From Arthrobacter bambusae (GTDB lineage: Bacteria > Actinomycetota > Actinomycetes > Actinomycetales > Micrococcaceae), in assembly GCF_022606295.1 (NCBI RefSeq), contig NZ_JAHHZS010000007.1, positions 113,587-177,586 of the forward strand: a stretch of 64,000 nucleotides of DNA, given 5' to 3'. The notes beneath the pieces were generated by a model, which had not been told where the DNA came from, made no database searches, and worked only from the letters and a program-made list of their open reading frames with translations. Every line of letters starts with the position of its first letter. Within the stretch, counting starts at the first letter, position 1. Both the position numbers and the translations under genes were made by a program. Positions 1 through 64,000 of this stretch are shown here, in pieces.

Positions 1-789
1 CCCAGCGCGATGGTGTTCCAAAACTACGCGCTGTGGCCCCACATGACCGTGGCCAAAAACGTCGGCTTCCCGCTGAAGCTCCGCAAAATGTCCAAGGCGG
101 AGATCAAGGACAGGGTGGAAGCCGTCCTGGAGCTGGTCAGCCTTTTGCATCACAGGGATTCCAAGCCCGCCCGCATTTCCGGCGGCGAGCAGCAACGCGT
201 GGCTTTGGCCCGGGCACTCGTTCAGGAGCCGAAGCTCTTGCTCCTGGACGAACCCTTGAGCAACCTGGACGCGAAACTGCGGGTCAAAGTGCGTGAAGAC
301 ATCCGCAAGATCCAGCAGGAACTGGGCATCACCACGGTTATCGTCACCCATGACCAGGAAGAAGCGATGTCCATGTCCGACCGCATCGCCGTCATGAATG
401 CTGGCCGGATCGAGCAATACAGCACACCGGAAGCCCTCTATGCCCGCCCGGAAACCGAGTTTGTGGCCACGTTCATCGGCAGCATGAACCGCATCGAAGG
501 CTCGCTCAACAACGGACTTATTGCCACGGGCCCGGACATTCTCGGGATCCGACCCGAGGACGTCATCCTGGCGGACGCGCCCTTCGCGGGTGCGGTTCCG
601 GCGACGGTCGAAAGGGTTGTCCCGCGCGGACACTTCCAGGAAGTGTACGTGCGCAGGGCCGACGCCCAGCTCCGCAGCTTTGTCAGCGGCGAGCCCATGC
701 GGCCAGGCCAACAGCTCTATGCCGGCATCCGCAAGGCCATGACCTTCCGGGACGGACGCCTGGTAGCAGAGGCAGGTGCCTCACTGTGA
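1..789 (+). CDS. ABC transporter ATP-binding protein, UgpC/MalK type (5' end outside window)
   Basis: This is the ATPase subunit of a carbohydrate or glycerol-phosphate importer. The reading frame is open from base 1, and the first visible residues (MVFQNYALWPH) are the Q-loop region of such ATPases, so the Walker A part lies upstream of the window. Visible motifs are the signature ISGGEQQR, Walker B LLLLDEP, the D-loop SNLDAKLR and the H-loop VTHDQ. A C-terminal TOBE-like regulatory domain follows. The stop overlaps the next gene by 4 bases (GTGA), so the genes are co-translated. The phosphodiesterase fusion downstream suggests a glycerophosphodiester or related substrate; that is inference. 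Confidence 0.9.
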   Translation, partial: PSAMVFQNYALWPHMTVAKNVGFPLKLRKMSKAEIKDRVEAVLELVSLLHHRDSKPARISGGEQQRVALARALVQEPKLLLLDEPLSNLDAKLRVKVREDIRKIQQELGITTVIVTHDQEEAMSMSDRIAVMNAGRIEQYSTPEALYARPETEFVATFIGSMNRIEGSLNNGLIATGPDILGIRPEDVILADAPFAGAVPATVERVVPRGHFQEVYVRRADAQLRSFVSGEPMRPGQQLYAGIRKAMTFRDGRLVAEAGASL

Positions 790-2333
790 GCAACACCATT
801 GACACCACAAGGACCCGCGCCACGGCCCATCGCGGCGACTCCAGCAAACATCTGGAGAACACGCTGCCCGCCATCGCCTCTGCCGTCGACGCGGGTGCGG
901 ACCTGGTGGAGGTGGACGTCCGGGTCACGAAGGACGGGCAGGTGATCCTGCTCCACGATGCCTCCCTGCTCAGGATCTGGAGCCTCGACGCCGACGCTGC
1001 AGACGTCGACTATGACCGCATCAGGCAACTGGGCGCCGGCGAGGAGCGGATTCCCCTGCTTTCCGAAGCCATAGAGCTTTTCCGCGGCCGCCGGTCAACC
1101 TTGCTCATCGACATGGACGAGCCCGGCCCCGCAGGGGCGGCTGCCGCCGTCGTGCGCGAAAGCGGCATCGAAGTGGCCTGGTGCGGGAACCTGGACGGAA
1201 TGCGGATCATCCGTGCCCTCGACCAGGACGCCCGGATTTGGCTGCCCTGGAGCAAGAGGACGGCCCCGCCGGACGAGCTGCTCGCCGAGCTGAATCCCGA
1301 GTTCGTCAATTCCGAGCACGTGGTCCTCAGCAAGGACATGGTGGAACAGATCCACGCCGCGGGGGCCAAAGTTGCGTGCTGGACCATTGATGATCTCGAA
1401 ACAATGCGCTGGGCCTTGGGACTCGGCGTGGATTCGATCACGAGCAACCAGCTGGACCTGTTGCAAAGCGCCATCGCCGAAGACCCGCAGGTGTGGGATT
1501 CGGCCCGGGCTCCCGGGGGACTCGCCGGAGATGAAGTTCTTGAGTCCCGGAAAGTCGCGTTGGAGCTGGCCGAATGGGTCGTCGGGTACATGCGCGACGC
1601 CGATCGCGGCCAGGTCTCGACCAAGGCGCACCCTGCCGACCTGGTCACGGAAGTCGATGTCGCCGTCGAGCGCCACGTCCGCGAAGTGATTGCCGCCCGC
1701 CTTCCCGGCCACACAGTGGTTGGCGAGGAAATGGGTGGAGTCGCGGTGCCCGGCGCACCATGTTGGTACCTTGACCCGGTCGACGGGACGACCAATTACG
1801 TAAACCGGATTCCGTGGACGGCCTTCTCGCTTGCCTTGGCTGTGGACCGCAAGCCAGCTGTCGCCGTCGTCGTTGATCCCTGGCGAGGCGAGATTTTCGA
1901 GGGGTGGGCGGGTCACGGCGCCTGGCTCAACGGAATACCGCTAGCACTGGCTCCCGGGGGGAGTTCGACGGCGGCCCTGGCCGGAACCGTGGTGGCGACC
2001 GAACTCGCGGGACACCTGCCGTGGCCCGGGATGCTGGAACTGCTCGCGGAGCTGGGCGAGCGGCACTGCATCATGCGGATCATGGGTTCGGCGACCATGA
2101 CGGTGGTGGGCGTAGCCGCCGGGCGCGGCGCGGGGGCGATCATCGGGAGTTTCAGCCCGATCGACCACCTGGCGGCGACGCTTATTGTTCAGGAGGCTGG
2201 AGGCGTCGTGCTCAACTCCGAAGGCGAGATGGACACGTTCCCGGAACAGGGCGGGGTCCTTGCCGCCCGTCCGGAATACGCAGCCGAGCTTTACGAATTG
2301 TGGAGGCAGGCGCATGCCGATGCGGGAGACTGA
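786..2333 (+). CDS. Fusion of glycerophosphodiester phosphodiesterase and inositol monophosphatase-family domains
   Basis: This 515-residue protein has two catalytic domains. Residues about 12-236 are GDPD-like: HRG at 15-17, ENT, a VEVDVRVTKDG stretch and LLHD, the usual metal/catalytic residues that split glycerophosphodiesters into glycerol phosphate and an alcohol. Residues about 255-510 are inositol-monophosphatase-like: GEEMGG, the metal-binding DPVDGTTNY, and a C-terminal IDHLAATLIVQEAGG in which the usual WD is replaced by ID. The GTG start overlaps the ABC ATPase stop. A plausible role is complete breakdown of an imported glycerophospho-compound (for example glycerophosphoinositol) to phosphate plus alcohols. 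No signal peptide is visible, so it is probably cytosolic. Confidence 0.85.
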   Translation: MSNTIDTTRTRATAHRGDSSKHLENTLPAIASAVDAGADLVEVDVRVTKDGQVILLHDASLLRIWSLDADAADVDYDRIRQLGAGEERIPLLSEAIELFRGRRSTLLIDMDEPGPAGAAAAVVRESGIEVAWCGNLDGMRIIRALDQDARIWLPWSKRTAPPDELLAELNPEFVNSEHVVLSKDMVEQIHAAGAKVACWTIDDLETMRWALGLGVDSITSNQLDLLQSAIAEDPQVWDSARAPGGLAGDEVLESRKVALELAEWVVGYMRDADRGQVSTKAHPADLVTEVDVAVERHVREVIAARLPGHTVVGEEMGGVAVPGAPCWYLDPVDGTTNYVNRIPWTAFSLALAVDRKPAVAVVVDPWRGEIFEGWAGHGAWLNGIPLALAPGGSSTAALAGTVVATELAGHLPWPGMLELLAELGERHCIMRIMGSATMTVVGVAAGRGAGAIIGSFSPIDHLAATLIVQEAGGVVLNSEGEMDTFPEQGGVLAARPEYAAELYELWRQAHADAGD

Positions 2334-3153
2334 GCTCCTCTCCGCGCTCGACCGGCGGAGCCGCTTCGAACCGCTCGGGGAGATCCGCCTCGATTTTCCG
2401 ACCCACCACCCGCAGGGCATGGCGTTCGCCAGGGGACTGACGTTCTTGTCCTCCGTTGAGATCCTCGATGCGCCGCGCCCCGCGGCGGATCCCGCACTGC
2501 GCACTCCCGGACGGGGGAGCGGGCACGTGTTCGTCCTCGGACCGGACGGCGGGCTGCTGCGCGATATTCCCGTGGGAGAGGACGCCGCGTATCACCCCGG
2601 TGGTATCGATTTCGACGGCGACCACGTGTGGGTTTCCGTCGCCGAGTACCGGGCCGCGAGCAGAAGCATCGTCTATACGATCGATCCGGACACCTTCGAG
2701 GTCAGCGAGCGGTTCCGTGTGGACGACCACATCGGTTGGATCCTCCGCGATCCCGGACTGGACCTGGTGTTCGGCGGAAGCTGGGGTTCCCGGCAGCTCT
2801 ACACCTGGGACACGGACGGGCGGCTGCTGGATCAGTGGGAGAACCCCGGGCACTTCGTCGACTACCAGGATGCCCAACTCCTGGGCCCGGGACTCCTGCT
2901 GTGCAGCGGTATTTCCCTCTTGCCGGAGGCCGATGGCGGTGTCCTTGAACTCGGAGGACTGGCGCTGGTGGAACCGGTTCGGAGAAGAGTCAGTCGGGAC
3001 GTGCCCATCAGCGTGTTCAGCGGCGCGGGTCACGTCATCACCCGCAACCCTGTCACCGTCACCTCGGATGAATCCGGACTGCTGATTCACGCTGCTCCGG
3101 ATGACGGCCACGACGACGGCGGCACGCGGATACTGAGCTACAGGATCATTTAA
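2314..3153 (+). CDS. Beta-propeller-like protein of unknown function (resembles DUF6454)
   Basis: This 279-residue protein overlaps the preceding gene by 20 bases. The start ATG at 2314 has GGAGG seven bases upstream; a second ATG at 2320 is possible. The sequence has repeated strands with spaced W, G and D residues (HPQGMAF, HPGGIDFDG, VWVSVAEY, DPDTFEV, FGGSWGSRQLYTWDTDG), as in small propeller or strictosidine-synthase-like folds. I associate it with the actinobacterial DUF6454 family from memory. There is no signal peptide. Its position after the GDPD-phosphatase gene suggests a role in the same uptake/degradation pathway, but the function is unknown. Confidence 0.7.
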   Translation: MPMRETELLSALDRRSRFEPLGEIRLDFPTHHPQGMAFARGLTFLSSVEILDAPRPAADPALRTPGRGSGHVFVLGPDGGLLRDIPVGEDAAYHPGGIDFDGDHVWVSVAEYRAASRSIVYTIDPDTFEVSERFRVDDHIGWILRDPGLDLVFGGSWGSRQLYTWDTDGRLLDQWENPGHFVDYQDAQLLGPGLLLCSGISLLPEADGGVLELGGLALVEPVRRRVSRDVPISVFSGAGHVITRNPVTVTSDESGLLIHAAPDDGHDDGGTRILSYRII

Positions 3154-3209
3154 CACGGCTGTGACAGGGCGGAAACGGGTCCTGAATGCGGCCTCGGTAG
3201 TTTGGCCGC

Positions 3210-3386
3210 ATGATCGTCTCCATCATGTCCAAGGTGAGCGCCTGGATCGAAGCTGCCTACTTCTACGACGCCGCCGAGCTGGGGGCCTCCGGAGCTACCG
3301 AAACCACCCGCTACGGCTGGCTCCCGGCCCTCAGCGGTGTGGCCATCGCGGACGCTCAGGCCAGGAAAATGCGGGCTGGGGAGTAG
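3210..3386 (+). CDS. Small hypothetical protein (58 residues)
   Basis: The ATG at 3210 opens a 58-codon frame ending TAG at 3384-3386, directly before a strong hairpin terminator. The product starts MIVSIMSKVSAWIEAAYFYD and contains an alanine-rich stretch, then WLPALSGVAIADAQARKMRAGE. No clear Shine-Dalgarno is visible, so it may be leaderless or non-coding. The tight terminator and coherent codon use argue for a real small gene; I do not recognise the family. Confidence 0.45.
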   Translation: MIVSIMSKVSAWIEAAYFYDAAELGASGATETTRYGWLPALSGVAIADAQARKMRAGE

Positions 3387-3388
3387 CG

Positions 3389-3413
3389 AAAACCCCGGGA
3401 TTCCGGGGTTTTT
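3389..3413. terminator. Intrinsic terminator after the small gene
   Basis: The perfect stem AAAACCCCGG / CCGGGGTTTT with a GATT loop ends in a T run, three bases after the stop of the 58-codon gene. The A/T flanks make it potentially bidirectional. Confidence 0.75.
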
Positions 3414-3529
3414 ACGTGGCCAAATGTCTCGTTGGACACACTATTCGTTGATGGCGTGTACTATGCCCTAAACTGCTTCACTGAGGTGCCTGAAATGGCA
3501 CTATGCAGCAACGAAAGTGAACCACAACA

Positions 3530-3832
3530 ATGGCTACCGATTACGACGCCCCACGCAAGACCGAAGAAGAGTCTCCCGCCGAATCGCTCGAGGCCCTTCA
3601 GGCATCGCGCGGCTCCGGTGCCCAGACTGCTGTGATCGACATCGACGAGAACGACACAGCCGAAGGCATCGACCTTCCGGGCGCCGATCTGTCCGGTGAA
3701 GAACTGACCGTCATCGTTGTCCCGGAGCAGTCCGATGAATTTACGTGTTCATCGTGCTTCCTGGTCCGTCACCGGTCGCAGATCGCGCTGGAAAAGAACG
3801 GCCTCAAGTACTGCCGCGAGTGCGAAGGCTAA
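3530..3832 (+). CDS. DUF4193 family protein
   Basis: This 100-residue protein begins MATDYDAPRKTEEE, the typical opening of actinobacterial DUF4193 proteins. It has an acidic middle (DIDENDTAEGIDLPGADLSGEEL) and ends with two CxxC-type pairs (CSSC and CREC), which look like a zinc ribbon. The molecular role is not established. It is a single gene between two hairpin terminators. The upstream 3432-3464 area has TTGGAC and TACTAT, but with a 21-base spacer, so I do not call a promoter firmly. Confidence 0.9.
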   Translation: MATDYDAPRKTEEESPAESLEALQASRGSGAQTAVIDIDENDTAEGIDLPGADLSGEELTVIVVPEQSDEFTCSSCFLVRHRSQIALEKNGLKYCRECEG

Positions 3833-3848
3833 ACCCCGCACGCAAAGC

Positions 3849-3900
3849 AGCCCCGCACGACTGGAATCCAGCAACACCACACCAGCCGGGTGGGGCTTTT
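3849..3900 (+). terminator. Probable terminator of the DUF4193 gene
   Basis: AGCCCC(G)CAC near 3849-3858 can pair with GTGGGGCT near 3889-3897, followed by TTTT. The loop is long and contains a smaller stem. The rest of 3901-4185 shows nothing I can interpret. Confidence 0.45.
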
Positions 3901-4185
3901 GCATGTCACGCCCAGCAGACTTTTGGCAGATCGTGCCCGCACCTCGCGACCCCTCAGCAGTAACCCATCCGGCGTCGTTATCCGGGATAACGAACGGGGG
4001 CGCGAAACAGCGCCAAAGCCCGGGAAAGACGCAGAATCCAGGCTGCGTCATCACGTCCCCGTGACCCTTCGCGATCTCCACTAACGGTTGGGGGCCGAAG
4101 CGGAAACGAAGCCACCGAAAGGTCCCGGACACTCCTACGCTTTGAGGTATCGGATCTCTCAAGTATCTAAGGGGAGTGGGTCCCG

Positions 4186-4731
4186 GTGAGAAGGTTTCAC
4201 GCGTGGTTGGGAACAGTGTTAGTGGCCGTCGGGCTCGGCCTCGTGGCTCCGGGACCAGCGTCCGCCGCTCCGTATTGCGGGATTGTGTGGGGATCGCTGG
4301 CGAAGTCCAACCCGGCGCTGGCCCAGGCACAAGTGGTCAATGTCAGGACGGGCCCGCAACCATGCTTTGACCGCCTGGTGATCGACCTGAACGGCGCCGT
4401 TGCCGGCTACTCGATCCGTTACGTTCCACAGGTACTGCAGGACGGCTCGGGACTTCCCGTTGACCTGAGAGGCAATGCGTTCCTGCAAATCACAGTCAAC
4501 GCACCGGCGTACTCCGCCGGCGGCAATGCCACGTACACCCCGGCCGACAAGAACGAACTGACGAACGTCTCAAGCTACAGGACCTTCCGTCAGCTGGCCT
4601 TCGCGGGCAGCTTCGAGGGATACACCAGCCTTGGCCTGGGTCTTCGCGCCCGCCTCCCGTTCAGGGTCGTCACTCTGGCCGGTCCGGGAACGGGATCGCG
4701 CCTGGTGATCGACGTCGCGCACATGTGGTGA
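4186..4731 (+). CDS. Secreted AMIN-like domain protein
   Basis: This 181-residue protein starts at GTG, with a GGGGAG motif about 10 bases upstream. Residues 1-28 form a Sec signal peptide: RR, the hydrophobic stretch LGTVLVAVGLGLV, then a PASAA cleavage site. The mature part contains FDRLVIDLNG, GYSIRYVPQVLQDGSG and PVDLRGNAFLQITV and ends RLVIDVAHMW, the pattern of AMIN-like domain proteins of actinobacteria that may bind cell-wall polymers. It is monocistronic and convergent with the permease at 4796, with a shared hairpin terminator between them. The function is inferred from the family only. Confidence 0.75.
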   Translation: MRRFHAWLGTVLVAVGLGLVAPGPASAAPYCGIVWGSLAKSNPALAQAQVVNVRTGPQPCFDRLVIDLNGAVAGYSIRYVPQVLQDGSGLPVDLRGNAFLQITVNAPAYSAGGNATYTPADKNELTNVSSYRTFRQLAFAGSFEGYTSLGLGLRARLPFRVVTLAGPGTGSRLVIDVAHMW

Positions 4732-4743
4732 AGCAACCACAAG

Positions 4744-4781
4744 AGAAGCCCTGCCCCGGGTGATTCCGGAACAGGGCTTCT
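4744..4781. terminator. Bidirectional terminator between convergent genes
   Basis: The 10-bp perfect arms AGAAGCCCTG (4744-4753) and CAGGGCTTCT (4772-4781), with an inner CCGG/CCGG pair, lie between the AMIN-like gene and the minus-strand permease. Confidence 0.75.
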
Positions 4782-4795
4782 GGCGCGCTGGAGGG

Positions 4796-6361
4796 TTACT
4801 CCGGAACCACGAGGGCCGGAGTGTCCTTGCGGAGGGTTTCGCCGCGGAAGAAGCCGGGCCGGACGCGGGCCATGATCACCATGACCACCGCTCCGAGGAC
4901 CAGGATGCCCACGCCGATGATGAAAACGAGGCCGACGCCGAAGATCTCGGAACCGCTGCCGAACGACGGGGACCAGCTGTCCACTGCAGTCTGGATGAAG
5001 ACGAGGGTCAGCACGACGCCGCCGACCACCGGGAAGAGCAGGCGCATGAAGAAGTTGCGGACGCTGCTGAACACGCTGTGCCGGAAGTACCAAGCGCAGG
5101 CAAAGGCGGTCATTCCGTAGTAGAAGCAGATCATCAAGCCCAAAGCCAGGATGGTGTCGTTGAGGACGTTCTCGCTGACCACCTTCATGATGGCGTAGAA
5201 CCCGCCGGAGATAGCCCCGGCCATGATGGTTGCGAATCCGGGGGAACCGAAGCGCTTGCTCACGGTGGAGAACTTGTGCGGGAGGGCGCCGTAGTGACCC
5301 ATGGCGAGAAGGCTTCGGGCCGGTGAGGCCATGGTGGACTGCAGGGACGACGCTGTGCCTGCGAGTACGGCCAAGGACATGAGGATGGCCAGGGGGCCCA
5401 TCACCGGTGAAGCGAGTGCGGCGAAGATGTTGGACTGGTTGTCCGGGTTGTTGAGCCCGATGCCGTCTCCACCGACGCCTGCCACCATCATGGTCGCGAC
5501 GATCACGGCGACGTAGAGTCCCAGCACGGCGATCGCCGTCGTGGTGCCCGCTTTGCCGGCAGTGCCTTTGCCGCCTTTGGTCTCTTCATTGACCGTCAAG
5601 CAGACGTCCCAGCCCCAGTAGACGAAGACCGCCAGGGACATGCCGGCAGCGAATTGCTCAAAGCTGCTGATCTTCGTGGGGTCGAACCAGTCCCAGCTGA
5701 AAGCAATGGCCGTGGGGGTGTCACCGGAGGAAGCGTGGGTGAGTGCCATGACGACGAAGACGCCCAACACCACAACCTGGAATCCCACCATGGCGTACTG
5801 CACCAGTTTGGTGGCATGCAGGCCCCGGTAGCTGACCCAGACAGCCAGCGCGACGAAAGCCAGGCACGTGGCGATGTTCAAGGCTTTGTTGGAGGTGAGG
5901 TCGGCAAGATCGGGATTGCCGAACACCTGGGCGAGGAAGAGGTAGAAGAAGTCCACCGCGACGCCTGCCAAGTTGGACAGGACGATGATGTTCGCCGCGA
6001 GCAGCCCCCAACCGCCCATCCAGCCGATGAACGGGCCGAATGCCTTGGTGGCCCACGTGAAGGTGGTGCCGCTGTCCGGGGAGTCCGCGTTGAGCTCCCG
6101 GTAGGCGAACGCCACGAGGATCATCGGGATGAAGGCGACGATGAAGATCGCAGGCAGCTGAAGGCCCACCGCGTTGACCGCCGGGCCGAGTGAGCTGGTC
6201 AGGCTGTAGGCGGGTGCCACGGAGGAAATACCGAGGACGACGACGGCGAGGAGCCCCAGCTGCCCCGTCTTGAGTCCTTTGCCGCTGATGCCGTGTTCGG
6301 TGCCGGCGGGATCGTGGGCCTCCACGGTTTTCCTGGCGCTTGGGCGGGTTATTTGAGTCAT
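4796..6361 (-). CDS. APC-superfamily amino acid permease
   Basis: This 521-residue integral membrane protein has about 12-14 hydrophobic segments. The amino-terminal region GISSVAPAYSLTSSLGP is the substrate-binding first helix of APC transporters. It catalyses proton- or sodium-coupled uptake of an amino acid or related amine; the substrate cannot be read from sequence. It is monocistronic, with start ATG at 6359-6361. The TetR-type palindrome at 6518-6542 lies about 160 bases upstream and may regulate it. Confidence 0.85.
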   Translation of the reverse strand: MTQITRPSARKTVEAHDPAGTEHGISGKGLKTGQLGLLAVVVLGISSVAPAYSLTSSLGPAVNAVGLQLPAIFIVAFIPMILVAFAYRELNADSPDSGTTFTWATKAFGPFIGWMGGWGLLAANIIVLSNLAGVAVDFFYLFLAQVFGNPDLADLTSNKALNIATCLAFVALAVWVSYRGLHATKLVQYAMVGFQVVVLGVFVVMALTHASSGDTPTAIAFSWDWFDPTKISSFEQFAAGMSLAVFVYWGWDVCLTVNEETKGGKGTAGKAGTTTAIAVLGLYVAVIVATMMVAGVGGDGIGLNNPDNQSNIFAALASPVMGPLAILMSLAVLAGTASSLQSTMASPARSLLAMGHYGALPHKFSTVSKRFGSPGFATIMAGAISGGFYAIMKVVSENVLNDTILALGLMICFYYGMTAFACAWYFRHSVFSSVRNFFMRLLFPVVGGVVLTLVFIQTAVDSWSPSFGSGSEIFGVGLVFIIGVGILVLGAVVMVIMARVRPGFFRGETLRKDTPALVVPE

Positions 6362-6517
6362 GTGCCTGGCTCTTTCTAGATGGGCCGAAGATTGTTGCTG
6401 GGTGATGCAGTGAAAGCCGTCTGTGGGGTCATCGAAGCTGATGGTGGGCGGGAGAGGTTGGGGCGCCCGGGTTGGTGGTGTGGATCATGATGGCTGTTTT
6501 CCGGTGAGACGGGAGTC

Positions 6518-6542
6518 ACTAAATGAATGACGTTCATTTAGT
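6518..6542. promoter_or_regulatory. TetR-type operator palindrome
   Basis: The 10-bp perfect arms ACTAAATGAA and TTCATTTAGT are separated by TGACG. Palindromes of the ATGAA-N-TTCAT kind are typical operators of TetR-family repressors. It lies upstream of the minus-strand APC permease. No TetR gene is present in the window. Confidence 0.5.
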
Positions 6543-6608
6543 ATGAACGCGCGGAAGCCTGGGCGCAAGTGGTTTGCCGAAACAATTTTGGTGTGGGAGT
6601 GGATCATC

Positions 6609-6683
6609 TGAGCTGGCGTTTGCCGGAAATGGCCCAAAGGTGAGCTCGCGTTCGCCGGAAATGGCCCAAAGGTGAGCGGGCGT
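6609..6683. repeat. 32-bp tandem repeat, two full units plus the start of a third
   Basis: Units 6609-6640 and 6641-6672 differ at only two positions. Each starts TGAGCT(G/C)GCGTT and ends GGCCCAAAGG; a third unit begins at 6673 and diverges after about 11 bases. The unit start is the same TGAGCGGGCGT core as the neighbouring palindromes. Confidence 0.85.
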
Positions 6684-6728
6684 TGTGGAGGGCCGATGGG
6701 TCGGGCGACGATCCCGCAGCGCAAGACA

Positions 6729-6774
6729 GGACGCTCGCTCACATATGCAGTAAAAACCGGCGACGCTCGCTCGG
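6729..6774. repeat. Two GACGCTCGCTC half-elements
   Basis: GGACGCTCGCTCAC at 6729-6742 and CGACGCTCGCTCGG at 6761-6774 are half-sites of the palindrome at 6791-6827. The same half-site occurs three times at 34511-34608. Confidence 0.75.
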
Positions 6775-6790
6775 ATATGCGGTCAAAAGC

Positions 6791-6827
6791 GCAGACGCCC
6801 GCTCAGATCATCTGAGCGGGCGTCTGC
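6791..6827 (-). terminator. 18-bp perfect palindrome; repeat-derived terminator of the flgN-flgK-flgL-fliW unit
   Basis: GCAGACGCCCGCTCAGAT (6791-6808) is the exact reverse complement of 6810-6827 around one central C. Read on the minus strand it follows the fliW stop and is followed by GCTTTTGACC, so it has the stem plus T run of an intrinsic terminator. The arms belong to the dispersed GACGC(T/C)CGCTCA repeat family, so the terminator is built from a repeat. Confidence 0.7.
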
Positions 6828-6859
6828 CGGGAGGGGCCTAAAGGTGAGCGCGCGTTTGC

Positions 6860-7246
6860 TTAGGCGCTCAGCTCGGCCCGGAGAGGGTATTCCTTGCTGT
6901 CGAGGAGCAGTTGCGTGCAGCGTCCGGTTTCCGGGTTGAGTACGATGGGGGCCGCGAGATTGACCGTTGTCTTTTCGGGAGTCGGGTTGACCACTACCAG
7001 GGTGGTTGCCAGCTCGGCCCGGTCCAGCCCGAGGTCTTCCAATGTCGTGCGGGGGATGGCTGGCGCGTAGTCCGGAAGATAGACGGCGGCCTCGGCCAGG
7101 AACATCCGGATGCGCGGACTGGCCGATTCCATAGCGTAGAGCCCGGGGGCGCCGTCGATTCCCCGCAAGGCGAAGCCGGCAGAGGCTTCGAGCCCCGGCA
7201 TGGGCGCCGTGAAGCTCAATTCGCGGGAAGCCTGTGCCGTGCTCAT
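6860..7246 (-). CDS. fliW: Flagellar assembly factor FliW (CsrA antagonist)
   Basis: This 128-residue protein begins MSTAQASRELSFTAPMPGLE, with the FliW features GLEASAGFALRGID, the MFLAEAAVYLPDY core, VVVNPTPEKTTVNLAAPIVLN and a terminal DSKEYPLRAEL. In Bacillus, FliW binds either free flagellin or CsrA; freed FliW sequesters CsrA and lifts repression of flagellin translation. Its ATG overlaps the flgL stop (ATGA), so it is the last gene of the minus-strand flgN-flgK-flgL-fliW operon. csrA lies at 62850 and fliC at 10431, so all three partners are in this window. Confidence 0.92.
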   Translation of the reverse strand: MSTAQASRELSFTAPMPGLEASAGFALRGIDGAPGLYAMESASPRIRMFLAEAAVYLPDYAPAIPRTTLEDLGLDRAELATTLVVVNPTPEKTTVNLAAPIVLNPETGRCTQLLLDSKEYPLRAELSA

Positions 7247-8130
7247 TTCAGGAAATCCATGAGCGTGGGCTGCAACGTCTTGGCAGTGACAGCGAGGGCA
7301 ACCTGGTAGTTGGTTTCCTGCAGCTTCAAGTCCATGACCGCCTTTCCTATGTCTGCGTCTTCAATGCCGGAGCGTTGGACCTCAAGCGAGGCCTTCAGCC
7401 CGTCCACGGAGTTCTGCGCGCTCATCAGCTTCGTCTGCCGCACTCCGACGTCTGCCCGTCCGCTGATGACAGTTTTGATGCTGTCGCTGAGGGCGGTCAA
7501 GCGGCTCCCGACGTCGGCACCGGAGCGGATGTCGGCGACGACGTTGCTCACCAAGGCGAAGACCGAGGTGGCGCCGCTCCCGAAGATCGCACCGCCGTCG
7601 GCGTCTACGCGCACCGTCTGGTTCGCATCGACGCGCCGCTGCACCGTACTGCCCGGCGTTCCATTGAAGACGGGTGGCGTGGCATTGCTGAAGGCGCCGG
7701 CCGAATCGGAACTTCCCGCGAAGACATTGCGGCCAAGGTACTGCGTGTTCGCCTGCGCGAGGAGGTCGTTGTTGAGTCCTTCGATTTCGACGGCGATCGC
7801 CTCCTTGGCGGTGCTGTTCAGGGAACCGTTGCCAGCCTGCACTGTGAGGTCACGGACCTGATTGAGGATGTTGGTGGCCTGGCCGAGGGCCGAATCGGCG
7901 GTTGTCAGCCAACCATTGCCGTCGTTGATGTTGTTCGAATACTGTCCGGCGGCGCTGATCTGTCCCCGCACGGCAAAGGAATTCGCCAAGCCCGTTGGGT
8001 CGTCGGAGGGCCGGGTGATGTTGGTAAGGTTGGTGGCCTTGTCCTGCAGGGCTGCGAGCTTGGCCGAACCCGCCTGGAGATTCAGCTGCGCGGCGGCGGC
8101 CATCGTCTGAGTGGTGACTCTGTTGAGCAT
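7243..8130 (-). CDS. flgL: Flagellar hook-associated protein 3
   Basis: This 295-residue protein joins hook to filament. The N-terminal coiled-coil region (MLNRVTTQTMAAAAQLNLQ, DDPTGLANSFAVRGQI) and the C-terminal helix (IGKAVMDLKLQETNYQVAL) are the flagellin-like D0/D1 ends of FlgL. There is no signal peptide, as expected for a type III export substrate. It is separated from flgK by three bases and overlaps fliW by four, indicating one transcript. Confidence 0.95.
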   Translation of the reverse strand: MLNRVTTQTMAAAAQLNLQAGSAKLAALQDKATNLTNITRPSDDPTGLANSFAVRGQISAAGQYSNNINDGNGWLTTADSALGQATNILNQVRDLTVQAGNGSLNSTAKEAIAVEIEGLNNDLLAQANTQYLGRNVFAGSSDSAGAFSNATPPVFNGTPGSTVQRRVDANQTVRVDADGGAIFGSGATSVFALVSNVVADIRSGADVGSRLTALSDSIKTVISGRADVGVRQTKLMSAQNSVDGLKASLEVQRSGIEDADIGKAVMDLKLQETNYQVALAVTAKTLQPTLMDFLK

Positions 8131-8133
8131 GGC

Positions 8134-9555
8134 TTACCTTCCCACCAATCCGGTGTGGTTGATCAGGACGTCGAGGGTCTCGTCCACCGCAGTCAATGCC
8201 CGGGCGGCCGCCTGGTAGGCGTGTTGGTTGGTGAGGAGGCTGATGTTCTCCTCGTCGAGGCTTACGGAGGCTCCTGAGGAACGCTGCCCGACGGCGGCAG
8301 CGCTCGCCGCGTCGGCGAGCTGCTGGTGCTGCTGTGCCGAACGCGACGTTGTGCCGATTCCTGTGACAATTCCGGACCATAGAACGTCGGGGGAGCCCTG
8401 CCCGGTGCCGATTTGGGCCACGGCGTCCGCGATGCTGCCGTCGAGGGCGCCGGAGCCGGGGCTGCCGGTGGCGATTCCTGCGGCGCTCGTCGGGACGACG
8501 CTGAGGGACAACGCAGCCGGAGCGCCGGGGTTGGTGGCGAAGAAGTCGAGGTTGGTGGCACCAGTGGTGGACTGTCCGGTACGGTGCACGGCATTGACGT
8601 CGTTCATCAGTTTGGTGGCGAAGGCGTTGTAGGACGCGGCGGCTTCGGCGATGGCCCCGCCGGCACCTCCCGGAGCGGCCGGGGCGAGGAGGGAGACCGC
8701 ACCGGCGAGCTTTCCGCCGTCGAGCGGTACCGCGACACCGGGGCGGTCCGCCCACTCCAACTGGACTGGCGCGCCGGGCGCGCCCATGCTTGTCTGGCCT
8801 GCCAGCGCGAGGTCGCGGTGCGAGGTGCCGGAGACGATGGCGTTCCCTCCGACGAAAACGTCCACCGTGCCGTCGGCGTTGTCCCGGACAGTGCCTCCGG
8901 CCAAGGACGAGATGGTCTCGGTCACCTGGTTGCGGGCATCAATAAGTTCGTTGGCGGAGCCTCCCGAGGCCGTCACAGAGCGGATGGTCGCGTTGAAGTT
9001 GGCCACGCGGGCGGCGGCGTCGTTCAGGGTAGAGACGGTGCTTTGGGCTTCTCCGTGGACGCGGGTCCACTGCGCGTCCACGGCCTTGTAACCGTTCGAA
9101 ACAGCATTGGCGAGGGTTGTACCTGCCTGAAGCAGCATGCCGGCGGGCGCGGCTTCTCCCGGGTTGTTGGAGATGCCTTGCCAGGAGGACCAGAAAGTCT
9201 GCAGCGCCGTGGATATCCCGGAAGGCCCCGGCTCGTTCAGCGAGCCTTCGAGCTGCTGGAGCTCGGTGGAACGGTATCCGGCGTAGCCGGCCTGGGCAGC
9301 CGTGGAACGGACGCCGGCGTCGAGGAAGCTATTGCCCAGACGGGCGATTCCATCGACGGATACGCCTTGGCCCGGCTGGACCCCGGCCGCGACAAGGCCC
9401 GTCCGGACCGGCGCGCTGAGGGCCGATTGTTCGATGCGTTGCCTTGTGTAGCCGTCCGTGCCGGCGTTGGCGATGTTCTGCCCCGCCACGTTGATCGCCT
9501 GCTGCGCTGCGGTGAGGCCCAAGTAGGCCGTATTGAGTCCGCCGAATGTGCTCAC
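8134..9555 (-). CDS. flgK: Flagellar hook-associated protein 1
   Basis: This 473-residue protein forms the first hook-filament junction ring. The N-terminus FGGLNTAYLGLTAAQQAI with NVAGQNIANAGTDGYTRQR is the rod-hook-family signature. The C-terminus (VSLDEENISLLTNQHAYQA, DETLDVLINHTGL) forms the paired D0 helix. The middle is Ala/Gly rich. The preceding gene on this strand is the flgN-like chaperone, 75 bases upstream. Confidence 0.95.
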   Translation of the reverse strand: MSTFGGLNTAYLGLTAAQQAINVAGQNIANAGTDGYTRQRIEQSALSAPVRTGLVAAGVQPGQGVSVDGIARLGNSFLDAGVRSTAAQAGYAGYRSTELQQLEGSLNEPGPSGISTALQTFWSSWQGISNNPGEAAPAGMLLQAGTTLANAVSNGYKAVDAQWTRVHGEAQSTVSTLNDAAARVANFNATIRSVTASGGSANELIDARNQVTETISSLAGGTVRDNADGTVDVFVGGNAIVSGTSHRDLALAGQTSMGAPGAPVQLEWADRPGVAVPLDGGKLAGAVSLLAPAAPGGAGGAIAEAAASYNAFATKLMNDVNAVHRTGQSTTGATNLDFFATNPGAPAALSLSVVPTSAAGIATGSPGSGALDGSIADAVAQIGTGQGSPDVLWSGIVTGIGTTSRSAQQHQQLADAASAAAVGQRSSGASVSLDEENISLLTNQHAYQAAARALTAVDETLDVLINHTGLVGR

Positions 9556-9630
9556 TGCTTTGTCCTTTGGGTGATCCGGACCTCGGGTGGTCCGGCCTTT
9601 GCTTAGCCGTCCGTGTTTGATGAGTTCCGG

Positions 9631-10131
9631 TCAGAATTGCTGGTCGAAAAGACGGGACGGGGTTGAGTCCGGGGTCCTGCCTTGGACCCCTGTCCGGCCA
9701 TGGGAGTCGTAGGTCCCGGCGGCCGGCTTCAGATCCGCCATGGTTTCCTGGGTGGAACGGACGGCAGCGCGGAGGAACTGCTCGTTTGAATCACGCAACT
9801 GCTTGATGGTGGCGGTCTGCTGCTGCATCGCATTCAGGTGCGAGGACAAGACGTCGGCCCAGGCCGCTTCCGGCGCGGACGAGGCAAGCGTGCCCAGCGA
9901 GGACTCCGCTGGCAGGCCCCATTCCTCTGCCACGGCAGCCACTTCCACCGCCCTGGCAAGGCCTGCCTTGGACAAATGTTCCAGTACTTGCTCGACTTCC
10001 CGCGTGCCATGCGGCAACCATCGGGATTTGCCCGCTGTGAGGAGCAGCTGCTCTTCCTCCAGCTTGAACGTCAGCAGGTCCAATAGCTCACGTTCCCGCC
10101 ACAGCAGGGCCGACAGTTCATGGATGGCCAT
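9631..10131 (-). CDS. flgN: FlgN-family export chaperone
   Basis: This 166-residue, mostly helical protein opens MAIHELSALLWRERELLDLL and continues LTFKLEEEQLLLTAGKSRWL, the FlgN-type coiled-coil start. FlgN binds FlgK and FlgL and holds them unfolded for export, which fits its place as first gene of the flgN-flgK-flgL-fliW operon. A similar protein starts at 63676 on the same strand, so the locus has two FlgN-like chaperones. The GTTGACCCGAC leader contains a GGAG Shine-Dalgarno, and the upstream transcript has a GGA-loop hairpin. Confidence 0.85.
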   Translation of the reverse strand: MAIHELSALLWRERELLDLLTFKLEEEQLLLTAGKSRWLPHGTREVEQVLEHLSKAGLARAVEVAAVAEEWGLPAESSLGTLASSAPEAAWADVLSSHLNAMQQQTATIKQLRDSNEQFLRAAVRSTQETMADLKPAAGTYDSHGRTGVQGRTPDSTPSRLFDQQF

Positions 10132-10180
10132 GTCGGGTCAACTCCAGTTCCGGGTTGGTTTTTCGGGTGCATTGCCGCGA

Positions 10181-10204
10181 GAAGGCACTTTCCCCTGTGC
10201 CTTC
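10181..10204 (-). promoter_or_regulatory. Leader hairpin with GGA in the loop (candidate CsrA site) in the flgN mRNA
   Basis: In the minus-strand transcript GAAGGCAC and GTGCCTTC form an 8-bp perfect stem around the loop AGGGGAAA. A GGA in a hairpin loop is the hallmark of CsrA binding. A second GGA is in the Shine-Dalgarno region (CTGGAG at 10147-10142). The assignment is inference. Confidence 0.5.
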
Positions 10205-10220
10205 GCCGCGCCAATGACAA

Positions 10221-10247
10221 CTATCGGCTGCAGTCGCCCACGCGTTA
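10221..10247 (-). promoter_or_regulatory. Sigma-28-type promoter of the flgN-flgK-flgL-fliW operon
   Basis: On the minus strand TAAC (10247-10244), exactly 15 bases, then GCCGATAG (10228-10221). The extended form CTAACG matches the flgB and flbD promoters. It lies 90 bases upstream of the flgN ATG. Confidence 0.75.
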
Positions 10248-10341
10248 GGCGTTGTTCATACATGATTTGTCTGCTTTGTCCAGTCAAGCGGCGCCCTGCG
10301 GATTTTGTGGGCTGCCGCAAAATTTCCCTGCGGATTTTTGC

Positions 10342-10368
10342 TAACCAAAAGGAACGTTGTTCCGATAA
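10342..10368 (+). promoter_or_regulatory. Sigma-28-type promoter of fliC
   Basis: TAAC (10342-10345), exactly 15 bases, then TCCGATAA (10361-10368), close to the FliA consensus TAAA-N15-GCCGATAA. It is 62 bases upstream of the fliC ATG, and transcription should begin near 10375. Confidence 0.8.
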
Positions 10369-10378
10369 CCAGAAGTGA

Positions 10379-10396
10379 CAGGCCACGGACGGCCTG
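10379..10396 (+). promoter_or_regulatory. CsrA-type hairpin in the fliC leader
   Basis: CAGGCC (10379-10384) pairs perfectly with GGCCTG (10391-10396), leaving the six-base loop ACGGAC with GGA at 10387-10389. The Shine-Dalgarno CACGGAGG (10417-10423) carries the same ACGGA core 32 bases downstream. This repeats the two-site layout of the Bacillus hag leader, where bound CsrA blocks ribosome access. CsrA and FliW are both encoded here. Confidence 0.65.
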
Positions 10397-10430
10397 GAGT
10401 ACCAGCAGACCCAATCACGGAGGAAACACC

Positions 10431-11318
10431 ATGGGCATGGCAATCAACACAAACCTGATGGCGAACAACGCCTACCGCAACCTCAGCAACACCCAGAACG
10501 ACGTGGCCAGCTCGATGCAGAAGCTTTCCAGCGGCCTGCGCATCAACAGTGCAGCTGACGACGCTGCCGGCCTGACCATCTCCGAAGGCCTCAAGTCCCA
10601 GGTTTCCGGTTCTGCCGTTGCAGCCCGCAACGCCCAGGACGGCATCTCGGTCATCCAGACCACGGAAGGCGCACTCGGCGAAGTCACCTCGATCCTGCAG
10701 CGCATGCGCGACCTTGCCGTCCAGGGCTCGTCTGACACGAACAACGCCAATGCGCGTGCAGCCATCAAGACCGAAGGCGACTCCCTCGGCCAGGAACTCG
10801 ACCGCCTGACCAAGGGTACGAACTTCAACGGCATCGACCTGCTCAAGGGCAACACCGGCACCGGCGTTTCCGCCACCGGCACCCTGAGCATCCAGGTCGG
10901 CACCGGCAGCACCGGCAACGACAAGATCGACATCAAGGTCGGCGACGTAGCCACGGCGGTCGGCAACCTGTCCGGCGCAGCCGGGGCCACCGACTTCAAC
11001 GTCACCGACACGGTGGCTGGCGACGGTACAGCTAGCGCAAACGCTCAGGCGACGATCGCCAAGATCGACACGGCGATCAAGAACATCACCACCCAGCAGG
11101 CAGGTCTGGGTGCCACCCAGAACCGCCTGCAGCACGCGATCAACACCCTGAACGTCTCCGGTGAGAACCTGCAGGCCGCACAGTCCCACATCACCGACGT
11201 CGACATGGCCCAGGAAATGGTCAAGTTCACCAAGGCCAACATCCTGCAGCAGGCCGGTACGGCCATGCTGGCACAGGCCAACCAGTCCGGCCAGGGTGTC
11301 CTCAAGCTCCTCGGCTAG
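10431..11318 (+). CDS. fliC: Flagellin
   Basis: This 295-residue filament subunit has the conserved N-terminal D0/D1 region (AINTNLMANNAYRNL, LSSGLRINSAADDAAGL, IQTTEGALGEVTSILQRMR) and the C-terminal D1/D0 region (NRLQHAINTL, DVDMAQEMVKFTKANIL, QAGTAMLAQANQ). The short variable middle is Gly/Thr rich. The ATG at 10431 is chosen because GGAGG lies seven bases upstream and homologues begin MG(M)AINTN. It is transcribed from a sigma-28-type promoter, and the leader has CsrA-type sites. A long hairpin separates it from fliD. Confidence 0.97.
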   Translation: MGMAINTNLMANNAYRNLSNTQNDVASSMQKLSSGLRINSAADDAAGLTISEGLKSQVSGSAVAARNAQDGISVIQTTEGALGEVTSILQRMRDLAVQGSSDTNNANARAAIKTEGDSLGQELDRLTKGTNFNGIDLLKGNTGTGVSATGTLSIQVGTGSTGNDKIDIKVGDVATAVGNLSGAAGATDFNVTDTVAGDGTASANAQATIAKIDTAIKNITTQQAGLGATQNRLQHAINTLNVSGENLQAAQSHITDVDMAQEMVKFTKANILQQAGTAMLAQANQSGQGVLKLLG

Positions 11319-11343
11319 AACCGGACCGCCTAGCGGATCCATC

Positions 11344-11391
11344 GCCGGTGGCGGTCAGCTCGGGTCCTGTACCCGACTGGCCGCCATTGGC
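11344..11391 (+). terminator. Long hairpin between fliC and fliD
   Basis: GGCGGTCAG-C-TCGGGT (11350-11365) pairs with ACCCGA-CTGGCCGCC (11371-11385) around the loop CCTGT; weaker pairing extends to 11344/11391. There is no T run, so it may be an mRNA 3'-end stabiliser or partial attenuator allowing some read-through into fliD. Confidence 0.6.
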
Positions 11392-11429
11392 CGTTAGCGC
11401 AGCAGCATAACTTTGGAAGGAACCCCCGA

Positions 11430-12830
11430 GTGGGAACATCGATTGACGGCCTCGCCAGCGGCCTGAACACCACCTCGATGATCGACGCGCAGATGGCCGT
11501 GGAAGCACTGCCCCAGCAGCAGCTGCAGGCCAAGGTCACCTCCGACCAGTCGATGATCAACGCGCTCAACAGCCTCAACACCCGCGTGACAGTGTTGAAC
11601 TCCCTTGCCACGTCCATCTCAGCGCCGGGCGCGACCAATCTGTTCACGGCCACCACGAACAACCCGGCCGTCACGGCCACCGCGTCCACCACGGCGACCA
11701 CGGGCTCGATCGATGTGACGGTGACCCAGTTGGCGTCCACGAAAGTCGGTGTCACCGAAGCCCTCACCACGTGGCCCACCGATGCGTCCGGCAACCCGGC
11801 ACACCTCACGCTGGTTGACAAGAGCGGCAAGGCCACCGAAATCACCCCCGCTTCCACGAGCCTTGACGATGTGGTCAAGGCCGTTAATGCCGCCGCCGGG
11901 GGAGCGACCGCGGTGAAGGTCCCGGCCGGCAACGGCACTTATCGCCTGCAACTGACCTCCAGCACGAGCGGCGCAGCGGGCGACTTCCAGGCCTATCAGG
12001 GCACTGCCGCCGATGTCACCGCAGGGACTGCAACGGACCTGTTTGCCGCGCCCACTGCCGCCATCGTCAAACCGGCTGCGGATGCCCAGGCTGTCCTGTA
12101 TGCCGGAACCGCAGCGCAGCAGACCATCACTTCGTCCAACAACACGTTCAGCGAGATCCTTCCCGGGGTTTCGGTGACCGCAACGGCCGTGAGCTCCTCA
12201 CCGGTCACCGTCACTGTCGCAAGCGACACCGCCGGCATCACAAAGAAGGCCAGCGACCTGGTCTCATCGGTGAACGATCTTTTGGGCTACATCGCGACCA
12301 GCAGCGCGGTGAGCACGACCACGAGCGCCGCCGGTGTCGCCAGCGCCCAGGGCGGTATCTTCACCGGAAACAGCTCCGTGCGGGGTATCAGCGACGCCGT
12401 TACCGAAGCGGTGGTGGCCCCGGTGAACGGCAAATCGCCCTCCGAATACGGCATCGTCATCGAAAAGGACGGCACCTTCACCTTCGACAGCGGCAAGTTC
12501 GCCTCGGCGATGGCGGCCGACCCGGCCGGAACCCAGTCCGCCTTGTCGCAGATCGCCACGAGGGTCGCCTCGGCCGCGACGAACGCCTCGGACCCGGTGA
12601 GCGGCTCCATACCGCAGCTGATCAAGGGGCAGCAGTCCGAAGTGACGGATCTGACCTCCCAGATCGCCGATTGGGATGTCAGGCTCGCGGACCGCCGCGC
12701 CTCCCTCAAGGCTGTCTACACCAACATGGAGGTCCTGCTCGGTGGCCTGAAGTCCCAGGCATCGTGGCTCACCGGCCAGATCTCCGCCCTGTCCAGCTCG
12801 TCCTCATCCTCCTCGTCGTCAGGAAACTAG
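11430..12830 (+). CDS. fliD: Flagellar filament cap / hook-associated protein 2
   Basis: This 466-residue protein forms the filament cap that guides flagellin folding. The N-terminus MGTSIDGLASGLNTTSMIDA is the FliD_N signature and the C-terminal part has the coiled-coil region (IADWDVRLADRRASLKAVYT, NMEVLLGGLKSQASWL). It ends in a serine-rich tail of about ten Ser, encoded by a TCC/TCG-rich run. The start is GTG with GGAAGGAA upstream. The middle is rich in Ala/Thr/Val. Confidence 0.95.
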   Translation: MGTSIDGLASGLNTTSMIDAQMAVEALPQQQLQAKVTSDQSMINALNSLNTRVTVLNSLATSISAPGATNLFTATTNNPAVTATASTTATTGSIDVTVTQLASTKVGVTEALTTWPTDASGNPAHLTLVDKSGKATEITPASTSLDDVVKAVNAAAGGATAVKVPAGNGTYRLQLTSSTSGAAGDFQAYQGTAADVTAGTATDLFAAPTAAIVKPAADAQAVLYAGTAAQQTITSSNNTFSEILPGVSVTATAVSSSPVTVTVASDTAGITKKASDLVSSVNDLLGYIATSSAVSTTTSAAGVASAQGGIFTGNSSVRGISDAVTEAVVAPVNGKSPSEYGIVIEKDGTFTFDSGKFASAMAADPAGTQSALSQIATRVASAATNASDPVSGSIPQLIKGQQSEVTDLTSQIADWDVRLADRRASLKAVYTNMEVLLGGLKSQASWLTGQISALSSSSSSSSSSGN

Positions 12831-12833
12831 ACC

Positions 12834-13265
12834 GTGACAGCCACAGCACTTCGAGCCAGCCAGCTCAGCAAGTACAACACCGACGCGATCCTCTCGGCCC
12901 CACCGGCCAGGCTCCTCACCATGCTGTACGACCGCCTCCTGCTGGACCTGGGCCGCGCCCAATTCGCCCAGGAGAACGCCGATTGGGGCGTCGCCAGGGA
13001 AAACCTCCTGCATGCCCAGGCGATCGTCACGGAGTTGTCCTCCACCTTGAAGACCGACGCTTGGGATGGCGCCCCCGGACTGCTGAGCATCTACCAGTAC
13101 TCGATGGAAGCCTTGATCGGGGCCAACATCTACCGCGACGTCAACCGGACCAAGGAATGTATCGCGCTGCTGGAACCGCTGCGGCAAGGCTGGCATGACG
13201 CCTCTTCGCAGCTTCCTGCCCAGGGCGCGACCGCCAGCACGATCGGGACCCTCGGTGTCGGCTGA
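12834..13265 (+). CDS. fliS: Flagellin export chaperone
   Basis: This 143-residue helical protein has the FliS pattern YNTDAILSAPPARLLTMLYD, with RENLLHAQAIVTELSSTL and IYQYSMEALIGANIYRDV. FliS binds the flagellin C-terminus and keeps it unfolded for export. It starts with GTG three bases after the fliD stop. Confidence 0.93.
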   Translation: MTATALRASQLSKYNTDAILSAPPARLLTMLYDRLLLDLGRAQFAQENADWGVARENLLHAQAIVTELSSTLKTDAWDGAPGLLSIYQYSMEALIGANIYRDVNRTKECIALLEPLRQGWHDASSQLPAQGATASTIGTLGVG

Positions 13266-13545
13266 CCCGATGCGGGAATGGTCCGACATCCTGGACCGGC
13301 TGGAAGCCGATATCGCCGTCGCGGTCTCCGGGGGAGAGCCGGTGCCCTGGAATCCCCCTGCCGAGGCCGGGCCCCTTCCGCCGGCTCTGGTGGACAGGGC
13401 ACGGAGGCTCCTTGACGCGCAGCTGGAATCCGTGAACATCCTCGGCAAAATCCGGAACGACGCCCTTGCCCACCTGGACGCACTCAGCACAGTCCCTGGA
13501 AGCCGCGATGCCTCGCGTCCGTTGATCCTCGACGTCCAAGGCTGA
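13255..13545 (+). CDS. Small helical protein next to fliS (candidate FliT-like)
   Basis: This 96-residue frame overlaps fliS by 11 bases if it starts at GTG 13255; ATG 13270 is the alternative. It contains MREWSDILDRLEADIAVAV, a Pro-rich stretch, then RARRLLDAQLESVNILGKIR, consistent with a helical bundle. The position after fliD-fliS is where fliT-type chaperones usually lie. The similarity is positional, not a recognised motif. Confidence 0.6.
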   Translation: MSADPMREWSDILDRLEADIAVAVSGGEPVPWNPPAEAGPLPPALVDRARRLLDAQLESVNILGKIRNDALAHLDALSTVPGSRDASRPLILDVQG

Positions 13546-13577
13546 AGAAAAGTACCGAAAACTATCCCTGAATCGAC

Positions 13578-13604
13578 TAACGGATCCTCGGCGCGTGCCG
13601 ATGG
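13578..13604 (+). promoter_or_regulatory. Sigma-28-type promoter of the flgB-flgE operon
   Basis: TAAC (13578-13581), exactly 15 bases, then GCCGATGG (13597-13604). It shares the extended CTAACG start with the flgN and flbD promoters. It lies 76 bases upstream of the flgB start. Confidence 0.7.
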
Positions 13605-13634
13605 TGGAAGTTGAGCAGGGATTGCTCGATGCAC

Positions 13635-13649
13635 GGCCACGGATCGGCC
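13635..13649 (+). promoter_or_regulatory. GGA-loop hairpin in the flgB leader (candidate CsrA site)
   Basis: GGCC, loop ACGGATC, GGCC: the same GGCCACGGA core as in the fliC leader (10381-10389). The stem is only four pairs and the Shine-Dalgarno here lacks a GGA, so this is weaker than the fliC site. Confidence 0.4.
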
Positions 13650-13680
13650 TCTTCATATCTATTCGCGAAGGCAGGCCGAC

Positions 13681-14022
13681 GTGTTCGACTCAGTGACTTC
13701 TGTTGCGCTTGGCAGCGCCCTGGATGGGCTCTCCTTGCGCCAGAACACCATCGCCAACAACATCGCGAACATCAATACCCCGAACTACCACGCCAAAAGG
13801 GTGCAGTTCGAAGACGCGCTCGCGGCCTCGGTGAGCGCCGGTAATGGTTACGCTGCACCCACGGTGTCTACGTCGCAGGAACCCACCCAGCTCAACGGCA
13901 ACAACGTGAACCTGGACACGGAAACCCTCTCCAACGTGGACACCGTCCTGCGCTACCAGTTCGCGGCCCGGGCCGTCGGAGACGAATTCACCGCGATCCG
14001 CACGGCCCTGAGGACCAGCTGA
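13681..14022 (+). CDS. flgB: Flagellar proximal rod protein
   Basis: This 113-residue protein starts with GTG; GCAGG lies upstream. It has the rod-family motif IANNIANINTPNYHAKRVQF and the C-terminal NVDTVLRYQFAARAVGDEF. It opens the long flgB-flgC-fliE-fliF operon and overlaps flgC by one base. Confidence 0.95.
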   Translation: MFDSVTSVALGSALDGLSLRQNTIANNIANINTPNYHAKRVQFEDALAASVSAGNGYAAPTVSTSQEPTQLNGNNVNLDTETLSNVDTVLRYQFAARAVGDEFTAIRTALRTS

Positions 14023-14414
14023 TGACTTTCGACGCGATCGGCATTGCCGGCTCCGCCCTGACTGTCCACCGCAAGTGGCTCGATGCCGTCTCGGACAACC
14101 TCGCGAACATCAACGACGTGTCCCGCACCAGCGGCAAGGCCTTCCAAGCCCGCTACGTCGAAGCCGCCGAAGGCAGCGATGGAAACGGTGTGTACGTCAA
14201 GAGCACCCCCCAGGGCAGTGCCACCGGCAGGCTGGTGTACCAACCGGACCATCCCCTTGCCGACGCCCAGGGGTACGTGCGTTACCCGGACATCGACCTC
14301 TCCGAACAAATGGGTGCGCTGATTGTGGCGCAACGCGGCTACCAGGCCAACGCGCAAGTTGTCGACCGTGCCCGTGAGACTTACCAAGCAGCGCTCGAGA
14401 TAGGAAAATCCTGA
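14022..14414 (+). CDS. flgC: Flagellar proximal rod protein
   Basis: This 130-residue protein carries AIGIAGSALTVHRKWLDAV with VSDNLANINDVSRTSGKAF, and the C-terminal helix LIVAQRGYQANAQVVDRARE. The start overlaps the flgB stop and its own stop overlaps fliE by one base, so translation is coupled. Confidence 0.95.
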   Translation: MTFDAIGIAGSALTVHRKWLDAVSDNLANINDVSRTSGKAFQARYVEAAEGSDGNGVYVKSTPQGSATGRLVYQPDHPLADAQGYVRYPDIDLSEQMGALIVAQRGYQANAQVVDRARETYQAALEIGKS

Positions 14415-14755
14415 TGGCTTTGGACCCGATCGGCGCAATTCAGGGCAGCGGGGGTCTTTCCGTGCAGGGCGTCACCGGCACCGGCTACCTGGGCAGCACA
14501 GACAGCGTCAGCGGAACCACCGGGGCGGCGGGCGGCAACGGCTTTGCGACGGCGCTGACCGGTGCCGTGGACAACCTCCAGTCACTGCAATCGACGTCGA
14601 ACCAGCTGGCGGTATCTGCGGTGACGGGCAACCTCGACGACATCCACAAAGCGACGATCGCCGCCACGCGCGCCCAGATCACCATGGAGCTTGTCTCCAC
14701 GGTACGGAACAAGGGCGTTGACGCGTTCAACGAGATCATGAGGATGCAGGCCTGA
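14414..14755 (+). CDS. fliE: Flagellar MS-ring/rod junction protein
   Basis: This 113-residue protein has the FliE core DNLQSLQSTSNQLAVSAVTG, then LDDIHKATIAATRAQITMEL and VSTVRNKGVDAFNEIMRMQ. It joins the MS ring to the rod. It overlaps flgC and fliF by one base each. Confidence 0.95.
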   Translation: MALDPIGAIQGSGGLSVQGVTGTGYLGSTDSVSGTTGAAGGNGFATALTGAVDNLQSLQSTSNQLAVSAVTGNLDDIHKATIAATRAQITMELVSTVRNKGVDAFNEIMRMQA

Positions 14756-16374
14756 TGCCCCCACAGATTGCCGCTTTCTTCCGCAAGATAGGCGATGGAT
14801 TCAAGGGCTTCACCGCCGGGCAGCGCACCATCGCCATCATCGGCATCGCCGTCCTGGTGCTCGGCGGAGTGGCCCTGTCAGCATGGTTGGGGAAGCCGTC
14901 CTACTCGCCGCTGTTCTCGGGCTTGAAGGACACGGACGCCAACAGCATCGTGGAGCAGCTGCGCAAGGACAACGTCCCGTACGAGCTCAGCAACGGCGGT
15001 TCCACCATCCTTGTCCCCGACGACAAGGTCAACGACGAACGGCTGAAAGCGGCCGCGGCGGGCCTGCCGGCGGCCGCGGCCACCGGCTATTCGCTGCTGG
15101 ACAAGCTCGGAGTGACCTCCTCCGAATTCCAGCAGACCGTGACGTACAAGCGCGCGCTTGAGGGCGAACTCGCCACCACCATCCAGGCCATGGACGGCGT
15201 CAAGACCGCCGCCGTTCAGCTCGCCCTTCCGGCAAAAACGGTGTTCACCGCTACGACTCCCGACGCCACGGCATCCGTGTTCGTGGAAACGCAGCCGGGT
15301 ATCACCCTGTCCGCAGATAAGGTCCAGGCAATCGTGCACTTGACCTCGGCGGCGATCGAAAACCTGAAGCCAACGAACGTGACCGTGGTGGACTCCCAAG
15401 GCAACGTCCTCTCCACTGTGGGTGGGGGAGCCACAGGGTCCTCGTCCAAGCAAGCCGCCGACTACCAGCAACGCACCTCCGATTCGGTGAAGGCCGTCCT
15501 GGACCGGGTAGTCGGCCCCGGCAACGCCACCGTCGCGGTCGCGGCCGACGTGACTGCAGAGTCCGCGCAGCAGCGCAGCGAGACCTTCTCCACCGCCAAG
15601 GATGCCGCTCCGCTCAGCGAGAGCACCAAGACCGAGAAGTACACGGGAACCGGCGGCGGCGCCTCCGGTGTCCTGGGCCCGGACAACATTGCCGTGCCGG
15701 GCGGCACCAACGGCAACGGGACCTTCGACTCCAGCGACACCACCAAGAACAACGCCGTCAACAAGGTCACGGAGGACCGCACCATTCCGCAAGGCGCCCT
15801 CAAACGCCAGACGATCTCCGTCGCCATCAACCAGGCCGCGGCGGCCGGACTCAACGTCAACTCCGTCAAGGCGCTCGTCACTTCCGCGGCCGGCGTCGAT
15901 CCCACCCGCGGCGACGTGGTCACGGTTGAGGTGCTGCCCTTCAGCACTTCCGCTGCAGACGCAGCGACACAGGCGCTGGGCGCGGCAAAAGCGCAAGCCG
16001 ATGCCAAGCAACAGTCGGATTTGATGAATACCCTCATCCTGGCCGGAAGCGTCCTGCTGGCCGTGGTCGCGCTGATTGTGCTGGTGCTGATCCTCCTGCG
16101 CCGCCGCCAGCGCCGCGAGCCCGTCGACCTTGGCGAGCGGATGGACTACGAGATGCTGCCCCCAGCGGTGTCCGCTCCGGCGCTCGAAGGGCCCCCCGCC
16201 ACGTCGGCGATCGAACTGCCGCCTGTGCATCCGGTTCCGGCGTTGCCGATGTCCGGAGCCGAAGCTCTCGACGGCGAACGGCGGCGGGCGCAGATTGAGG
16301 CCATGGTTGCCGAGAACCCGGCACGGACCGCCGATTACCTGCGGGGACTCATGGATGAAAGGCAGCCGGTATGA
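14755..16374 (+). CDS. fliF: Flagellar MS-ring protein
   Basis: This 539-residue protein is the basal-body membrane ring. TM1 is at residues about 24-44 (IAIIGIAVLVLGGVALSAWL) and TM2 at about 425-447 (LILAGSVLLAVVALIVLVLI). Between them are the ring-building motifs (YSPLFSGLKDTDANSIVEQL, TTIQAMDGVKTAAVQLALP, NVTVVDSQGNVLS). The C-terminal tail with ENPARTADYLRGLM is the FliG-binding helix. It overlaps fliG by four bases (ATGA). Confidence 0.96.
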   Translation: MPPQIAAFFRKIGDGFKGFTAGQRTIAIIGIAVLVLGGVALSAWLGKPSYSPLFSGLKDTDANSIVEQLRKDNVPYELSNGGSTILVPDDKVNDERLKAAAAGLPAAAATGYSLLDKLGVTSSEFQQTVTYKRALEGELATTIQAMDGVKTAAVQLALPAKTVFTATTPDATASVFVETQPGITLSADKVQAIVHLTSAAIENLKPTNVTVVDSQGNVLSTVGGGATGSSSKQAADYQQRTSDSVKAVLDRVVGPGNATVAVAADVTAESAQQRSETFSTAKDAAPLSESTKTEKYTGTGGGASGVLGPDNIAVPGGTNGNGTFDSSDTTKNNAVNKVTEDRTIPQGALKRQTISVAINQAAAAGLNVNSVKALVTSAAGVDPTRGDVVTVEVLPFSTSAADAATQALGAAKAQADAKQQSDLMNTLILAGSVLLAVVALIVLVLILLRRRQRREPVDLGERMDYEMLPPAVSAPALEGPPATSAIELPPVHPVPALPMSGAEALDGERRRAQIEAMVAENPARTADYLRGLMDERQPV

Positions 16375-17399
16375 GGGCCGGGGAGTTGGACGTCGGCGGC
16401 TTGACCGGCGCCCAGAAGGTGGCCGTGGTGCTGATGCAGATGAGCCCGGCCAGCGCAGCCTCCCTCATGACCCAGTTCTCAGAGTCCGAGGCCGAGGACA
16501 TCGCGGGCGAGATCGTGCGCTTGCGCCGCGTCTCGTCAGCCGTGGCGGACCATGTCCTGACAGAATTCCACGACCTTGCGGTCAGCGGGCGCCGCACGGC
16601 CCGCGGCGGCCAGGAATTCGCCGTCGGGCTCCTGGAAGCGTCCTTCGGTGCGGACAAAGCCGCCGGTTTCATGGACCGTCTCGCATCCACGATGGCCGGG
16701 AAGTCCTTCGAATTCCTGGAAATGATGGATCCCGGCCAGCTCCTGGCCCTCATCGACGGCGAAATGCCGCAGACCATTGCCTTGATCCTGGCGCATTTGC
16801 GGCCAGGCAAGGCATCCGCCGTCATGGCCGGCCTGGGCGACGTGCAACGGAGTGAGGTGGCCCGTTGCATCGCCACCATGGGGATGGCTTCGCCGGAAGC
16901 CGTAGGCATCGTGGCCGAGACCCTCAAGGTTCGCGCCGGAGCCGTCATGTCGCAAAGGAAGTCGAGTGAGATTGTGGGCGGCATCCAACCCCTCGTCGAC
17001 ATCATCAACCGATCCGACATCAACACCGAGCGCTCCGTGTTGGAAGGCCTGGAAACCCTCGATCCGGAGCTGGCCACGGAAGTGCGCGCCCGGATGCTGA
17101 CGTTCGTGGACATCGTGAAGTTGGAACGCCGCGACATCCAGCAGATCCTGCGCGGCGTTAATGCCGAAGTGCTCGCCGTCGCCATGAAGGGTGCGCCCGC
17201 CGCGGTGCTCGAGGCAGTGCGCACCAACGTTTCCGGGCGCAACCTCGAAATCCTCGAAGCCGAGATGGCTTCCGCCGGGCCTGTGCGCGCCTCCCAGGTT
17301 GAAGAGGCGCGGGCAGAGATTGTCCGTTCCATCCGTGAGCTTGAGGCCGAAGGCGCCATCGTGGTCCGGCGCGGCGAAGAAGACGACTATGTCTACTGA
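16371..17399 (+). CDS. fliG: Flagellar motor switch protein
   Basis: This 342-residue protein is the C-ring subunit that contacts MotA. The N-terminal domain has LTGAQKVAVVLMQMSPASA, the middle QTIALILAHLRPGKASAVM, and the C-terminal domain a charged helix region with DIVKLERRDIQQILRGVNAE. The length matches the family. It overlaps fliF and fliH. Confidence 0.95.
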   Translation: MRAGELDVGGLTGAQKVAVVLMQMSPASAASLMTQFSESEAEDIAGEIVRLRRVSSAVADHVLTEFHDLAVSGRRTARGGQEFAVGLLEASFGADKAAGFMDRLASTMAGKSFEFLEMMDPGQLLALIDGEMPQTIALILAHLRPGKASAVMAGLGDVQRSEVARCIATMGMASPEAVGIVAETLKVRAGAVMSQRKSSEIVGGIQPLVDIINRSDINTERSVLEGLETLDPELATEVRARMLTFVDIVKLERRDIQQILRGVNAEVLAVAMKGAPAAVLEAVRTNVSGRNLEILEAEMASAGPVRASQVEEARAEIVRSIRELEAEGAIVVRRGEEDDYVY

Positions 17400-18003
17400 G
17401 GCCGGACTCCGGAGGGTGGTCTTCCCGGACATCCAGCCGGCCACGAGCTCACGCAAGGAGGACCGGGGGTACACCCAGGGACACGCGGCAGGCTACGCGG
17501 CCGGAATCCGGGCAGCGGCCGCCGAACAGCTGGGTCTCCGGGAACAGCTTCAAGCCGAACACCGCGCAATGCTCGACGCCGGGCGCCTGGCCGTGGGGCA
17601 CGCTGTCCGTGCGCTCGAAGCGGCGGCCGCCGAGTCCCGGCAGCGCCGCGGCGCCGTGCTGGAGGAAGCACAGGACGTCTTGGCAGCCGGTGCGATGGAA
17701 CTCGCCGAAGCCATCCTGGGCTACGAGCTCAACGACGGCGCGAACACCGCCCGCGCCGCTTTGGCCCGGGCCCTGGCAACGGCTTCCGACGTGCAAACAG
17801 TGACCACTGTCCGGCTCCACCCGGAGGACCTCGCCGCGCTGACCGCCGTCGACATCGGGAGCGTGGCCGGCGTCGAACTCAAGGCCGATCCCGCACTGGA
17901 CCGCGGCGATGCGATCGCGGAGTATCCGCAGGGCTGGCTCGACGCCCGGCTCGGTACCGCGGTGGACAGGGCCAAAGCAGCCCTGTTGGGGAACGACGCA
18001 TGA
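17389..18003 (+). CDS. fliH: Flagellar assembly protein FliH
   Basis: This 204-residue, soluble, alanine/glutamate-rich coiled-coil protein starts at the ATG at 17389, overlapping fliG by 11 bases. It contains GYTQGHAAGYAAGIRAAAA, of the GxxxG type seen in FliH, and a C-terminal part with VRLHPEDLAAL that matches FliH/YscL E2 domains. It regulates the FliI ATPase. Confidence 0.88.
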   Translation: MSTEAGLRRVVFPDIQPATSSRKEDRGYTQGHAAGYAAGIRAAAAEQLGLREQLQAEHRAMLDAGRLAVGHAVRALEAAAAESRQRRGAVLEEAQDVLAAGAMELAEAILGYELNDGANTARAALARALATASDVQTVTTVRLHPEDLAALTAVDIGSVAGVELKADPALDRGDAIAEYPQGWLDARLGTAVDRAKAALLGNDA

Positions 18004-19331
18004 GCCTTACCGCATACCGGCCGCACGCAGGCCGTTTCCGCGCAGCCCTCGCCGCCGCGGCACCGCAGCGGGTGGGCACTGTGACGTCCGTGCTCGGCCT
18101 CGGCCTGGAGGTCTCCGGGTTGGACTGCGCGGTGGGAGATCTGGTCACCATCGGTGAGGCCCCAGGACTCGACGCCGAAGTGGTCGCCTCAGTCAGTGGC
18201 GCCGTGCGCTGCATGCCGCTGGGACGGTTGACCGGAGTGGCCGCGGGAGACCCGGCCCGTTCCAAAGGCGCTCCGATCCTGGTCCCTACCGGCCGCGGCC
18301 TTTTCGGGCGGGTATTGGATGGGCTCGGGCGTCCGATCGACGGCAAGGGCCCATTGCCCGCGAGTCCCATGGTCCCCCTGGACAACGAAGCCCCGTCCGC
18401 GATGCACCGCGCCCGGGTGGACACCCCGCTCCAGACGGGCGTCCGTGTCCTGGACACCATGGCCACTCTTGGCCGCGGTCAGCGCATGGGGCTGTTCGCA
18501 GGCTCGGGCGTCGGCAAGTCCTCGCTGCTGTCCATGATCGCCCGCGGCACCGACGCCGAAGTCTCCGTGATTGCCTTGGTGGGGGAGCGCGGGCGCGAAG
18601 TGCGGGAGTTCCTGGAAGATGACCTCGGTCCCGAAGGCCTGGCCCGTTCAGTGGTGGTTATTGCAACGTCCGATGAACCTGCCCTGATGCGCTTGCGCGC
18701 CGCCGTCACGGCCACCCGGATTGCCGAATCCTTCCGCGAGGCCGGCCAGGACGTGGTGCTCATGATGGATTCGCTGACCCGTGTGGCCATGGCCCAGCGC
18801 GAAATCGGCCTCTCCGCCGGAGAACCTCCCGCCACCCGCGGCTACCCGCCGTCGACCTTTTCCGTGCTGGCGCGGCTCCTGGAACGCGCCGGCACCGCCG
18901 AAACCGGATCCGTGACCGGTATCTACACGGTGCTGGTGGACGGCGACGACCACAACGAACCGATCGCCGACGCCGCCCGCTCGATTCTCGACGGACACGT
19001 GGTCCTGGACCGGAAGCTCGCCGTCACGGGGCACTTCCCCTCGGTGGACGTCCTTGGATCGGTGTCCCGCGTGGCTTCCAAGGTCAACTCCGCTGATCGC
19101 ACTGCGCTCGCGGCCTCCCTGCGCAGGGTCCTCGCCGCGCGGCGCAGCACGCAGGACCTGATCGACGTTGGGGCCTACCACCGTGGCAGCAATCCCTTGG
19201 TTGACGCGGCGCTGGACCATGAAGCCGCCATCAACGGGTTCCTGCAGCAAAGCATGGACGATTCCACCCCGTACAGCGAGTCGTGGCCGGAACTCTTCCG
19301 CCTCTCCGCAAGCCTCGAAGGAGCCGCGTGA
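18000..19331 (+). CDS. fliI: Flagellar export ATPase
   Basis: This 443-residue ATPase of the flagellar type III export gate has Walker A GLFAGSGVGKSSLL (about residues 162-175), Walker B VVLMMDSLTR (about 250-259) and LSAGEPPATRGYPPSTFSVL typical of FliI. The ATG overlaps the fliH stop (ATGA) and the fliI stop overlaps the fliJ start (GTGA). Confidence 0.96.
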   Translation: MSLTAYRPHAGRFRAALAAAAPQRVGTVTSVLGLGLEVSGLDCAVGDLVTIGEAPGLDAEVVASVSGAVRCMPLGRLTGVAAGDPARSKGAPILVPTGRGLFGRVLDGLGRPIDGKGPLPASPMVPLDNEAPSAMHRARVDTPLQTGVRVLDTMATLGRGQRMGLFAGSGVGKSSLLSMIARGTDAEVSVIALVGERGREVREFLEDDLGPEGLARSVVVIATSDEPALMRLRAAVTATRIAESFREAGQDVVLMMDSLTRVAMAQREIGLSAGEPPATRGYPPSTFSVLARLLERAGTAETGSVTGIYTVLVDGDDHNEPIADAARSILDGHVVLDRKLAVTGHFPSVDVLGSVSRVASKVNSADRTALAASLRRVLAARRSTQDLIDVGAYHRGSNPLVDAALDHEAAINGFLQQSMDDSTPYSESWPELFRLSASLEGAA

Positions 19332-19753
19332 ACCGTCAGTTCTCCCTGGCCGGGCTGTTGCGCCTGCGCCAGACCCAGCAGGATGCCGCTGCCAGCGGCC
19401 TGGCGCGCGCCAACTCCCGGACCGCGTCCTTGCGATCCCGGCGCGCTACCGCCCGGGAAGAGCTGGCCGAATCCGCCGGAGATCCCGGAAGCTCCGCGTC
19501 GCTCCTGGCCATCGCGGCCTCCCGCGCGTCCGCGCAAAGCATGTTGGCTGAGCTTGACGCCTTGGCCGCCAGCGCGGAAGCTGAAGCCGCCGAGGCCCGT
19601 GCCGAATACACCGAGGCAAAGCGCCGGGCCGTGGGACTGGAGAAACTCGAAACCCGTCACGGCGCCGCTTTCGAGGCTTACGCGCTGCACGCCGAACAAA
19701 GCGTGCTGGACGAGATCGCGTCCTCCGCGTGGCACCGGAAGGCCACCTCATGA
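19328..19753 (+). CDS. fliJ: Flagellar export stalk protein FliJ
   Basis: This 141-residue, all-helical, Ala/Arg/Glu-rich coiled coil lies directly after fliI. Its GTG start overlaps the fliI stop by four bases and its stop overlaps the next ATG by four. FliJ inserts in the FliI hexamer; sequence conservation is low, so the call rests on length, coiled coil and synteny. Confidence 0.85.
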   Translation: MNRQFSLAGLLRLRQTQQDAAASGLARANSRTASLRSRRATAREELAESAGDPGSSASLLAIAASRASAQSMLAELDALAASAEAEAAEARAEYTEAKRRAVGLEKLETRHGAAFEAYALHAEQSVLDEIASSAWHRKATS

Positions 19754-20526
19754 GCATGGCGGAGGCCATCGGGCGCATCCAAAGCATCCAATCGGTGTTG
19801 CAGCAACTTAGCCAAGGCATCAGCCCGCAAGCAACTTCCGCGACGGCCGACCCTTCCGCGACGGCCGACCCTTCCGCGGGTACGGCCTCTTCGACGGACG
19901 CGGCGTCCTTCGCGCAAGCGCTGAGCACCGCCGTCGGGGGATCGACGACGCCGGACGTCAGCCAGTTCGCTTCTTCCTTGGGCCTCGACGGCACCGCGGG
20001 CCTCGACGGCACCGCGGGCCTCGACGGCACCGCGGGTCTCGCGGGAACTGCGGGCCTCTCCGGCGTTGCAGCCCTCCCCGGCAATGCCGCGCTCTCCGGC
20101 ATTGCGGGCCTCGGAGTGCTTTCGGGGGTCGGAACCGGCACGGCCGCCGGCGGTGTCACCGGCGATGCCGTAGTGGCTGACGCCAGGAAATACGTGGGCG
20201 TGCCCTACGTGTGGGGCGGCACGGACCCGGCCGTTGGCATGGATTGCTCGGGCTTCGTGCAGCGCGTCTTCAAGGATCTCGGCGTCAATCTGCCGCGCGT
20301 CGTCAGCGATCAAATGCGCCAAGGCACGCCGGTGGCGTCCTTGGCCCAGGCCAAGCCCGGCGACCTCCTGGTCAGTTTCGGCGGCGAACACATCTCCATC
20401 TACCTTGGCAACGGCAAAGCGATCGACGCTCCCGTCCCCGGCCAGACCATCCAGATCCGCGATGCGTGGGAACAGCAGTCCAACTTGACCGCGATCCGCC
20501 GCATAGTCCCGGCGGGAGGCTCGTGA
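19750..20526 (+). CDS. NlpC/P60 (C40) peptidoglycan hydrolase in the flagellar operon
   Basis: This 258-residue protein has an N-terminal helical region (MAEAIGRIQSIQSVLQQL), a repetitive Ala/Gly/Ser linker (residues about 30-135), and a C-terminal NlpC/P60 domain with DARKYVGVPYVWGG, catalytic Cys166 in DCSGFVQ and His214 in GGEHISIYLG. There is no signal peptide, so export would have to go through the flagellar type III gate. In this operon position (before fliK-flgD) it could do the work of FlgJ, cutting the cell wall for the rod. FlgJ normally carries a glucosaminidase-type domain, whereas this family cuts peptide stems. Confidence 0.85.
   Translation: MSMAEAIGRIQSIQSVLQQLSQGISPQATSATADPSATADPSAGTASSTDAASFAQALSTAVGGSTTPDVSQFASSLGLDGTAGLDGTAGLDGTAGLAGTAGLSGVAALPGNAALSGIAGLGVLSGVGTGTAAGGVTGDAVVADARKYVGVPYVWGGTDPAVGMDCSGFVQRVFKDLGVNLPRVVSDQMRQGTPVASLAQAKPGDLLVSFGGEHISIYLGNGKAIDAPVPGQTIQIRDAWEQQSNLTAIRRIVPAGGS
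19841..19876 (+). repeat. 18-bp in-frame tandem duplication in the C40 linker
   Basis: The unit CGACGGCCGACCCTTCCG is present twice exactly, in frame, giving ATADPS twice. Confidence 0.9.
19981..20034 (+). repeat. 18-bp in-frame triple repeat in the C40 linker
   Basis: Three identical GGCCTCGACGGCACCGCG units encode GLDGTA three times; decayed copies (GLAGTA, GLSGVA, ALPGNA, ALSGIA) continue downstream to about 20110. Confidence 0.9.
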
Positions 20527-22004
20527 TGCAGTTGCCTCCCGCCGTTGCGGCCTCCCCGCGTCCGGCTGTTCCGGGCTCTCCACTGGTGCCGCAGCTTGGC
20601 GCCTCCGCCGGTTTCGAGTCAGTGATGAACAGCGTGCTGGCATCGGACGCGAAGACCTCCGATGGGCCCGCGCAGCAAGCGCCCGACGGCGGCGCGCAGG
20701 GGAAGCCCGCAGCCGACGGTACCGTGCCGCTCGCCCGAGCCGCCAAGCCGGAGGGGACGAAGGTCCCCAAGGACACGGTGGATGCGGCGGGTGCTGTGGA
20801 TGCGGCAGGTGTCGTTGCGGGTGCTGTTGCCGCTGTTGCGGCAGGTGCTGTTGCGGGCGCGGCCGCAGCCGGCGGTCCCGCAGCCGGGACCGCTGCTCCG
20901 CAGACGGGCAGCTCGGGCGGCGCTGTGCCGGTCAAAGTCGGCGTGGTTGACGGTACGGCGCCGGCCAGAGTGGTTGCAGGCACGCTGGCCACGGCAGGCC
21001 TTGCCGTAGGGGTGGATACGGGCAGCATCCAGGCGGCGCTGACGGCAAACCCGGCGCCTTCGAACGCCCCCGGTACTTCGGCCCAAGGGCCTGTGGTCCC
21101 TCCTCTTTTGGTCCCTGCTCCCTCTGTGCCGGCAGTGCTGGTCGGAAAGCCTGGTCAAAGCTCACGCCAGACCGGTCAGATCCCGGCCAGCCCATTGCCG
21201 GCCAGTCTGCAGCCTGCCGGCACTCAACCGTCGAGCCCGTTGCCCGCGAGCCCCCTCCCCGGAACCGCGCTGCCCACTAAACCGTTGCCCGCCGGCCCCG
21301 AACCCGGGGTCAACGCGACCGCGGCCCCGGCAGGCGAGTCCGCCACCGCCGTCGCACTTCCCGCCGGGAAACCTGCGACGCAGCAGGAGCCACAGCGGAT
21401 CCTCGGGCAGGACACTCCCGCCGCCCCGGCACTCGCGCTTCCTGCGGGGATTCCTGCGGGGATTCCTGCGGGGATTCCGGCTGGGATACCGGTGGTGGTG
21501 CAGCCAGCGTCGCCGCTCCAGGAAGCTCCTTCGGCGGCCCCCGCAGGCATGGCACCACTCACGCCCCAGGCAGACCCGGCGAAACTCGTGCCACAAGTGT
21601 CCGGGCCGCTGTTCTCCCTGGCCTCGGCGGCGCCCGGCGCCCATGTCATGACCTTGAAGCTGTCCCCGGAAGACCTCGGCCCGCTGACGGTCCGGGCCCA
21701 TATCGACGGTTCAGGGGTGCGGATCGAATTGTTCGCCCCCGGAGAAGCAGGCCGCGAGGCAGTGCGCAGCATCCTGCCGGAACTGCGGCGCGGACTCGGC
21801 GAATCAGGCTTCGGCGCCAGCCTCGACCTGTCCGAACACAACGCTCCGGCCGATGCCGGCGCGGGAGGCTCGGACCCCCGGGACCGACGCCCGGCCGATA
21901 GCCCCGCCTTCCCGCGCGGCAGCGACGGCGAGCCGGTTCGCCTGCCGCGGACCGCCGTCGTACCTCCCCGAAGCAGTACCAGCAGCCTGGACATTCTTGT
22001 CTGA
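20526..22004 (+). CDS. fliK: Flagellar hook-length control protein
   Basis: This roughly 492-residue molecular ruler has a long Ala/Pro/Gly/Val low-complexity middle and a conserved C-terminal Flg_hook domain from about residue 365 (HVMTLKLSPEDLGPLTVRAH, RIELFAPGEAGREAVRSILP). The ATG at 20526 overlaps the preceding stop; GTG at 20523 is directly adjacent and in frame, so either may be used. The middle contains a 12-bp triple repeat (21441-21476). The gene is followed by an AAGGAG signal for flgD. Confidence 0.9.
   Translation: MQLPPAVAASPRPAVPGSPLVPQLGASAGFESVMNSVLASDAKTSDGPAQQAPDGGAQGKPAADGTVPLARAAKPEGTKVPKDTVDAAGAVDAAGVVAGAVAAVAAGAVAGAAAAGGPAAGTAAPQTGSSGGAVPVKVGVVDGTAPARVVAGTLATAGLAVGVDTGSIQAALTANPAPSNAPGTSAQGPVVPPLLVPAPSVPAVLVGKPGQSSRQTGQIPASPLPASLQPAGTQPSSPLPASPLPGTALPTKPLPAGPEPGVNATAAPAGESATAVALPAGKPATQQEPQRILGQDTPAAPALALPAGIPAGIPAGIPAGIPVVVQPASPLQEAPSAAPAGMAPLTPQADPAKLVPQVSGPLFSLASAAPGAHVMTLKLSPEDLGPLTVRAHIDGSGVRIELFAPGEAGREAVRSILPELRRGLGESGFGASLDLSEHNAPADAGAGGSDPRDRRPADSPAFPRGSDGEPVRLPRTAVVPPRSSTSSLDILV
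21441..21476 (+). repeat. 12-bp triple repeat in the fliK ruler region
   Basis: CCTGCGGGGATT occurs three times exactly, encoding PAGI repeats in the ruler region, where repeat number could change hook length. Confidence 0.85.
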
Positions 22005-22020
22005 TGAAGGAGACCCAATA

Positions 22021-22479
22021 GTGACCATCCAAGCCATCGCGGCAAGCAGCGGAGTCCAGCCTGGAACCACCGCAGCCGGAACCGCCGCGTCCGCGCCCGC
22101 GCAGTCCATGGACTCGAACATGTTCATGTCCCTGCTGGTGACACAACTGAAGAACCAGGATCCGAGCTCACCCATGGATACCAACCAGATGATGAGCCAG
22201 ACCGTCCAGCTGTCCATGATGGAAAAAATGACGGAACTCACCGCCGACGCCAAGGAGAGCTTTTCGCTCCAGATGCGCAGCGCTGCGGCACAGATCATCG
22301 GCCACAACGTCAGCTACGATCTCCCGGACGGGACGAAGGGCTCCGGCGTCGCGAGCTCGGTTTCCTTCGCTGCCGGAACCCCCACCGTGGCGGTCGGGGG
22401 AGTGAACGTTCCGCTCGATTCCATCAGCGGGATGACGGCCGCAACGTCGCCCACACCGGCTCCGTCGCCCACCGCCTGA
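22021..22479 (+). CDS. flgD: Flagellar hook assembly scaffold protein
   Basis: This 152-residue protein starts at GTG 22021, chosen because AAGGAGA lies seven bases upstream. The N-terminal FlgD core MFMSLLVTQLKNQDPSSPMD with NQMMSQTVQLSMMEKMTEL is clear. The C-terminal part is short compared with enterobacterial FlgD (no FlgD Ig/tudor pair), as in other actinobacteria. Confidence 0.93.
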   Translation: MTIQAIAASSGVQPGTTAAGTAASAPAQSMDSNMFMSLLVTQLKNQDPSSPMDTNQMMSQTVQLSMMEKMTELTADAKESFSLQMRSAAAQIIGHNVSYDLPDGTKGSGVASSVSFAAGTPTVAVGGVNVPLDSISGMTAATSPTPAPSPTA

Positions 22480-22522
22480 CGCTCCATAAGACTCCCCGAA
22501 CCACCCGAAGAAAGGCAACACC

Positions 22523-23695
22523 ATGCTTCGTTCGCTGTACTCCGGAATTTCCGGCCTCCGTGCCCACCAGGCCATGCTGGACGTCACGGGAAACAACATC
22601 GCCAACGTGAACACCGCCGGCTTCAAGGCTTCCTCCACCCAGTTCCAGGACACGCTTTCCCAGATGACGCAGGGCGCTGGGGCCCCGCAGACTGAAACCG
22701 GTGGCACCAACCCCGCCCAGATCGGCCTGGGCGTGCGCGTGGCGGGAATCAGCACCAACTTCAGCCAGGGCTCATCGCAGAGCACCGGGCGCGCCACCGA
22801 CATGATGATCTCCGGCGACGGGTTCTTCATCACCAGCAAGGCCGGCCAGCAGCTCTACACGCGCGCCGGCGCCTTCGACATGGACGCGGCCGGCCGGCTC
22901 GTGAGTCCCGACGGCGGCATCCTGCAGGGCTGGTCCGCCGCCAACGGCGTCGTGAACCAGGGGGGTCCCATCGGCCCCATCGCCCTCTCGCCCAACACCA
23001 CGTCGGCGGCGGTCGCCACCACCAAGGCCTCTCTGGACGGAAACCTGCCGTCCGACGCGGCCGTGGGGACCAGCGTGGAGCGCCAAGTCAAGGTCTACGA
23101 CGCCGACGGCGCCTCCCGCAGCTTGACGCTTACGTTCAGCCGCTCTGCGGGCGGTTGGGATGTGGCCGGGGCGGACGCCAACGGCGCCGCAGGCAACACG
23201 ACCCTCACGTTCGCGAACGGTGCGCTGACCTCGGGCGGTGCCATGACCGTCGGCGGCATCACGGTGGACATGTCCACCGTGACCGGCTTTGCCTCCATGA
23301 GCACGCTCACGGTCGGCAGCCAGAACGGATCCGAGGCAGGGAATCTGGAGTCCTTCACCCTGGGCGGCGACGGCTCACTCATCGGCTCGTTCAGCAATGG
23401 TGCCAAGCAGGTGTTGGCACAGGTGGCCCTTGCCCGCTTCACCAACCCCGGCGGCCTTGAAAAGGCCGGTAGCTCGACTTACGTGGCTACCGCCAACTCG
23501 GGCGCGGCCCAGTTGGGTGCCCCGGGCGCCGCGGGACTCGGTACCCTGACTGCCGGGGCCCTGGAAATGTCCAACGTGGACCTCTCCCAGGAATTCACCA
23601 ACCTGATCGTGGCCCAGCGCGGCTTCCAGGCCAACGCCCGCATCATCACCACCTCGGATGAGGTTCTCCAGGAGTTGACAAACCTTAAGCACTAG
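22523..23695 (+). CDS. flgE: Flagellar hook protein
   Basis: This 390-residue protein has the N-terminal MLRSLYSGISGLRAHQAMLD and DVTGNNIANVNTAGFKAS, a middle region with ISGDGFFITSKAGQQLYTRA, and C-terminal EFTNLIVAQRGFQANARIIT. No separate flgF or flgG is present in the window. It ends flagellar block 1; in related clusters flbD and motA follow directly, but here they are 26.5 kb away. Confidence 0.95.
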   Translation: MLRSLYSGISGLRAHQAMLDVTGNNIANVNTAGFKASSTQFQDTLSQMTQGAGAPQTETGGTNPAQIGLGVRVAGISTNFSQGSSQSTGRATDMMISGDGFFITSKAGQQLYTRAGAFDMDAAGRLVSPDGGILQGWSAANGVVNQGGPIGPIALSPNTTSAAVATTKASLDGNLPSDAAVGTSVERQVKVYDADGASRSLTLTFSRSAGGWDVAGADANGAAGNTTLTFANGALTSGGAMTVGGITVDMSTVTGFASMSTLTVGSQNGSEAGNLESFTLGGDGSLIGSFSNGAKQVLAQVALARFTNPGGLEKAGSSTYVATANSGAAQLGAPGAAGLGTLTAGALEMSNVDLSQEFTNLIVAQRGFQANARIITTSDEVLQELTNLKH

Positions 23696-23717
23696 TGATG
23701 CTGCCCTTTAAAAGCAA

Positions 23718-23747
23718 GGTGGCCGGCACCCTTGGACGCCGGCCACC
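23718..23747. terminator. Terminator between flgE and the S53 peptidase gene
   Basis: GGTGGCCGGC (23718-23727) and GCCGGCCACC (23738-23747) form a 10-bp perfect stem around a 10-base loop, followed by CTT. It lies between convergent genes. Confidence 0.65.
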
Positions 23748-23768
23748 CTTCGGGCGATTACCGCATAT

Positions 23769-24992
23769 CTAGAGTCCGGCGACCCCGTTCGGAGTGCCGA
23801 CGCCTGTGGGCCCGTCCCATCCGGTGCCGGAGAGGCACCACTGGCTCGTGGAGCAAGTGCCCGTCGAACCCGAGGCGACGTCATTGAAGTGCCCCGAGTT
23901 TGTGTAGGGGAGGGAGTTGGCCAGTGCCGAGGAGCTGCCGGTGTTCCCGGAAAGCGCATACATGGCCGCGATCAGGGGCGAGGAGAGGCTAGTGCCTCCG
24001 TACTGGGCCCATGACGAGGTGGTGCTGCTGCTCGGTGCGTACACTGCCAAGCCGGTCTGCGGATCTGCGACGGCGGAGACGTCCGCTGAGGCGCGCTTGC
24101 TGCAGCCGGTGCCGAAGGTGGCAGCCGCCGGCAACGCGGCGTTGACACTTGAGCATCCCGATCCAGAGCCGGACCAGGCAGATTCGCCCCACCCGCGTGA
24201 ACTGGAGTTCTTGACCAACGAGGTGCCTCCCACCGCGGTGACGTAGCTCGAGGACGCAGGGTAGGACGAGCCGGTGTACCCGTTGTCACCGGTTGACGCT
24301 GTCACGGCGATGCCCGGGTGGTTGTAGTACGCACCGTAGCTGGAGTCCGCCGAATCCCCGCCACCGTAGCTGTTGGAGATCGCCGCGACGCCTGGCTGCT
24401 TGGCGGCCGTCGATACGGCTGTACCAAGATCGGTGAGGCCGGCTGTTGTCGCCTGTACCACCAGGATTTTGCAGTCCGGGCACGCTGCCGAGATGGCGTC
24501 GACGTCGAGGGAGGTCTCGTCAGCCCACCCGGAATTGAACCTGGGGAGCTTGTTCCCGCCGTTTTGGTCCATGATCGTGAGGCAGCCGTTGCTGACCGTG
24601 CATGCCGGAAGGCCGAACTGTGAGCGGTAAACGCCGAGATCGCGTTCAAGGTTCGGATAGCCGTAGGCATCCACGACGGCGACCGTTCGGCCGCCGGACT
24701 GGAGGCCGGTGATGTTGTAAGCGCTCTGTATATCCGCAGGGGTCTTGCCGGTGGCGGGTGGCGTGCTCGAAGCAGGCTTGGCTTGTCCTCCATGCGCTTG
24801 GCCCGCGGTCGTTGAATCATCGACGTACTTGAGCGCAAAACACGAGGCAGAGCCGGCTGGGACATCGGCGCAGGCCTTCTCCGCATGCCAATTGGCGGAC
24901 GGAGATGGTTGGGCAACTGCCGCCGGCGCTGTTGCTGAGACCGCACCCAGCAACAGCAACAACGCCCCGGAAACGCTAAGAATCTTCTTCAC
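23769..24992 (-). CDS. Secreted S53 (sedolisin) family serine peptidase
   Basis: This 407-residue protein starts at GTG, with AGGGAGA seven bases upstream. Residues 1-27 are a Sec signal peptide (VKKILSVSGALLLLLGAVSA, AVAQ). The catalytic residues visible are Glu159 and Asp163 (DETSLDVDAIS), oxyanion Asp236 (STGDNG) and nucleophile Ser335 (GGTSLSSP). The C-terminal GWDGPTGVGTPNG is typical of S53. The segment before the catalytic domain is only about 70 residues, shorter than the usual pro-kumamolisin propeptide. It diverges from the cupin gene across a palindrome at 25021-25044. Confidence 0.88.
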   Translation of the reverse strand: MKKILSVSGALLLLLGAVSATAPAAVAQPSPSANWHAEKACADVPAGSASCFALKYVDDSTTAGQAHGGQAKPASSTPPATGKTPADIQSAYNITGLQSGGRTVAVVDAYGYPNLERDLGVYRSQFGLPACTVSNGCLTIMDQNGGNKLPRFNSGWADETSLDVDAISAACPDCKILVVQATTAGLTDLGTAVSTAAKQPGVAAISNSYGGGDSADSSYGAYYNHPGIAVTASTGDNGYTGSSYPASSSYVTAVGGTSLVKNSSSRGWGESAWSGSGSGCSSVNAALPAAATFGTGCSKRASADVSAVADPQTGLAVYAPSSSTTSSWAQYGGTSLSSPLIAAMYALSGNTGSSSALANSLPYTNSGHFNDVASGSTGTCSTSQWCLSGTGWDGPTGVGTPNGVAGL

Positions 24993-25020
24993 GAATTCTC
25001 CCTGAGGATCAAATGAGACC

Positions 25021-25044
25021 CGAGTTGACAGAATAGTCAACTCG
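25021..25044. promoter_or_regulatory. Inverted repeat in the S53/cupin divergent region
   Basis: CGAGTTGAC (25021-25029) and GTCAACTCG (25036-25044) are perfect 9-bp arms with the spacer AGAATA. Placed between two divergent genes, it looks like an operator; the regulator is unknown. Confidence 0.45.
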
Positions 25045-25045
25045 C

Positions 25046-25561
25046 GTGACAAGCTTCGCACCAAACGTCACTATTGTCACCCATGTCACATCCACCTCCA
25101 CGGTCCCATGCGCCACGGCGGTGCGGAGGTGCGCCGTTGGGTTACCGGCACTTGCAGTACCCGTTTCAGCAGGCACGGCCAAAGCCCCGACGGAGAGGTT
25201 CACGGGAGACGTCTATCTCAACCCCCTCCACAACGGCGAGGCGCCGTCGCGTCTCGTGGCGGCGATGGTCCGCTTCACCCCCGGGGCCCGCACCAACTGG
25301 CATTCCCACCCCTTTGGCCAGACCCTGCATTGCACCGACGGCGTCGGTTTCGTCGCTACGCGCGACGGCGGCGTGATCCTCATGCGTGCCGGGGACACGG
25401 TCCACACCCCGCCCGGCGAGGAACACTGGCACGGCGGAACACGTGACAACATGATGTGCCACGTGGCCTTGGTGGAGCACGACAACGGAATGAGCGCCAC
25501 GTGGCTTGAACCCGTCAGCGACCAGGACTACCAAGCCGCGCACGCCCACATCAGCCAATAG
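25046..25561 (+). CDS. Cupin-domain protein
   Basis: This protein is up to 171 residues long. From about residue 45 it is a single cupin: TERFTGDVYLNPL, GARTNWHSHPFGQTLH (metal-binding His pair), DTVHTPPGEEHWHGG and WLEPVSDQDY at the end. Similar stand-alone cupins occur beside carboxymuconolactone decarboxylase or oxidoreductase genes. The start is unclear: GTG 25046 has no Shine-Dalgarno and the first roughly 45 residues do not look like the family, so the true start may be further in or a frameshift may have damaged the 5' end. Confidence 0.75.
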   Translation: MTSFAPNVTIVTHVTSTSTVPCATAVRRCAVGLPALAVPVSAGTAKAPTERFTGDVYLNPLHNGEAPSRLVAAMVRFTPGARTNWHSHPFGQTLHCTDGVGFVATRDGGVILMRAGDTVHTPPGEEHWHGGTRDNMMCHVALVEHDNGMSATWLEPVSDQDYQAAHAHISQ

Positions 25562-25617
25562 TCCGCCTCCACCCGCGTCACGTGAGGCAACTTTTTGGCA
25601 ATGCGGCTGCGCTGAAA

Positions 25618-25632
25618 CCCCGGAGTCCGGGG
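25618..25632 (+). terminator. Short hairpin after the cupin gene
   Basis: CCCCGG, loop AGT, CCGGGG: six pairs but no T run. A weak terminator candidate. Confidence 0.3.
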
Positions 25633-25780
25633 CTCGCGGTGGATGAGAGGGAACAAAAACCTGCTCCGTGTGACGCCGTGACAGACCCCGCCACACATCG
25701 AGGTCCCGCTCCGCGCTCTTACAGCAAACTTGCAGCTTCTGTCCGGTTCCCGTGCTGTATTCCAGTTCTATCCTGAGGGG

Positions 25781-27367
25781 ATGGAGCAGAACACGGAGTC
25801 TGGGAGTGGCGATCGGGCAGATTTGCGGGAAAACCGCGGGTCCCGCTTCAGGGTCAGCCGGCGTGGATTCCTCACCGGGGCGGGGATGGCAGGCGCGGGA
25901 ATAGTCGCCGGACTAGGCATCGCGAGGACGGGCGTGTTGCCCGGCGGTACGGCCCCGGTCAGCGCGGCGACACCGACGCCGGCAGCGTCACCGACGCCGT
26001 CGGCGGGCAGCACGGCTTCCGCTCCGGCGATCCGTAGCTTCGTCTCAACCGCTTTGACCGCTGCCCGCGTTGCCAGCTGGGCCACCGGACCTACCGGCGC
26101 GGGCCTGCTGTTCGTGGGACCGATGGGCCATGGCTCGAACGGGCTGATCATGGACAACCATGGGGAACCGATATGGATGGAACCGACCGGCTCCGGCGTG
26201 ACGGACCTTCGCGTGCAAGCCTTCGAAGGCCAGCCGGTACTGACTTATTGGACGGGAATCGGAACCGGCGGACACGGCGCGGGGAAGGGCGTCGTCAAGG
26301 ACATCCACTATCGCACCGTGGCCGAGGTCAACACAGGCAACGGGCTGCAAGCGGATCTGCACGAGTTCACCATCACCCCCGCCGGGACGGCATTGATGAT
26401 CTCCTACCCGACCGTCCAGCATGACCTGACATCAGTGGGCGGTCCAGCGCAGGGCTACATGTTTGATTGCCATGTGCAGGAAGTCGCCATCCGTTCCGGC
26501 AAGGTCCTCTTCGATTGGACCGCCTCGGACCATATCGACCTGATTGAGTCCTATTTGCGCCCGTCCGACAACCCCAAGGCCGACGGCTCCGATGCCACGA
26601 AAGCGTTCGATCCGTTCCATCTCAATTCCGTGGACGAGAGCGGGGACGCACTCCTGGTTTCGTCCCGCCACACGCACACCGCCTATTTGATCGGCCGTTC
26701 CGACGGGAAGATCCGTTGGCGGCTGGGCGGGAAGCGCAGCGACTTCTCGATGACCCCTGAATCGGTCTTCGCTTGGCAACATGATGTTCGGCGCCGGCCC
26801 AACGGCATCATCAGCATGTTCGACAACCACTACAACCAGGGCACCACCGGAACGTCGCGCGGGCTGCTCCTCGCCGTCGACGAAAAGGCGCGCACCGCCG
26901 TCGTGAAGCAGGAGTTCAGCCGGGGCGGCCACCGGGGCGACGCCGAAGGGAACCTGCAGTTCCTGGATAACGGGCATGTCCTGGTCGGCTGGGGCGCAGA
27001 TCCGGCCGCCACTGAATTCACTCCCGATGGGAAAGCGGTGTTCGAGGCGACCGGACTGGGTGACGCCTCCTACCGCACCTACCGCTCGCCGTGGACGGGC
27101 CGGCCGGACACCGTCCCCGACTTGGCCGCGGTTCCGGGCAACGGGTCCACGATGCAGCTCTACACGAGCTGGAATGGCGCAACCGAGGTCGCCAAGTGGA
27201 GGTTCCTGACCGGAGCCGGCTCCGGGCCGCTGTCCGAAGCAGTGACGGTGCCGCGTCGCGGCTTTGAAACCTCGACGGCGGTGGCCGCCGCGCCGAGGGC
27301 CGCCGTCGAGGCCTTGGACAAGTCCGGCAACGTTTTGGCGAGGTCGACGGTCATCGCAACCGCCTGA
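25781..27367 (+). CDS. Tat-exported arylsulfotransferase-family (ASST-like) protein
   Basis: This 528-residue protein (start ATG 25781; GAGGGG is immediately adjacent, so the start is not certain) has a Tat signal: SRRGFLTGAGMAGAGIVAGL near residues 26-45. After a Thr/Pro/Ala linker comes a propeller-like domain with DLHEFTITPAGTALMISYPT, HLNSVDESGDALLVSSRHTH and WRLGGKRSDF, characteristic of the Arylsulfotran_2 family. Whether it transfers sulfate is unknown. It is monocistronic. Confidence 0.8.
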   Translation: MEQNTESGSGDRADLRENRGSRFRVSRRGFLTGAGMAGAGIVAGLGIARTGVLPGGTAPVSAATPTPAASPTPSAGSTASAPAIRSFVSTALTAARVASWATGPTGAGLLFVGPMGHGSNGLIMDNHGEPIWMEPTGSGVTDLRVQAFEGQPVLTYWTGIGTGGHGAGKGVVKDIHYRTVAEVNTGNGLQADLHEFTITPAGTALMISYPTVQHDLTSVGGPAQGYMFDCHVQEVAIRSGKVLFDWTASDHIDLIESYLRPSDNPKADGSDATKAFDPFHLNSVDESGDALLVSSRHTHTAYLIGRSDGKIRWRLGGKRSDFSMTPESVFAWQHDVRRRPNGIISMFDNHYNQGTTGTSRGLLLAVDEKARTAVVKQEFSRGGHRGDAEGNLQFLDNGHVLVGWGADPAATEFTPDGKAVFEATGLGDASYRTYRSPWTGRPDTVPDLAAVPGNGSTMQLYTSWNGATEVAKWRFLTGAGSGPLSEAVTVPRRGFETSTAVAAAPRAAVEALDKSGNVLARSTVIATA

Positions 27368-27398
27368 GATCGCAACGGCCTGAGTCTGTCGGACCGCG

Positions 27399-28850
27399 TT
27401 ACGGCAGCAGGTGTTCGTGCGCTGCTGCCTCTACCTCCTCCGCTTCTGCCTTGGCCAGGCGGGTCTCTGCGTCGACGTCGATGCGCCGCGTCATCAGCCA
27501 GTACAGCCCGGCAGAGACGGGGAGTCCGATGAACAGCGAGATATCGGCGCCGTCGAGGGCGTGGGCTATGAATCCGACGAAGAGCTTGCCGGCAGAGAAG
27601 AAGGGGATCATCACCACAAAGCCGACCAGGTAGGAGATGATGCCAGGCCAGCCCCAGCGTCCGTAGATCCCGTCAGGCTTGAAGATCTCCGCGATGGCAT
27701 AGTGGCCCTTGCGGACAATGAAGTAGTCGGTCAGGTTGACGGCAGTCCACGGGATGAAGAAGTAGAGCACCAACAGCAGGAAGTCGTTGAAGTTGGCGAG
27801 GAAGTCGGCCGAAGCAAGGTTCGCCAGGACCACGGAAATCAGGGCGGTGATGGAGATCGTGATGATCCGGATCCTCAGCGTCGGCCGGATCTGGCGCACG
27901 CTGTCGATGGACGAAATCAGGGTCAGCGAACCGCCGTACATGTTCAAAGCCGTCACGGACAGCAGGCCCAGGGCGGCGACGAACAAGGCGATTCCACCGA
28001 AGCCGCCGAAGAGCTGGTCGGCGGTGGATTTGATCGAGCCGATGGTTTCGAAGTTCTCCCCGGCCGCAGCACCGATGTACGCGCCCAGGAACATCACCCA
28101 GATACCGCCGAGTGCGCTGCCCCAGAACGTCCACCGGAAGGTGCCCCGTCCGCTGGCCGGCGGAAGGTAGCGGGAGTAGTCCGAGACGTAGATGGCCCAG
28201 GAGATCTGGTAGCCGGCCGCGACACCCAGCTGGCCAAGGAACGGCACCAAGTGGAAGTCAGCCAGGTTGTATGCGCCGGCAGGCATGACCAGTTTGACGG
28301 CTGCAATGGTGAGCAGCGCCAGCATGACAATGGTCAAGTACGTGAGGTATCGCTCAAAGGCATGGATGAGGTCGTAGCCGAACAATGCGATGACGACGGC
28401 GAGAATGGTGACCACCCAGAACCAGAGGTTTTGGGATCCGAAGTTCACTGATTCCGAGATGGCTTGGCCGGCCAGGATGGTGTTGAAGATGTTGAAGCCA
28501 GCGTACTGAAGATAGGCAAAGAGCCACACCAGCAGGGCGCCGATATACCCGAATTGAGGCCGGGACTGGATCATCTGCGGCAAGCCGAGCTGCGGGCCCT
28601 GCGAAGAGTGCGCCGCCATGAACAGCGTGCCCACAAGCACGCCGATGGCGATCGCGAGCAGGGACCAGATCAGGTTGCCGCCGGTGGTAATGCTGATCAA
28701 TCCCACCGCCAAGGTGGCGATCTGGGCGTTGCTGACGAACCACAGCGGTCCGATGTGGGAGACCTTGCCGTGCCGCTCGTCCAAGGGAACATAGTCGATC
28801 GAGCGGACCTCCAGCCCTCGGCCTGATCCTTTGTCCGTTGTAGTGCTCAT
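27399..28850 (-). CDS. NCS1-family nucleobase/cation symporter
   Basis: This 483-residue transporter with about 12 membrane segments starts at ATG 28850, supported by AAGGAG upstream; the longer frame is not needed. NCS1 features include RSIDYVPLDERHGK near the start and GPQLGLPQMIQSRPQFGYIG. Substrates in the family are purines, cytosine, uracil, allantoin or hydantoins. It is the last gene of a four-gene minus-strand unit (amidohydrolase, APC permease, amidohydrolase, NCS1). Confidence 0.87.
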   Translation of the reverse strand: MSTTTDKGSGRGLEVRSIDYVPLDERHGKVSHIGPLWFVSNAQIATLAVGLISITTGGNLIWSLLAIAIGVLVGTLFMAAHSSQGPQLGLPQMIQSRPQFGYIGALLVWLFAYLQYAGFNIFNTILAGQAISESVNFGSQNLWFWVVTILAVVIALFGYDLIHAFERYLTYLTIVMLALLTIAAVKLVMPAGAYNLADFHLVPFLGQLGVAAGYQISWAIYVSDYSRYLPPASGRGTFRWTFWGSALGGIWVMFLGAYIGAAAGENFETIGSIKSTADQLFGGFGGIALFVAALGLLSVTALNMYGGSLTLISSIDSVRQIRPTLRIRIITISITALISVVLANLASADFLANFNDFLLLVLYFFIPWTAVNLTDYFIVRKGHYAIAEIFKPDGIYGRWGWPGIISYLVGFVVMIPFFSAGKLFVGFIAHALDGADISLFIGLPVSAGLYWLMTRRIDVDAETRLAKAEAEEVEAAAHEHLLP

Positions 28851-28931
28851 CGCGTTTCTCCTTCGGAGCATCGTGCATCTTGACTTTGGTTTAGCACAGA
28901 GTGGGGCGGCCTAGAAGAGGTCGCGGGATTA

Positions 28932-29732
28932 CTAGGGGATCCGGTGGTGCCGCCACGTAGGGAACTGGTCCCGCGCTGCTTGGACGGCATCCGGTGAAAG
29001 GTCAAGCGTCGCGAAGGCCGGCTCCGTGCCGAGGCCATGCAGGACAGTGCCCAGGGGATCGATGAGCATGCTGTAGCCGATGGACACCGGAGGAGTCTGG
29101 GAGACTGCCGCCACGTACACCCCGTTCTCGATGGCCCGGGCTTTGGCCAGGGTTGCCCATTGCTCGGTCTTGGCCGTGCCGGGAACCCAAGAGGAACAGA
29201 CGAGGAGCACCTCGGCGCCGGCGTCGGCGAGGACGCGCGCCAACTCGGGGAAGCGGAGGTCGTAGCAGGTCATCAATCCGAAGGTCATGCCGCCGCAGGA
29301 AAAAGTGACGGGCACCGGCTCAGGTGCCGGTTTGATGTAGTCCGACTCGCGGAAGCCTTGGCAGTCGAACAGATGGATCTTCCGGTAGCTGGCAAGGCGG
29401 GAACCGTCCGGACCGATCGCCACCAGGGTGTTGAACGCCCGGTCCGGCTCACCGGACGCTTCGGGCTCACCGGACGCTTCCAGGAGGCCGGCGACGACGG
29501 CGATCCCGTCACGTGCCGCCGTCGCGCAGAGTCGTGCGGCCACCGGGCCGTCAAGGGGTTCGGCCATGTCCACGAAGCTCCGGTCCACCCGGCTTTTCTC
29601 GTACGTCGAGTACTCCGGGAACACCACGAGTTCAGAGCCCTCGTCGGCTGCCCGTGCGCAGTAATCCGCGATGAGGTCGAGGTTACGGCTGACGTCCGTG
29701 CCGGAATCGATCTGGGCTAGGGTGATGCGCAC
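28932..29732 (-). CDS. Carbon-nitrogen hydrolase (nitrilase superfamily)
   Basis: This 266-residue protein starts at GTG (VRITLAQI). The nitrilase catalytic triad is complete: Glu40 (VVFPEYSTYE), Lys118 (YRKIHLFD) and Cys156 (TCYDLRFPE). The layout fits an omega-amidase or amidase that frees ammonia from small amides; the substrate is not evident. An 18-bp exact duplication (29446-29481) gives EASGEP twice. It is 54 bases downstream of the permease stop. Confidence 0.87.
   Translation of the reverse strand: MRITLAQIDSGTDVSRNLDLIADYCARAADEGSELVVFPEYSTYEKSRVDRSFVDMAEPLDGPVAARLCATAARDGIAVVAGLLEASGEPEASGEPDRAFNTLVAIGPDGSRLASYRKIHLFDCQGFRESDYIKPAPEPVPVTFSCGGMTFGLMTCYDLRFPELARVLADAGAEVLLVCSSWVPGTAKTEQWATLAKARAIENGVYVAAVSQTPPVSIGYSMLIDPLGTVLHGLGTEPAFATLDLSPDAVQAARDQFPTWRHHRIP
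29446..29481. repeat. 18-bp in-frame duplication inside the amidohydrolase gene
   Basis: GGCTCACCGGACGCTTC(G/C) occurs twice in tandem with one difference at the last base. Confidence 0.85.
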
Positions 29733-29786
29733 GTACTCCTCATTTCTCCCTATGTGCTGTGACCCGGGAAACACTGTGGCCAGTCT

Positions 29787-31136
29787 TCACACAAGGGCGG
29801 GTTCTTTTTCCTCCATCACCATCTCCGGCGGCGCCTTCCGGAACCCCTTGGTGATGATGCCCAGCACCACGACGCCGACGCAGAGCCAGATCAGGCCCAG
29901 CGTGATGGCATTCGAATCGAGCTGGGAGAGCAGGAACCCGTCGATGATGGCTCCCACCGCCGGCATGACCACGTAGAACAATACGCTGAGCCGGTGCCCC
30001 GAGCGACGTTGGCGCAGGTAGTAGGCAATGACCGAGACGTTGACGAGGGTGAAGGCGGTGAAGGCGCCGAAGTTGATGAACGAGGTCGAGGTGGCGACAT
30101 CCAGGAACATGGCGATGAGTCCCACGGCGCCGGTGATGACGAGGTTGAATACCGGCGTGTGGAAGGACTTGTTCAGCGCTCCGAAGATCTTCTTCGGCAG
30201 GACGGAGTCCCGGCCCATGGCGTAGAGCAGTCGTGAGGCGCTGGCCTGTGCCGCGAGTCCGGAGGCAAACTGGGACACCACGAGGCCCGCCAGGAAAACG
30301 GCGCCGAAGAACTGCCCGCCGATCTTCAGGGCAATGTCAGACGCCGCCGACGCCGAATCGTCGAACACCCCGCCGGGATGGATCAGCTGGGTCGTGTAGG
30401 ACACGACCACGAAGATCGCGCCGCCGATGAGTGCCACGAGCATGATCGCCTTCGGCACGGTCTTCTTTGGCTCGATGGTCTCCTCGGTGAGGGTGGACAC
30501 GGCGTCGAAGCCGAGGAACGAGTACGCGGCGATGGCGGCGCCGGCCGTGATCTTGTCGAAGCTCGACGTGTCGTTGAAGAACGGAGCGGTGCTGACCAGG
30601 GCGCTCGCGCCGGAGGTCGAGACCAAGGTTCCAACCGACAAGGCCACGAAAAGGACTATCACCAGAAGCTGAAATGCCATCAGGAGGTAGTTGGCCTTGT
30701 CAGCCACCTTGACGCCAACCACGTTGAGCAGCGTGGTGATTGCGATGAACGCGACAATCCAGACCCCGATGGGAATATCCGGGAACTGCGCCGTGAGGTA
30801 GGAGCCCCCGATGAGCCAGATGACCATCGGCAGGAACAGGTAGTCCAGCAGGACGGCCCAACCGGCCAGGAAGCCGATCCGGGAATCGATGGAGCGCCTG
30901 ATATAGGTGTACGCGGAGCCGGCCACCGGATAGGCAACCGCCATGCGGCCGTAGCTCTGCGCGGTGAAGAGCATGGCGACCATGGCCACCAGATACGCCG
31001 ACGGGGATGCTCCGCCGGTGGTTTCGGCGATCACCCCGAAGATCGCCAGCACGATGAGCGGGGTCAGGTAAGCGAGGCCGAACAGGACCAGCGAGGGCAG
31101 TTTCAGGGCGCGCGTGAGGCTCGGTTGTGTTGTCAC
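29787..31136 (-). CDS. APC-superfamily permease
   Basis: This 449-residue membrane protein starts at GTG 31136 (VTTQPSLTRALKLPSL) with AAGGA upstream, 10 bases after the neighbouring amidohydrolase stop. It has about 12 helices, with GLAYLTPLIVLAIFGVIAE in helix 1 and a GFDAVSTLTEETIEPKKTVP stretch typical of APC amino acid permeases. It probably imports the substrate of the adjacent amidohydrolases. Confidence 0.86.
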   Translation of the reverse strand: MTTQPSLTRALKLPSLVLFGLAYLTPLIVLAIFGVIAETTGGASPSAYLVAMVAMLFTAQSYGRMAVAYPVAGSAYTYIRRSIDSRIGFLAGWAVLLDYLFLPMVIWLIGGSYLTAQFPDIPIGVWIVAFIAITTLLNVVGVKVADKANYLLMAFQLLVIVLFVALSVGTLVSTSGASALVSTAPFFNDTSSFDKITAGAAIAAYSFLGFDAVSTLTEETIEPKKTVPKAIMLVALIGGAIFVVVSYTTQLIHPGGVFDDSASAASDIALKIGGQFFGAVFLAGLVVSQFASGLAAQASASRLLYAMGRDSVLPKKIFGALNKSFHTPVFNLVITGAVGLIAMFLDVATSTSFINFGAFTAFTLVNVSVIAYYLRQRRSGHRLSVLFYVVMPAVGAIIDGFLLSQLDSNAITLGLIWLCVGVVVLGIITKGFRKAPPEMVMEEKEPALV

Positions 31137-31146
31137 CGGTGGTTCC

Positions 31147-32037
31147 TTAGGAGTCGGAGGACCGCGGGGTCCACGTGGTCGGGTCGATGCGGCCTTGGTA
31201 GACGGGCAGGTCAATGGGCGGCTCGCCGGGGCGGAATTGGGACCAGGGACGGTTGAGGTTTTCGGTCCCGTGCGTGCGGACATGCTCGACGGCGGAGAGG
31301 TCCAGTTCCGCGGCGAGAAGGGTGGGGGCGTCGTCGTCGGCCTCGGCTATCGTGTTTCCCTCGGGGTCGACGATCAGGCTGAGGCCCTTGCCGGTGGGGC
31401 CCGCGCAATTGACGCTGACCATGAAGACCTGGTTCACAATCGCGTTTGCCTTGGCGAGGACGAGTTCCTGCTTGCGGTCCGGCGTCGTGGTTTTGACGAC
31501 GTTGAGGATGACTTCGGCGCCCATCCACGCCAGCTGGCGGGTCACCTCGGGGAACCAGGCGTCGTAGCAAATGTTCAGGCCCACCCGGCCGATCCCTTCC
31601 AGGTCGACGGTCGTGAACCGGTCGCCGGGGTCGTAGGGTTCGAAGGGGCGCCAAGGGAAGATCTTGCGGTAGTACCCGGCAAGGCCGCCTTCCGGGGAAA
31701 GGACCAACTGGGTGTTGAACAATTGCCCCTCGGGTCCGCGCTCGCAGACGCTGCCCGGAACCAGCCAGATCCCCAGGTCCGCGGCGAGCTGCCGTAGCTC
31801 GCTGACGCGGGGACCGTCAAGCGGCTCGGCCGCGTCCTGCAGCATTTCCGTGCGCTGCAGGTCCGGGTTGGAATCCCCGAAAAGGTGCAGTTCCGGGAAG
31901 ACCACGAGCTTGCTTTCCGGTTGGATCGCGACGGCGGCCGCGACCTCGTCCGCGAAGGCCTGGATCGGCTCGCCGATCAGTCGGGGTGCCGCTTGGGCGG
32001 CGATGAGGGGAAGGATGCGTTGCACTGGTTTCTCCAC
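31147..32037 (-). CDS. Carbon-nitrogen hydrolase (nitrilase superfamily)
   Basis: This 296-residue protein has triad residues Glu49 (VVFPELHLFG), Lys125 (YYRKIFPW) and Cys157 (NICYDAWFPE). It starts at GTG 32037 and is the first gene of the minus-strand catabolic unit, divergent from the GntR regulator. A substrate such as a carbamoyl or aliphatic amide is likely but cannot be read from sequence. Confidence 0.86.
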   Translation of the reverse strand: MEKPVQRILPLIAAQAAPRLIGEPIQAFADEVAAAVAIQPESKLVVFPELHLFGDSNPDLQRTEMLQDAAEPLDGPRVSELRQLAADLGIWLVPGSVCERGPEGQLFNTQLVLSPEGGLAGYYRKIFPWRPFEPYDPGDRFTTVDLEGIGRVGLNICYDAWFPEVTRQLAWMGAEVILNVVKTTTPDRKQELVLAKANAIVNQVFMVSVNCAGPTGKGLSLIVDPEGNTIAEADDDAPTLLAAELDLSAVEHVRTHGTENLNRPWSQFRPGEPPIDLPVYQGRIDPTTWTPRSSDS

Positions 32038-32061
32038 GTTGTCGTTGTGACTCGCCTCATA

Positions 32062-32080
32062 TTAGATCATAATGATCAAA
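32062..32080. promoter_or_regulatory. Palindromic operator between amidohydrolase operon and GntR gene
   Basis: TT-A-GATCAT-A-ATGATC-A-AA forms a 19-bp palindrome with a perfect GATCAT/ATGATC core (32065-32077). It lies exactly between the divergent starts and is the likely binding site of the adjacent GntR protein. Confidence 0.6.
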
Positions 32081-32097
32081 TAAAAGGAAGGTGGATT

Positions 32098-32880
32098 TTG
32101 CCACGTAAAGTAGCGGATATGACCCGTCAGCTCGAGGACGCCACCGGCGACTCTCCCATCGATGCTGCCCCTTTGCTCGGTATCGACCGCCGGAGCGCCA
32201 TCGACGCCGTACGGTTGCGGATCGGAATGGCCATCTCCTTGGGGCTGCTTCAGCCGGGGGAGAGGCTGCCCGACCAGCAAGACGTCGCGCTGGGCCTGTC
32301 GGTCAGTCCGATCACCGCGCGGAGGGCCCTGGCCAGTCTGGCTGACCAGGGCGTCGTTGTCCGCCGTCGAGGGCGCGGCGGCGGAACCTTTGTCGCTGAT
32401 GAGCCGCCGCAGAAGGTGCTTGAGCAGCTCGCTGCTTCGCCCGCGGAATCCCTTGCCGTGAACCGGTTGGTGGACCGCCGGCTGCTGTTCGAATGCGCGG
32501 TCACCCACTTCGCCGCAGTCAATGCCACGGTGGCCCAACTTGACGAGCTGGAACGGCTTACCCAGGAAATGGCCGGGTCAAGCAATTGGTCCGAATACCA
32601 CCAGGCCGACGAGCGGTTTCACAGGCTGGTCGCGGCGTCGTCGGGCCTTGGAGCGGCGGTCGACGTCTACAACGAGGCGTTGGCGGAACTCTATGCCTAC
32701 TTCATCCCGTACCCGATCGAGTTCCTCCACGAATCCAACCGTGACCACATAGCGCTCGTGAACGCCCTGCGGGATGGCGACGATCGCGCGGCCGTGGAGG
32801 TATCGCGGCGGCACGTGGACGTGTTGCACAAGACGATGTTCATGGGCCTAGCCGGCGGCGATGGCCGCAAAATGGGGTAA
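32098..32880 (+). CDS. GntR-family (FadR-type) transcriptional regulator
   Basis: This 260-residue protein starts at TTG 32098, with AAGGAAGGTGG just upstream; ATG 32119 is an alternative lacking a Shine-Dalgarno. The winged helix is at about residues 30-100 (GERLPDQQDVALGLSVSPIT, ARRALASLADQGVVVRRRGR). The FCD ligand-binding domain follows (ERFHRLVAASSGLGAA, NRDHIALVNALRDGD, RRHVDVLHKTMF). It is divergent from the amidohydrolase operon and probably controls it and the following NCS1 gene. Confidence 0.9.
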   Translation: MPRKVADMTRQLEDATGDSPIDAAPLLGIDRRSAIDAVRLRIGMAISLGLLQPGERLPDQQDVALGLSVSPITARRALASLADQGVVVRRRGRGGGTFVADEPPQKVLEQLAASPAESLAVNRLVDRRLLFECAVTHFAAVNATVAQLDELERLTQEMAGSSNWSEYHQADERFHRLVAASSGLGAAVDVYNEALAELYAYFIPYPIEFLHESNRDHIALVNALRDGDDRAAVEVSRRHVDVLHKTMFMGLAGGDGRKMG

Positions 32881-32935
32881 ACGACGGCTCTTGCCTTATC
32901 GTCCGGGATTTCGGACTAATCCTGGACGCCTTTCC

Positions 32936-32949
32936 GTGATCGGTATCAC
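32936..32949. promoter_or_regulatory. Small inverted repeat upstream of the second NCS1 gene
   Basis: GTGAT-CGGT-ATCAC lies 67 bases upstream of the permease start. It is short, so an operator function is tentative. Confidence 0.3.
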
Positions 32950-33015
32950 TTGGCATGCTCTGATTGATTCTCAGTTGGGGACATCGGACTTCGGTTGTCA
33001 AAGTGAGGATTAGGC

Positions 33016-34497
33016 ATGCAGGCCACAGGAAAAACGGGATCAGGCGGGCCACGCGTTGAGCGTCGTTCCATCGACTTTGTCCCGGAAAATGAACGCCATG
33101 GTTCGCCGGGCCAGCAGTTCACGCTCTGGTTCGGGGCGAACATGCAGATCACGGCCATTGTCGACGGCGCCTTGGCCGTACTGTTCGGCGCCGATGCGCT
33201 GTGGGCGATCATCGGCCTCCTGGTCGGAAACCTCTTGGGTGGCGCGGTCATGGCGCTCCATGCGGCCCAGGGGCCGAAGCTCGGCTTGCCGCAGATGATT
33301 TCCAGCCGTGCGCAGTTCGGGATCTTCGGGGCGGTGATTCCCTTGGTGCTCGTGGTCGTGATGTACCTCGGCTTCGCGGCGACCGGAACGGTCCTCTCAG
33401 GACAAGCAATCAGCCTCATCCTCCACACGGACACCCCGGCGGTGGGCATGGTCGTCTTCGGGGTGCTGACCATCGTCGTGGCGACCCTGGGCTACAAGTA
33501 CATCCACATGTTGGGCCGCATTGCGACCGTCGTGGGTGTCCTCGGCTTCACCTACCTGGGCATCAGGTTGTTGACCAGCCAGGACGTCGGCGCACTCCTG
33601 GGTGCCGGCGGTTTCGAGTTCCCCACCTTCCTGCTCGCCATCTCGCTTGGCGCCGGATGGCAGCTGACCTACGGCCCGTACGTGGCCGACTACTCCCGGT
33701 ACCTGCCGTCCAAAACCCCGGCACGCAAGACCTTCATGTCGGCGTACCTCGGCACGGTGATTGGGTCCCAGTGGTCGATGACCCTGGGAGCGCTCTTCGC
33801 TGCCCTCGCATTGCCCAAGGGGGCACGGTTCCTGGACGGCCAGGTCGCTTTCCTCGGGAACCTGAGTGGCGGCGGACTGATCGCGGTGGTCATCTACCTG
33901 GTGATCGTGACCGGAAAACTTACCGTCAACACGCTGAACGCTTACGGCGGCTACATGACCATGCTCACCTCGGTCACGGCGTTCACCCGCAAGTCCGCAG
34001 TAGCTTCATGGACCCGGTTTGCCTACGTGATCGGCTTTATCGGGCTCTCGGTGCTCATCGCCGTCCTTGCTTCCCCGGATTTCATCGCCAACTTCAAGAA
34101 CTTCGTCCTGCTCCTGCTGATGGTCTTCATCCCGTGGAGCTCCATTAACCTGGTGGACTACTACCTGGTTTCCAAGGAGAAGGTGGACATTCCGGCCCTG
34201 TATGACCTGAACGGGCGCTACGGGCGCTGGAACAAGACCGCGCTGCTCAGCTACGCGATCGGTATCGTCGTCCAGATCCCGTTCCTGGCGCAGACCCTCT
34301 ACACCGGACCGATGACGGACCTTCTGGGCGGGGCGGACATCTCCTGGCTCGTAGGCCTCGTGGTCACGGCAATCGTGTTCTATCCGCTGGCCAAGAGGAA
34401 CTCCAACGCTCCGGCCGAGATGGTCTACCCGACGGAACCCGCCTCGGAGGCAGAAGCTCCGCTAGCCGGTTCCGTGCCGAACGCCGCGTCAGTTTAG
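33016..34497 (+). CDS. NCS1-family nucleobase/cation symporter
   Basis: This 493-residue transporter has the NCS1 pattern RRSIDFVPENERHGSPGQQF near the N-terminus and GPKLGLPQMISSRAQFGIFG, plus VADYSRYLPSKTPARKTFM. It is a paralogue of the minus-strand transporter at 27399, but clearly diverged. It is followed by a repeat-derived terminator at 34543-34575. Confidence 0.88.
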   Translation: MQATGKTGSGGPRVERRSIDFVPENERHGSPGQQFTLWFGANMQITAIVDGALAVLFGADALWAIIGLLVGNLLGGAVMALHAAQGPKLGLPQMISSRAQFGIFGAVIPLVLVVVMYLGFAATGTVLSGQAISLILHTDTPAVGMVVFGVLTIVVATLGYKYIHMLGRIATVVGVLGFTYLGIRLLTSQDVGALLGAGGFEFPTFLLAISLGAGWQLTYGPYVADYSRYLPSKTPARKTFMSAYLGTVIGSQWSMTLGALFAALALPKGARFLDGQVAFLGNLSGGGLIAVVIYLVIVTGKLTVNTLNAYGGYMTMLTSVTAFTRKSAVASWTRFAYVIGFIGLSVLIAVLASPDFIANFKNFVLLLLMVFIPWSSINLVDYYLVSKEKVDIPALYDLNGRYGRWNKTALLSYAIGIVVQIPFLAQTLYTGPMTDLLGGADISWLVGLVVTAIVFYPLAKRNSNAPAEMVYPTEPASEAEAPLAGSVPNAASV

Positions 34498-34510
34498 TCT
34501 CTGCCCCCTC

Positions 34511-34531
34511 CGACGCTCGCTCACTTTTGGG
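34511..34531. repeat. GACGCTCGCTCAC half-element
   Basis: CGACGCTCGCTCAC followed by TTTTGGG; same half-site as 6729-6742. Confidence 0.75.
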
Positions 34532-34542
34532 GTGTTTTCGGC

Positions 34543-34575
34543 GGACGCTCGCTCACCTGAGGTGAGCGGGCGTCC
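34543..34575 (+). terminator. Palindromic repeat element acting as terminator
   Basis: GGACGCTCGCTCACCT (34543-34558) and AGGTGAGCGGGCGTCC (34560-34575) are 16-base arms with a single mismatch, followed by TTTCTTTT. The sequence belongs to the same repeat family as 6729-6827. A further GAGGTGAGCGGGCGTCCC copy is at 34591-34608. Confidence 0.65.
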
Positions 34576-34635
34576 TTTCTTTTGGCCGTAGAGGTGAGCG
34601 GGCGTCCCGACGCCAAGGAGGGAACGACGTCGGGA

Positions 34636-35478
34636 TCAGGCTTGGGTGCCTAGCCTGCGGGAGATCTCCCTGGCGCACCGGGTCACTTCCGGAATCCACT
34701 CCCTGGCGACGTCTTCGATGCGGACCGCCCGTTCCTCTGGCGTCTCGGCGTCCTTTGCCCTGTGCCTTGTGCTCCCGCCGGGGAATGCCCGGTTCGACAC
34801 CGTCAATGTCACGCTGGCCACGGGATAGCGTTGCCGGTCGAGGACGGCGACGGCCACTGAGGAAAATCCCGCTGTGACCTCGTCCTGCTCCCAGGCGTAT
34901 CCGAGCGACCGTGCCCGCGCCAAGAGATCCTGCAGCGCTGGCAAGGATTGCGGGCCGTTGCTGTGGCGCTCCGCGAAGGCCTCCGGTCCTGGGAAAAGCG
35001 CGGCCACCTGCGCGGGGTCCATTTGGGCCATCATCGCCCGGCCGCTGGCCGTGAGATGGGCGGGAAGGCGCACTCCTGTGTCGGTGACCAAGGGGCTTTG
35101 CCGCGGGGCCCGCTCCTCGATCACGTAGACGACGTCCCGCCCGTGCATCACGGCAAGGTGTGCAGTCCGGCGGGTCCGGGCGACGAGCCGGGACAGGGGG
35201 AACCGGGCGATCCGCTGAATGGGAGCCTGCCGCGAATACCCGGTCCCCAACTCATGGGCGGTCACCCCCAAGGCATACTTCCGCTCCTCGGGAAGGTGGA
35301 CCAGGAAGCCGTCGTCGATCAATGAGGCAATGAGCTGATACGTGGTGGACCGAGGCAGGCCAACATCGCGCGCAATGATTGATGCGCTGACCGGGCCGGC
35401 CTGGCCGGCGACGTATCTAAGAACCGCCAGCACCTGGGCCGCGGCCGGCGCCTTGGGCCGCACGGAGTGACTGTACAT
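34636..35478 (-). CDS. IclR-family transcriptional regulator
   Basis: This 280-residue protein has an N-terminal winged helix (QVLAVLRYVAGQAGPVSASI, ARDVGLPRSTTYQLIASLID) and the C-terminal effector domain (LASGRAMMAQ-like stretch HLTASGRAMMAQMDP, GYAWEQDEVTAGFSSVAVAV). IclR proteins usually control degradation operons near them. It may act on the adjacent NCS1/amidohydrolase genes. Confidence 0.9.
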   Translation of the reverse strand: MYSHSVRPKAPAAAQVLAVLRYVAGQAGPVSASIIARDVGLPRSTTYQLIASLIDDGFLVHLPEERKYALGVTAHELGTGYSRQAPIQRIARFPLSRLVARTRRTAHLAVMHGRDVVYVIEERAPRQSPLVTDTGVRLPAHLTASGRAMMAQMDPAQVAALFPGPEAFAERHSNGPQSLPALQDLLARARSLGYAWEQDEVTAGFSSVAVAVLDRQRYPVASVTLTVSNRAFPGGSTRHRAKDAETPEERAVRIEDVAREWIPEVTRCAREISRRLGTQA

Positions 35479-35527
35479 CGTCCCAGAATACGCCTCGGAT
35501 TGTCTGGTATACCGGACGTTCGACCCG

Positions 35528-36424
35528 CTAAGAGAACCCCGCCAGCCGGGCCCGCGCCGTCTCCGCGGCCCGACGCTCCCGCTCGGCTAGCCGGGCTGCC
35601 AGCTTGCGGTTCCGCTCGGCCAGGGTGATCGCCCACTCCGTCTCGGCAAGCTCCTGTTGCAATGCGGCCAGCTTGTCCTTGGCGGCTTTGACGTCGACGG
35701 CGAGTTGTTCGCTCCGGCGCACGGCCTCCGACTTTTCGCGCTCGGCCTGGGCGAGTTCCAGGTCGGCCTTGTCCGCGCTGCGCTGTGCTTCCGCGAGTGC
35801 GGTTTGCGCCTTCTCGCGTTCGCGCTCCGAGTCGGCGCGAGCCCGCTGTGAGTCTGCCCTCCCGCTTTGCCGCCCGCCGTCGTCGGGCTCTTCTTTGCCC
35901 GGGCCCACCACGGGAAGCGTGCCCGCAATCGCCACCGCGCCCGAGAGATCCACGGGTTCCAATCCATTCGTGGCGAGCGAACGCACAAGCTGCCCGCTGC
36001 GGAGCGCCGCGGCAGCGCCGGGATCGGTCATGGCGGCCCTCAAGGTTGCCTCGATCTCCATGGCGGCAGCGCCACTGACCTTGACGCCGAGGCCTTCCGC
36101 CACTGTCCGGGCCTGCTCGACGGCGGCACCCAGGACGCGGGGGCGCTGTTGGCCGAGAGTGCGGAGACGGTCGTGATCCTGCTGCTCCTGTGCCTCCCCG
36201 AGCGATGCCCCCAGCTCCAACACCCCCGCGAATTCCTTGGTGCCGTGCCGGACGAGCATGTTCACCGCCCACGCCGCGGTCGAGGGCTTGGGCAAGTGGG
36301 CGATGTGTTTCGCCAGTTCGGCGTCCCCCGCGGACTTGGCTTCCTTGGCCCGCGCCGTGCGGGCTGCCGTGAAGGCCGAGGGAACCAGCGTGTAGAGCTC
36401 GACGGCGACCGCGGCCAGTTCCAT
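35528..36424 (-). CDS. Coiled-coil protein of unknown function
   Basis: The 298-residue frame starts at ATG 36424 (MELAAVAVELYTLVPSAFTA). The first part has RAKEAKSAGDAELAKHI and LPKPSTAAWAVNMLVRH. The second half is a long charged coiled coil (EREREKAQTALAEAQR and similar). I have seen this composition in actinobacterial hypothetical proteins but know no function. There is no signal peptide or membrane segment. Confidence 0.65.
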   Translation of the reverse strand: MELAAVAVELYTLVPSAFTAARTARAKEAKSAGDAELAKHIAHLPKPSTAAWAVNMLVRHGTKEFAGVLELGASLGEAQEQQDHDRLRTLGQQRPRVLGAAVEQARTVAEGLGVKVSGAAAMEIEATLRAAMTDPGAAAALRSGQLVRSLATNGLEPVDLSGAVAIAGTLPVVGPGKEEPDDGGRQSGRADSQRARADSEREREKAQTALAEAQRSADKADLELAQAEREKSEAVRRSEQLAVDVKAAKDKLAALQQELAETEWAITLAERNRKLAARLAERERRAAETARARLAGFS

Positions 36425-36443
36425 GGTGGAAGCGGTTGCAGTA

Positions 36444-37229
36444 TTACTCGGCGAGGAACTCGGCCAAGGCGTCGGCCATGACGCTAGGTTCCCAGCCGTG
36501 GTTGGCGCCTGGAATGGTGGCCTTTCGGGCACTCGGGATGTTGGCCACGATGGAGTCGGCCGCTTTCGGCATGATCGGAATGGTTTGCTCGCCGACGATC
36601 GCGAGGGTTGGCTGGGTGATGCCGGACCACAATTCGGCGCGAGGCGCGGACTGGGACCACGCGAGGGATTCGGCGTCGGCCAAAAGGCTTGGGCCCAATT
36701 CGATCATGATGGGCCATCCTGGACTGTTCTTGGCGCCGGCCAGCCACTCCGGCGGCATGTCCTTCATGTAGTACTCGATGGTGCCGGCCTTGTCGCCGGA
36801 GGCGACCCGTTCCTGGAGCCCGGCGAAGAATTCAGCCCCGCCGGTGCCGAGTTCTTCGCTCAGCGGAGTCTCCCAGAGCGCGAGCTTCGTGACGGGCAGG
36901 CCTGCTGCCGCGGCGGCCAGGGAAATAGAGCCGCCGGAAGAACTCCCGAAGAGCGCGGCCTGGCCGCCCGCAATGTCGATGAGCGTGGCGAGATCGTCGA
37001 TGTTGTCCTTCAGGGTGAATGACGGAGCCTCGGCGCTTTCCCCTCGGCCGCGCCGATCGTAGTTCAGCACCGTGAATCCCTTGGCGGCCAGGAGTTTGGC
37101 CATTTCCACCGTGTTGGCGTCGAAGCCCCTGAATTGCATCGCGCCGCCGACCAGAATCACGGCAGGCCCCTCGCCGTGTTGGTCGTAGCCGATGCGGGTA
37201 CCGTCTTTCGAGATCGCAAATTCGGACAT
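36444..37229 (-). CDS. Alpha/beta hydrolase
   Basis: This 261-residue protein has the alpha/beta-hydrolase pattern: GEGPAVILVGGAMQFRGFD (oxyanion region), NYDRRGRGES, the nucleophile elbow GSSSGG and a C-terminal His in GANHGWEP. The substrate is unknown. It lies 19 bases upstream of the coiled-coil gene on the same strand. Confidence 0.85.
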   Translation of the reverse strand: MSEFAISKDGTRIGYDQHGEGPAVILVGGAMQFRGFDANTVEMAKLLAAKGFTVLNYDRRGRGESAEAPSFTLKDNIDDLATLIDIAGGQAALFGSSSGGSISLAAAAAGLPVTKLALWETPLSEELGTGGAEFFAGLQERVASGDKAGTIEYYMKDMPPEWLAGAKNSPGWPIMIELGPSLLADAESLAWSQSAPRAELWSGITQPTLAIVGEQTIPIMPKAADSIVANIPSARKATIPGANHGWEPSVMADALAEFLAE

Positions 37230-37317
37230 TCCAGACCCTTCGATGTGGCGGACAGTCGGTTCCTAAACTCTGCGGCCCAGCCACGTGCGGGTCAAGGGGA
37301 AAGGCGGTGACAAGGAG

Positions 37318-37338
37318 TTCTTAAGAGCTTCTTAAGTG
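37318..37338 (+). promoter_or_regulatory. Direct-repeat response-regulator site upstream of the PAP2 operon
   Basis: TTCTTAAGAG (37318-37327) and TTCTTAAGTG (37329-37338) form an 11-bp-periodic direct repeat, the usual geometry for OmpR-family regulators. It lies 60 bases upstream of the PAP2 start; an OmpR-type regulator is the third gene of that operon. Confidence 0.6.
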
Positions 37339-37397
37339 CTGGGCGCCAGAGTGGAAGCAGGCCGCACCACGGCCGTCACCCCCGAACCGGAGACACC

Positions 37398-38192
37398 ATG
37401 CGATCACACCCCAAGCACAACACTTCCACGGAAGGCCGCCCTTCCGCCGTCGTCCGTCACAGTGTGCCGCTGCTTCCCCAGCCCAGGTACTGGCTTCTGT
37501 GGGGCATTGTCCTGGCCGCGGCAGTACTGGCCATTGGCTTCAGCGTTCAGTCTGTTGCGGGCCTGACCACCAGTGAATTCGGTGTGGACCAGGAACTCAG
37601 CCGCCATCACGTGGGTGCACTGACCACCGTGGCCATGGCACTGAATTTCCTTTTCGCCCCCGCAGCGGGAGCTTGCATTGTCCTGGTGATCGGCTTTTAC
37701 CTTCTCCTGGTCCGCAAGTCCTTCGTGCGTGCGGTCATGTTTGTGCTCTTCGCATGTTCGGGCTGGGTTGCCAGCGAGGCATTCAAACTGATCGTTGCCC
37801 GCCACCGGCCCAACCCCGCGCTTCTTTTCGACCCCCTGGCTCCGGAGACGGGTTCCAACAGCTTTCCCAGCGGCCATACCGCCTTTGCCGTAGCGCTCGC
37901 CTTCGCCCTGTACTTCCTGGTCCGGGGAACCCGGTGGGGAGTCATCACCGCTTGGGCCGGTGCCGTGCTGGCAGTGGTAGTGGCGTGGTCCCGGATCTAC
38001 ATCGGAGTCCATTACCCCAGCGATGTTGTGGCGTCATTCCTGGCCACCAGCGCCGCAGTGATCGTCTTGGCCGGGCTTTGGAACCGGTACTCACCGCGCG
38101 TTTTCGCGCGGTTGCCGTTTGGTGCGGGTTCTGAAGCCCGCCCGGAAGCAACCGCGTCGGAAGCCACCGCAACCAACGCACACGGATCCTGA
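37398..38192 (+). CDS. PAP2-family membrane phosphatase
   Basis: This 264-residue, six-helix membrane protein has the complete PAP2 signature: KLIVARHRP (KxxxxxxRP), PSGHT, and SRIYIGVHYPSD. Members remove phosphate from lipid pyrophosphates such as undecaprenyl pyrophosphate. It heads a four-gene operon with DedA, a response regulator and a histidine kinase (gaps of 10, 5 and 11 bases). Confidence 0.88.
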   Translation: MRSHPKHNTSTEGRPSAVVRHSVPLLPQPRYWLLWGIVLAAAVLAIGFSVQSVAGLTTSEFGVDQELSRHHVGALTTVAMALNFLFAPAAGACIVLVIGFYLLLVRKSFVRAVMFVLFACSGWVASEAFKLIVARHRPNPALLFDPLAPETGSNSFPSGHTAFAVALAFALYFLVRGTRWGVITAWAGAVLAVVVAWSRIYIGVHYPSDVVASFLATSAAVIVLAGLWNRYSPRVFARLPFGAGSEARPEATASEATATNAHGS

Positions 38193-38202
38193 GGAGGACC
38201 CC

Positions 38203-38856
38203 ATGCACGTACTTTCCGCCATGCCCGCGTTCCTCGATCCCACCACCCTCCTCCAGGGCATGGGCCCCGCGGCGCTGGGCGTCGTGGCGCTGATCGTTTT
38301 CATCGAGTCCGGTCTCCTGTTCCCCTTCCTGCCCGGTGACTCGTTGCTCTTCACTACCGGCTTGCTTCACCAGCAATTGCAGCTTGAATTGCCGGTATTG
38401 ATCGCCGTCGTATCGGCCGCCGCCATCGCCGGAGACCAGATCGGCTACATGCTCGGGCGCAAGTTCGGACGGCGCTGGTTCAAGGACGACGCACGCGTGC
38501 TGAAGACCGCCCACCTGGACACGGCCGAAGATTTCTTCAAACGCCGTGGCGGCCCGGCGATCGTCTTGGCCCGCTTTGTCCCCATTGTGCGGACTTTCGC
38601 GCCGCTGAGTGCAGGCATCGCCCGCTACAACTACAAATCCTTCACCCTATGGAACATCGCCGGTGCCGTCATTTGGGCGACCTCCGTGACACTCCTGGGC
38701 TCCTGGCTGGGACACTACGAGTTCGTTGCCAAGAACATTGATGCGATCGCCGTCATCATGGTCCTGATCTCAGTCCTTCCGTGGGGAGTCGAGTTCCTCA
38801 AAAAGCGACGCAAGGTCAAAGTGGGGGCCGCAAACGGGCACGCCGGGGAACAATAG
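38203..38856 (+). CDS. DedA-family membrane protein
   Basis: This 217-residue protein starts at ATG 38203 with GAGGAGGA upstream. It has the DedA features FIESGLLFPFLPGDSLLFTT, AGDQIGYMLGRKFG and ARFVPIVRTFAPLSAGIARY. DedA proteins are now linked to recycling of undecaprenyl phosphate across the membrane, so the PAP2-DedA pair fits lipid-carrier recovery. Confidence 0.9.
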   Translation: MHVLSAMPAFLDPTTLLQGMGPAALGVVALIVFIESGLLFPFLPGDSLLFTTGLLHQQLQLELPVLIAVVSAAAIAGDQIGYMLGRKFGRRWFKDDARVLKTAHLDTAEDFFKRRGGPAIVLARFVPIVRTFAPLSAGIARYNYKSFTLWNIAGAVIWATSVTLLGSWLGHYEFVAKNIDAIAVIMVLISVLPWGVEFLKKRRKVKVGAANGHAGEQ

Positions 38857-38861
38857 ACAGC

Positions 38862-39536
38862 ATGACAACAGCTGAGCGGCCGTGCCTCCTCCTGGTCGAA
38901 GACGACGCCGCTCTGGGGCCGCTTATCAGCGAACTCCTGGAGCCGGACTTCGCTGTCCACTTGGCTGTGAATGGGGGCGATGGGCTCCACCTCGCGTTGA
39001 CCCAGGGTTGGGATGCGATGGTCATCGACCGGGGGCTGCCGGTCATGGACGGCATCGCACTGATCAAGGCCATTCGTGCCAAAGGGATTGCCACCCCGAT
39101 CCTCATCCTGACGGCGCTCGGTGCCACCGATGAGAAGATCCGGGGCCTCGACGCGGGTGCGAACGACTACATGAGCAAGCCGTTCGATGCCATGGAACTT
39201 GCCGCGCGCTTGCGTGCCCTCACCAGGACGTACGCCCAGCCGCCCCAGACCCTGGAAATAGGGGATTGGGAGCTCGACGCCGGTGCACGCTCCATGCGCT
39301 CCGTGTACGGTTCTGTCGTCACGCTGACGGCGAAGGAAGCCGGGCTCCTCGAAACCTTGGCGGGCGAACCCGAACGTGTCTTCACCCGTGAAGACCTCAT
39401 CAACACCTTGTTCCACCCCACGGACCAGCCCGGCGTGATCGACACCTACGTCCACCACTTGCGCCGCAAGATCTCCAAATCGGTGGTCCGGACGGTCCAC
39501 GGCCTCGGATACCAGATCGGCGAGCCCCATGATTGA
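38862..39536 (+). CDS. OmpR-family response regulator
   Basis: This 224-residue protein starts at ATG 38862. The receiver domain has the acidic pair EDD, phospho-acceptor Asp56 (VIDRGLPVMDG), TAL and KPF. The C-terminal winged helix has LTAKEAGLLETLA and VIDTYVHHLRRKI. The direct repeat at 37318-37338 is a likely target. It is co-transcribed with the kinase downstream. Confidence 0.92.
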   Translation: MTTAERPCLLLVEDDAALGPLISELLEPDFAVHLAVNGGDGLHLALTQGWDAMVIDRGLPVMDGIALIKAIRAKGIATPILILTALGATDEKIRGLDAGANDYMSKPFDAMELAARLRALTRTYAQPPQTLEIGDWELDAGARSMRSVYGSVVTLTAKEAGLLETLAGEPERVFTREDLINTLFHPTDQPGVIDTYVHHLRRKISKSVVRTVHGLGYQIGEPHD

Positions 39537-39547
39537 GGACCATTCCC

Positions 39548-40579
39548 ATGAGTGAGAACCCGGACCAGGCGACGCTCCGCAAAGCGTCGCTCAAGATCGC
39601 GGTGCGTATCAGCGCGGCGTGTGCGGTTTTGGTTCTTTGCCTGCTGGCGGCCGCGGCGATCTACCTCTTCAACCAAGCACAGCATCCATCCCTGCCTGGA
39701 CCAGGCGAATCCAACTCCGTCTACGCGTATCTGGACACCAAGGACCTCCTGAAGGCCATGATCGTTGCCGGGATTGCGGGGATCCTTCTTGCCGGGGCCA
39801 TCGGCTGGCTCAGCGCTCGGAGTGCCATCAGGCCCCTGGGAGAAGCGTTGGCCTTGCAACGAAGGTTCGTGCAGGACGCCAGCCACGAATTGCGCACACC
39901 CCTCGCCATCCTCGACGCACGCGTCCAGCTCGCCCAGCGCGATGCCCCCGCGGACTCCAAAACCGGGGAAGCACTCGCTCGCATCCGCAATGACACCGCG
40001 ACCCTCACCGGCATCGTCAACGAATTGCTTGTCGCGGCGACAGGCTCGCCCGCGGATGCCCCCGCAGAGCCGAGCGATCTCGCCAAGGTGGCGCGCGCCG
40101 TCGTCGAGAGCCTGCAACAACTCGCGGGGGAGAAAAACGTCCGCGTCATCCTGACGGAAAAGGACCGCCCTTTCGCGCTCATAGACGGCAATGGCTTCCG
40201 CCGCGCCCTCCTTGCCCTGGCCGACAACGCGCTGGCGCACACCCCTGCCGGCGGCGAAGTAGGAATTACGACGGCGGTACTCGGCAACCGTGCGGTGGTC
40301 ACGGTCGCGGATTCCGGGGCCGGGATCAAGGGAGTGGACCAGACCCGCATCTTTGACCGCTTCGTGAGGACACACAGTCCTGAGGCCGCACCTGGGCAGC
40401 GCAGCTTCGGAATCGGCTTGGCGTTGGTCCGTGAAATCATCACGGCAGCCCGCGGTGCCGTGGAGGTTCAACGCAGCGGGCCACAGGGAACGGTCATGAA
40501 GATCACGCTGCCGCTTGCTGGGAAAGATACGGCTGCGAAGGACGCCTCTCCGAAAGACACGGCGCCGGGCCCGGCATAG
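39548..40579 (+). CDS. Sensor histidine kinase with very small extracellular loop
   Basis: This 343-residue kinase has two membrane segments at about 21-41 and 71-90, separated by only about 29 residues, so sensing is probably within the membrane. The HisKA site is His113 (DASHELRTPLAILDARV). The ATPase domain shows the N-box (LADNALAHTP) and DSGAGI, with GIGLALVREI. Partner of the response regulator. The C-terminus ends in a Lys/Asp/Ala-rich tail. Confidence 0.9.
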   Translation: MSENPDQATLRKASLKIAVRISAACAVLVLCLLAAAAIYLFNQAQHPSLPGPGESNSVYAYLDTKDLLKAMIVAGIAGILLAGAIGWLSARSAIRPLGEALALQRRFVQDASHELRTPLAILDARVQLAQRDAPADSKTGEALARIRNDTATLTGIVNELLVAATGSPADAPAEPSDLAKVARAVVESLQQLAGEKNVRVILTEKDRPFALIDGNGFRRALLALADNALAHTPAGGEVGITTAVLGNRAVVTVADSGAGIKGVDQTRIFDRFVRTHSPEAAPGQRSFGIGLALVREIITAARGAVEVQRSGPQGTVMKITLPLAGKDTAAKDASPKDTAPGPA

Positions 40580-40584
40580 TTTAC

Positions 40585-42081
40585 TCACGCGGCCTGCGGT
40601 TTGGCGGGTTGGCCGTATTTGAGCGCTTTGGCGTGGTGCCGTACCTTGCGTCGGTGGCGCCTGGAATCTGAAGCGACGGTATAGGGCGGATCTGTGCCCC
40701 GCATCCCGTCTCCTGGCAAGGGCGGGGCTGTTGATCGGTAGGTATGGCCGGTGGGGGTGCGGATGTCGAGGACGTGCCGTGTTCCGATACCGGTTCGCGC
40801 TGTCCAGCCGGGGAGTTCTTTGGTGTGGTTGCAGGCTTCGCAGAGTCCTGCCCCGTTGGTCAGGTTGGTGGTGCCGCCGTGGTGCCAGGGGATGATGTGG
40901 TCGATGTGTCTGATGGGTGCGTCGCAGTAGGGGGTGCGGCAGGTGTCGTCGCGGGCCTGGATGAAGCGCCGCAGCCCGGGCGGGTACAGCCGGGCGCGGG
41001 AGTCGACGCCGACCAGTTCCCCGGTTCCGGGGGCGGTGTAGAGGCGCCGGAGCCAGACCTTCAAATCGTGATTGTGGCCGGGACCTGCTTGTCCGTCCTC
41101 GGTCTGACCTGGAGCGGACGTTCCATGGCCGCTGCTGCCGCTGAGCAGTGACCGTGCCCAGCGGGCGGGGACGATGCCGTAGCCGGGGAGCCGGGCTGGT
41201 TCTGCGTCGCTTTGGAAGAGGGTGCGGTCGGTCATGACGAGCTGGATCTCCACGCCGCTGATTCCTGCGGGGGTGCCGGTGGTGCGTTCGACCAAGGTGT
41301 CGGCCATGATCTGTCCCCGGGTGCGGGTGTCCTCTCCGGCGTTGCGGAGGGTGTCGGCGTGCCGGGACAGGGCAGCGTGCACGGCCACCCCGTGGGCGAC
41401 GGGAAGCAGCGCGGTCAGGTAGGTCATGGTGTCCGGTGCCGGGCGGAGGCTGACGTGCCGTTCGGTGGCGGCGTGGCTGGCGCGTTCGGTGACGGTGCGG
41501 GGGTCCCGCCGGTAGGCCGCGGCCCGGGCGGCCGCGAGGATGGCCTTGTCTCCGGCGCCGTCGAAGGTTCCGGTGTCGGCGGCGAGTTCCTCGTCCACGG
41601 CGCAGCGGTCTTCGGCGGACAGGCAGGCTGTTTCCTTCACGAGCAGGGTGGCGCGCCATTCGTTCAACTGCCCGGTGTCGAGGGCGGCGAGGGTGCGTGG
41701 CATTTCGGTGACCAGCGCCTTCGCGAGTCCGAGGAGCCGGGATCCTTTGGCGGGGGATTCCCGCCGGGCCAAAGCCACCTGGGCTGCGACGCCGCGTCCG
41801 CGTTCCTCGGCCGGGACCCCGGCCGCGGCGTCGGCGCTGCGCTGGACGGCATCGAACGCGACGGCGATCCTGGCCTGCGCGGCCGCTGCCGCGGACTTCA
41901 AGTCCTCCAGGGCACGCAACTGGTCAATCAATTCGGCGCGGTCGGAACCTGGCCGAAGCGAAGCAACGGCGCCGGTCAGCTCGTGGACCCGGGCGCCCGG
42001 CACGGCAGCCTCCGGACCCGCGCCGCCCGAAGGCGCACCCGATCCGATCAGCTGCGTTCCCCGGTTCTCGACCATAACCAA
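40585..42081 (-). CDS. DUF222/13E12-repeat HNH endonuclease-like protein
   Basis: This 498-residue protein has an N-terminal DUF222 helical domain and a C-terminal HNH region ([40 protein letters not shown]). The family is present in many copies in actinobacterial genomes. Activity and role are unknown; copies are often at genome-variable sites. Confidence 0.87.
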
Positions 42082-42318
42082 AGCATTCCAGGGACCTACG
42101 ACATTATTAGCTCGAAGATCGTCTGCCCGCCGAAAATCCCGGAATTCGACGGAATTTTTCGAGAACGGACCTTGCGGGGCCGCCGTCCGGGCGCACCTAT
42201 GGGGTTTCGCGGTATCGCCCGGCTAGCGGACCAGCCTCCTCGGGCTCTGGCGCGCGCTGCCGAAGCGGACGAGAATGGCCACGTGGTTGCCCCTCGTCAA
42301 GGCGGGGACGTCGCCCCG

Positions 42319-43611
42319 ATGAACCCTGCCGCCCGAAAGATCCAAAGCATCTTTCTCACGTTGACCCTTGGCAATACCCTTGCGGCCTCGTTCATCTGGG
42401 GGATCAACACCCTCTTCCTGCTGGATGCGGGACTCAGCAACCTCGAGGCCTTCGCGGCGAACGCCTTCTTCACGGCCGGAATGGTGGTGTTCGAAGTGCC
42501 CACCGGAGTGGTGGCCGACGGTTGGGGACGCCGCGTTTCGTTCCTCCTGGGCACCGTGACGCTGGCCGGTTCCACCTACCTTTACTATCTGCTGTGGCAG
42601 TTTTCGGCCCCGTTCTGGTGGTGGGCCGTGGTGTCGCTGCTGCTCGGCCTGGGCTTCACCTTCTTCTCGGGTGCGGTGGAGGCTTGGCTCGTGGACGCGT
42701 TGCGCTTCACCGGATATGAGGGCGGCCTGGAGACGGTGCTCGGGCGCGGGCAGATGGTGTCAGGTGCTGCCATGCTTGCGGGCTCGGTGGCTGGCGGGGT
42801 GATCGCGCAGGCCACCAATCTCGGAGTGCCGTTCTTGATTCGCGTCGGGGTGCTCCTCGCTATGTTCGTCGTGGCCTTCTTTCTCATGCGCGACGTCGGA
42901 TTCACCCCGGAGCAATCTGCCCATCCGCTCAAGGCGAGCCGCGCCGTCGTCGACGCCTCGATCGAGAACGGTTTGAAGAATCCTCCCGTACGCTACGTGA
43001 TGCTGGCAGCCCCGTTCAGCGCCGGCGTCGGGATCTACGTGTTCTATGCCCTGCAGCCGTACCTGCTTCAGCTCTTCGGAGACCCGCACGCATACTCCGT
43101 TGCCGGCCTGGCTGCGGCCATCGTGGCAGGAGCACAGGTACTGGGCGGGTGGATTGCACCGCGCATCCGGCGCCTGGTTCGTAAACGCACCACAGTGTTG
43201 ATTCTGAGCGGAGTGGCCAGCGCATCGATTCTGGTGGTGCTCGGGTCCACGGGTGTCTTCTTGGTCGCTTTGGCGCTGTTGACGTTCTGGGCCATGGTCG
43301 CCTCGGCTGCCACACCGGTGCGGCAGGCCTACGTGAACGACATGATCCCGTCGAAGCAGCGCGCGACAGTCCTTAGCTTCGACTCGCTCATGGGATCGAG
43401 CGGGGGAGTGGTGGTGCAGCCGCTGCTCGGCCGGGCCGCCGATGTGTACGGCTACCCCGCCTCGTTGGCGATCAGCGGGGTCATCGAGTTGATCGCGGTG
43501 CCGTTCCTCTTGGCGAGTCGTCGGCAGCGTTCATCGGCTGATCAGGCCAACGCCTCGATCGCTGCCTCCGACGCGGAACCCCCGGCAGGAACTGAGCTAG
43601 GGAAGCCGTGA
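42319..43611 (+). CDS. MFS transporter
   Basis: This 430-residue, 12-helix transporter has an MFS-type loop (EVPTGVVADGWGRRVSFLLG). The start ATG 42319 gives the usual length; GTG 42283 is in frame upstream. The substrate is unknown; drug or metabolite efflux is plausible. It overlaps the convergent MOSC gene by 15 bases. Confidence 0.83.
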   Translation: MNPAARKIQSIFLTLTLGNTLAASFIWGINTLFLLDAGLSNLEAFAANAFFTAGMVVFEVPTGVVADGWGRRVSFLLGTVTLAGSTYLYYLLWQFSAPFWWWAVVSLLLGLGFTFFSGAVEAWLVDALRFTGYEGGLETVLGRGQMVSGAAMLAGSVAGGVIAQATNLGVPFLIRVGVLLAMFVVAFFLMRDVGFTPEQSAHPLKASRAVVDASIENGLKNPPVRYVMLAAPFSAGVGIYVFYALQPYLLQLFGDPHAYSVAGLAAAIVAGAQVLGGWIAPRIRRLVRKRTTVLILSGVASASILVVLGSTGVFLVALALLTFWAMVASAATPVRQAYVNDMIPSKQRATVLSFDSLMGSSGGVVVQPLLGRAADVYGYPASLAISGVIELIAVPFLLASRRQRSSADQANASIAASDAEPPAGTELGKP

Positions 43612-44169
43612 AGCCCGGAGGAGCGTGGCCGTACCGGCCTTGTCGGGATCAAGCGGCACAGGGCTAATTAACACGGCTGGGCCACGACGCAGGATGCCAT
43701 CCGAAAGCGGTTGGCAGCGCACGCCGCCGCGTCCGCGCATGGCGGCGTGCGCGCCCGGAGCCAGGACTTGGTCCATCCAAGCGCAGGGATGGGCAGGCCG
43801 CCCGCCACGGAACCGCGCAACGCTGCCGCCGGATTCCAACGCGAACTCCTCGCCCAGCAGGGGAGCCAAGTGGGCTCCCCTGAGGACTACATTGCGGCGG
43901 GTGAGGAGCGGATCAAAAGGTGCGACCCCCAGCTCAGCAGCCATCGCTTCGAGCGACTCGATGGCTATCAGGGTGACTGCGGCATCCATGTGCGCGGCCT
44001 TGCCGAAGAACCGGTCACCGACGATGCCCTTTCCGCTGACGACGTCGACCTGCCCGGCATCCGTGGTGGGCACCTCGGCGGCACCATCACGTGCCCGGCC
44101 GAAGTAGGCGTGGCCGGATGACACGAGGAGATGCAGGATCTCCACGTCGTATCTGTCGCTTGCGGTCAT
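43597..44169 (-). CDS. MOSC-domain protein
   Basis: This 190-residue protein has the MOSC pattern RRNVVLRGAHLAPLLGEEF, RPAHPCAWMDQVLAPGA with the conserved Cys, and GRGGVRCQPLSDGILRRGPA. MOSC domains carry sulfur for the molybdenum cofactor. It stands alone here; a molybdate-binding ModA gene lies 9 kb away but is not linked. Confidence 0.9.
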   Translation of the reverse strand: MTASDRYDVEILHLLVSSGHAYFGRARDGAAEVPTTDAGQVDVVSGKGIVGDRFFGKAAHMDAAVTLIAIESLEAMAAELGVAPFDPLLTRRNVVLRGAHLAPLLGEEFALESGGSVARFRGGRPAHPCAWMDQVLAPGAHAAMRGRGGVRCQPLSDGILRRGPAVLISPVPLDPDKAGTATLLRASRLP

Positions 44170-44211
44170 GCCATAAGGCTATGCCTCTCCCGGGTCAGCA
44201 ACCCAAGGCGC

Positions 44212-45126
44212 TCAGCTCCAGAACACGGTGAGCTGCCCGGCAAGGGTTTTGCCTTGCTCGTAACCCGCCTTGGCGGCGGGCGGACGCAGCGACAGATCCA
44301 TGGCATTCGCACCGAACATGTGCTCGGAGTTGCTGTCCGGGAAGATCGTTTCGACCCGGCTTCCGCGTGCCCGGAGTTCGTCGACCTGCGTTGCTAGATG
44401 CGTGCGCCACTCGAACGGTTGCAGGGATCTGCCACCGAAGGGCGAGAGCACCAGGACGCGCTCGTATCCGGCTGCCAGATCGGCATTCTCGGCGTTGGAT
44501 CGGTAACCGCCGTCGAGGTAGAGGTTGTCTCCGATTTTGTAGGGCAGGCCACTCGAACAGCTGGCGGCGATTGCGTCCACCAAATCGACCCCACTATGGC
44601 GGTCGAATGCGACCGGCTCACCGGTTCGCGCATCGACCGCGGTGATGAGCACCGCCCGTTCAGGCCAGTGCTGGCTGGGCAGCCGCGTGGCGACCGTGTT
44701 GCGCCATTGAGTTGACCAGGCGCCGTCCGACGCCGCATCCATCTCGAGCGCCGCCGCGCCCAGTCGCCGACGCATGTCAGCCACGTCCTGGGCATCGGCG
44801 ATGATCTTGTTGATCCGATCAAGGTGGTTCACCACCGGCCTGGCTGATGCGCGTCCGGCTCCGGACCCGACCGGCGCGGGCCGTTGCAGGGGGACGGCGT
44901 CAAGGATGTTGGCGAACAGTTCAGTCGGGCTTGCGCCTGCAACCTGGGCCGCGGCCGTCGATCCGGCCGACGTGCCGATGGTCAGATCGGCATCGGTCAC
45001 ATCCAGCCCGGCCTCGAAGAGGCCAGCGAGGACGCCGATCAGCCAGGCATTGCCTGTCGATCCGCCGCCGCCGAGGACCAGCGCGCGCTCGCGGGAGTGC
45101 AAAGGTATGGAAGAAGTTGTGTTCAT
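44212..45126 (-). CDS. Patatin-like phospholipase
   Basis: This 304-residue protein has the patatin oxyanion loop (GGGGSTGNAW), the nucleophile Ser53 in GTSAG and the catalytic Asp205 in DGGY. It is predicted to hydrolyse acyl esters of lipids in the cytosol or at the membrane. A 19-codon reading frame with a perfect Shine-Dalgarno precedes it (45173-45232), and the region around the start is duplicated. Confidence 0.88.
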   Translation of the reverse strand: MNTTSSIPLHSRERALVLGGGGSTGNAWLIGVLAGLFEAGLDVTDADLTIGTSAGSTAAAQVAGASPTELFANILDAVPLQRPAPVGSGAGRASARPVVNHLDRINKIIADAQDVADMRRRLGAAALEMDAASDGAWSTQWRNTVATRLPSQHWPERAVLITAVDARTGEPVAFDRHSGVDLVDAIAASCSSGLPYKIGDNLYLDGGYRSNAENADLAAGYERVLVLSPFGGRSLQPFEWRTHLATQVDELRARGSRVETIFPDSNSEHMFGANAMDLSLRPPAAKAGYEQGKTLAGQLTVFWS

Positions 45127-45172
45127 GGGAGTCGCCTTTCGCGAATTGCCTGTTTGGCGCTCCCAGTGGCGA

Positions 45173-45232
45173 CTATTTCGGTCGCGAGATCGTGGACTGC
45201 AGGGGAGCACCCATTGCGGATACTGCGTTCAT
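45173..45232 (-). CDS. Possible 19-residue leader peptide before the patatin gene
   Basis: AGGAGGTGA lies five bases before an ATG that opens MNAVSAMGAPLQSTISRPK and ends TAG; 46 bases later the patatin gene starts. The initiation signal is stronger than that of the patatin gene itself. The two initiation regions match at 14 of 17 bases (GA(C/G)TCCCATGAAC(A/G)CA(A/G)). Confidence 0.45.
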   Translation of the reverse strand: MNAVSAMGAPLQSTISRPK

Positions 45233-45317
45233 GGGACTCACCTCCTGCCGATTGATCACGATCGCCACGATGCTAGCACGGCGCTCGGCGGCGCGCCATC
45301 GGCGTCGTGCTGTCTTC

Positions 45318-46472
45318 CTAGTCCTCCATCGGGAAGGCCACGCCTTCGCCTACAACGCGGAGGCTCAGTTCCGTGCCTGGCCTGGTGATGGACGCGTTCC
45401 AGTGGCGGATGGTGATGACCTCTCCGCCTCCTGGGTAGGTCCTGGCGGCACCTTCGGCGGGAACGCGGGGAGCGAGCTTGATCCGCACGGTGGTCTCCGG
45501 GCCGAAGTAGTCGGTATCGACCACGACGCCGCGGATGGGACCATCCGGAGCAATCCGGATCTGTTCCGGACGGAGCATCAATTGCACCAGGCCCTGCGCG
45601 GGGGGACGGCGTACGGGGATGCCACCCAGGGAACACGTGGCGAGGGAGCCTTCCATCCAGGCGTCCAGGATGACCGCATCACCGAGGAATTCGGCCGTGG
45701 CCCGGTCGGCGGGACGCGTGTACACAACGAACGGATTGCCGATCTGCGCCAGCTTTCCGCCGCGCATGATCGCCACCTGGTCCGCGAAGGAAAGGGCCTC
45801 GGCTTGATCGTGGGTCACCAGGATGGTGGTGACCCCGGCTTCGTTCAGGACCTTGGCCACGGCACGCCGGGTGGCCACGCGGAGGCCGGCGTCGAGCGCG
45901 GAGAACGGTTCGTCGAGCAGCATCAGTTGCGGTTCGCGGGCCAAGGCACGGGCGAGAGCCACCCGCTGCTGCTGGCCTCCCGAGAGCTGGTGGGGCCGCC
46001 TTTTCGCCATGTCCGCATCGAGGGAAACCATGTCGAGCAGTTCCTGGACGCGCGTCTTGACGGCGCGGCGGCCGCCGTCGAGCGCTGACCTGTCCAGTCC
46101 GAACGCGATGTTCTGCCCCACCGTCAGGTGCGGGAAGAGCGCGCCGTCCTGGGCAACATAGCCAACGTGCCGCTTGTGGGCAGGTACCCAAATACCGTCG
46201 CCGGCTACCTTGTTTCCACCGAGGCTGATGGAACCGGTGTCCGGGTGCTCGAATCCGGCGATCAGGCGCAACAGGGTGGTCTTGCCGGAACCGGAGGGCC
46301 CGACGATGGCAGTTGTTCCGCCCTTGGCCACGGAGAGGTTCACGCCCTTCAGCACAGCCTGGGAGCCGAAGTTCTTGGTGACCTCGGCGATGTCCAGATG
46401 CGTGTTGGTAGTGGGAGCCACAGAGGCCGCCACACGCGGTGACGGAAGCCTTGAGGGGGATTGTTCAGTCAC
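45318..46472 (-). CDS. Iron(III) ABC transporter ATP-binding protein
   Basis: This 384-residue protein starts at GTG 46472, overlapping the permease stop by four bases. Walker A is GPSGSGKTTLL, the signature LSGGQQQR, Walker B LMLLDEP, with TOBE-like C-terminus (VVVDTDYFGPETTVRIKLAP). It is the energy subunit of the FbpABC-type ferric iron uptake system encoded by the three adjacent genes. Confidence 0.92.
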   Translation of the reverse strand: MTEQSPSRLPSPRVAASVAPTTNTHLDIAEVTKNFGSQAVLKGVNLSVAKGGTTAIVGPSGSGKTTLLRLIAGFEHPDTGSISLGGNKVAGDGIWVPAHKRHVGYVAQDGALFPHLTVGQNIAFGLDRSALDGGRRAVKTRVQELLDMVSLDADMAKRRPHQLSGGQQQRVALARALAREPQLMLLDEPFSALDAGLRVATRRAVAKVLNEAGVTTILVTHDQAEALSFADQVAIMRGGKLAQIGNPFVVYTRPADRATAEFLGDAVILDAWMEGSLATCSLGGIPVRRPPAQGLVQLMLRPEQIRIAPDGPIRGVVVDTDYFGPETTVRIKLAPRVPAEGAARTYPGGGEVITIRHWNASITRPGTELSLRVVGEGVAFPMED

Positions 46473-48079
46473 TGTCCGGCTACTTTCTTGGACTGTTGGA
46501 AAAGCAGGTACGTCATGGGGGCAGACAACAAGATCATGAGCAGGGCATAGGGTGCCGCGCCCGCATAGTCGATCTCGCTGCTCTTGCTCCAGAATTCCGT
46601 GGCGAGGGTATGCGTGCCGTTGGGGGACAGCAGCAGCGTTGCCGTCAGTTCGTTCACGATGGCGAGGAACACCAGCGCGGCACCGCCGGCGGCGGCTGGA
46701 GCCGTGAGGCGGAGCGTCACTTTCAGGAAGGACACCAGAGGAGCCTTGCCGAGCGATTGCGCGGCTTCGTCGAGTTCCTTGGGGGCTTGGGCCAGTCCGG
46801 TGCGGATATTGACCAGCGCCCGCGGGAGGAACAACAGAACGTAGGCGGCAATCAGGACCCCGGAGGTCTGGTAGATCCCAGGCACCATGCGGATGCTCAC
46901 CGTGACGAAGGCGAGGCCCACCACGATGCCGGGCAGGGAGCTGGTGACGTAGTTGGACAGTTCCAGCATCTTGGTGAACCAGCTCGGGTGCCGCACGGCC
47001 AGATAGGCCATGGGGAAGCCGACGACGATTGTCGCCGCGGCGCCCACGGTGCCGTATGCGAGGGTCTGGAGCAGCGCCGGAAGGAACTCGTCGGCCGACC
47101 AGACCTGGGCGCCTCCAGCTATCACCCAGCGCAGGACGAAGAAAATCGGCAATCCGAAGGCCAACACCGTAAGGGCAAGCAGGCCGAGCTGTGAGGGAAG
47201 TTCGTAGAGGCCCAGGGGCAGTTTGGTCGGCTTGGCCTGGGCGCCGGAACCGACGCGTGCGTAGCGTGCGGTTCCCCTGCTCCTGACCTCCGCGAGGAGC
47301 AGGATGAGGCAGAAGAACACCAGGACGCTTGCCAACATGTTCCCGGCCGTGCCGTTGAACGTGGACTGGAACTGGGTCATGATCGCGGTGGTGAAGGTGT
47401 CGAAGCGGATCATCGCGAACGCACCGTATTCGGCCAGCAGGTGCAGCGACACCAGGAGTGCGCCACCCGTCATGGCGATCCGCAGTTGTGGCAGCACCAC
47501 CCGGAAGAAGATGGCCCACGGACCCAAGCCAAGGGACGCCGCCGACTGCTCAATCGCGGGGTCGAGACGCCCCAGGGTCGCCGCGGCTGGAATGTAGACG
47601 AGGGGGAAATAGGACAGCGTGGCGATGAGAACGCCGGACCAGATGCCCTCCAGGGAGGGAACGGCGGTCACCCACGCATAGCTGTTGACGAACGCCGGGA
47701 TGGCCAGCGGGGCTGCCAAGGCAACGGCCCACCAGCGATGCCCGCGCAGCCTGGTCCGCTCCACGAGCCACGCTCCGCCAACCCCCAACACCAGGCATAT
47801 GGGCACCGTGAAGACCACCAGCATGACGGTATTGAGGAGCAACTCGCCGACGCGCGGCCGGACGATGAGCGCGACGGCGGTGTCCCACCCGGTCGCGGCC
47901 GTCATGTAAGCGACGTACCCCAGCGGGATGAGCGAAAACAGTGCGATCAGCACCGCCAGGAGGGATATTGCGGAAACGCCGAAAGGCGGGCGGGGGCGCT
48001 TGCCCCTGCCCGCCGTCGTCGTGCTCGCCGAAGCTTCCGGGATGTCCGGAGAGATGCGAGCCGATAGATCAGTGGTCAC
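46469..48079 (-). CDS. Iron(III) ABC transporter permease
   Basis: This 536-residue protein is the double-length permease typical of FbpB/SfuB systems: two membrane domains of about six helices, each with a coupling loop (AASLGLGPWAIFFRVVLPQ and AAQSLGKAPLVSFLKVTLRL). It forms the channel for ferric iron with the binding protein upstream and the ATPase downstream. Confidence 0.9.
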   Translation of the reverse strand: MTTDLSARISPDIPEASASTTTAGRGKRPRPPFGVSAISLLAVLIALFSLIPLGYVAYMTAATGWDTAVALIVRPRVGELLLNTVMLVVFTVPICLVLGVGGAWLVERTRLRGHRWWAVALAAPLAIPAFVNSYAWVTAVPSLEGIWSGVLIATLSYFPLVYIPAAATLGRLDPAIEQSAASLGLGPWAIFFRVVLPQLRIAMTGGALLVSLHLLAEYGAFAMIRFDTFTTAIMTQFQSTFNGTAGNMLASVLVFFCLILLLAEVRSRGTARYARVGSGAQAKPTKLPLGLYELPSQLGLLALTVLAFGLPIFFVLRWVIAGGAQVWSADEFLPALLQTLAYGTVGAAATIVVGFPMAYLAVRHPSWFTKMLELSNYVTSSLPGIVVGLAFVTVSIRMVPGIYQTSGVLIAAYVLLFLPRALVNIRTGLAQAPKELDEAAQSLGKAPLVSFLKVTLRLTAPAAAGGAALVFLAIVNELTATLLLSPNGTHTLATEFWSKSSEIDYAGAAPYALLMILLSAPMTYLLFQQSKKVAGQ

Positions 48080-48083
48080 GGAA

Positions 48084-49154
48084 TTACAGCAGTCCTGCCT
48101 TGGTCATCAGGTCGGTGACCTTTGCGGAGTTCAATTTGGCCGGATCGACGGTGGGAGCCTGCAGATCCCTGATGGGAACGAGTTTAGCGTTCGAGTCCAC
48201 GTTGGAAGCGATCGCGTATTCGTAGGAGGTGCCGTTCTTGAGGACTTCCTGGCCTTGCTTGCCGGTGATGAACTTGATGAAGGTCTGGGCAGCCGCCGAG
48301 TTCTTGGAGGATTTCAGCACGCCGCCGCCGGAGACGGACAGGAAGGCGCCCGGATCCTGGTTCTTGAAGAAGTACGGGGTGACCTTGTTGGAGTTCTCGC
48401 CGGTCTTGGCCTGGTCGCCATAGTAGTAGTAGTGGTAGATCAATGCGGCGTCGACTTCGCCGGCATTGACTGCCTTCATGGCTGTGCTGTTGCCCTTGTA
48501 GGCCTTGAAGTTGTCCTTCATGCCCTTGAGCCACTCAGTCGTGGCTGCCTCGCCCTTTTGTTCGAGGAGGGCTGCAACGATGGCCTGGAAGTCAGCCCCG
48601 GACGGCGAAGCGGCCCACCGGCCCTTCCACTCCGGCTTGGCCAGGTCCAGCATGGACTTGGGCAGCTTGTCGTCGCTGATCTTGGTCTTGTCGTACACCA
48701 GGACGGTGGAGCGGGCGGCGATGCCGGTCCACTTGTTGGTGGACGGGCGGTATGCGGCCGGGACCTGGTCCACGGTGGCCTTGTCGATGTCCGCGAAGAG
48801 GCCGGCGTTCTCAACCTGGGCCATGGCGGGGGAGTTCTCCGTGAGGAAGACGTCGGCCGGGGATGCCGCGCCTTCCTGGATGATCTGGTTCGAGAGCTCG
48901 GAGTCGGAACCCTGGCGGAGCGTGACCTTGACGCCGGTCTGCTTGGTGAACGCGTCCACCCATTCCTTGGTCAGCGTGTCGTGCTGGGCGTTGTAGACGG
49001 TGATTTCGCCAGCCACTTTAGTGGAAGTAGCAGCGTCGGCGGCAGCAGACTCGGGGGCTGCGGAGGAGGCGGTGCCGTTGCCGCACGCGGCCAGGCTCAG
49101 GGCTGCAGTGGCGGCGAGTGCGATGCCGGCCAGCGCGTTAGCGCGAATCTTCAT
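48084..49154 (-). CDS. Iron(III) ABC transporter substrate-binding lipoprotein
   Basis: This 356-residue protein has a lipobox LAAC at about 21-24, then the periplasmic-binding fold. VYNAQHDTLTKEWVDAFTKQ starts the mature domain and the tyrosine run YHYYYYG in the hinge region fits ferric iron binding by tyrosines. It is the first gene of the three-gene unit. The promoter region contains a DtxR/IdeR iron box. Confidence 0.9.
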   Translation of the reverse strand: MKIRANALAGIALAATAALSLAACGNGTASSAAPESAAADAATSTKVAGEITVYNAQHDTLTKEWVDAFTKQTGVKVTLRQGSDSELSNQIIQEGAASPADVFLTENSPAMAQVENAGLFADIDKATVDQVPAAYRPSTNKWTGIAARSTVLVYDKTKISDDKLPKSMLDLAKPEWKGRWAASPSGADFQAIVAALLEQKGEAATTEWLKGMKDNFKAYKGNSTAMKAVNAGEVDAALIYHYYYYGDQAKTGENSNKVTPYFFKNQDPGAFLSVSGGGVLKSSKNSAAAQTFIKFITGKQGQEVLKNGTSYEYAIASNVDSNAKLVPIRDLQAPTVDPAKLNSAKVTDLMTKAGLL

Positions 49155-49224
49155 GAGGGCTTCTTTCTGCGAGCAAATCCAAGGGAGCCCGGGGGAAGTA
49201 AAAGCGGGCTCACAGCTTGAAACT

Positions 49225-49243
49225 TTAGGTTAGCCATACCTAA
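49225..49243. promoter_or_regulatory. DtxR/IdeR iron box
   Basis: TTAGGTTAGCCATACCTAA fits the 19-bp DtxR/IdeR box TTAGGTTAGSCTAACCTAA with only two deviations. It lies 71 bases upstream of the iron-binding lipoprotein gene, so uptake would be repressed when iron is sufficient. Confidence 0.75.
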
Positions 49244-49371
49244 ATTTCCATCCAGAAAGCCCCATCGTGACCGGAATCACACGCATTACGCAAGATTTAC
49301 GTGCCCTAATGCGCGGATGGTGGATGTGCCCCTTGGGCGGGTGCCCTTGCGGCAGTCGATAAGCTGGCTCC

Positions 49372-50121
49372 ATGCCCGGTCTCGCCGAATTCCTGCCGAC
49401 CTTCCTCGGCGTCGGCATCCTGATGGCGGCCACGTTGGCACTGCTCTTGGTGTTCCGGACCCCGCACCCTTTCGCGCCTGCACTAGCCATCCTCCGCGGG
49501 GCCATACAGCTCGCCGCGATCAGCTTTGTTTTGGGGGGTGTGATCACCAGCCCGCTATGGGTGGCCGTCGCACTTCTGGTGATGTTTGCGGTAGCCGCGA
49601 TAAGTGCCACGCGACGCATTGGCTGGAGCCTGCCGCATTTGGGCCTTGTCAGCAGCTCAATGGCCACGGGCATCGGAATAACCCTTGCCGTCATCTTCGC
49701 GACGGGAGCCATCGCGTTCACTCCCCGCTACGCGCTCGCGATTGGCGGGATCGTCATCGGCAACGGCATGACCATCGCAGTCCTGGCCGGCCGGCGCTTC
49801 AAGGAATCCGTTTACGAGCACTGGGAGGAAGTTGAGGGGTGGCTTGCGCTCGGCGCCACCCCGAGGCAGGCCACCCTTGATCTTGCCCGGCGGACGGTCT
49901 ATTCGGCTCTGATCCCGTCAACCGATCAAACCAAGACGACAGGACTTGTCACGCTGCCCGGGGCCTTTGTCGGGGCCATCTTCGGTGGCGTTTCTCCCTT
50001 TGAGGCAGGCCGCTTCCAAATAGTGGTGCTCGCGGCGATCATGGCGGCAGGTTCGGTGACCGCCGTCATGATCATCGGAATCCTCGCCCCGGTACGCGTG
50101 CGCCCAGCGACGTTGCGCTGA
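49372..50121 (+). CDS. FetB-type (UPF0014) membrane protein, putative iron exporter
   Basis: This 249-residue, about seven-helix protein has LAILRGAIQLAAISFVLGG, AIGGIVIGNGMTIAVL, then TDQTKTTGLVTLPGAFVGAI, the UPF0014/FetB pattern. In E. coli FetB works with ATPase FetA to export iron; no fetA is adjacent. It diverges from the iron importer, and the iron box lies between the two. Confidence 0.85.
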   Translation: MPGLAEFLPTFLGVGILMAATLALLLVFRTPHPFAPALAILRGAIQLAAISFVLGGVITSPLWVAVALLVMFAVAAISATRRIGWSLPHLGLVSSSMATGIGITLAVIFATGAIAFTPRYALAIGGIVIGNGMTIAVLAGRRFKESVYEHWEEVEGWLALGATPRQATLDLARRTVYSALIPSTDQTKTTGLVTLPGAFVGAIFGGVSPFEAGRFQIVVLAAIMAAGSVTAVMIIGILAPVRVRPATLR

Positions 50122-50128
50122 CACTGCC

Positions 50129-50155
50129 TAACGGGAGGCTCCCTCCGGCCGACAG
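50129..50155 (+). promoter_or_regulatory. Sigma-28-type promoter of the flbD-motA-motB operon
   Basis: TAAC (50129-50132), exactly 15 bases, then GCCGACAG (50148-50155), with the extended CTAACG start. It lies 56 bases upstream of flbD. Confidence 0.68.
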
Positions 50156-50210
50156 TAGGGACTGAACCGCCCTCCTCACAGCGCCTCCCTACCTAAAGCA
50201 GAAACGGCCC

Positions 50211-50465
50211 ATGATCGTTGTCACCCGCCTGAACGGCACCCGCTTTGCCGTGAATCCGGACATCATTGAACGGATCCACGAAAGCCCGGACACCCATCTG
50301 GTGACGCTCGACGGCGCCACGTATGTCGTGCGGGAAAGCCTCTCGGAGGTCGTGGACCTGATTGCGAACTACCGGGCCTATATTCTTCGGCGGGCACAGG
50401 ATCTCCCCATCGTGACGGGCTATCCGCTGAGCCTCGTGCGCACCCCGGACACGGACGGAAGGTAA
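50211..50465 (+). CDS. flbD: FlbD/SwrD-family flagellar protein
   Basis: This 84-residue protein has the FlbD pattern MIVVTRLNGTRFAVNPDIIE and SPDTHLVTLDGATYVVRESL. In Bacillus the homologue SwrD raises stator power. It is three bases upstream of motA. In related clusters it follows flgE directly; here it lies 26.5 kb from flgE. Confidence 0.88.
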   Translation: MIVVTRLNGTRFAVNPDIIERIHESPDTHLVTLDGATYVVRESLSEVVDLIANYRAYILRRAQDLPIVTGYPLSLVRTPDTDGR

Positions 50466-50468
50466 GCC

Positions 50469-51296
50469 ATGGATCCCTCGACAATAATCGGCCTGTTCCT
50501 GGCCTTCGGTTCGGTGGTCGCCATGGTGACCCTCGAAGACGCCAACCTCATGGCCCTCCTGCTTCCCGCGCCCATGGTCCTGGTTTTCGGGGCCACCTTG
50601 GCCGTGGGACTGGCCGGGAACACGTTCCGCGATACCGTCCGGGCGTTCAAGGACCTCCCCAAGGCGTTCAAGGGAAAGACGGACAAGCCCCAGGACAGCA
50701 TCGACCAACTGATCGGCTTCGCCGAGAAGGCGCGCAGCGAGGGTCTCCTCTCCCTCGAAGAGGCGGCCACGGAGGAGAAAGATCCCTTTCTGGCCCGTGC
50801 ACTGCAGAACATCGCCGACGGCACGGATGCCGAAGAGCTGCGCATCCTCATGGAAGACGAGATCGACTCCAAGATGCGCAGCGACCACGTCTCCGCCAAA
50901 TTCTTCGCCAGCCTGGGGGGCTACGCGCCGACCATCGGCATTATCGGCACCGTGGTATCGCTGACCCACGTCCTTGAGAACCTTTCCTCGCCCGATCATC
51001 TGGGGCCGATGATCGCCTCCGCTTTCGTGGCAACCCTGTGGGGTTTGTTGTCCGCGAACTTCATCTGGCTGCCTTTCAGCTCGAGGCTCAAGCGACTTTC
51101 CGAGCTGGAAATCGAACGCATGACCCTCCTGATGGAGGGCATGCTGGCGGTGCAGAACGGGACCCAGCCCCTCCTCCTCGCCGAACGGCTCCGCGCCATG
51201 GTTCCCCCGGACCGGCTCGGCAACGCGAAAACAGCAAGCAAGGGCGACGACGACGAAACGCGCCCCGGCAAATTCGCTTCGTCCAAGGCCGCATGA
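50469..51296 (+). CDS. motA: Flagellar motor stator protein
   Basis: This 275-residue, four-helix proton channel subunit has the cytoplasmic loop with FAEKARSEGLLSLEEAATEE and the TM3 region GGYAPTIGIIGTVVSL with the conserved Pro. Start ATG; its stop overlaps motB by four bases (ATGA). The C-terminus is a long charged tail. Confidence 0.95.
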   Translation: MDPSTIIGLFLAFGSVVAMVTLEDANLMALLLPAPMVLVFGATLAVGLAGNTFRDTVRAFKDLPKAFKGKTDKPQDSIDQLIGFAEKARSEGLLSLEEAATEEKDPFLARALQNIADGTDAEELRILMEDEIDSKMRSDHVSAKFFASLGGYAPTIGIIGTVVSLTHVLENLSSPDHLGPMIASAFVATLWGLLSANFIWLPFSSRLKRLSELEIERMTLLMEGMLAVQNGTQPLLLAERLRAMVPPDRLGNAKTASKGDDDETRPGKFASSKAA

Positions 51297-52090
51297 GGTC
51301 CCGACGCCGCCGCGGCTCACCTCCCGCCGAAGAGCACGTCGACGAACGCTGGATGGCGTCCTACATGGACATGGTCACCGTGCTCATGTGCATGTTCATC
51401 GTGCTCTTCGCAATGTCCACCGTGGACCAGGCCAAATTCGACAAGCTCCGCAACTCGCTGGCCACGGGATTCGGCACGGTGGTCAGCCAGAAGGTGGACA
51501 CCGCCACCGGGACCGTCGTTCCGCCGGAATACACCAGCGCCGACGCCCAGGGATTCTCCAACTTGGACCTCGCGCTGAAGGAAGCGGCCCGGCTCACCGC
51601 TTTGCGCGACGACATGAAGTCCAAGCTCGACGCCGCGGGGCTGGGTGCCAATGTGCAGTTCCAGATCAACGAACGCGGGCTCACCGTGAAACTCGTAGGA
51701 TCGCAGACCTTCTTCGAACCCGACCGGCCGGACCTCACGCCCCGCGCGAGCCAGGTTCTTGGCATGATTGCCCCGACCATGGCCAAGGCGGCCCTCGAAA
51801 TCATGGTGGAAGGCCATGCCGCCAACGGGGTCACCTCGTATCCCTCCACGTGGGAGCTTTCGTCCGCGCGTTCCGTCAACGTCCTCAGGTACCTCGTCGA
51901 CCACGGGGGCATTTCGGCAGGGCACATCGGCGCAGTCGCGTACGGATCCGCCCGGCAGGTCAACGACGATTCCACCGAGGCGCTCATGGAACTCAACCGC
52001 AGGGTCGACGTCGTCGTCCTCTCGGACAAGCCCGAAGTGGTCCGCGCCCTGATCCCCGAGGCGCTCAAGGCGAGGGCCGGTGGCCAGTAG
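51293..52090 (+). CDS. motB: Flagellar motor stator protein
   Basis: This 265-residue protein has a basic N-terminus, one membrane helix with the essential proton-carrying Asp (WMASYMDMVTVLMCMFIVLF), and a C-terminal OmpA-like peptidoglycan-binding domain (EIMVEGHAANGVTSYPSTWE, LSSARSVNVLRYLVDHGG, NRRVDVVVL). It is not followed by fliL. Confidence 0.95.
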   Translation: MRSRRRRGSPPAEEHVDERWMASYMDMVTVLMCMFIVLFAMSTVDQAKFDKLRNSLATGFGTVVSQKVDTATGTVVPPEYTSADAQGFSNLDLALKEAARLTALRDDMKSKLDAAGLGANVQFQINERGLTVKLVGSQTFFEPDRPDLTPRASQVLGMIAPTMAKAALEIMVEGHAANGVTSYPSTWELSSARSVNVLRYLVDHGGISAGHIGAVAYGSARQVNDDSTEALMELNRRVDVVVLSDKPEVVRALIPEALKARAGGQ

Positions 52091-52172
52091 CGGCCGTGTA
52101 GCATGAGCGGTCGGTGACCGAACGGCGTCGGACACCATGGAAGTGGTCGGCGTGCCGAGGTACGCTCGTGGC

Positions 52173-52613
52173 ATGACCCCGGAAGACATCGCCCGGCTCA
52201 CGTACTTGCGAAAGGCCCGTGACCTGATCGACCGCGAGTACGCCAAACCCCTCGACGTACCCACCATGGCCAGCCATGCGTTCATGTCACCGGCACACTT
52301 CTCCCGGCAGTTCCGGGCCGCTTATGGCGAGACCCCTTACAACTACCTGATGACCCGCCGCATCGAGCGCGCGATGGCACTGCTGCGCGGCGGAATGAGC
52401 GTGACCGACGCGTGCATGGAGGTCGGTTGTACGTCACTTGGCTCTTTCAGCTCGCGGTTCACCGAACTTGTGGGGGTGCCGCCCAGCACGTACCGCGCCC
52501 GCGAACACCTGGCCGTGGCCGCCATGCCCGCGTGCGTGGCGAAGATACGCACGCGGCCCAGCCGGAACGAAGCCAGCAAGAGCCGCGAAGCGCTTGCGGT
52601 TGCCGCCGACTGA
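52173..52613 (+). CDS. AraC-family transcriptional regulator
   Basis: This 146-residue protein has two AraC-type helix-turn-helix motifs: DVPTMASHAFMSPAHFSRQF and SVTDACMEVGCTSLGSFSSR, with FTELVGVPPSTYR. It lacks an effector domain, so it may resemble the MarA/SoxS type. Targets are unknown. Confidence 0.88.
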   Translation: MTPEDIARLTYLRKARDLIDREYAKPLDVPTMASHAFMSPAHFSRQFRAAYGETPYNYLMTRRIERAMALLRGGMSVTDACMEVGCTSLGSFSSRFTELVGVPPSTYRAREHLAVAAMPACVAKIRTRPSRNEASKSREALAVAAD

Positions 52614-52646
52614 CTGCTTGATACGCCGTAGCCGGCAGATATACGC

Positions 52647-52679
52647 CAGAGGTTCCGTCCTGACAGGGCGGGACCTCTG
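52647..52679 (+). terminator. Hairpin after the AraC gene
   Basis: CAGAGGTTCCGTCC pairs with GGGCGGGACCTCTG around TGACA (one mismatch and one wobble). No T run follows. Confidence 0.45.
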
Positions 52680-52802
52680 CTGCGTCCTGGACGCTTGCCG
52701 GGCGGGACAGCATCACCGCGGGATCACCGCGGGAAAACAGTCACATTTGATTTGCGGAAGATACATGCCGTCATTACCGCATTTGAGGATTATTCTGATG
52801 CC

Positions 52803-53213
52803 ATGCCAAATATTCGAGTATCTGAAGCAGCTCGTTTCCTGGGCGTCAGTGACGATACCGTCCGGCGCTGGACCGAGAACGGCATCCTGACCCCGGTAAA
52901 GGATGATTCCGGGCGGCTGGCCGTGGACGGGCTGGAACTTGCCCACCTCGCGCGGGACCAGGCGCAGCTGCCCGAGGATCCCACCAGGGTGGGCCGCTCT
53001 GCACGCAACCGCTTCGTCGGACTGGTCACCGGCATCACGGCCGACACGGTCATGGCAAAAGTGGAACTGCAATGCGGTCCCTTCCGTGTCGTATCCCTCA
53101 TGAGCAGCGAGGCCGTCCGGGAGCTCGGACTCGAACTCGGCTCGGTCGCCACAGCCGTGGTCAAGGCCACCACAGTCATGATCGAAACACCCCAAGGAAA
53201 GAGCGCCATATGA
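52803..53213 (+). CDS. HTH-TOBE protein (molybdate-responsive regulator candidate)
   Basis: This 136-residue protein has an excisionase/MerR-type helix (IRVSEAARFLGVSDDTVRRW) and a C-terminal TOBE (molybdate-binding) domain at about 70-136 (RNRFVGLVTGITADTVMAKV, SSEAVRELGLELG). It overlaps the modA start by four bases. The likely role is molybdate sensing. Confidence 0.85.
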   Translation: MPNIRVSEAARFLGVSDDTVRRWTENGILTPVKDDSGRLAVDGLELAHLARDQAQLPEDPTRVGRSARNRFVGLVTGITADTVMAKVELQCGPFRVVSLMSSEAVRELGLELGSVATAVVKATTVMIETPQGKSAI

Positions 53214-54022
53214 GGATCACCCGCAAGCCCTTCGCCGCATTGCTCGTTGCCGGCGCCCTCGCGGCCAGCCTGGCAGGCTGCGGTTCAGGAAGTCCCGCCA
53301 GCACTGTCAGCAGCGGATCCGACAGCGCCAGCGCGACGCCTAGGCTTTCGGGCACGGTGACGGTCTACGCGGCTGCCTCGCTGAAGGCAACATTCACCAA
53401 GCTGGCGAGCGAATTCGAGGCAGCGAACCCGGGTACCAAAGTGGCACTGAGTTTCGCGGGGTCATCTGATCTCGTCACGCAGATCACCCAAGGCGCTCCG
53501 GCGGACGTCTTTGCCTCGGCCGACACCAAGAACATGGCCAAGCTCTCCGACGCCAAGCTGCTCGACGGAACGGCCAAGAACTTCGCCACCAACGTCCTGA
53601 CCATCGCCGTCCCGCCGTCGAACCCGGCGTCGATCAGTTCCTTCGCGGATCTGGCCAAGCCGGGCGTCAAGGTGGTGGTCTGCGCCAGCCAAGTGCCGTG
53701 CGGCTCCGCGGCGCAAACCATCGAAAAGGCCACCGGTACAACCTTGAAGCCCGTCAGTGAAGAGTCATCCGTGACTGACGTCCTGGGCAAGGTGGCCTCC
53801 GGCGAGGCCGACGCCGGACTCGTCTACGTCACCGACGTCAAGGGCGCCGGGGACAAAGTCAAGGGCATCACCTTCCCCGAGGCGGACAAGGCCGTCAACA
53901 CGTACCCGATCGGCACCGTGGGCACCAGCAAGAACAAGGACCTGGCCGCGGCATTCATCGCATTGGTGACGGGAAGCGAAGGCAAGAAGGTTCTCGGCGA
54001 CGCCGGCTTCGGGACTCCGTAG
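53210..54022 (+). CDS. modA: Molybdate ABC transporter substrate-binding lipoprotein
   Basis: This 270-residue protein has a lipobox (LAGC at about 21-24), then the ModA pattern VTVYAAASLKATFTKLASEF, SFAGSSDLVTQI, APADVFASADTKNM and EADAGLVYVTDV. It follows the TOBE regulator. No modB or modC is adjacent; the permease and ATPase must be elsewhere or lost. Confidence 0.9.
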   Translation: MRITRKPFAALLVAGALAASLAGCGSGSPASTVSSGSDSASATPRLSGTVTVYAAASLKATFTKLASEFEAANPGTKVALSFAGSSDLVTQITQGAPADVFASADTKNMAKLSDAKLLDGTAKNFATNVLTIAVPPSNPASISSFADLAKPGVKVVVCASQVPCGSAAQTIEKATGTTLKPVSEESSVTDVLGKVASGEADAGLVYVTDVKGAGDKVKGITFPEADKAVNTYPIGTVGTSKNKDLAAAFIALVTGSEGKKVLGDAGFGTP

Positions 54023-54087
54023 CCTCCCGCGGGAAGCGAGCAGGATTCGAGAAGCGCGTGCGGGCGCAGCGGACTAGCGTCGTTGCC

Positions 54088-54588
54088 ATGACTATTTCAC
54101 TGCAGTACTCACACATCACTGTTAACGATCCCGACGAAGCACTCACCTTCTATCGGGATGCCCTCGGCCTCGAGGTGCTCAACGACGTGGCACAAGGCGG
54201 ATTCCGTTGGGTGACGCTCGGCAGCACGGACCAGCCGGGTGTTGAAATCGTGCTTTCCGAACCGCACGCGGGCCGGTCCAAGGCCGACGGCGACTCCCTC
54301 CAGGAGCTGCTCACCAAGGGCGTCCTGGGGCCGATCGTCTTCCGTTCCGACGACGTCGACACGCTCTTCGAGAAGGTCAGGGCTTCCGGCGCTGAGGTCA
54401 TGCAGGAGCCAATCGACCAGCCATGGGGTCCCCGCGACTGCGCCTTCCGTGATCCTTCGGGCAACATGGTGAGGATTCCCAGGCTCCGGCCGCATAGCCT
54501 GCGCCCGCGCTGGTGGGTGCGGCCCCGGGCCACACCCGCCAGCCGCCCGAAAACTCGTCACTTACGCCTGCACTTTCCTTGCCGATAG
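54088..54588 (+). CDS. VOC-superfamily (glyoxalase-like) protein
   Basis: This 166-residue protein has the VOC pattern ISLQYSHITVNDPDEALTFY, LGPIVFRSDDVDTLFEKVRA and WGPRDCAFRDPSGNMVRI. The last roughly 34 residues are unusually rich in Arg and Pro and look like read-through past the normal family end. The TAG stop overlaps the -10 box of the fliM promoter. Confidence 0.85.
   Translation: MTISLQYSHITVNDPDEALTFYRDALGLEVLNDVAQGGFRWVTLGSTDQPGVEIVLSEPHAGRSKADGDSLQELLTKGVLGPIVFRSDDVDTLFEKVRASGAEVMQEPIDQPWGPRDCAFRDPSGNMVRIPRLRPHSLRPRWWVRPRATPASRPKTRHLRLHFPCR
54562..54588 (+). promoter_or_regulatory. Sigma-28-type promoter of the fliM operon
   Basis: TTAC (54562-54565), exactly 15 bases, then GCCGATAG (54581-54588). 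The expected transcription start (54595-54597) coincides with the fliM GTG, so the mRNA may be leaderless. Confidence 0.6.
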
Positions 54589-54596
54589 TGGCAACC

Positions 54597-55493
54597 GTGA
54601 GTGAACAGGAAGATCAATCGGCGGTACGGCAGCGCACCGTGGACGTCTATGACTTCCGCAGGCCCACCACCTTGCCTCGCCAGCACAGCCGCGTCCTGGA
54701 AGTCGCGTTCGAGACGTTCGCCCGCCAGTGGGGAACACAGCTCACGGCCAAGGTCCGCGTGAAGTCCACCGCGACCCTTGAACAGCTCATCATGCAGAGC
54801 TACGACGAATACGCCGCGTCCCTCCCTTCCGTCACCTCGATGGTGTTGTGCCGCATCGACGGAAGCGAGTCGCGGCTGGTCATGCAGTTTCCCGCCACCG
54901 CGGCCTTGTCCTGGGTCACCCGCATGCTGGGCGGGGCGAGCGAAACGGCAGTCCCGGACCGCAAGTTCACCCAGATCGAGCAGGCCCTCATCAGCCGCAT
55001 GGTGGAAGACGGGCTGGAGGACCTGAGCTATTCGCTTGGTGCCCTGCTGACCACCCCGGTGCGCATGGACGTCATACAGTACAACTCCCAGTTCGCCCAA
55101 GCCGCGGCTCCGGCGGAACTCATGATCGTGGCCTCATTCACCGTGAAGGTGGGCGAAAGCCTTGCTGCGGCCAGTCTCGCGATTCCCGCCGACGTCCTCC
55201 TTTCCGGGCTCGGCGACGTGAACCCCACCGTCCACAGCCGCGACGCCGAGGCGCTGGTCCGCGCCCAGGTCACCCAGGTACCGGTAGACATAGCCATCCA
55301 GTTGAGCCCCACTCCGGTGACGCCGGCACAGATCCTGGGCCTCGCCGTCGGGGACGTCATTCAGCTGCCGCACCTGGAGAACCGGCCGTTCGACGTCGCC
55401 ATCAATGGCACCCGCCTGGCCACCGCGGCACCTGCCCGCAACGGCTCCCGTGCAGCCGCCGTCATCGTCACAATCGAGGAGAACCAGCGATGA
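54597..55493 (+). CDS. fliM: Flagellar motor switch protein
   Basis: This 298-residue protein starts at GTG 54597 with no Shine-Dalgarno (GTG 54588 is in frame). YDFRRPTTLPRQHSRVLEVA, the CheC-like middle, and the C-terminal SpoA domain (VPVDIAIQLSPTPVTPAQIL, LAVGDVIQL) are present. No CheY-binding motif of the enterobacterial type is obvious at the N-terminus. It overlaps fliN by four bases. Confidence 0.93.
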   Translation: MSEQEDQSAVRQRTVDVYDFRRPTTLPRQHSRVLEVAFETFARQWGTQLTAKVRVKSTATLEQLIMQSYDEYAASLPSVTSMVLCRIDGSESRLVMQFPATAALSWVTRMLGGASETAVPDRKFTQIEQALISRMVEDGLEDLSYSLGALLTTPVRMDVIQYNSQFAQAAAPAELMIVASFTVKVGESLAAASLAIPADVLLSGLGDVNPTVHSRDAEALVRAQVTQVPVDIAIQLSPTPVTPAQILGLAVGDVIQLPHLENRPFDVAINGTRLATAAPARNGSRAAAVIVTIEENQR

Positions 55494-56230
55494 GCATCAC
55501 CCTGACCCTGCACGAGTCCGCGGCCGAGCGTTTGGCCACGCAGCTGCCGGCTCCTGCCACGCTGCACGTCGCCGGCATTGTCCCGCCCCACGCCGCAGCG
55601 GCATACGCACCGCTCGCGGTCACCGCCACGTTCGTGGGCGCCGTGACGGCGGACTTCGCGCTCATCCTCACGGACCGTTCCTTCCTGGCCGCTGCCGGCG
55701 GCACCCAGCAAGGGCACTCCGCCGTCGTGTCGGCCATCGACGTCCTGCGTCCCGCGATGGAACACGCGGCCGACGCGTTCGACGCCGGCGTGCTGGGGGA
55801 GTTGCGCGAGGAAGACGCCGCCGGGCTGCTGTCCGACCCCGAGACCGCTGTTTTTGAACTGCGCCAGCGGCAAGCGATGGACGGCGGGCAGGCGTTTGGC
55901 TGGTTCGCCGTCCGGGTCCGCGAACACGGGACCGTGCAGGACGCTGCCGCCGCGCGAAGCATTCAACCCGCGGCGGTTTCGTCCCGCCTCGGATTGATCA
56001 GCAACGTCGAAATGGCCCTCACCGTGGAAATCGGCCGCACCCGCATGTCCGTGCGCGACGCCCTCGCCCTGGAACCGGGCAAGGTGATCGAACTGGACCG
56101 CTCGGCCGGTGCGCCCGCCGATGTCCTCCTCAACGGGCGCCTGATCGCGCACGGTGAGGTCGTCGTCGTGGACCAGGACTACGCAGTGCGCATCACCCGC
56201 ATCCTGGACGTCGCCGAGGGAATCTACTAG
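55490..56230 (+). CDS. fliN: Flagellar motor switch protein with N-terminal extension
   Basis: This 246-residue protein starts at ATG 55490, overlapping the fliM stop. The C-terminal SpoA domain (about 165-246: NVEMALTVEIGRTRMSVRDA, LALEPGKVIELDRSAGAPAD, VLLNGRLIAHGEVVVVD) is typical of FliN. The N-terminal 160 residues form an extra domain resembling the CheC-like part of FliY. Confidence 0.9.
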   Translation: MSITLTLHESAAERLATQLPAPATLHVAGIVPPHAAAAYAPLAVTATFVGAVTADFALILTDRSFLAAAGGTQQGHSAVVSAIDVLRPAMEHAADAFDAGVLGELREEDAAGLLSDPETAVFELRQRQAMDGGQAFGWFAVRVREHGTVQDAAAARSIQPAAVSSRLGLISNVEMALTVEIGRTRMSVRDALALEPGKVIELDRSAGAPADVLLNGRLIAHGEVVVVDQDYAVRITRILDVAEGIY

Positions 56231-56740
56231 ATGGATTCCGTCATCCTCGGGCTGCGCGTGCTCGTGGCCCTGGGTGCGGTGCTCGGGCTCATATGGGTCC
56301 TGCAGCGCCGCCTGCTCAAAGGAAAGGCCAAGGGACGACGCCGGGCCAACACCACCCTGACGGTGGTCAGCCGGCAGACTGTCGGCCAAAAGGCCTCCGT
56401 TGTGGTGGTCGACGCCGGTGACAAGCGATTCCTTTTGGGCGTCACCGAACACGCCATCAACGTCCTGCACAGTGGTGACGTCCCCGTGGAACTTCCTGAA
56501 GTCGCGACGGCACCCGAGAGCTTCGCCGATATCTTCCGTGACGCCGGAGGAACGTCGCTTCCGGACAACGGGCCCCAAACGTCATCCCAAGGCAGTGGAC
56601 TCCAAGCTGCCGGACACACCCGCCGCAGCGAGATCCACCGGCGCAGCGGGCTCGACAAAGCACAGCCCATGCACGGATCCATCCTTGCCGGTTCCACTTG
56701 GCGGCAGGCCGCCGAGGCCATCAGGGGACGCCGGAATTGA
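56231..56740 (+). CDS. fliO: Flagellar biosynthesis protein FliO
   Basis: This 169-residue protein has one N-terminal membrane helix (LGLRVLVALGAVLGLIWVL) and a FliO-type cytoplasmic domain (LTVVSRQTVGQKASVVVVDA, FLLGVTEHAINVL). FliO stabilises FliP oligomers. The start is the first codon after the fliN stop. Confidence 0.85.
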   Translation: MDSVILGLRVLVALGAVLGLIWVLQRRLLKGKAKGRRRANTTLTVVSRQTVGQKASVVVVDAGDKRFLLGVTEHAINVLHSGDVPVELPEVATAPESFADIFRDAGGTSLPDNGPQTSSQGSGLQAAGHTRRSEIHRRSGLDKAQPMHGSILAGSTWRQAAEAIRGRRN

Positions 56741-57612
56741 TCGCGACTCTGGGGCCTGCCGATGCCCACCGCACCGGCAGGAAGTTGCTGGCTGTGCGCA
56801 GGACGCTGCCAGCGGTGCTCTGTGTCCTCGTGCTGACGGCCCTGTTCCTGTGGCTGGGCACGGCAAGTGGACATGCGGCACCGGTCAGCCCCACGCCACC
56901 CACGGCGCCCGCAGCTCCCACGGCACCTGCCCAACCATCCAACGGCAACGTCAGCATCAACATCAATGGGCTGGACGGAAAGCCATCCACCGCGGTAGTG
57001 ACGCTGATCGGGATCACGCTGCTCTCCGTAGCTCCTGCCCTGCTGCTCATGATGACCTCGTTCACCAAGATCTTCGTGGTGCTGGCCATGACCCGCAACG
57101 CCTTGTCCCTCCCGTCCATCCCGCCCAACCAAGTGCTGGCCGGGCTGGCGCTCTTCCTTTCCCTGTTCGTGATGTGGCCCGTGATTTCGGAGATCAACAA
57201 CGTCGGCATCCAGCCCTACCTGAACGGCACGCTGGATTTCAACGGAGCCGTTTCGGCCGGATCCGCGCCACTCCAGCACTTCATGGTGGCCCACACCCGG
57301 CAGGAAGACATTGCCCTCATGACCCGGGCCGCCAAGCTGGATAACCCGGCCAACCCGCAATCGGTTCCTTTGCAGACCCTCATCCCCGCGTTCATGATCT
57401 CCGAACTCCGGGCGGCATTCATCATCGGCTTCGTCATTTTCATCCCGTTCCTGGTGATCGACCTGGTGGTCTCGGCCGCCCTGATGTCCATGGGCATGAT
57501 GATGCTCCCGCCGGTCATGATCTCCCTTCCCTTCAAGATCCTGTTGTTCATCCTGGTGGACGGCTGGGGACTGGTGATCACCGCGCTGATCCAGAGTTAT
57601 TCGAGCGGCTGA
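56737..57612 (+). CDS. fliP: Flagellar export apparatus protein FliP
   Basis: This 291-residue protein (TTG start at 56737, AGGGGA upstream, four-base overlap with fliO) has a signal-like helix, a Pro/Ala-rich stretch, then the core: LLMMTSFTKIFVVLAMTRNA, LSLPSIPPNQVLAGLALFLS, EDIALMTRAAKLDNP and SELRAAFIIGFVIFIPFLVI. It forms the export gate with FliQ and FliR. Confidence 0.95.
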   Translation: MIATLGPADAHRTGRKLLAVRRTLPAVLCVLVLTALFLWLGTASGHAAPVSPTPPTAPAAPTAPAQPSNGNVSININGLDGKPSTAVVTLIGITLLSVAPALLLMMTSFTKIFVVLAMTRNALSLPSIPPNQVLAGLALFLSLFVMWPVISEINNVGIQPYLNGTLDFNGAVSAGSAPLQHFMVAHTRQEDIALMTRAAKLDNPANPQSVPLQTLIPAFMISELRAAFIIGFVIFIPFLVIDLVVSAALMSMGMMMLPPVMISLPFKILLFILVDGWGLVITALIQSYSSG

Positions 57613-57887
57613 TGGATACCAACGCAGTCCTGGACATTTGCCTCCAGGCCCTGATTCTTGCGGCCAAGCTGGCCGCACCCGCCTTGGTCACCGCGCTGGT
57701 GGTGGGCCTCGCCATTTCCCTCCTGCAGTCCATCACCCAGCTCCAGGAAGCCACCCTCTCCTTCGTGCCCAAGGCAGTCGCCGTGGCCGTGGCCTTGGTG
57801 GTGTGCGGGCACTGGATGATCACCGAGGCTGTTTCCTTCACGAACGAGCTCTTTGCCCGGATACCCGGGCTGATCGGCGGAGCGTGA
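57612..57887 (+). CDS. fliQ: Flagellar export apparatus protein FliQ
   Basis: This 91-residue protein has two membrane helices with ITQLQEATLSFVPKAVAV between them. The start overlaps the fliP stop by one base. Confidence 0.93.
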   Translation: MDTNAVLDICLQALILAAKLAAPALVTALVVGLAISLLQSITQLQEATLSFVPKAVAVAVALVVCGHWMITEAVSFTNELFARIPGLIGGA

Positions 57888-57888
57888 A

Positions 57889-58647
57889 GTGGATCTTCCC
57901 TTCAACCAGTCCTGGCTTGAGGTCCTGTTGTTGGCCTCCGTCCGGATGACGGCCTTCCTGGTGGTGGCCCCTCCCTTCTCGCACCAGGCAATTCCACTGC
58001 GCATCAAAGGGATGCTCGGCATCGGTTTAGGGCTGGCCGTCTCCCAACGCCTCTCCGTTGGCTACACCTCCAAGGACACCGCGGGCTTCATCACGGCCGT
58101 GGTGCTTGAACTCGTGACCGGCGTGGTCCTCGGCTTCCTCGTCCTGCTCGTCTTCGCGGCCATCCAATCGGCCGGCAGCCTGATTGACCTCTTCAGCGGC
58201 TTCCAGATGGCCCAGGGCTTCGATCCCCAGATGATGATCAACGGCGCCCAATTCACCCGGCTCATGCAGATGGCCGCACTGGCACTCCTTTTCGCTTCGG
58301 ACGGCTACCAGCTGGTGATCGGCGGCCTGACCGGCAGTTTCACGGCGTTGCCGCTGGCCGGTGGACTGGACATGGCACAGCCTGTCCAAGCGATGATTTC
58401 GGCTGTCACGGGGATGTTCCTTGCCGCGGTTCAAATCGCCGGGCCCTTGTTGGTGGTGCTGGTACTCGCCGACATCGGGCTCGGGCTCCTCACCCGTGTT
58501 GCGCCCGCCCTGAATGCCTTCGCCCTGGGCTTCCCGCTCAAGGTGTTCATCACCCTCGGGCTCGCAGGATTCCTGTTCCTGGCGCTGCCCCGGCTCGTTG
58601 CCATGCTCGCCGAGCAGGCGGCGAACACCCTGATGGGGGTGGGCTGA
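57889..58647 (+). CDS. fliR: Flagellar export apparatus protein FliR
   Basis: This 252-residue, six-helix protein starts at GTG 57889 and contains LASVRMTAFLVVAPPFSHQA, IQSAGSLIDLFSGFQMAQGF and LGLLTRVAPALNAFALGFPL. It overlaps flhB by one base. Confidence 0.94.
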   Translation: MDLPFNQSWLEVLLLASVRMTAFLVVAPPFSHQAIPLRIKGMLGIGLGLAVSQRLSVGYTSKDTAGFITAVVLELVTGVVLGFLVLLVFAAIQSAGSLIDLFSGFQMAQGFDPQMMINGAQFTRLMQMAALALLFASDGYQLVIGGLTGSFTALPLAGGLDMAQPVQAMISAVTGMFLAAVQIAGPLLVVLVLADIGLGLLTRVAPALNAFALGFPLKVFITLGLAGFLFLALPRLVAMLAEQAANTLMGVG

Positions 58648-59750
58648 TGTCGGATTCACAGGAGAAAACCGAGCAAGCCACCGACAAACGGATGCGGGAG
58701 GTCCGGTCCAAAGGGCAGCTTTCCCGCTCGCAGGACCTCACCGCCTGGCTCGCCGTCGGCTCCGCGGCGGCCATGATCCCCTCCACCATCGAGCGTGCCT
58801 CCAACGTTGCCGCGGACCAACTGTTCACCGTCCGCGCCGTGATCGCGAACCCCGAACCGGCCAAAGCGGTGGCGGCGCTCGAAGCCGGGTTCGGCTCCTT
58901 GGCCCAGGTGCTGGGGCCTTTGTTCGTGGTGGTCATGGTGATCGTGGTGGCCGGATCCGCCGTCCAGGGCGGCATCCACTTCAAGAAATTCCGCGTTGAA
59001 TTTGAGCACTTCAACCTTGTCAGCGGCCTCAAGCGGGTCTTCGGCGCGCAGGCCCTGTGGGGCGGCCTGAAAGCGCTCCTGAAGACCGCCGTCGTCGGGC
59101 TTGTCCTCTACACGGTGGTGCAGGGGCTCGTCCCGGTGCTGCTCACCGCCGGGGGACTGCCGGTGTCCGGCATCCTTGCGGCAGCGACCGGAGGCATTGG
59201 TTCGTTGATCCAGTTCGCGGTGCTGGCGGGCCTGGTCCTGGCCGCCGCGGACATCTTCGTGGTCATGCGCCGCAACCGCAAGAAGACGCGCATGTCCAAA
59301 AAGGAAATCAAGGACGAAAACAAAAACAGCGACGGCGATCCGCTCATCAAGTCCCAGCGCCGCTCGCGGCAATTGAGCATGAGCCGGAACCGCATGATCG
59401 GCGCGATCGCAGACGCCGACGTCGTGATCGTCAACCCGACGCACGTCGCCGTGGCGCTGAAGTACGACGCCGGCAAGGCGGCACCGCGCGTGGTGGCCAA
59501 GGGGGCCGGTGTGATCGCTGCCCGGATCAGGGAAGAAGCGGAGGCGAAGTCGGTCCCGATGGTCCAAGACATTCCGCTGGCCAGGGCACTGCATTCGGCG
59601 TGCGAACTGGGCCAGGAAATCCCTGTGGAGCTGTACCGCGCCGTGGCGGGAGTCCTGGCGTTTGTCATGTCGCTCAAGGCGAGGGGAGCGGCACGCGGAA
59701 TCCATCGTGTGCCGGGAGCGGCTGGAACCATGGCCGGAGCCCCGGCATGA
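58647..59750 (+). CDS. flhB: Flagellar export apparatus protein FlhB
   Basis: This 367-residue protein has the N-terminal EKTEQATDKRMREVRSKGQL, four membrane helices, and the self-cleavage motif NPTH at residue 263 (VIVNPTHVAVALKYD). Cleavage switches export from hook to filament subunits. It has a short C-terminal Ala/Gly tail. Confidence 0.95.
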   Translation: MSDSQEKTEQATDKRMREVRSKGQLSRSQDLTAWLAVGSAAAMIPSTIERASNVAADQLFTVRAVIANPEPAKAVAALEAGFGSLAQVLGPLFVVVMVIVVAGSAVQGGIHFKKFRVEFEHFNLVSGLKRVFGAQALWGGLKALLKTAVVGLVLYTVVQGLVPVLLTAGGLPVSGILAAATGGIGSLIQFAVLAGLVLAAADIFVVMRRNRKKTRMSKKEIKDENKNSDGDPLIKSQRRSRQLSMSRNRMIGAIADADVVIVNPTHVAVALKYDAGKAAPRVVAKGAGVIAARIREEAEAKSVPMVQDIPLARALHSACELGQEIPVELYRAVAGVLAFVMSLKARGAARGIHRVPGAAGTMAGAPA

Positions 59751-59829
59751 GCCCGCGTATTGGCCACCGCATTGACCGGAGCCCCCGAACCGCACCCAAC
59801 AACCACACCATCCCGGACAGGACACCGCA

Positions 59830-61878
59830 ATGAACAACAGATTCGCCAGGCTCACCGTGCCGGTGGGAATCGTGGGCATCGTGCTGCTCCTGGTGGTTCC
59901 CGTGCCCGCGCCGCTGCTGGACTTCCTGATCGTCTGCAACATCATGCTGGCCCTCCTGGTCCTGCTCACCAGCATGTTCGTCAAGAAGCCCCTGGACTTT
60001 TCCGTCTTCCCGTCCTTGCTGCTCGTGGCCACGCTGTTCCGGTTGGGGCTCAACGTGGCGTCCACCCGGCTGGTGCTGGGACAAGGGTTCGCCGGCCAAG
60101 TGATCGACGCTTTCGGCAAGGTCACCGTGGGCGGCTCCATGATCATCGGCGCCGTGGTGTTCCTCATCCTGGTGGTCATCCAATTCGTGGTGGTCACCAA
60201 GGGTGCCGAACGCGTCGCCGAAGTGGGGGCAAGGTTCACCCTGGACGCCATGCCCGGCAAGCAGATGGCCATCGACGCGGACCTCAACGCCGGCCTCATC
60301 ACCGATGTCCAGGCCCGCAAGCGCCGCGCCGAGGTTTCCGCCGAGGCCGACTTCTACGGCGCCATGGACGGTGCCTCGAAGTTCGTCAAGGGCGATGCGA
60401 TCGCCGGCATCATCATTATCATCATCAACTTCGTTGGCGGCATTGCCATCGGCGTGCTGCAGCGCGGCATGAACGTGGGCGATGCGCTGAACTCCTATGG
60501 CCTGCTGACTATGGGCGACGGTCTCGTCACACAGATCCCGGCCCTCCTCATGGCCGTGTCCACGGGCATGATCGTCACCCGGTCGAATGCCGAGGAGGAC
60601 ATGGGCCGGACGGCCTCCTCGCAGCTCATGCAGTCGCCCAACGCCTTGCTCATCGCGGGACTGGCCGCCGTCGCCATGGCGCTCATCCCCGGCATGCCCA
60701 TCATTCCCTTCCTGCTGGTGGGCACCTTCCTGTTGTTCGGTTCCAGGCGCCTGGCGGCCCGGCAAAAAAAGCAGAGCGAGGCGGAGGACGCGCAGGAAGC
60801 AGCCACCCTGAGCTCCGAGGAAGATCCCAACGAGCGGCTCATGCAGGACATGCGCATCCACCCCGTCGAGATCCTGCTGGCTCCGGACCTTGTTGACATG
60901 GTTTCCGGTGCCTCGGACGACCTCCTGGCCCGCGTCCGCTCCCTCCGCCACAAGATCGCCATGGAGTTGGGGATCGTGATTCCGCCCGTCCGCACGCGGG
61001 ACAACGTCGAGCTGCCACCGGCCACCTATGCCATCCGCATCGCCGGAGTGGAAGCCGGACGCGGCACGGCGCCGTCGGGCAAGTTGCTTGCCCTCGGCGA
61101 TTACCTTGACGCTCTGCCCGGTGCCTCCACGGTGGAACCGGTCTTCGGGCTGGCCGGAAAATGGATTCCGACCGAGATGCGCCACAGTGCGGAAATGACC
61201 GGGGCAACCGTGATCGACCGGGTGTCCGTGCTGGTGACCCACTTGTCATCGATTGTTTCCGCCAACGCCGCGAGGCTCCTCACCCGCGAAGACGTCCGGG
61301 TGCTGACGGAAGGCGTGCGCAAGCAGAGCCCGGCCGCCGTCGAGGAACTCATTCCCGGGCTGATGTCCCTCGCCGAGGTGCAGCGCGTGCTGCAGGGCCT
61401 TCTCGAAGAACAGGTCCCCATCAACGATCTTCCCCGCATTTACGAGGCCCTTGCCTTGCGCGCCAAGGTTTCCACCGAGCCCGAGGCCTTGATCGAAACC
61501 GCCCGGCAATCCCTCGGTCCCGCGCTCGCAGCCAAGTTCCTGGACGGCGCGATGCTCAATGTGATCATGATCGATCCGCTCCTGGAACAGTCCATGCTCG
61601 AAGACATGCGCCCGGCCGAAGGCGGTACCCAGATTGTCATGAGCCAGGCTCGACTGGACGCCGTCCTGGCCTCCGTGCAGGCTTCGGTGGAGACCGCGGC
61701 GAATGCCGGACGGCAGGCCGTTCTGGTGTGCGCTCCGGCGCTGCGGCCGGCGGTCCGGCGCCTCGTGGCAGCTCCCGACGGCGGCGTTCCCGTGTTGTCC
61801 TACCGTGAAGTAACGTCCGCGAACATCCAGATCGAGACCGTGGGGGTGGTGCGCAATGCCGAAGCAATACAAGCTTAA
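59830..61878 (+). CDS. flhA: Flagellar export apparatus protein FlhA
   Basis: This 682-residue protein has eight N-terminal membrane helices, with the FHIPEP signature region around SVFPSLLLVATLFRLGLNVA and IDADLNAGLITDVQARKRRA, and a cytoplasmic domain from about 320 that binds chaperone-substrate complexes. The stop lies 23 bases beyond the start of the next gene. Confidence 0.96.
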   Translation: MNNRFARLTVPVGIVGIVLLLVVPVPAPLLDFLIVCNIMLALLVLLTSMFVKKPLDFSVFPSLLLVATLFRLGLNVASTRLVLGQGFAGQVIDAFGKVTVGGSMIIGAVVFLILVVIQFVVVTKGAERVAEVGARFTLDAMPGKQMAIDADLNAGLITDVQARKRRAEVSAEADFYGAMDGASKFVKGDAIAGIIIIIINFVGGIAIGVLQRGMNVGDALNSYGLLTMGDGLVTQIPALLMAVSTGMIVTRSNAEEDMGRTASSQLMQSPNALLIAGLAAVAMALIPGMPIIPFLLVGTFLLFGSRRLAARQKKQSEAEDAQEAATLSSEEDPNERLMQDMRIHPVEILLAPDLVDMVSGASDDLLARVRSLRHKIAMELGIVIPPVRTRDNVELPPATYAIRIAGVEAGRGTAPSGKLLALGDYLDALPGASTVEPVFGLAGKWIPTEMRHSAEMTGATVIDRVSVLVTHLSSIVSANAARLLTREDVRVLTEGVRKQSPAAVEELIPGLMSLAEVQRVLQGLLEEQVPINDLPRIYEALALRAKVSTEPEALIETARQSLGPALAAKFLDGAMLNVIMIDPLLEQSMLEDMRPAEGGTQIVMSQARLDAVLASVQASVETAANAGRQAVLVCAPALRPAVRRLVAAPDGGVPVLSYREVTSANIQIETVGVVRNAEAIQA

Positions 61879-62845
61879 GGGCACATCCCTGGACGACATC
61901 CGGGTGAAGGCCGAGCAGCAATACGGGCCTGGCGCGCGGATCGTCTCAGCCGAGAAAGTCACCAACCCGGGGATCGCCGGACTCTTCGCAGCCAATCGCT
62001 ACGAGGCCACCATCGAGGTTCCATCCCAACTAGCTGGCAATAGTTGTCGTTCTGAGGGCCCAGAACGACAACAACTGCGAGTCAGTTGGGAGGCGCACGC
62101 GTTGCAGGGGCCCGCGATCGCCGCGCTCCTGGAGCAGGCCGACGCGGTCGAGATGGACATGCACCGGCCGGAGGCAGTCGTCTCTACTGCTTCCCCGGAT
62201 TTCGCCGGGATATTGGAGCAACTGGGGAACGAATTCCGGGCGCCGGCGTCCGGAGCACCAACGCAAGGCGCGCTGACCGCGTTGCCGCACGCCGTCGTCG
62301 GGCACGCCGTTCCAGCGGCCCCTCCGGCCGCCGTGCCGGTGCCATTGGCCGGCAGCGGCAACCTCGTCATCCTGCTTGGCCTCGGCGACGACGCCTTGGG
62401 GACAGCACTGGAATTGTCCATCGCTGGGGGCGGCTTCGACGTCCGGACGGCCGGAGCCCTGACCGCTTTCGGGCACCTCCATGTGACGGGGCGCCAGGGC
62501 GCGACGGCGGCCCGTGCCCAAGCGGTCGTCACCGACCAAACCGTGCTGGTCGCCTACGGGCTCGGCAGGCAAGGCGAAGCCGTGACGCGTGCGGCGGACA
62601 TCGCCACCCTCGCGGCAGACCAGTTGTGGCTGGTTGTCGACGCCGGGCGGAAGGCTGAAGACACGGCATCCTGGGTGCGGGCGCTCTCCGCAGCCCTGGC
62701 CGCCGAGCGCGTCCGTGTCGACGCGCTTGCCGTTTTCGGCGCGTCGGAGACCGGAAGTCCCGAGACGGTCAACGGACTCGGCCTACCCATCGGGTGGGTG
62801 GACGGCAAGCCCGCCCGCGTTGCGGTGCTCGGAAAGGTAGATTGA
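61856..62845 (+). CDS. FlhF-like protein with lost nucleotide-binding motifs and an internal palindrome
   Basis: This 329-residue protein overlaps flhA by 23 bases. The N-terminus (KLKGTSLDDIRVKAEQQYGP, GARIVSAEKVTNPGIAGLFA) matches the FlhF N-domain. The C-terminal half is alpha/beta (GSGNLVILLGLGDDALGTAL, DQLWLVVDAGRKAEDTASWV) but the P-loop GxxxxGK(T/S) is absent, so GTPase activity is unlikely. Codons 57-79 cover a 66-bp palindrome. csrA follows after four bases. Confidence 0.75.
   Translation: MPKQYKLKGTSLDDIRVKAEQQYGPGARIVSAEKVTNPGIAGLFAANRYEATIEVPSQLAGNSCRSEGPERQQLRVSWEAHALQGPAIAALLEQADAVEMDMHRPEAVVSTASPDFAGILEQLGNEFRAPASGAPTQGALTALPHAVVGHAVPAAPPAAVPVPLAGSGNLVILLGLGDDALGTALELSIAGGGFDVRTAGALTAFGHLHVTGRQGATAARAQAVVTDQTVLVAYGLGRQGEAVTRAADIATLAADQLWLVVDAGRKAEDTASWVRALSAALAAERVRVDALAVFGASETGSPETVNGLGLPIGWVDGKPARVAVLGKVD
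62025..62090. repeat. 66-bp palindromic (REP-like) element inside the flhF-like gene
   Basis: Outer arms are CCCAACT and AGTTGGG; the central part GTTGTCGTTCTG and CAGAACGACAAC is a perfect 12-bp pair around AGGGCC. The 30-base arms agree at 25 positions. The length is a multiple of three and the frame stays open through it. Confidence 0.85.
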
Positions 62846-62849
62846 GAGC

Positions 62850-63110
62850 ATGCTGGTACTGACACGCAAGCCGGGCGAACAGATCATGATTGGTGGGGAC
62901 ATCGTCATCACCGTCATGGAGGGCCGCGGCGACGGCGTGCGCATCGGGATCGAGGCGCCCCGCGGGGTGTCCATCCAACGTCGCGAAGTGGTTGAGGCGA
63001 TCGCCGCGGCCAACCTCGCTGCTGCCCAGGCCGGCCCCGACGCCGAGGAACTCGTTGCCGGGCTGCGTCCGCCCGTGCGGAAGCCCCCCAAGGAAGAGGC
63101 TGGGTCTTAA
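62850..63110 (+). CDS. csrA: Carbon storage / translation regulator CsrA
   Basis: This 86-residue protein has the full CsrA pattern MLVLTRKPGEQIMIGGDIVI, GVRIGIEAPRGVSIQRREVV, followed by a 25-residue extension. CsrA binds GGA in hairpin loops and blocks translation; FliW (7246) antagonises it. It closes the fliM-csrA transcript. Confidence 0.96.
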   Translation: MLVLTRKPGEQIMIGGDIVITVMEGRGDGVRIGIEAPRGVSIQRREVVEAIAAANLAAAQAGPDAEELVAGLRPPVRKPPKEEAGS

Positions 63111-63676
63111 GCCAAGCCCAGGAACTCTGCGAGGAGTGGCAGCGAGCAATCCCTCGTCACGGCCAGGGCCCGCTCGATGTTGGCGCTTTCCGCAAGGAGT
63201 GTCACGTCATCCACGGTGTCGGAGTGCGCGAACGCCTCCGGCACTCCCGGCGCCACGCTGTCGCCCGGCTGTACTGGGCCAAGCACCTGGTTCCCGGCGC
63301 CCTGTGGCCCCATCCGGAGGGCTTCGACATTGGCGGCCGCGGTTGATTCGACCTGCTTGAGCAGACGGACCAGGCCATGGTGGTGTTCCTGAAGCAGTTC
63401 CGGCCAGATTCCGGACGGTGCCACTGAGGCAATCATGGGCAGCGTTGCGTTGGCCGATAGGCGCCACTCAATGGCCAGTGCAGACGACTCGATGTTCCGG
63501 GCAAGCGTGTCGAACCGGAGGTTTTCCAGGACCTTTTCCACGTCGGCGGCAGTGAATTTCAGCCAATGCCAATTGCCTGCCCGGACGTGCAGCAACTGTG
63601 TTTCGAGCCGGTACAACAGCAGTTCCAGCTGTCTCCGCTCACGCCACAGCATCGCTGATAGCTCGTCCGCCCCCAC
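63107..63676 (-). CDS. Second FlgN-like chaperone
   Basis: This 189-residue protein (GTG start 63676, GGGGAA upstream) opens VGADELSAMLWRERRQLELL and continues YRLETQLLHVRAGNWHWL, clearly a paralogue of the protein at 9631-10131 (shared ELSA(L/M)LWRER). It overlaps the csrA stop by four bases and diverges from fliA. Its substrate may differ from FlgK/FlgL. Confidence 0.8.
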   Translation of the reverse strand: MGADELSAMLWRERRQLELLLYRLETQLLHVRAGNWHWLKFTAADVEKVLENLRFDTLARNIESSALAIEWRLSANATLPMIASVAPSGIWPELLQEHHHGLVRLLKQVESTAAANVEALRMGPQGAGNQVLGPVQPGDSVAPGVPEAFAHSDTVDDVTLLAESANIERALAVTRDCSLPLLAEFLGLA

Positions 63677-63903
63677 GGTTCCCCATTCCCCGGTTCGGCC
63701 TGCGAAAACGTGTTTTCCGAGGCCCGATTTGTATCTTTTTCATGAGCGTACACGCATTGTTATTTTTCAGATGGTATGTTCACTGAATACATGTCTGGTC
63801 CATGTAATCTTCGGCACGCTGTACCGTCTCAGCAGCTGGCCCATGAAGCCCCTGGAACCAGGCTTTTGCAACTCAATAAACGGGTCTCATGGGGGGACTA
63901 ATT

Positions 63904-64000
63904 TTGAATCGCGATGAACGCAACGAGCTGGTGCTGCAGCACTTACCGCTCGTTGGCTATTTGGTGTCGGAGCTCTGCGCGAGAGCTTCTCATTTGTCAC
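63904..64000 (+). CDS. fliA: Flagellar sigma factor FliA, 5' fragment
   Basis: From TTG 63904 the frame reads MNRDERNELVLQHLPLVGYL, then VSELCARASHLS up to the window end, matching the region-2 start of sigma-28 factors (HLPLVGYLV). GGGGGG lies seven bases upstream, favouring TTG over the in-frame ATG 63889. The window cuts it after about 32 codons. It is the likely reader of the five TAAC-N15-GCCGATAG promoters. Confidence 0.75.
   Translation, partial: MNRDERNELVLQHLPLVGYLVSELCARASHLS

Follow-up and report, generated by a model that had tools for sequence, protein, structure and literature searches.

A CT(A/T)AC-N15 motif at the heads of five flagellar transcription units of Arthrobacter bambusae and its probable recognition by a divergent FliA

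Flagellar units and the boxes at their heads

The window, the whole 64,000-nucleotide stretch of Arthrobacter bambusae DNA analysed here, carries flagellar genes in several units. On the minus strand lie flgN (9631..10131, PF05130), flgK (8134..9555, PF22638), flgL (7243..8130) and fliW (6860..7246, PF02623), of which flgL encodes flagellin N- and C-terminal domains (PF00669/PF00700) and owes its name to its position in the flgK unit. The plus strand carries the flagellin gene fliC (10431..11318, within the ORF 10305-11318; PF00669/PF00700), fliD and fliS (11430..13265; PF07195, PF02465, PF02561) and the early unit from flgB to flgE with fliJ, fliK and flgD (13681..23695; PF02050, PF03963, PF02120, Flg_bbr_C), in which flgB, flgC, fliE, fliF, fliG, fliH and fliI were named by gene order. 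Further along the same strand are flbD (PF06289), motA and motB (50211..52090), fliM (54597..55493, within the ORF 54513-55493; Pfam FliM) and a run of fliN, fliO, fliP, fliQ (by position), fliR, flhB and flhA (55490..61878). The flbD product is a small PF06289 protein, which we take to differ from the Caulobacter activator of the same name.

Five putative promoters stand before these units. That of flgN-flgK-flgL-fliW occupies 10221..10248 on the minus strand, with CTAAC as -35 (10248-10244), GCCGATAG as -10 (10228-10221) and a spacer of 15, while the other four are on the plus strand: fliC-fliD-fliS at 10341..10368 (CTAAC, TCCGATAA), flgB-flgC-fliE and onward to flgE at 13577..13604 (CTAAC, GCCGATGG), flbD-motA-motB at 50128..50155 (CTAAC, GCCGACAG) and fliM-fliN-fliO-fliP and onward to flhA at 54561..54588 (CTTAC, GCCGATAG). 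The coordinates and the invariant 15-base spacer reported in the initial annotation are right for all five sites. Its consensus, TAAC-N15-GCCGATAG, is exact at flgN alone, with one mismatch each at flgB (GCCGATGG), flbD (GCCGACAG) and fliM (TTAC) and two at fliC (TCCGATAA). The consensus common to the five is CT(A/T)AC-N15-(G/T)CCGA(T/C)RR, in which the base before T(A/T)AC is C at 5/5 sites and the -35 is CTAAC four times and CTTAC once. The GTG of fliM sits 8 bases past the -10, so that its mRNA is predicted to be leaderless.

In E. coli and B. subtilis, sigma-28 promoters have a 15-base spacing. The consensus given for them in PMC8325347 joins a -35 of TAAA to a -10 of GCCGATAA. Measured against that -10, the flgN, fliC and fliM sites match at 7/8 bases and the flgB and flbD sites at 6/8, which bears out the earlier likening of these elements to FliA boxes; TAAA is found at none of the five. 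These comparisons support a resemblance of the five boxes to sigma-28 sites in -10 and spacing. The system here is similar to E. coli and B. subtilis in its -10 core, its 15-base spacing and its FliA-family sigma factor, and differs from them in its CT(A/T)AC -35, in having boxes at the early rod, motor and export units, and in the lack of any FlgM found. The early rod unit, headed by flgB, and the export unit, running from fliM to flhA, do belong to the set as first reported, since both heads are boxed.

Specificity of the motif within the genome

By scanning the 4.75 Mb genome with CTWAC-N15-KCCGAYRR, we obtained 6 matches, 5 of them in the window, and the reversed control pattern gave 5 in the genome. 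Five of the six genome-wide matches are the flagellar unit heads of the window and the sixth (L023, contig C61) falls within a 453-aa open frame. The genome-wide scan proposed in the initial annotation is therefore favorable in where the matches lie and unfavorable in frequency, which is on a level with that of the control (6 versus 5); the motif count is not raised, and what stands out is its placing at flagellar heads. A loose TAAC-type pattern with up to 3 mismatches allowed was found 28 times against 26.3 expected in shuffles, which is chance level. A non-flagellar regulon defined by exact match was considered and rejected, as the 10 non-flagellar exact matches of a looser pattern are mostly in open frames: 8 lie within such frames, L030 overlaps the beginning of an ORF resembling protein kinases, and L029 is outside the listed frames. 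Because CTWAC-N15-KCCGAYRR was derived from the very five sites on which it is scored, the independent evidence is comparative.

Conservation of the boxes in relatives

Among named loci of the Arthrobacter group, a strict box was found upstream of flgN in 17/18, of flgB in 17/17 and of fliC in 10/18. A box or near box precedes fliM at 29/30 FliM loci, Arthrobacter bambusae included, and a box precedes flbD in all four relatives where flbD was found, three of them with GCCGACAG. At a score of at least 11/12 the heads were recovered for flgN in 21/25, fliC in 9/22, flgB in 18/18 and fliM in 28/29 regions (our own fliM included), and fliC rose to 20/22 at a score of at least 10; the fliC promoter has a spacer of 16 in several relatives. 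Interior genes gave no match at a score of at least 11 (flgK 0/22, fliD 0/21, flgC 0/18, fliF 0/18, flhB 0/6, flhA 0/6), with fliD at 1/21 when the score was set to at least 10, and a scrambled motif at that same lower score reached flgN 1/25, fliC 2/22, flgB 1/18 and fliM 0/29. Spacers diverge among these relatives while the boxes at unit heads persist.

A divergent FliA accompanies the flagellum

The 5' end of fliA lies at 63891..64000 on the plus strand, with a likely ribosome-binding site (GGGGGGAC) at 63891 and translation probably starting from the TTG at 63904; contig C71 ends before the gene does, and the corresponding C71:177475-177585 shares 70% identity with residues 44-80 of FliA from a relative. 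A second fliA copy in the genome is likewise broken, the two copies being spread over the ends of contigs C71, C58, C30 and C82. As the window's own fliA is incomplete, the recognition helix of the Arthrobacter bambusae protein, STHAAVSQQR, was read from fragments at the starts of contigs C82 and C30.

The FliA_WhiG model (TIGR02479) scored above its curated cut-off of 189.6 bits in 0/197 family genomes, Arthrobacter bambusae included. The FliA proteins of six relatives nevertheless have FliA_WhiG as their best NCBIfam match in 6/6 cases, at 121-151 bits and so below 189.6, and one relative's FliA matches WhiG (6pfv, E 1e-21), sigma-28 (1rp3, E 4e-21) and FliA (6pmi, E 1e-20) in the PDB over regions 2 to 4; for the two FliA proteins tested, the best PDB matches are WhiG and FliA. 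Among the matches listed, full-length FliA-like proteins occur in at least 62 of the 64 FliM-positive genomes within the 197 sampled, and in one further genome that is FliA-like without FliM. The two exceptions are Arthrobacter bambusae itself, in which contig ends interrupt fliA, and G080, which has no full-length FliA among the matches listed. A FliA match was obtained in 19/19 named relatives; in five of these the match is split, fragmentary or interrupted by a stop. Paenarthrobacter aurescens TC1 is among the relatives with a FliA, and its locus L058 carries the boxes of flgN and flgB. In the loci read fliA lies in the flagellar cluster, beside flgN/fliC or after flhA. A divergent FliA thus tracks flagella across the family, a genetic link that makes sigma-28 the likely best reading, from sequence comparison, of what recognizes the boxes. 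The idea that FliA is missing and an ECF sigma factor took over, prompted by a family-model scan that gave a single sigma factor here, below the cut-off, was dropped in view of the full-length, sub-cut-off FliA of flagellated genomes and the fliA pieces at contig ends.

The initial annotation had suggested placing the whole flagellar hierarchy under sigma-28. The five boxed heads and the fliA at the window end, which tracks flagella, agree with this proposal; before fliA itself no box of CTAAC type was seen, so that "whole hierarchy" leaves fliA's own control aside. A candidate FliA box before fliA was also set aside, since the GCCGATAG that precedes fliA in G137 is accompanied by no CTAAC, and at the equivalent place the window has GCTGATAG. 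FlgM (PF04316) was above cut-off in 0/197 family genomes, with one weak match in G051, in a search whose controls were positive in E. coli, B. subtilis and T. maritima.

A SigD-type ECF sigma factor offers a different candidate reader. About a dozen sigma factors of ECF type are encoded in the genome, one of which, L015, has a match to the solved structure 3vep of a SigD domain (E 3.9e-8), and the TAACG of the -35 and the (C)GAT of the -10 resemble the sigma-D motifs of Corynebacterium glutamicum, GTAAC(A/G) and GAT (PMC6338062). The C. glutamicum SigD belongs, despite this likeness of GTAAC and GAT, to another sigma family, and the same source describes its regulon as one of the cell envelope. 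We consider this reading very improbable, given that a FliA is present and tracks flagella, that the -10 resembles GCCGATA from end to end, that contig C71 has no match to a sigma-70/ECF model, and that the -35 varies with the FliA helix from taxon to taxon, as described below. The SigD-like ECF genes L014 and L015 were rejected as readers, for the locus scan found no flagellar-type box at their own starts.

Covariation of the FliA helix and the -35

To compare helix type with -35 across Actinobacteria, sites were chosen by their -10 alone with the spacer fixed at 15. In loci with the A-type helix (S/A)A(V/I)SQ (54 loci), 106/120 sites read nT(A/T)AC and none nTCA, with 5/125 regions lacking a -10, whereas in loci with the SR-type helix SR(V/I)SQ (27 loci), 45/54 sites read nTCA (CTCA) and none nT(A/T)AC, with 10/64 regions lacking a -10. 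DATVSK, the third helix type, is paired with TGAAA at 3/4 sites read (2/6 regions lack a -10) and at one more flgL site besides; in both DATVSK genomes fliM is without a TGAAA box. Outliers among the SR loci are L240, whose fliC reads CTTAAC, and L241, whose flgB reads CTTAAT. In another comparison of the -35 by helix type, 8/40 A-type sites are false matches in a flgN-like coding region. In the present one, 12/30 FliM loci have no paired helix class. The -10 core GCCGAT is kept across helix types; base 7 of the -10 is G at 44/54 SR sites and A at 110/120 A-type sites, so more than the -35 has moved.

These data refine two further statements of the initial annotation. Its contrast of TAAC with TAAA is correct in that TAAA is absent, and misplaced in that the nearest comparison is the CTCA of Actinobacteria with an ordinary helix, the sampled SR-helix members of which differ from Arthrobacter in being mostly CTCA and not CTAAC. 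The suggestion that boxes at early genes are special to this organism did not survive, because in other families 6/10 of the flgB sites read at loci with an SR helix have a CTCA box. The FliA of Actinoplanes reportedly has a CTCA-type consensus.

The helix changes align to residues 218-225 of E. coli FliA, which read ESRVSQLH there and mostly H(S/A)AVSQQR here, and outgroup WhiG-like rows carry TESRVSQIH. On a quick tree the A-type helix needs one change, with support of 62 for the exact A-type set and 98 when L232, whose helix is also A, is added; one row of this tree (L226) is a faulty frame with a branch length of 10. CTAAC looks like a change that this lineage made from CTCA, and most simply the ancestral class state would be CTCA with an SR helix, from which the clade formed in our samples by families f1, f13 and f19 would have changed once to CT(A/T)AC, with R replaced by A.

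With good confidence, we propose that the five boxes are promoters of the divergent FliA, whose changed region-4 helix would read CT(A/T)AC while the GCCGAT core was kept. FliA would bind all five boxes, the region-4 residues aligned to 218-225 would set the -35 preference, and the rod, export, motor and filament units would be switched on together with no FlgM checkpoint, a single tier for early and late genes that we regard as plausible.

The helix-to-(-35) link rests on two evolutionary changes, once in the A-type clade and once in the DATVSK type, and with one swap per type the cause could be some other change in FliA along those same long branches. It is accordingly conceivable, and in our judgment unlikely, that FliA reads the boxes while its helix and the -35 changed independently on the same branch: the single A-type origin means that shared ancestry alone could pair the traits, and base 7 of the -10 shifts on the same split, against which stand the third helix type with its third -35 and the location of the changes in the recognition helix. 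Still more remote, to a degree similar to the ECF reading, is a scheme in which an activator helps the housekeeping sigma factor to transcribe the units and the boxes are operator sites. The genome does encode a SigA-like protein (L002, identified by eye) and fixed spacing can come from a bound dimer, yet neither half-box repeats the other, there is no reason to expect an operator to vary with the FliA helix, and GCCGATAG is presumably not a SigA -10.

Comparison with known systems and significance

No paper on such promoters was found in the literature on Arthrobacter and Micrococcales FliA, as judged by title and the start of the abstract. Kineococcus, for which PMC2587704 describes a FliA adjoining fliC and no FlgM, is alike in its FliA family and in that no FlgM was found here. 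WhiG of Streptomyces, a sporulation sigma factor (PMC4255298), is of the same FliA/WhiG family.

On a broader scale, it seems somewhat favored that the -35 code of actinobacterial FliA has been rewritten at least twice and that the regulon's promoters were altered in step with it (SR with CTCA, (S/A)A with CT(A/T)AC, DATVSK with TGAAA; GCCGAT core conserved), with the whole flagellum of the clade, rod to filament, on one tier. The shift at base 7 of the -10 and the lack of a fliM box in the DATVSK genomes weigh slightly against this reading. A regulon can outlast such a change of code only if sigma factor and promoters shift in concert. Here the states are readable from genome sequences, each genome has few promoters and the suspected helix is short, which makes residue-to-base rules for the sigma-28 -35 testable. 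The natural sigma-promoter pairs found here may be mutually insulated, and the arrangement bears on flagellar gene timing in Actinobacteria without FlgM, where early and late units share one promoter type.

Five flagellar units share a probable promoter box

The window, positions 113587-177586 of contig C71 in genome G000 (the host), reaches the end of its contig. It carries a flagellar cluster, and each of the five sites picked out in the initial annotation directly precedes one of its five units. By Pfam, these are flgN-flgK-flgL-fliW on the minus strand (flgL named by order), fliC-fliD-fliS, an early unit ending in fliK, flgD and flgE in which most genes are named by order, flbD-motA-motB, and fliM-fliN-fliO-fliP through to flhA (fliQ named by order). 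The FlgK search marks the host as an Arthrobacter-like bacterium, the seven closest relatives all being named Arthrobacter (86-92% identity), and its genome holds one FliM match. Non-flagellar genes occupy 23700-50120, between flgE and flbD, and 52137-54588, between motB and fliM; these include an arylsulfotransferase, purine and amino-acid permeases and CN hydrolases, as well as AraC, MerR-TOBE, solute-binding and glyoxalase proteins. Because flgE lies 2.1 kb from motA and motB adjoins fliM in the relative G137, promoter boundaries appear, from gene order, to be the points at which the flagellar units were separated.

Set against random DNA, the motif shows no excess in number and stands out by its position. 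A loose pattern was not below chance in the window (28 matches versus 26.3 expected), and CTWAC-N15-KCCGAYRR, derived from the five sites themselves, matched the 4.75 Mb genome six times versus five for a reversed control, so that its count is uninformative; the informative feature is placing, as five of the six matches are the unit heads. Since the pattern came from these same sites, relatives were examined. Among 19 named Arthrobacter-group loci, boxes stand before flgN in 17/18, flgB in 17/17 and fliC in 10/18 (strict), and they are kept while spacers and flanks vary. The fliM box is present in 29 of 30 loci, host genome counted, 28 of these lying 31-50 bases from the aligned start, and the flbD box in all four relatives in which flbD was found. 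At a score of at least 11 of 12, boxes were recovered for flgN (21/25), fliC (9/22), flgB (18/18) and fliM (28/29); at this score the interior genes gave none (flgK 0/22, fliD 0/21, flgC 0/18, fliF 0/18, flhB 0/6, flhA 0/6) and dinucleotide shuffles gave 0-2 of 120-580.

FliA matches below the model cut-off track flagella

The curated FliA_WhiG model returned a single sub-cut-off protein in the host genome, SigA-like by eye, and nothing over cut-off in 197 genomes of the family, which we infer from the named relatives to be Micrococcaceae. Absence of FliA, suggested by the model alone, is contradicted by full-length sub-cut-off matches in flagellated genomes. Such matches, at about 115-152 bits, occur in at least 63 of the 197 genomes (the helix was read for part of them) and in at least 62 of the 64 with FliM. 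FliA_WhiG was the best NCBIfam match of all six FliA-like proteins tested, and the best structure matches of two were WhiG and FliA. In the loci read, fliA lies after flhA in the closest genera and in the flgN-fliC interval in other genera.

The -35 letters follow the FliA recognition helix

FliA loci were drawn from other families and orders. Boxes were scored in a first reading; in a second, only the -10 was used to choose a site, and the bases lying at a set distance from it were recorded. The SR type was defined as (E/Q/R)SR(V/I)SQ, and the A-type by an A where the SR type has its R (HSA, HAA, SSA, PSA). For the named loci and 17 A-type FliM loci the helix class is that of the FliA encoded in each locus's own genome; the host's FliM locus and 12 FliM loci of unclassed helix were left out. 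The 27 SR loci yielded 64 regions, 10 without a -10, with nTCA at 45 of 54 sites and nT(A/T)AC at none; the 54 A-type loci yielded 125 regions, five without a -10, with nT(A/T)AC at 106 of 120 sites and nTCA at none. Eleven of the 14 remaining A-type sites have the same box with a spacer of 16, and the other three are CTTAAC before fliM in L102, CTTATC before fliM in L098 and an unrelated sequence before fliC in L232. A third helix, SDATVSKEKKRG, occurs in G102 and G133, two genomes of one genus (loci L261 and L262), where TGAAA was read at three of four sites (fliC twice, flgN once; the fourth, at fliM, differs), two regions had no -10, and no TGAAA box was found before fliM (L263, L264). Another TGAAA site precedes flgL in these genomes, and the -35 there and at fliC and flgN extends to TGAAAA. 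The changed helix residues align to E. coli FliA 218-225. At the sequence level, the bases at -35 vary with the type of FliA helix.

The -10 element differs as well, base 7 being G in 44 of 54 SR sites and A in 110 of 120 A-type sites. The sampled family f13 has GCCGAGAG or GCCGACAG/GCCGACAA as -10 and CTTAC as -35, all three variants lying beside CTTAC in loci L236-L238; a region-2 change might accompany them.

A quick tree was built from 70 FliA-type rows and two WhiG rows, the L226 row having a faulty frame. A single change suffices for the A-type helix, with support of 62 for the exact A-type set and 98 when L232, whose helix also carries A at the changed position, is included. The DATVSK rows stand apart on a long branch of unsure placement. 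Because the A-type needs one change and the DATVSK rows are separate, the helix and -35 switches, as traced on this tree, are two events and not hundreds of independent data points. The early-gene boxes probably predate the A-type clade, since flgB carries a CTCA box at six of ten sites read in SR loci of other families.

The FliA family, its -10 and its part in flagellar transcription were already known, and the Actinoplanes FliA consensus is CTCA-type. A literature search, with key Actinoplanes papers outside its reach, found no paper on the CTAAC/CTCA split.

Proposed control of the cluster and the host fliA copies

FliA-polymerase would likely start all five units; in that case a single tier would take in rod, motor, export and filament genes alike. 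The fliM mRNA is predicted to be leaderless because the -10 ends 8 bases before the GTG. No FlgM was found over cut-off in the 197 genomes; its absence from other flagellated Actinobacteria has been noted earlier (PMC2587704). Sigma-28 control of the whole hierarchy, as initially annotated, agrees with a box at every unit head in the window, early and late; for fliA itself, no box was found in the upstream DNA of G137 fliA or the matching stretch of the window.

With a relative's FliA as query, four contig ends were matched in the host genome: N-terminal pieces at the end of C71, which is also the window's end, and at the end of C58, and C-terminal pieces at the starts of C82 and C30. As the pieces are near-identical in pairs, the host appears to have two fliA copies, which broke the assembly. 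C71 and C82 likely form the cluster copy, because the C82 tail is similar to the tails of relatives' FliA; the other copy lies downstream of an open reading frame resembling an MFS transporter by eye. The 5' piece spans window 63891-64000, with a likely TTG start at 63904 after GGGGGGAC at 63891. Divergent from it, the minus-strand open reading frame at 63107-63676 has no Pfam match, and its positional counterpart in relatives is weakly FlgN-like.

Arthrobacter sp. Hiyo8 (L063) and A. terricola (L069) gave split or fragmentary matches for fliA, and the A. terricola flgK match spans residues 66-303 only; the flagellar genes of both may be decaying. Elsewhere in the host genome, locus L012 (C16:74448-74912) encodes an ECF-type sigma domain within an 881-residue open frame, the later part of which resembles a surface-protein region by eye.
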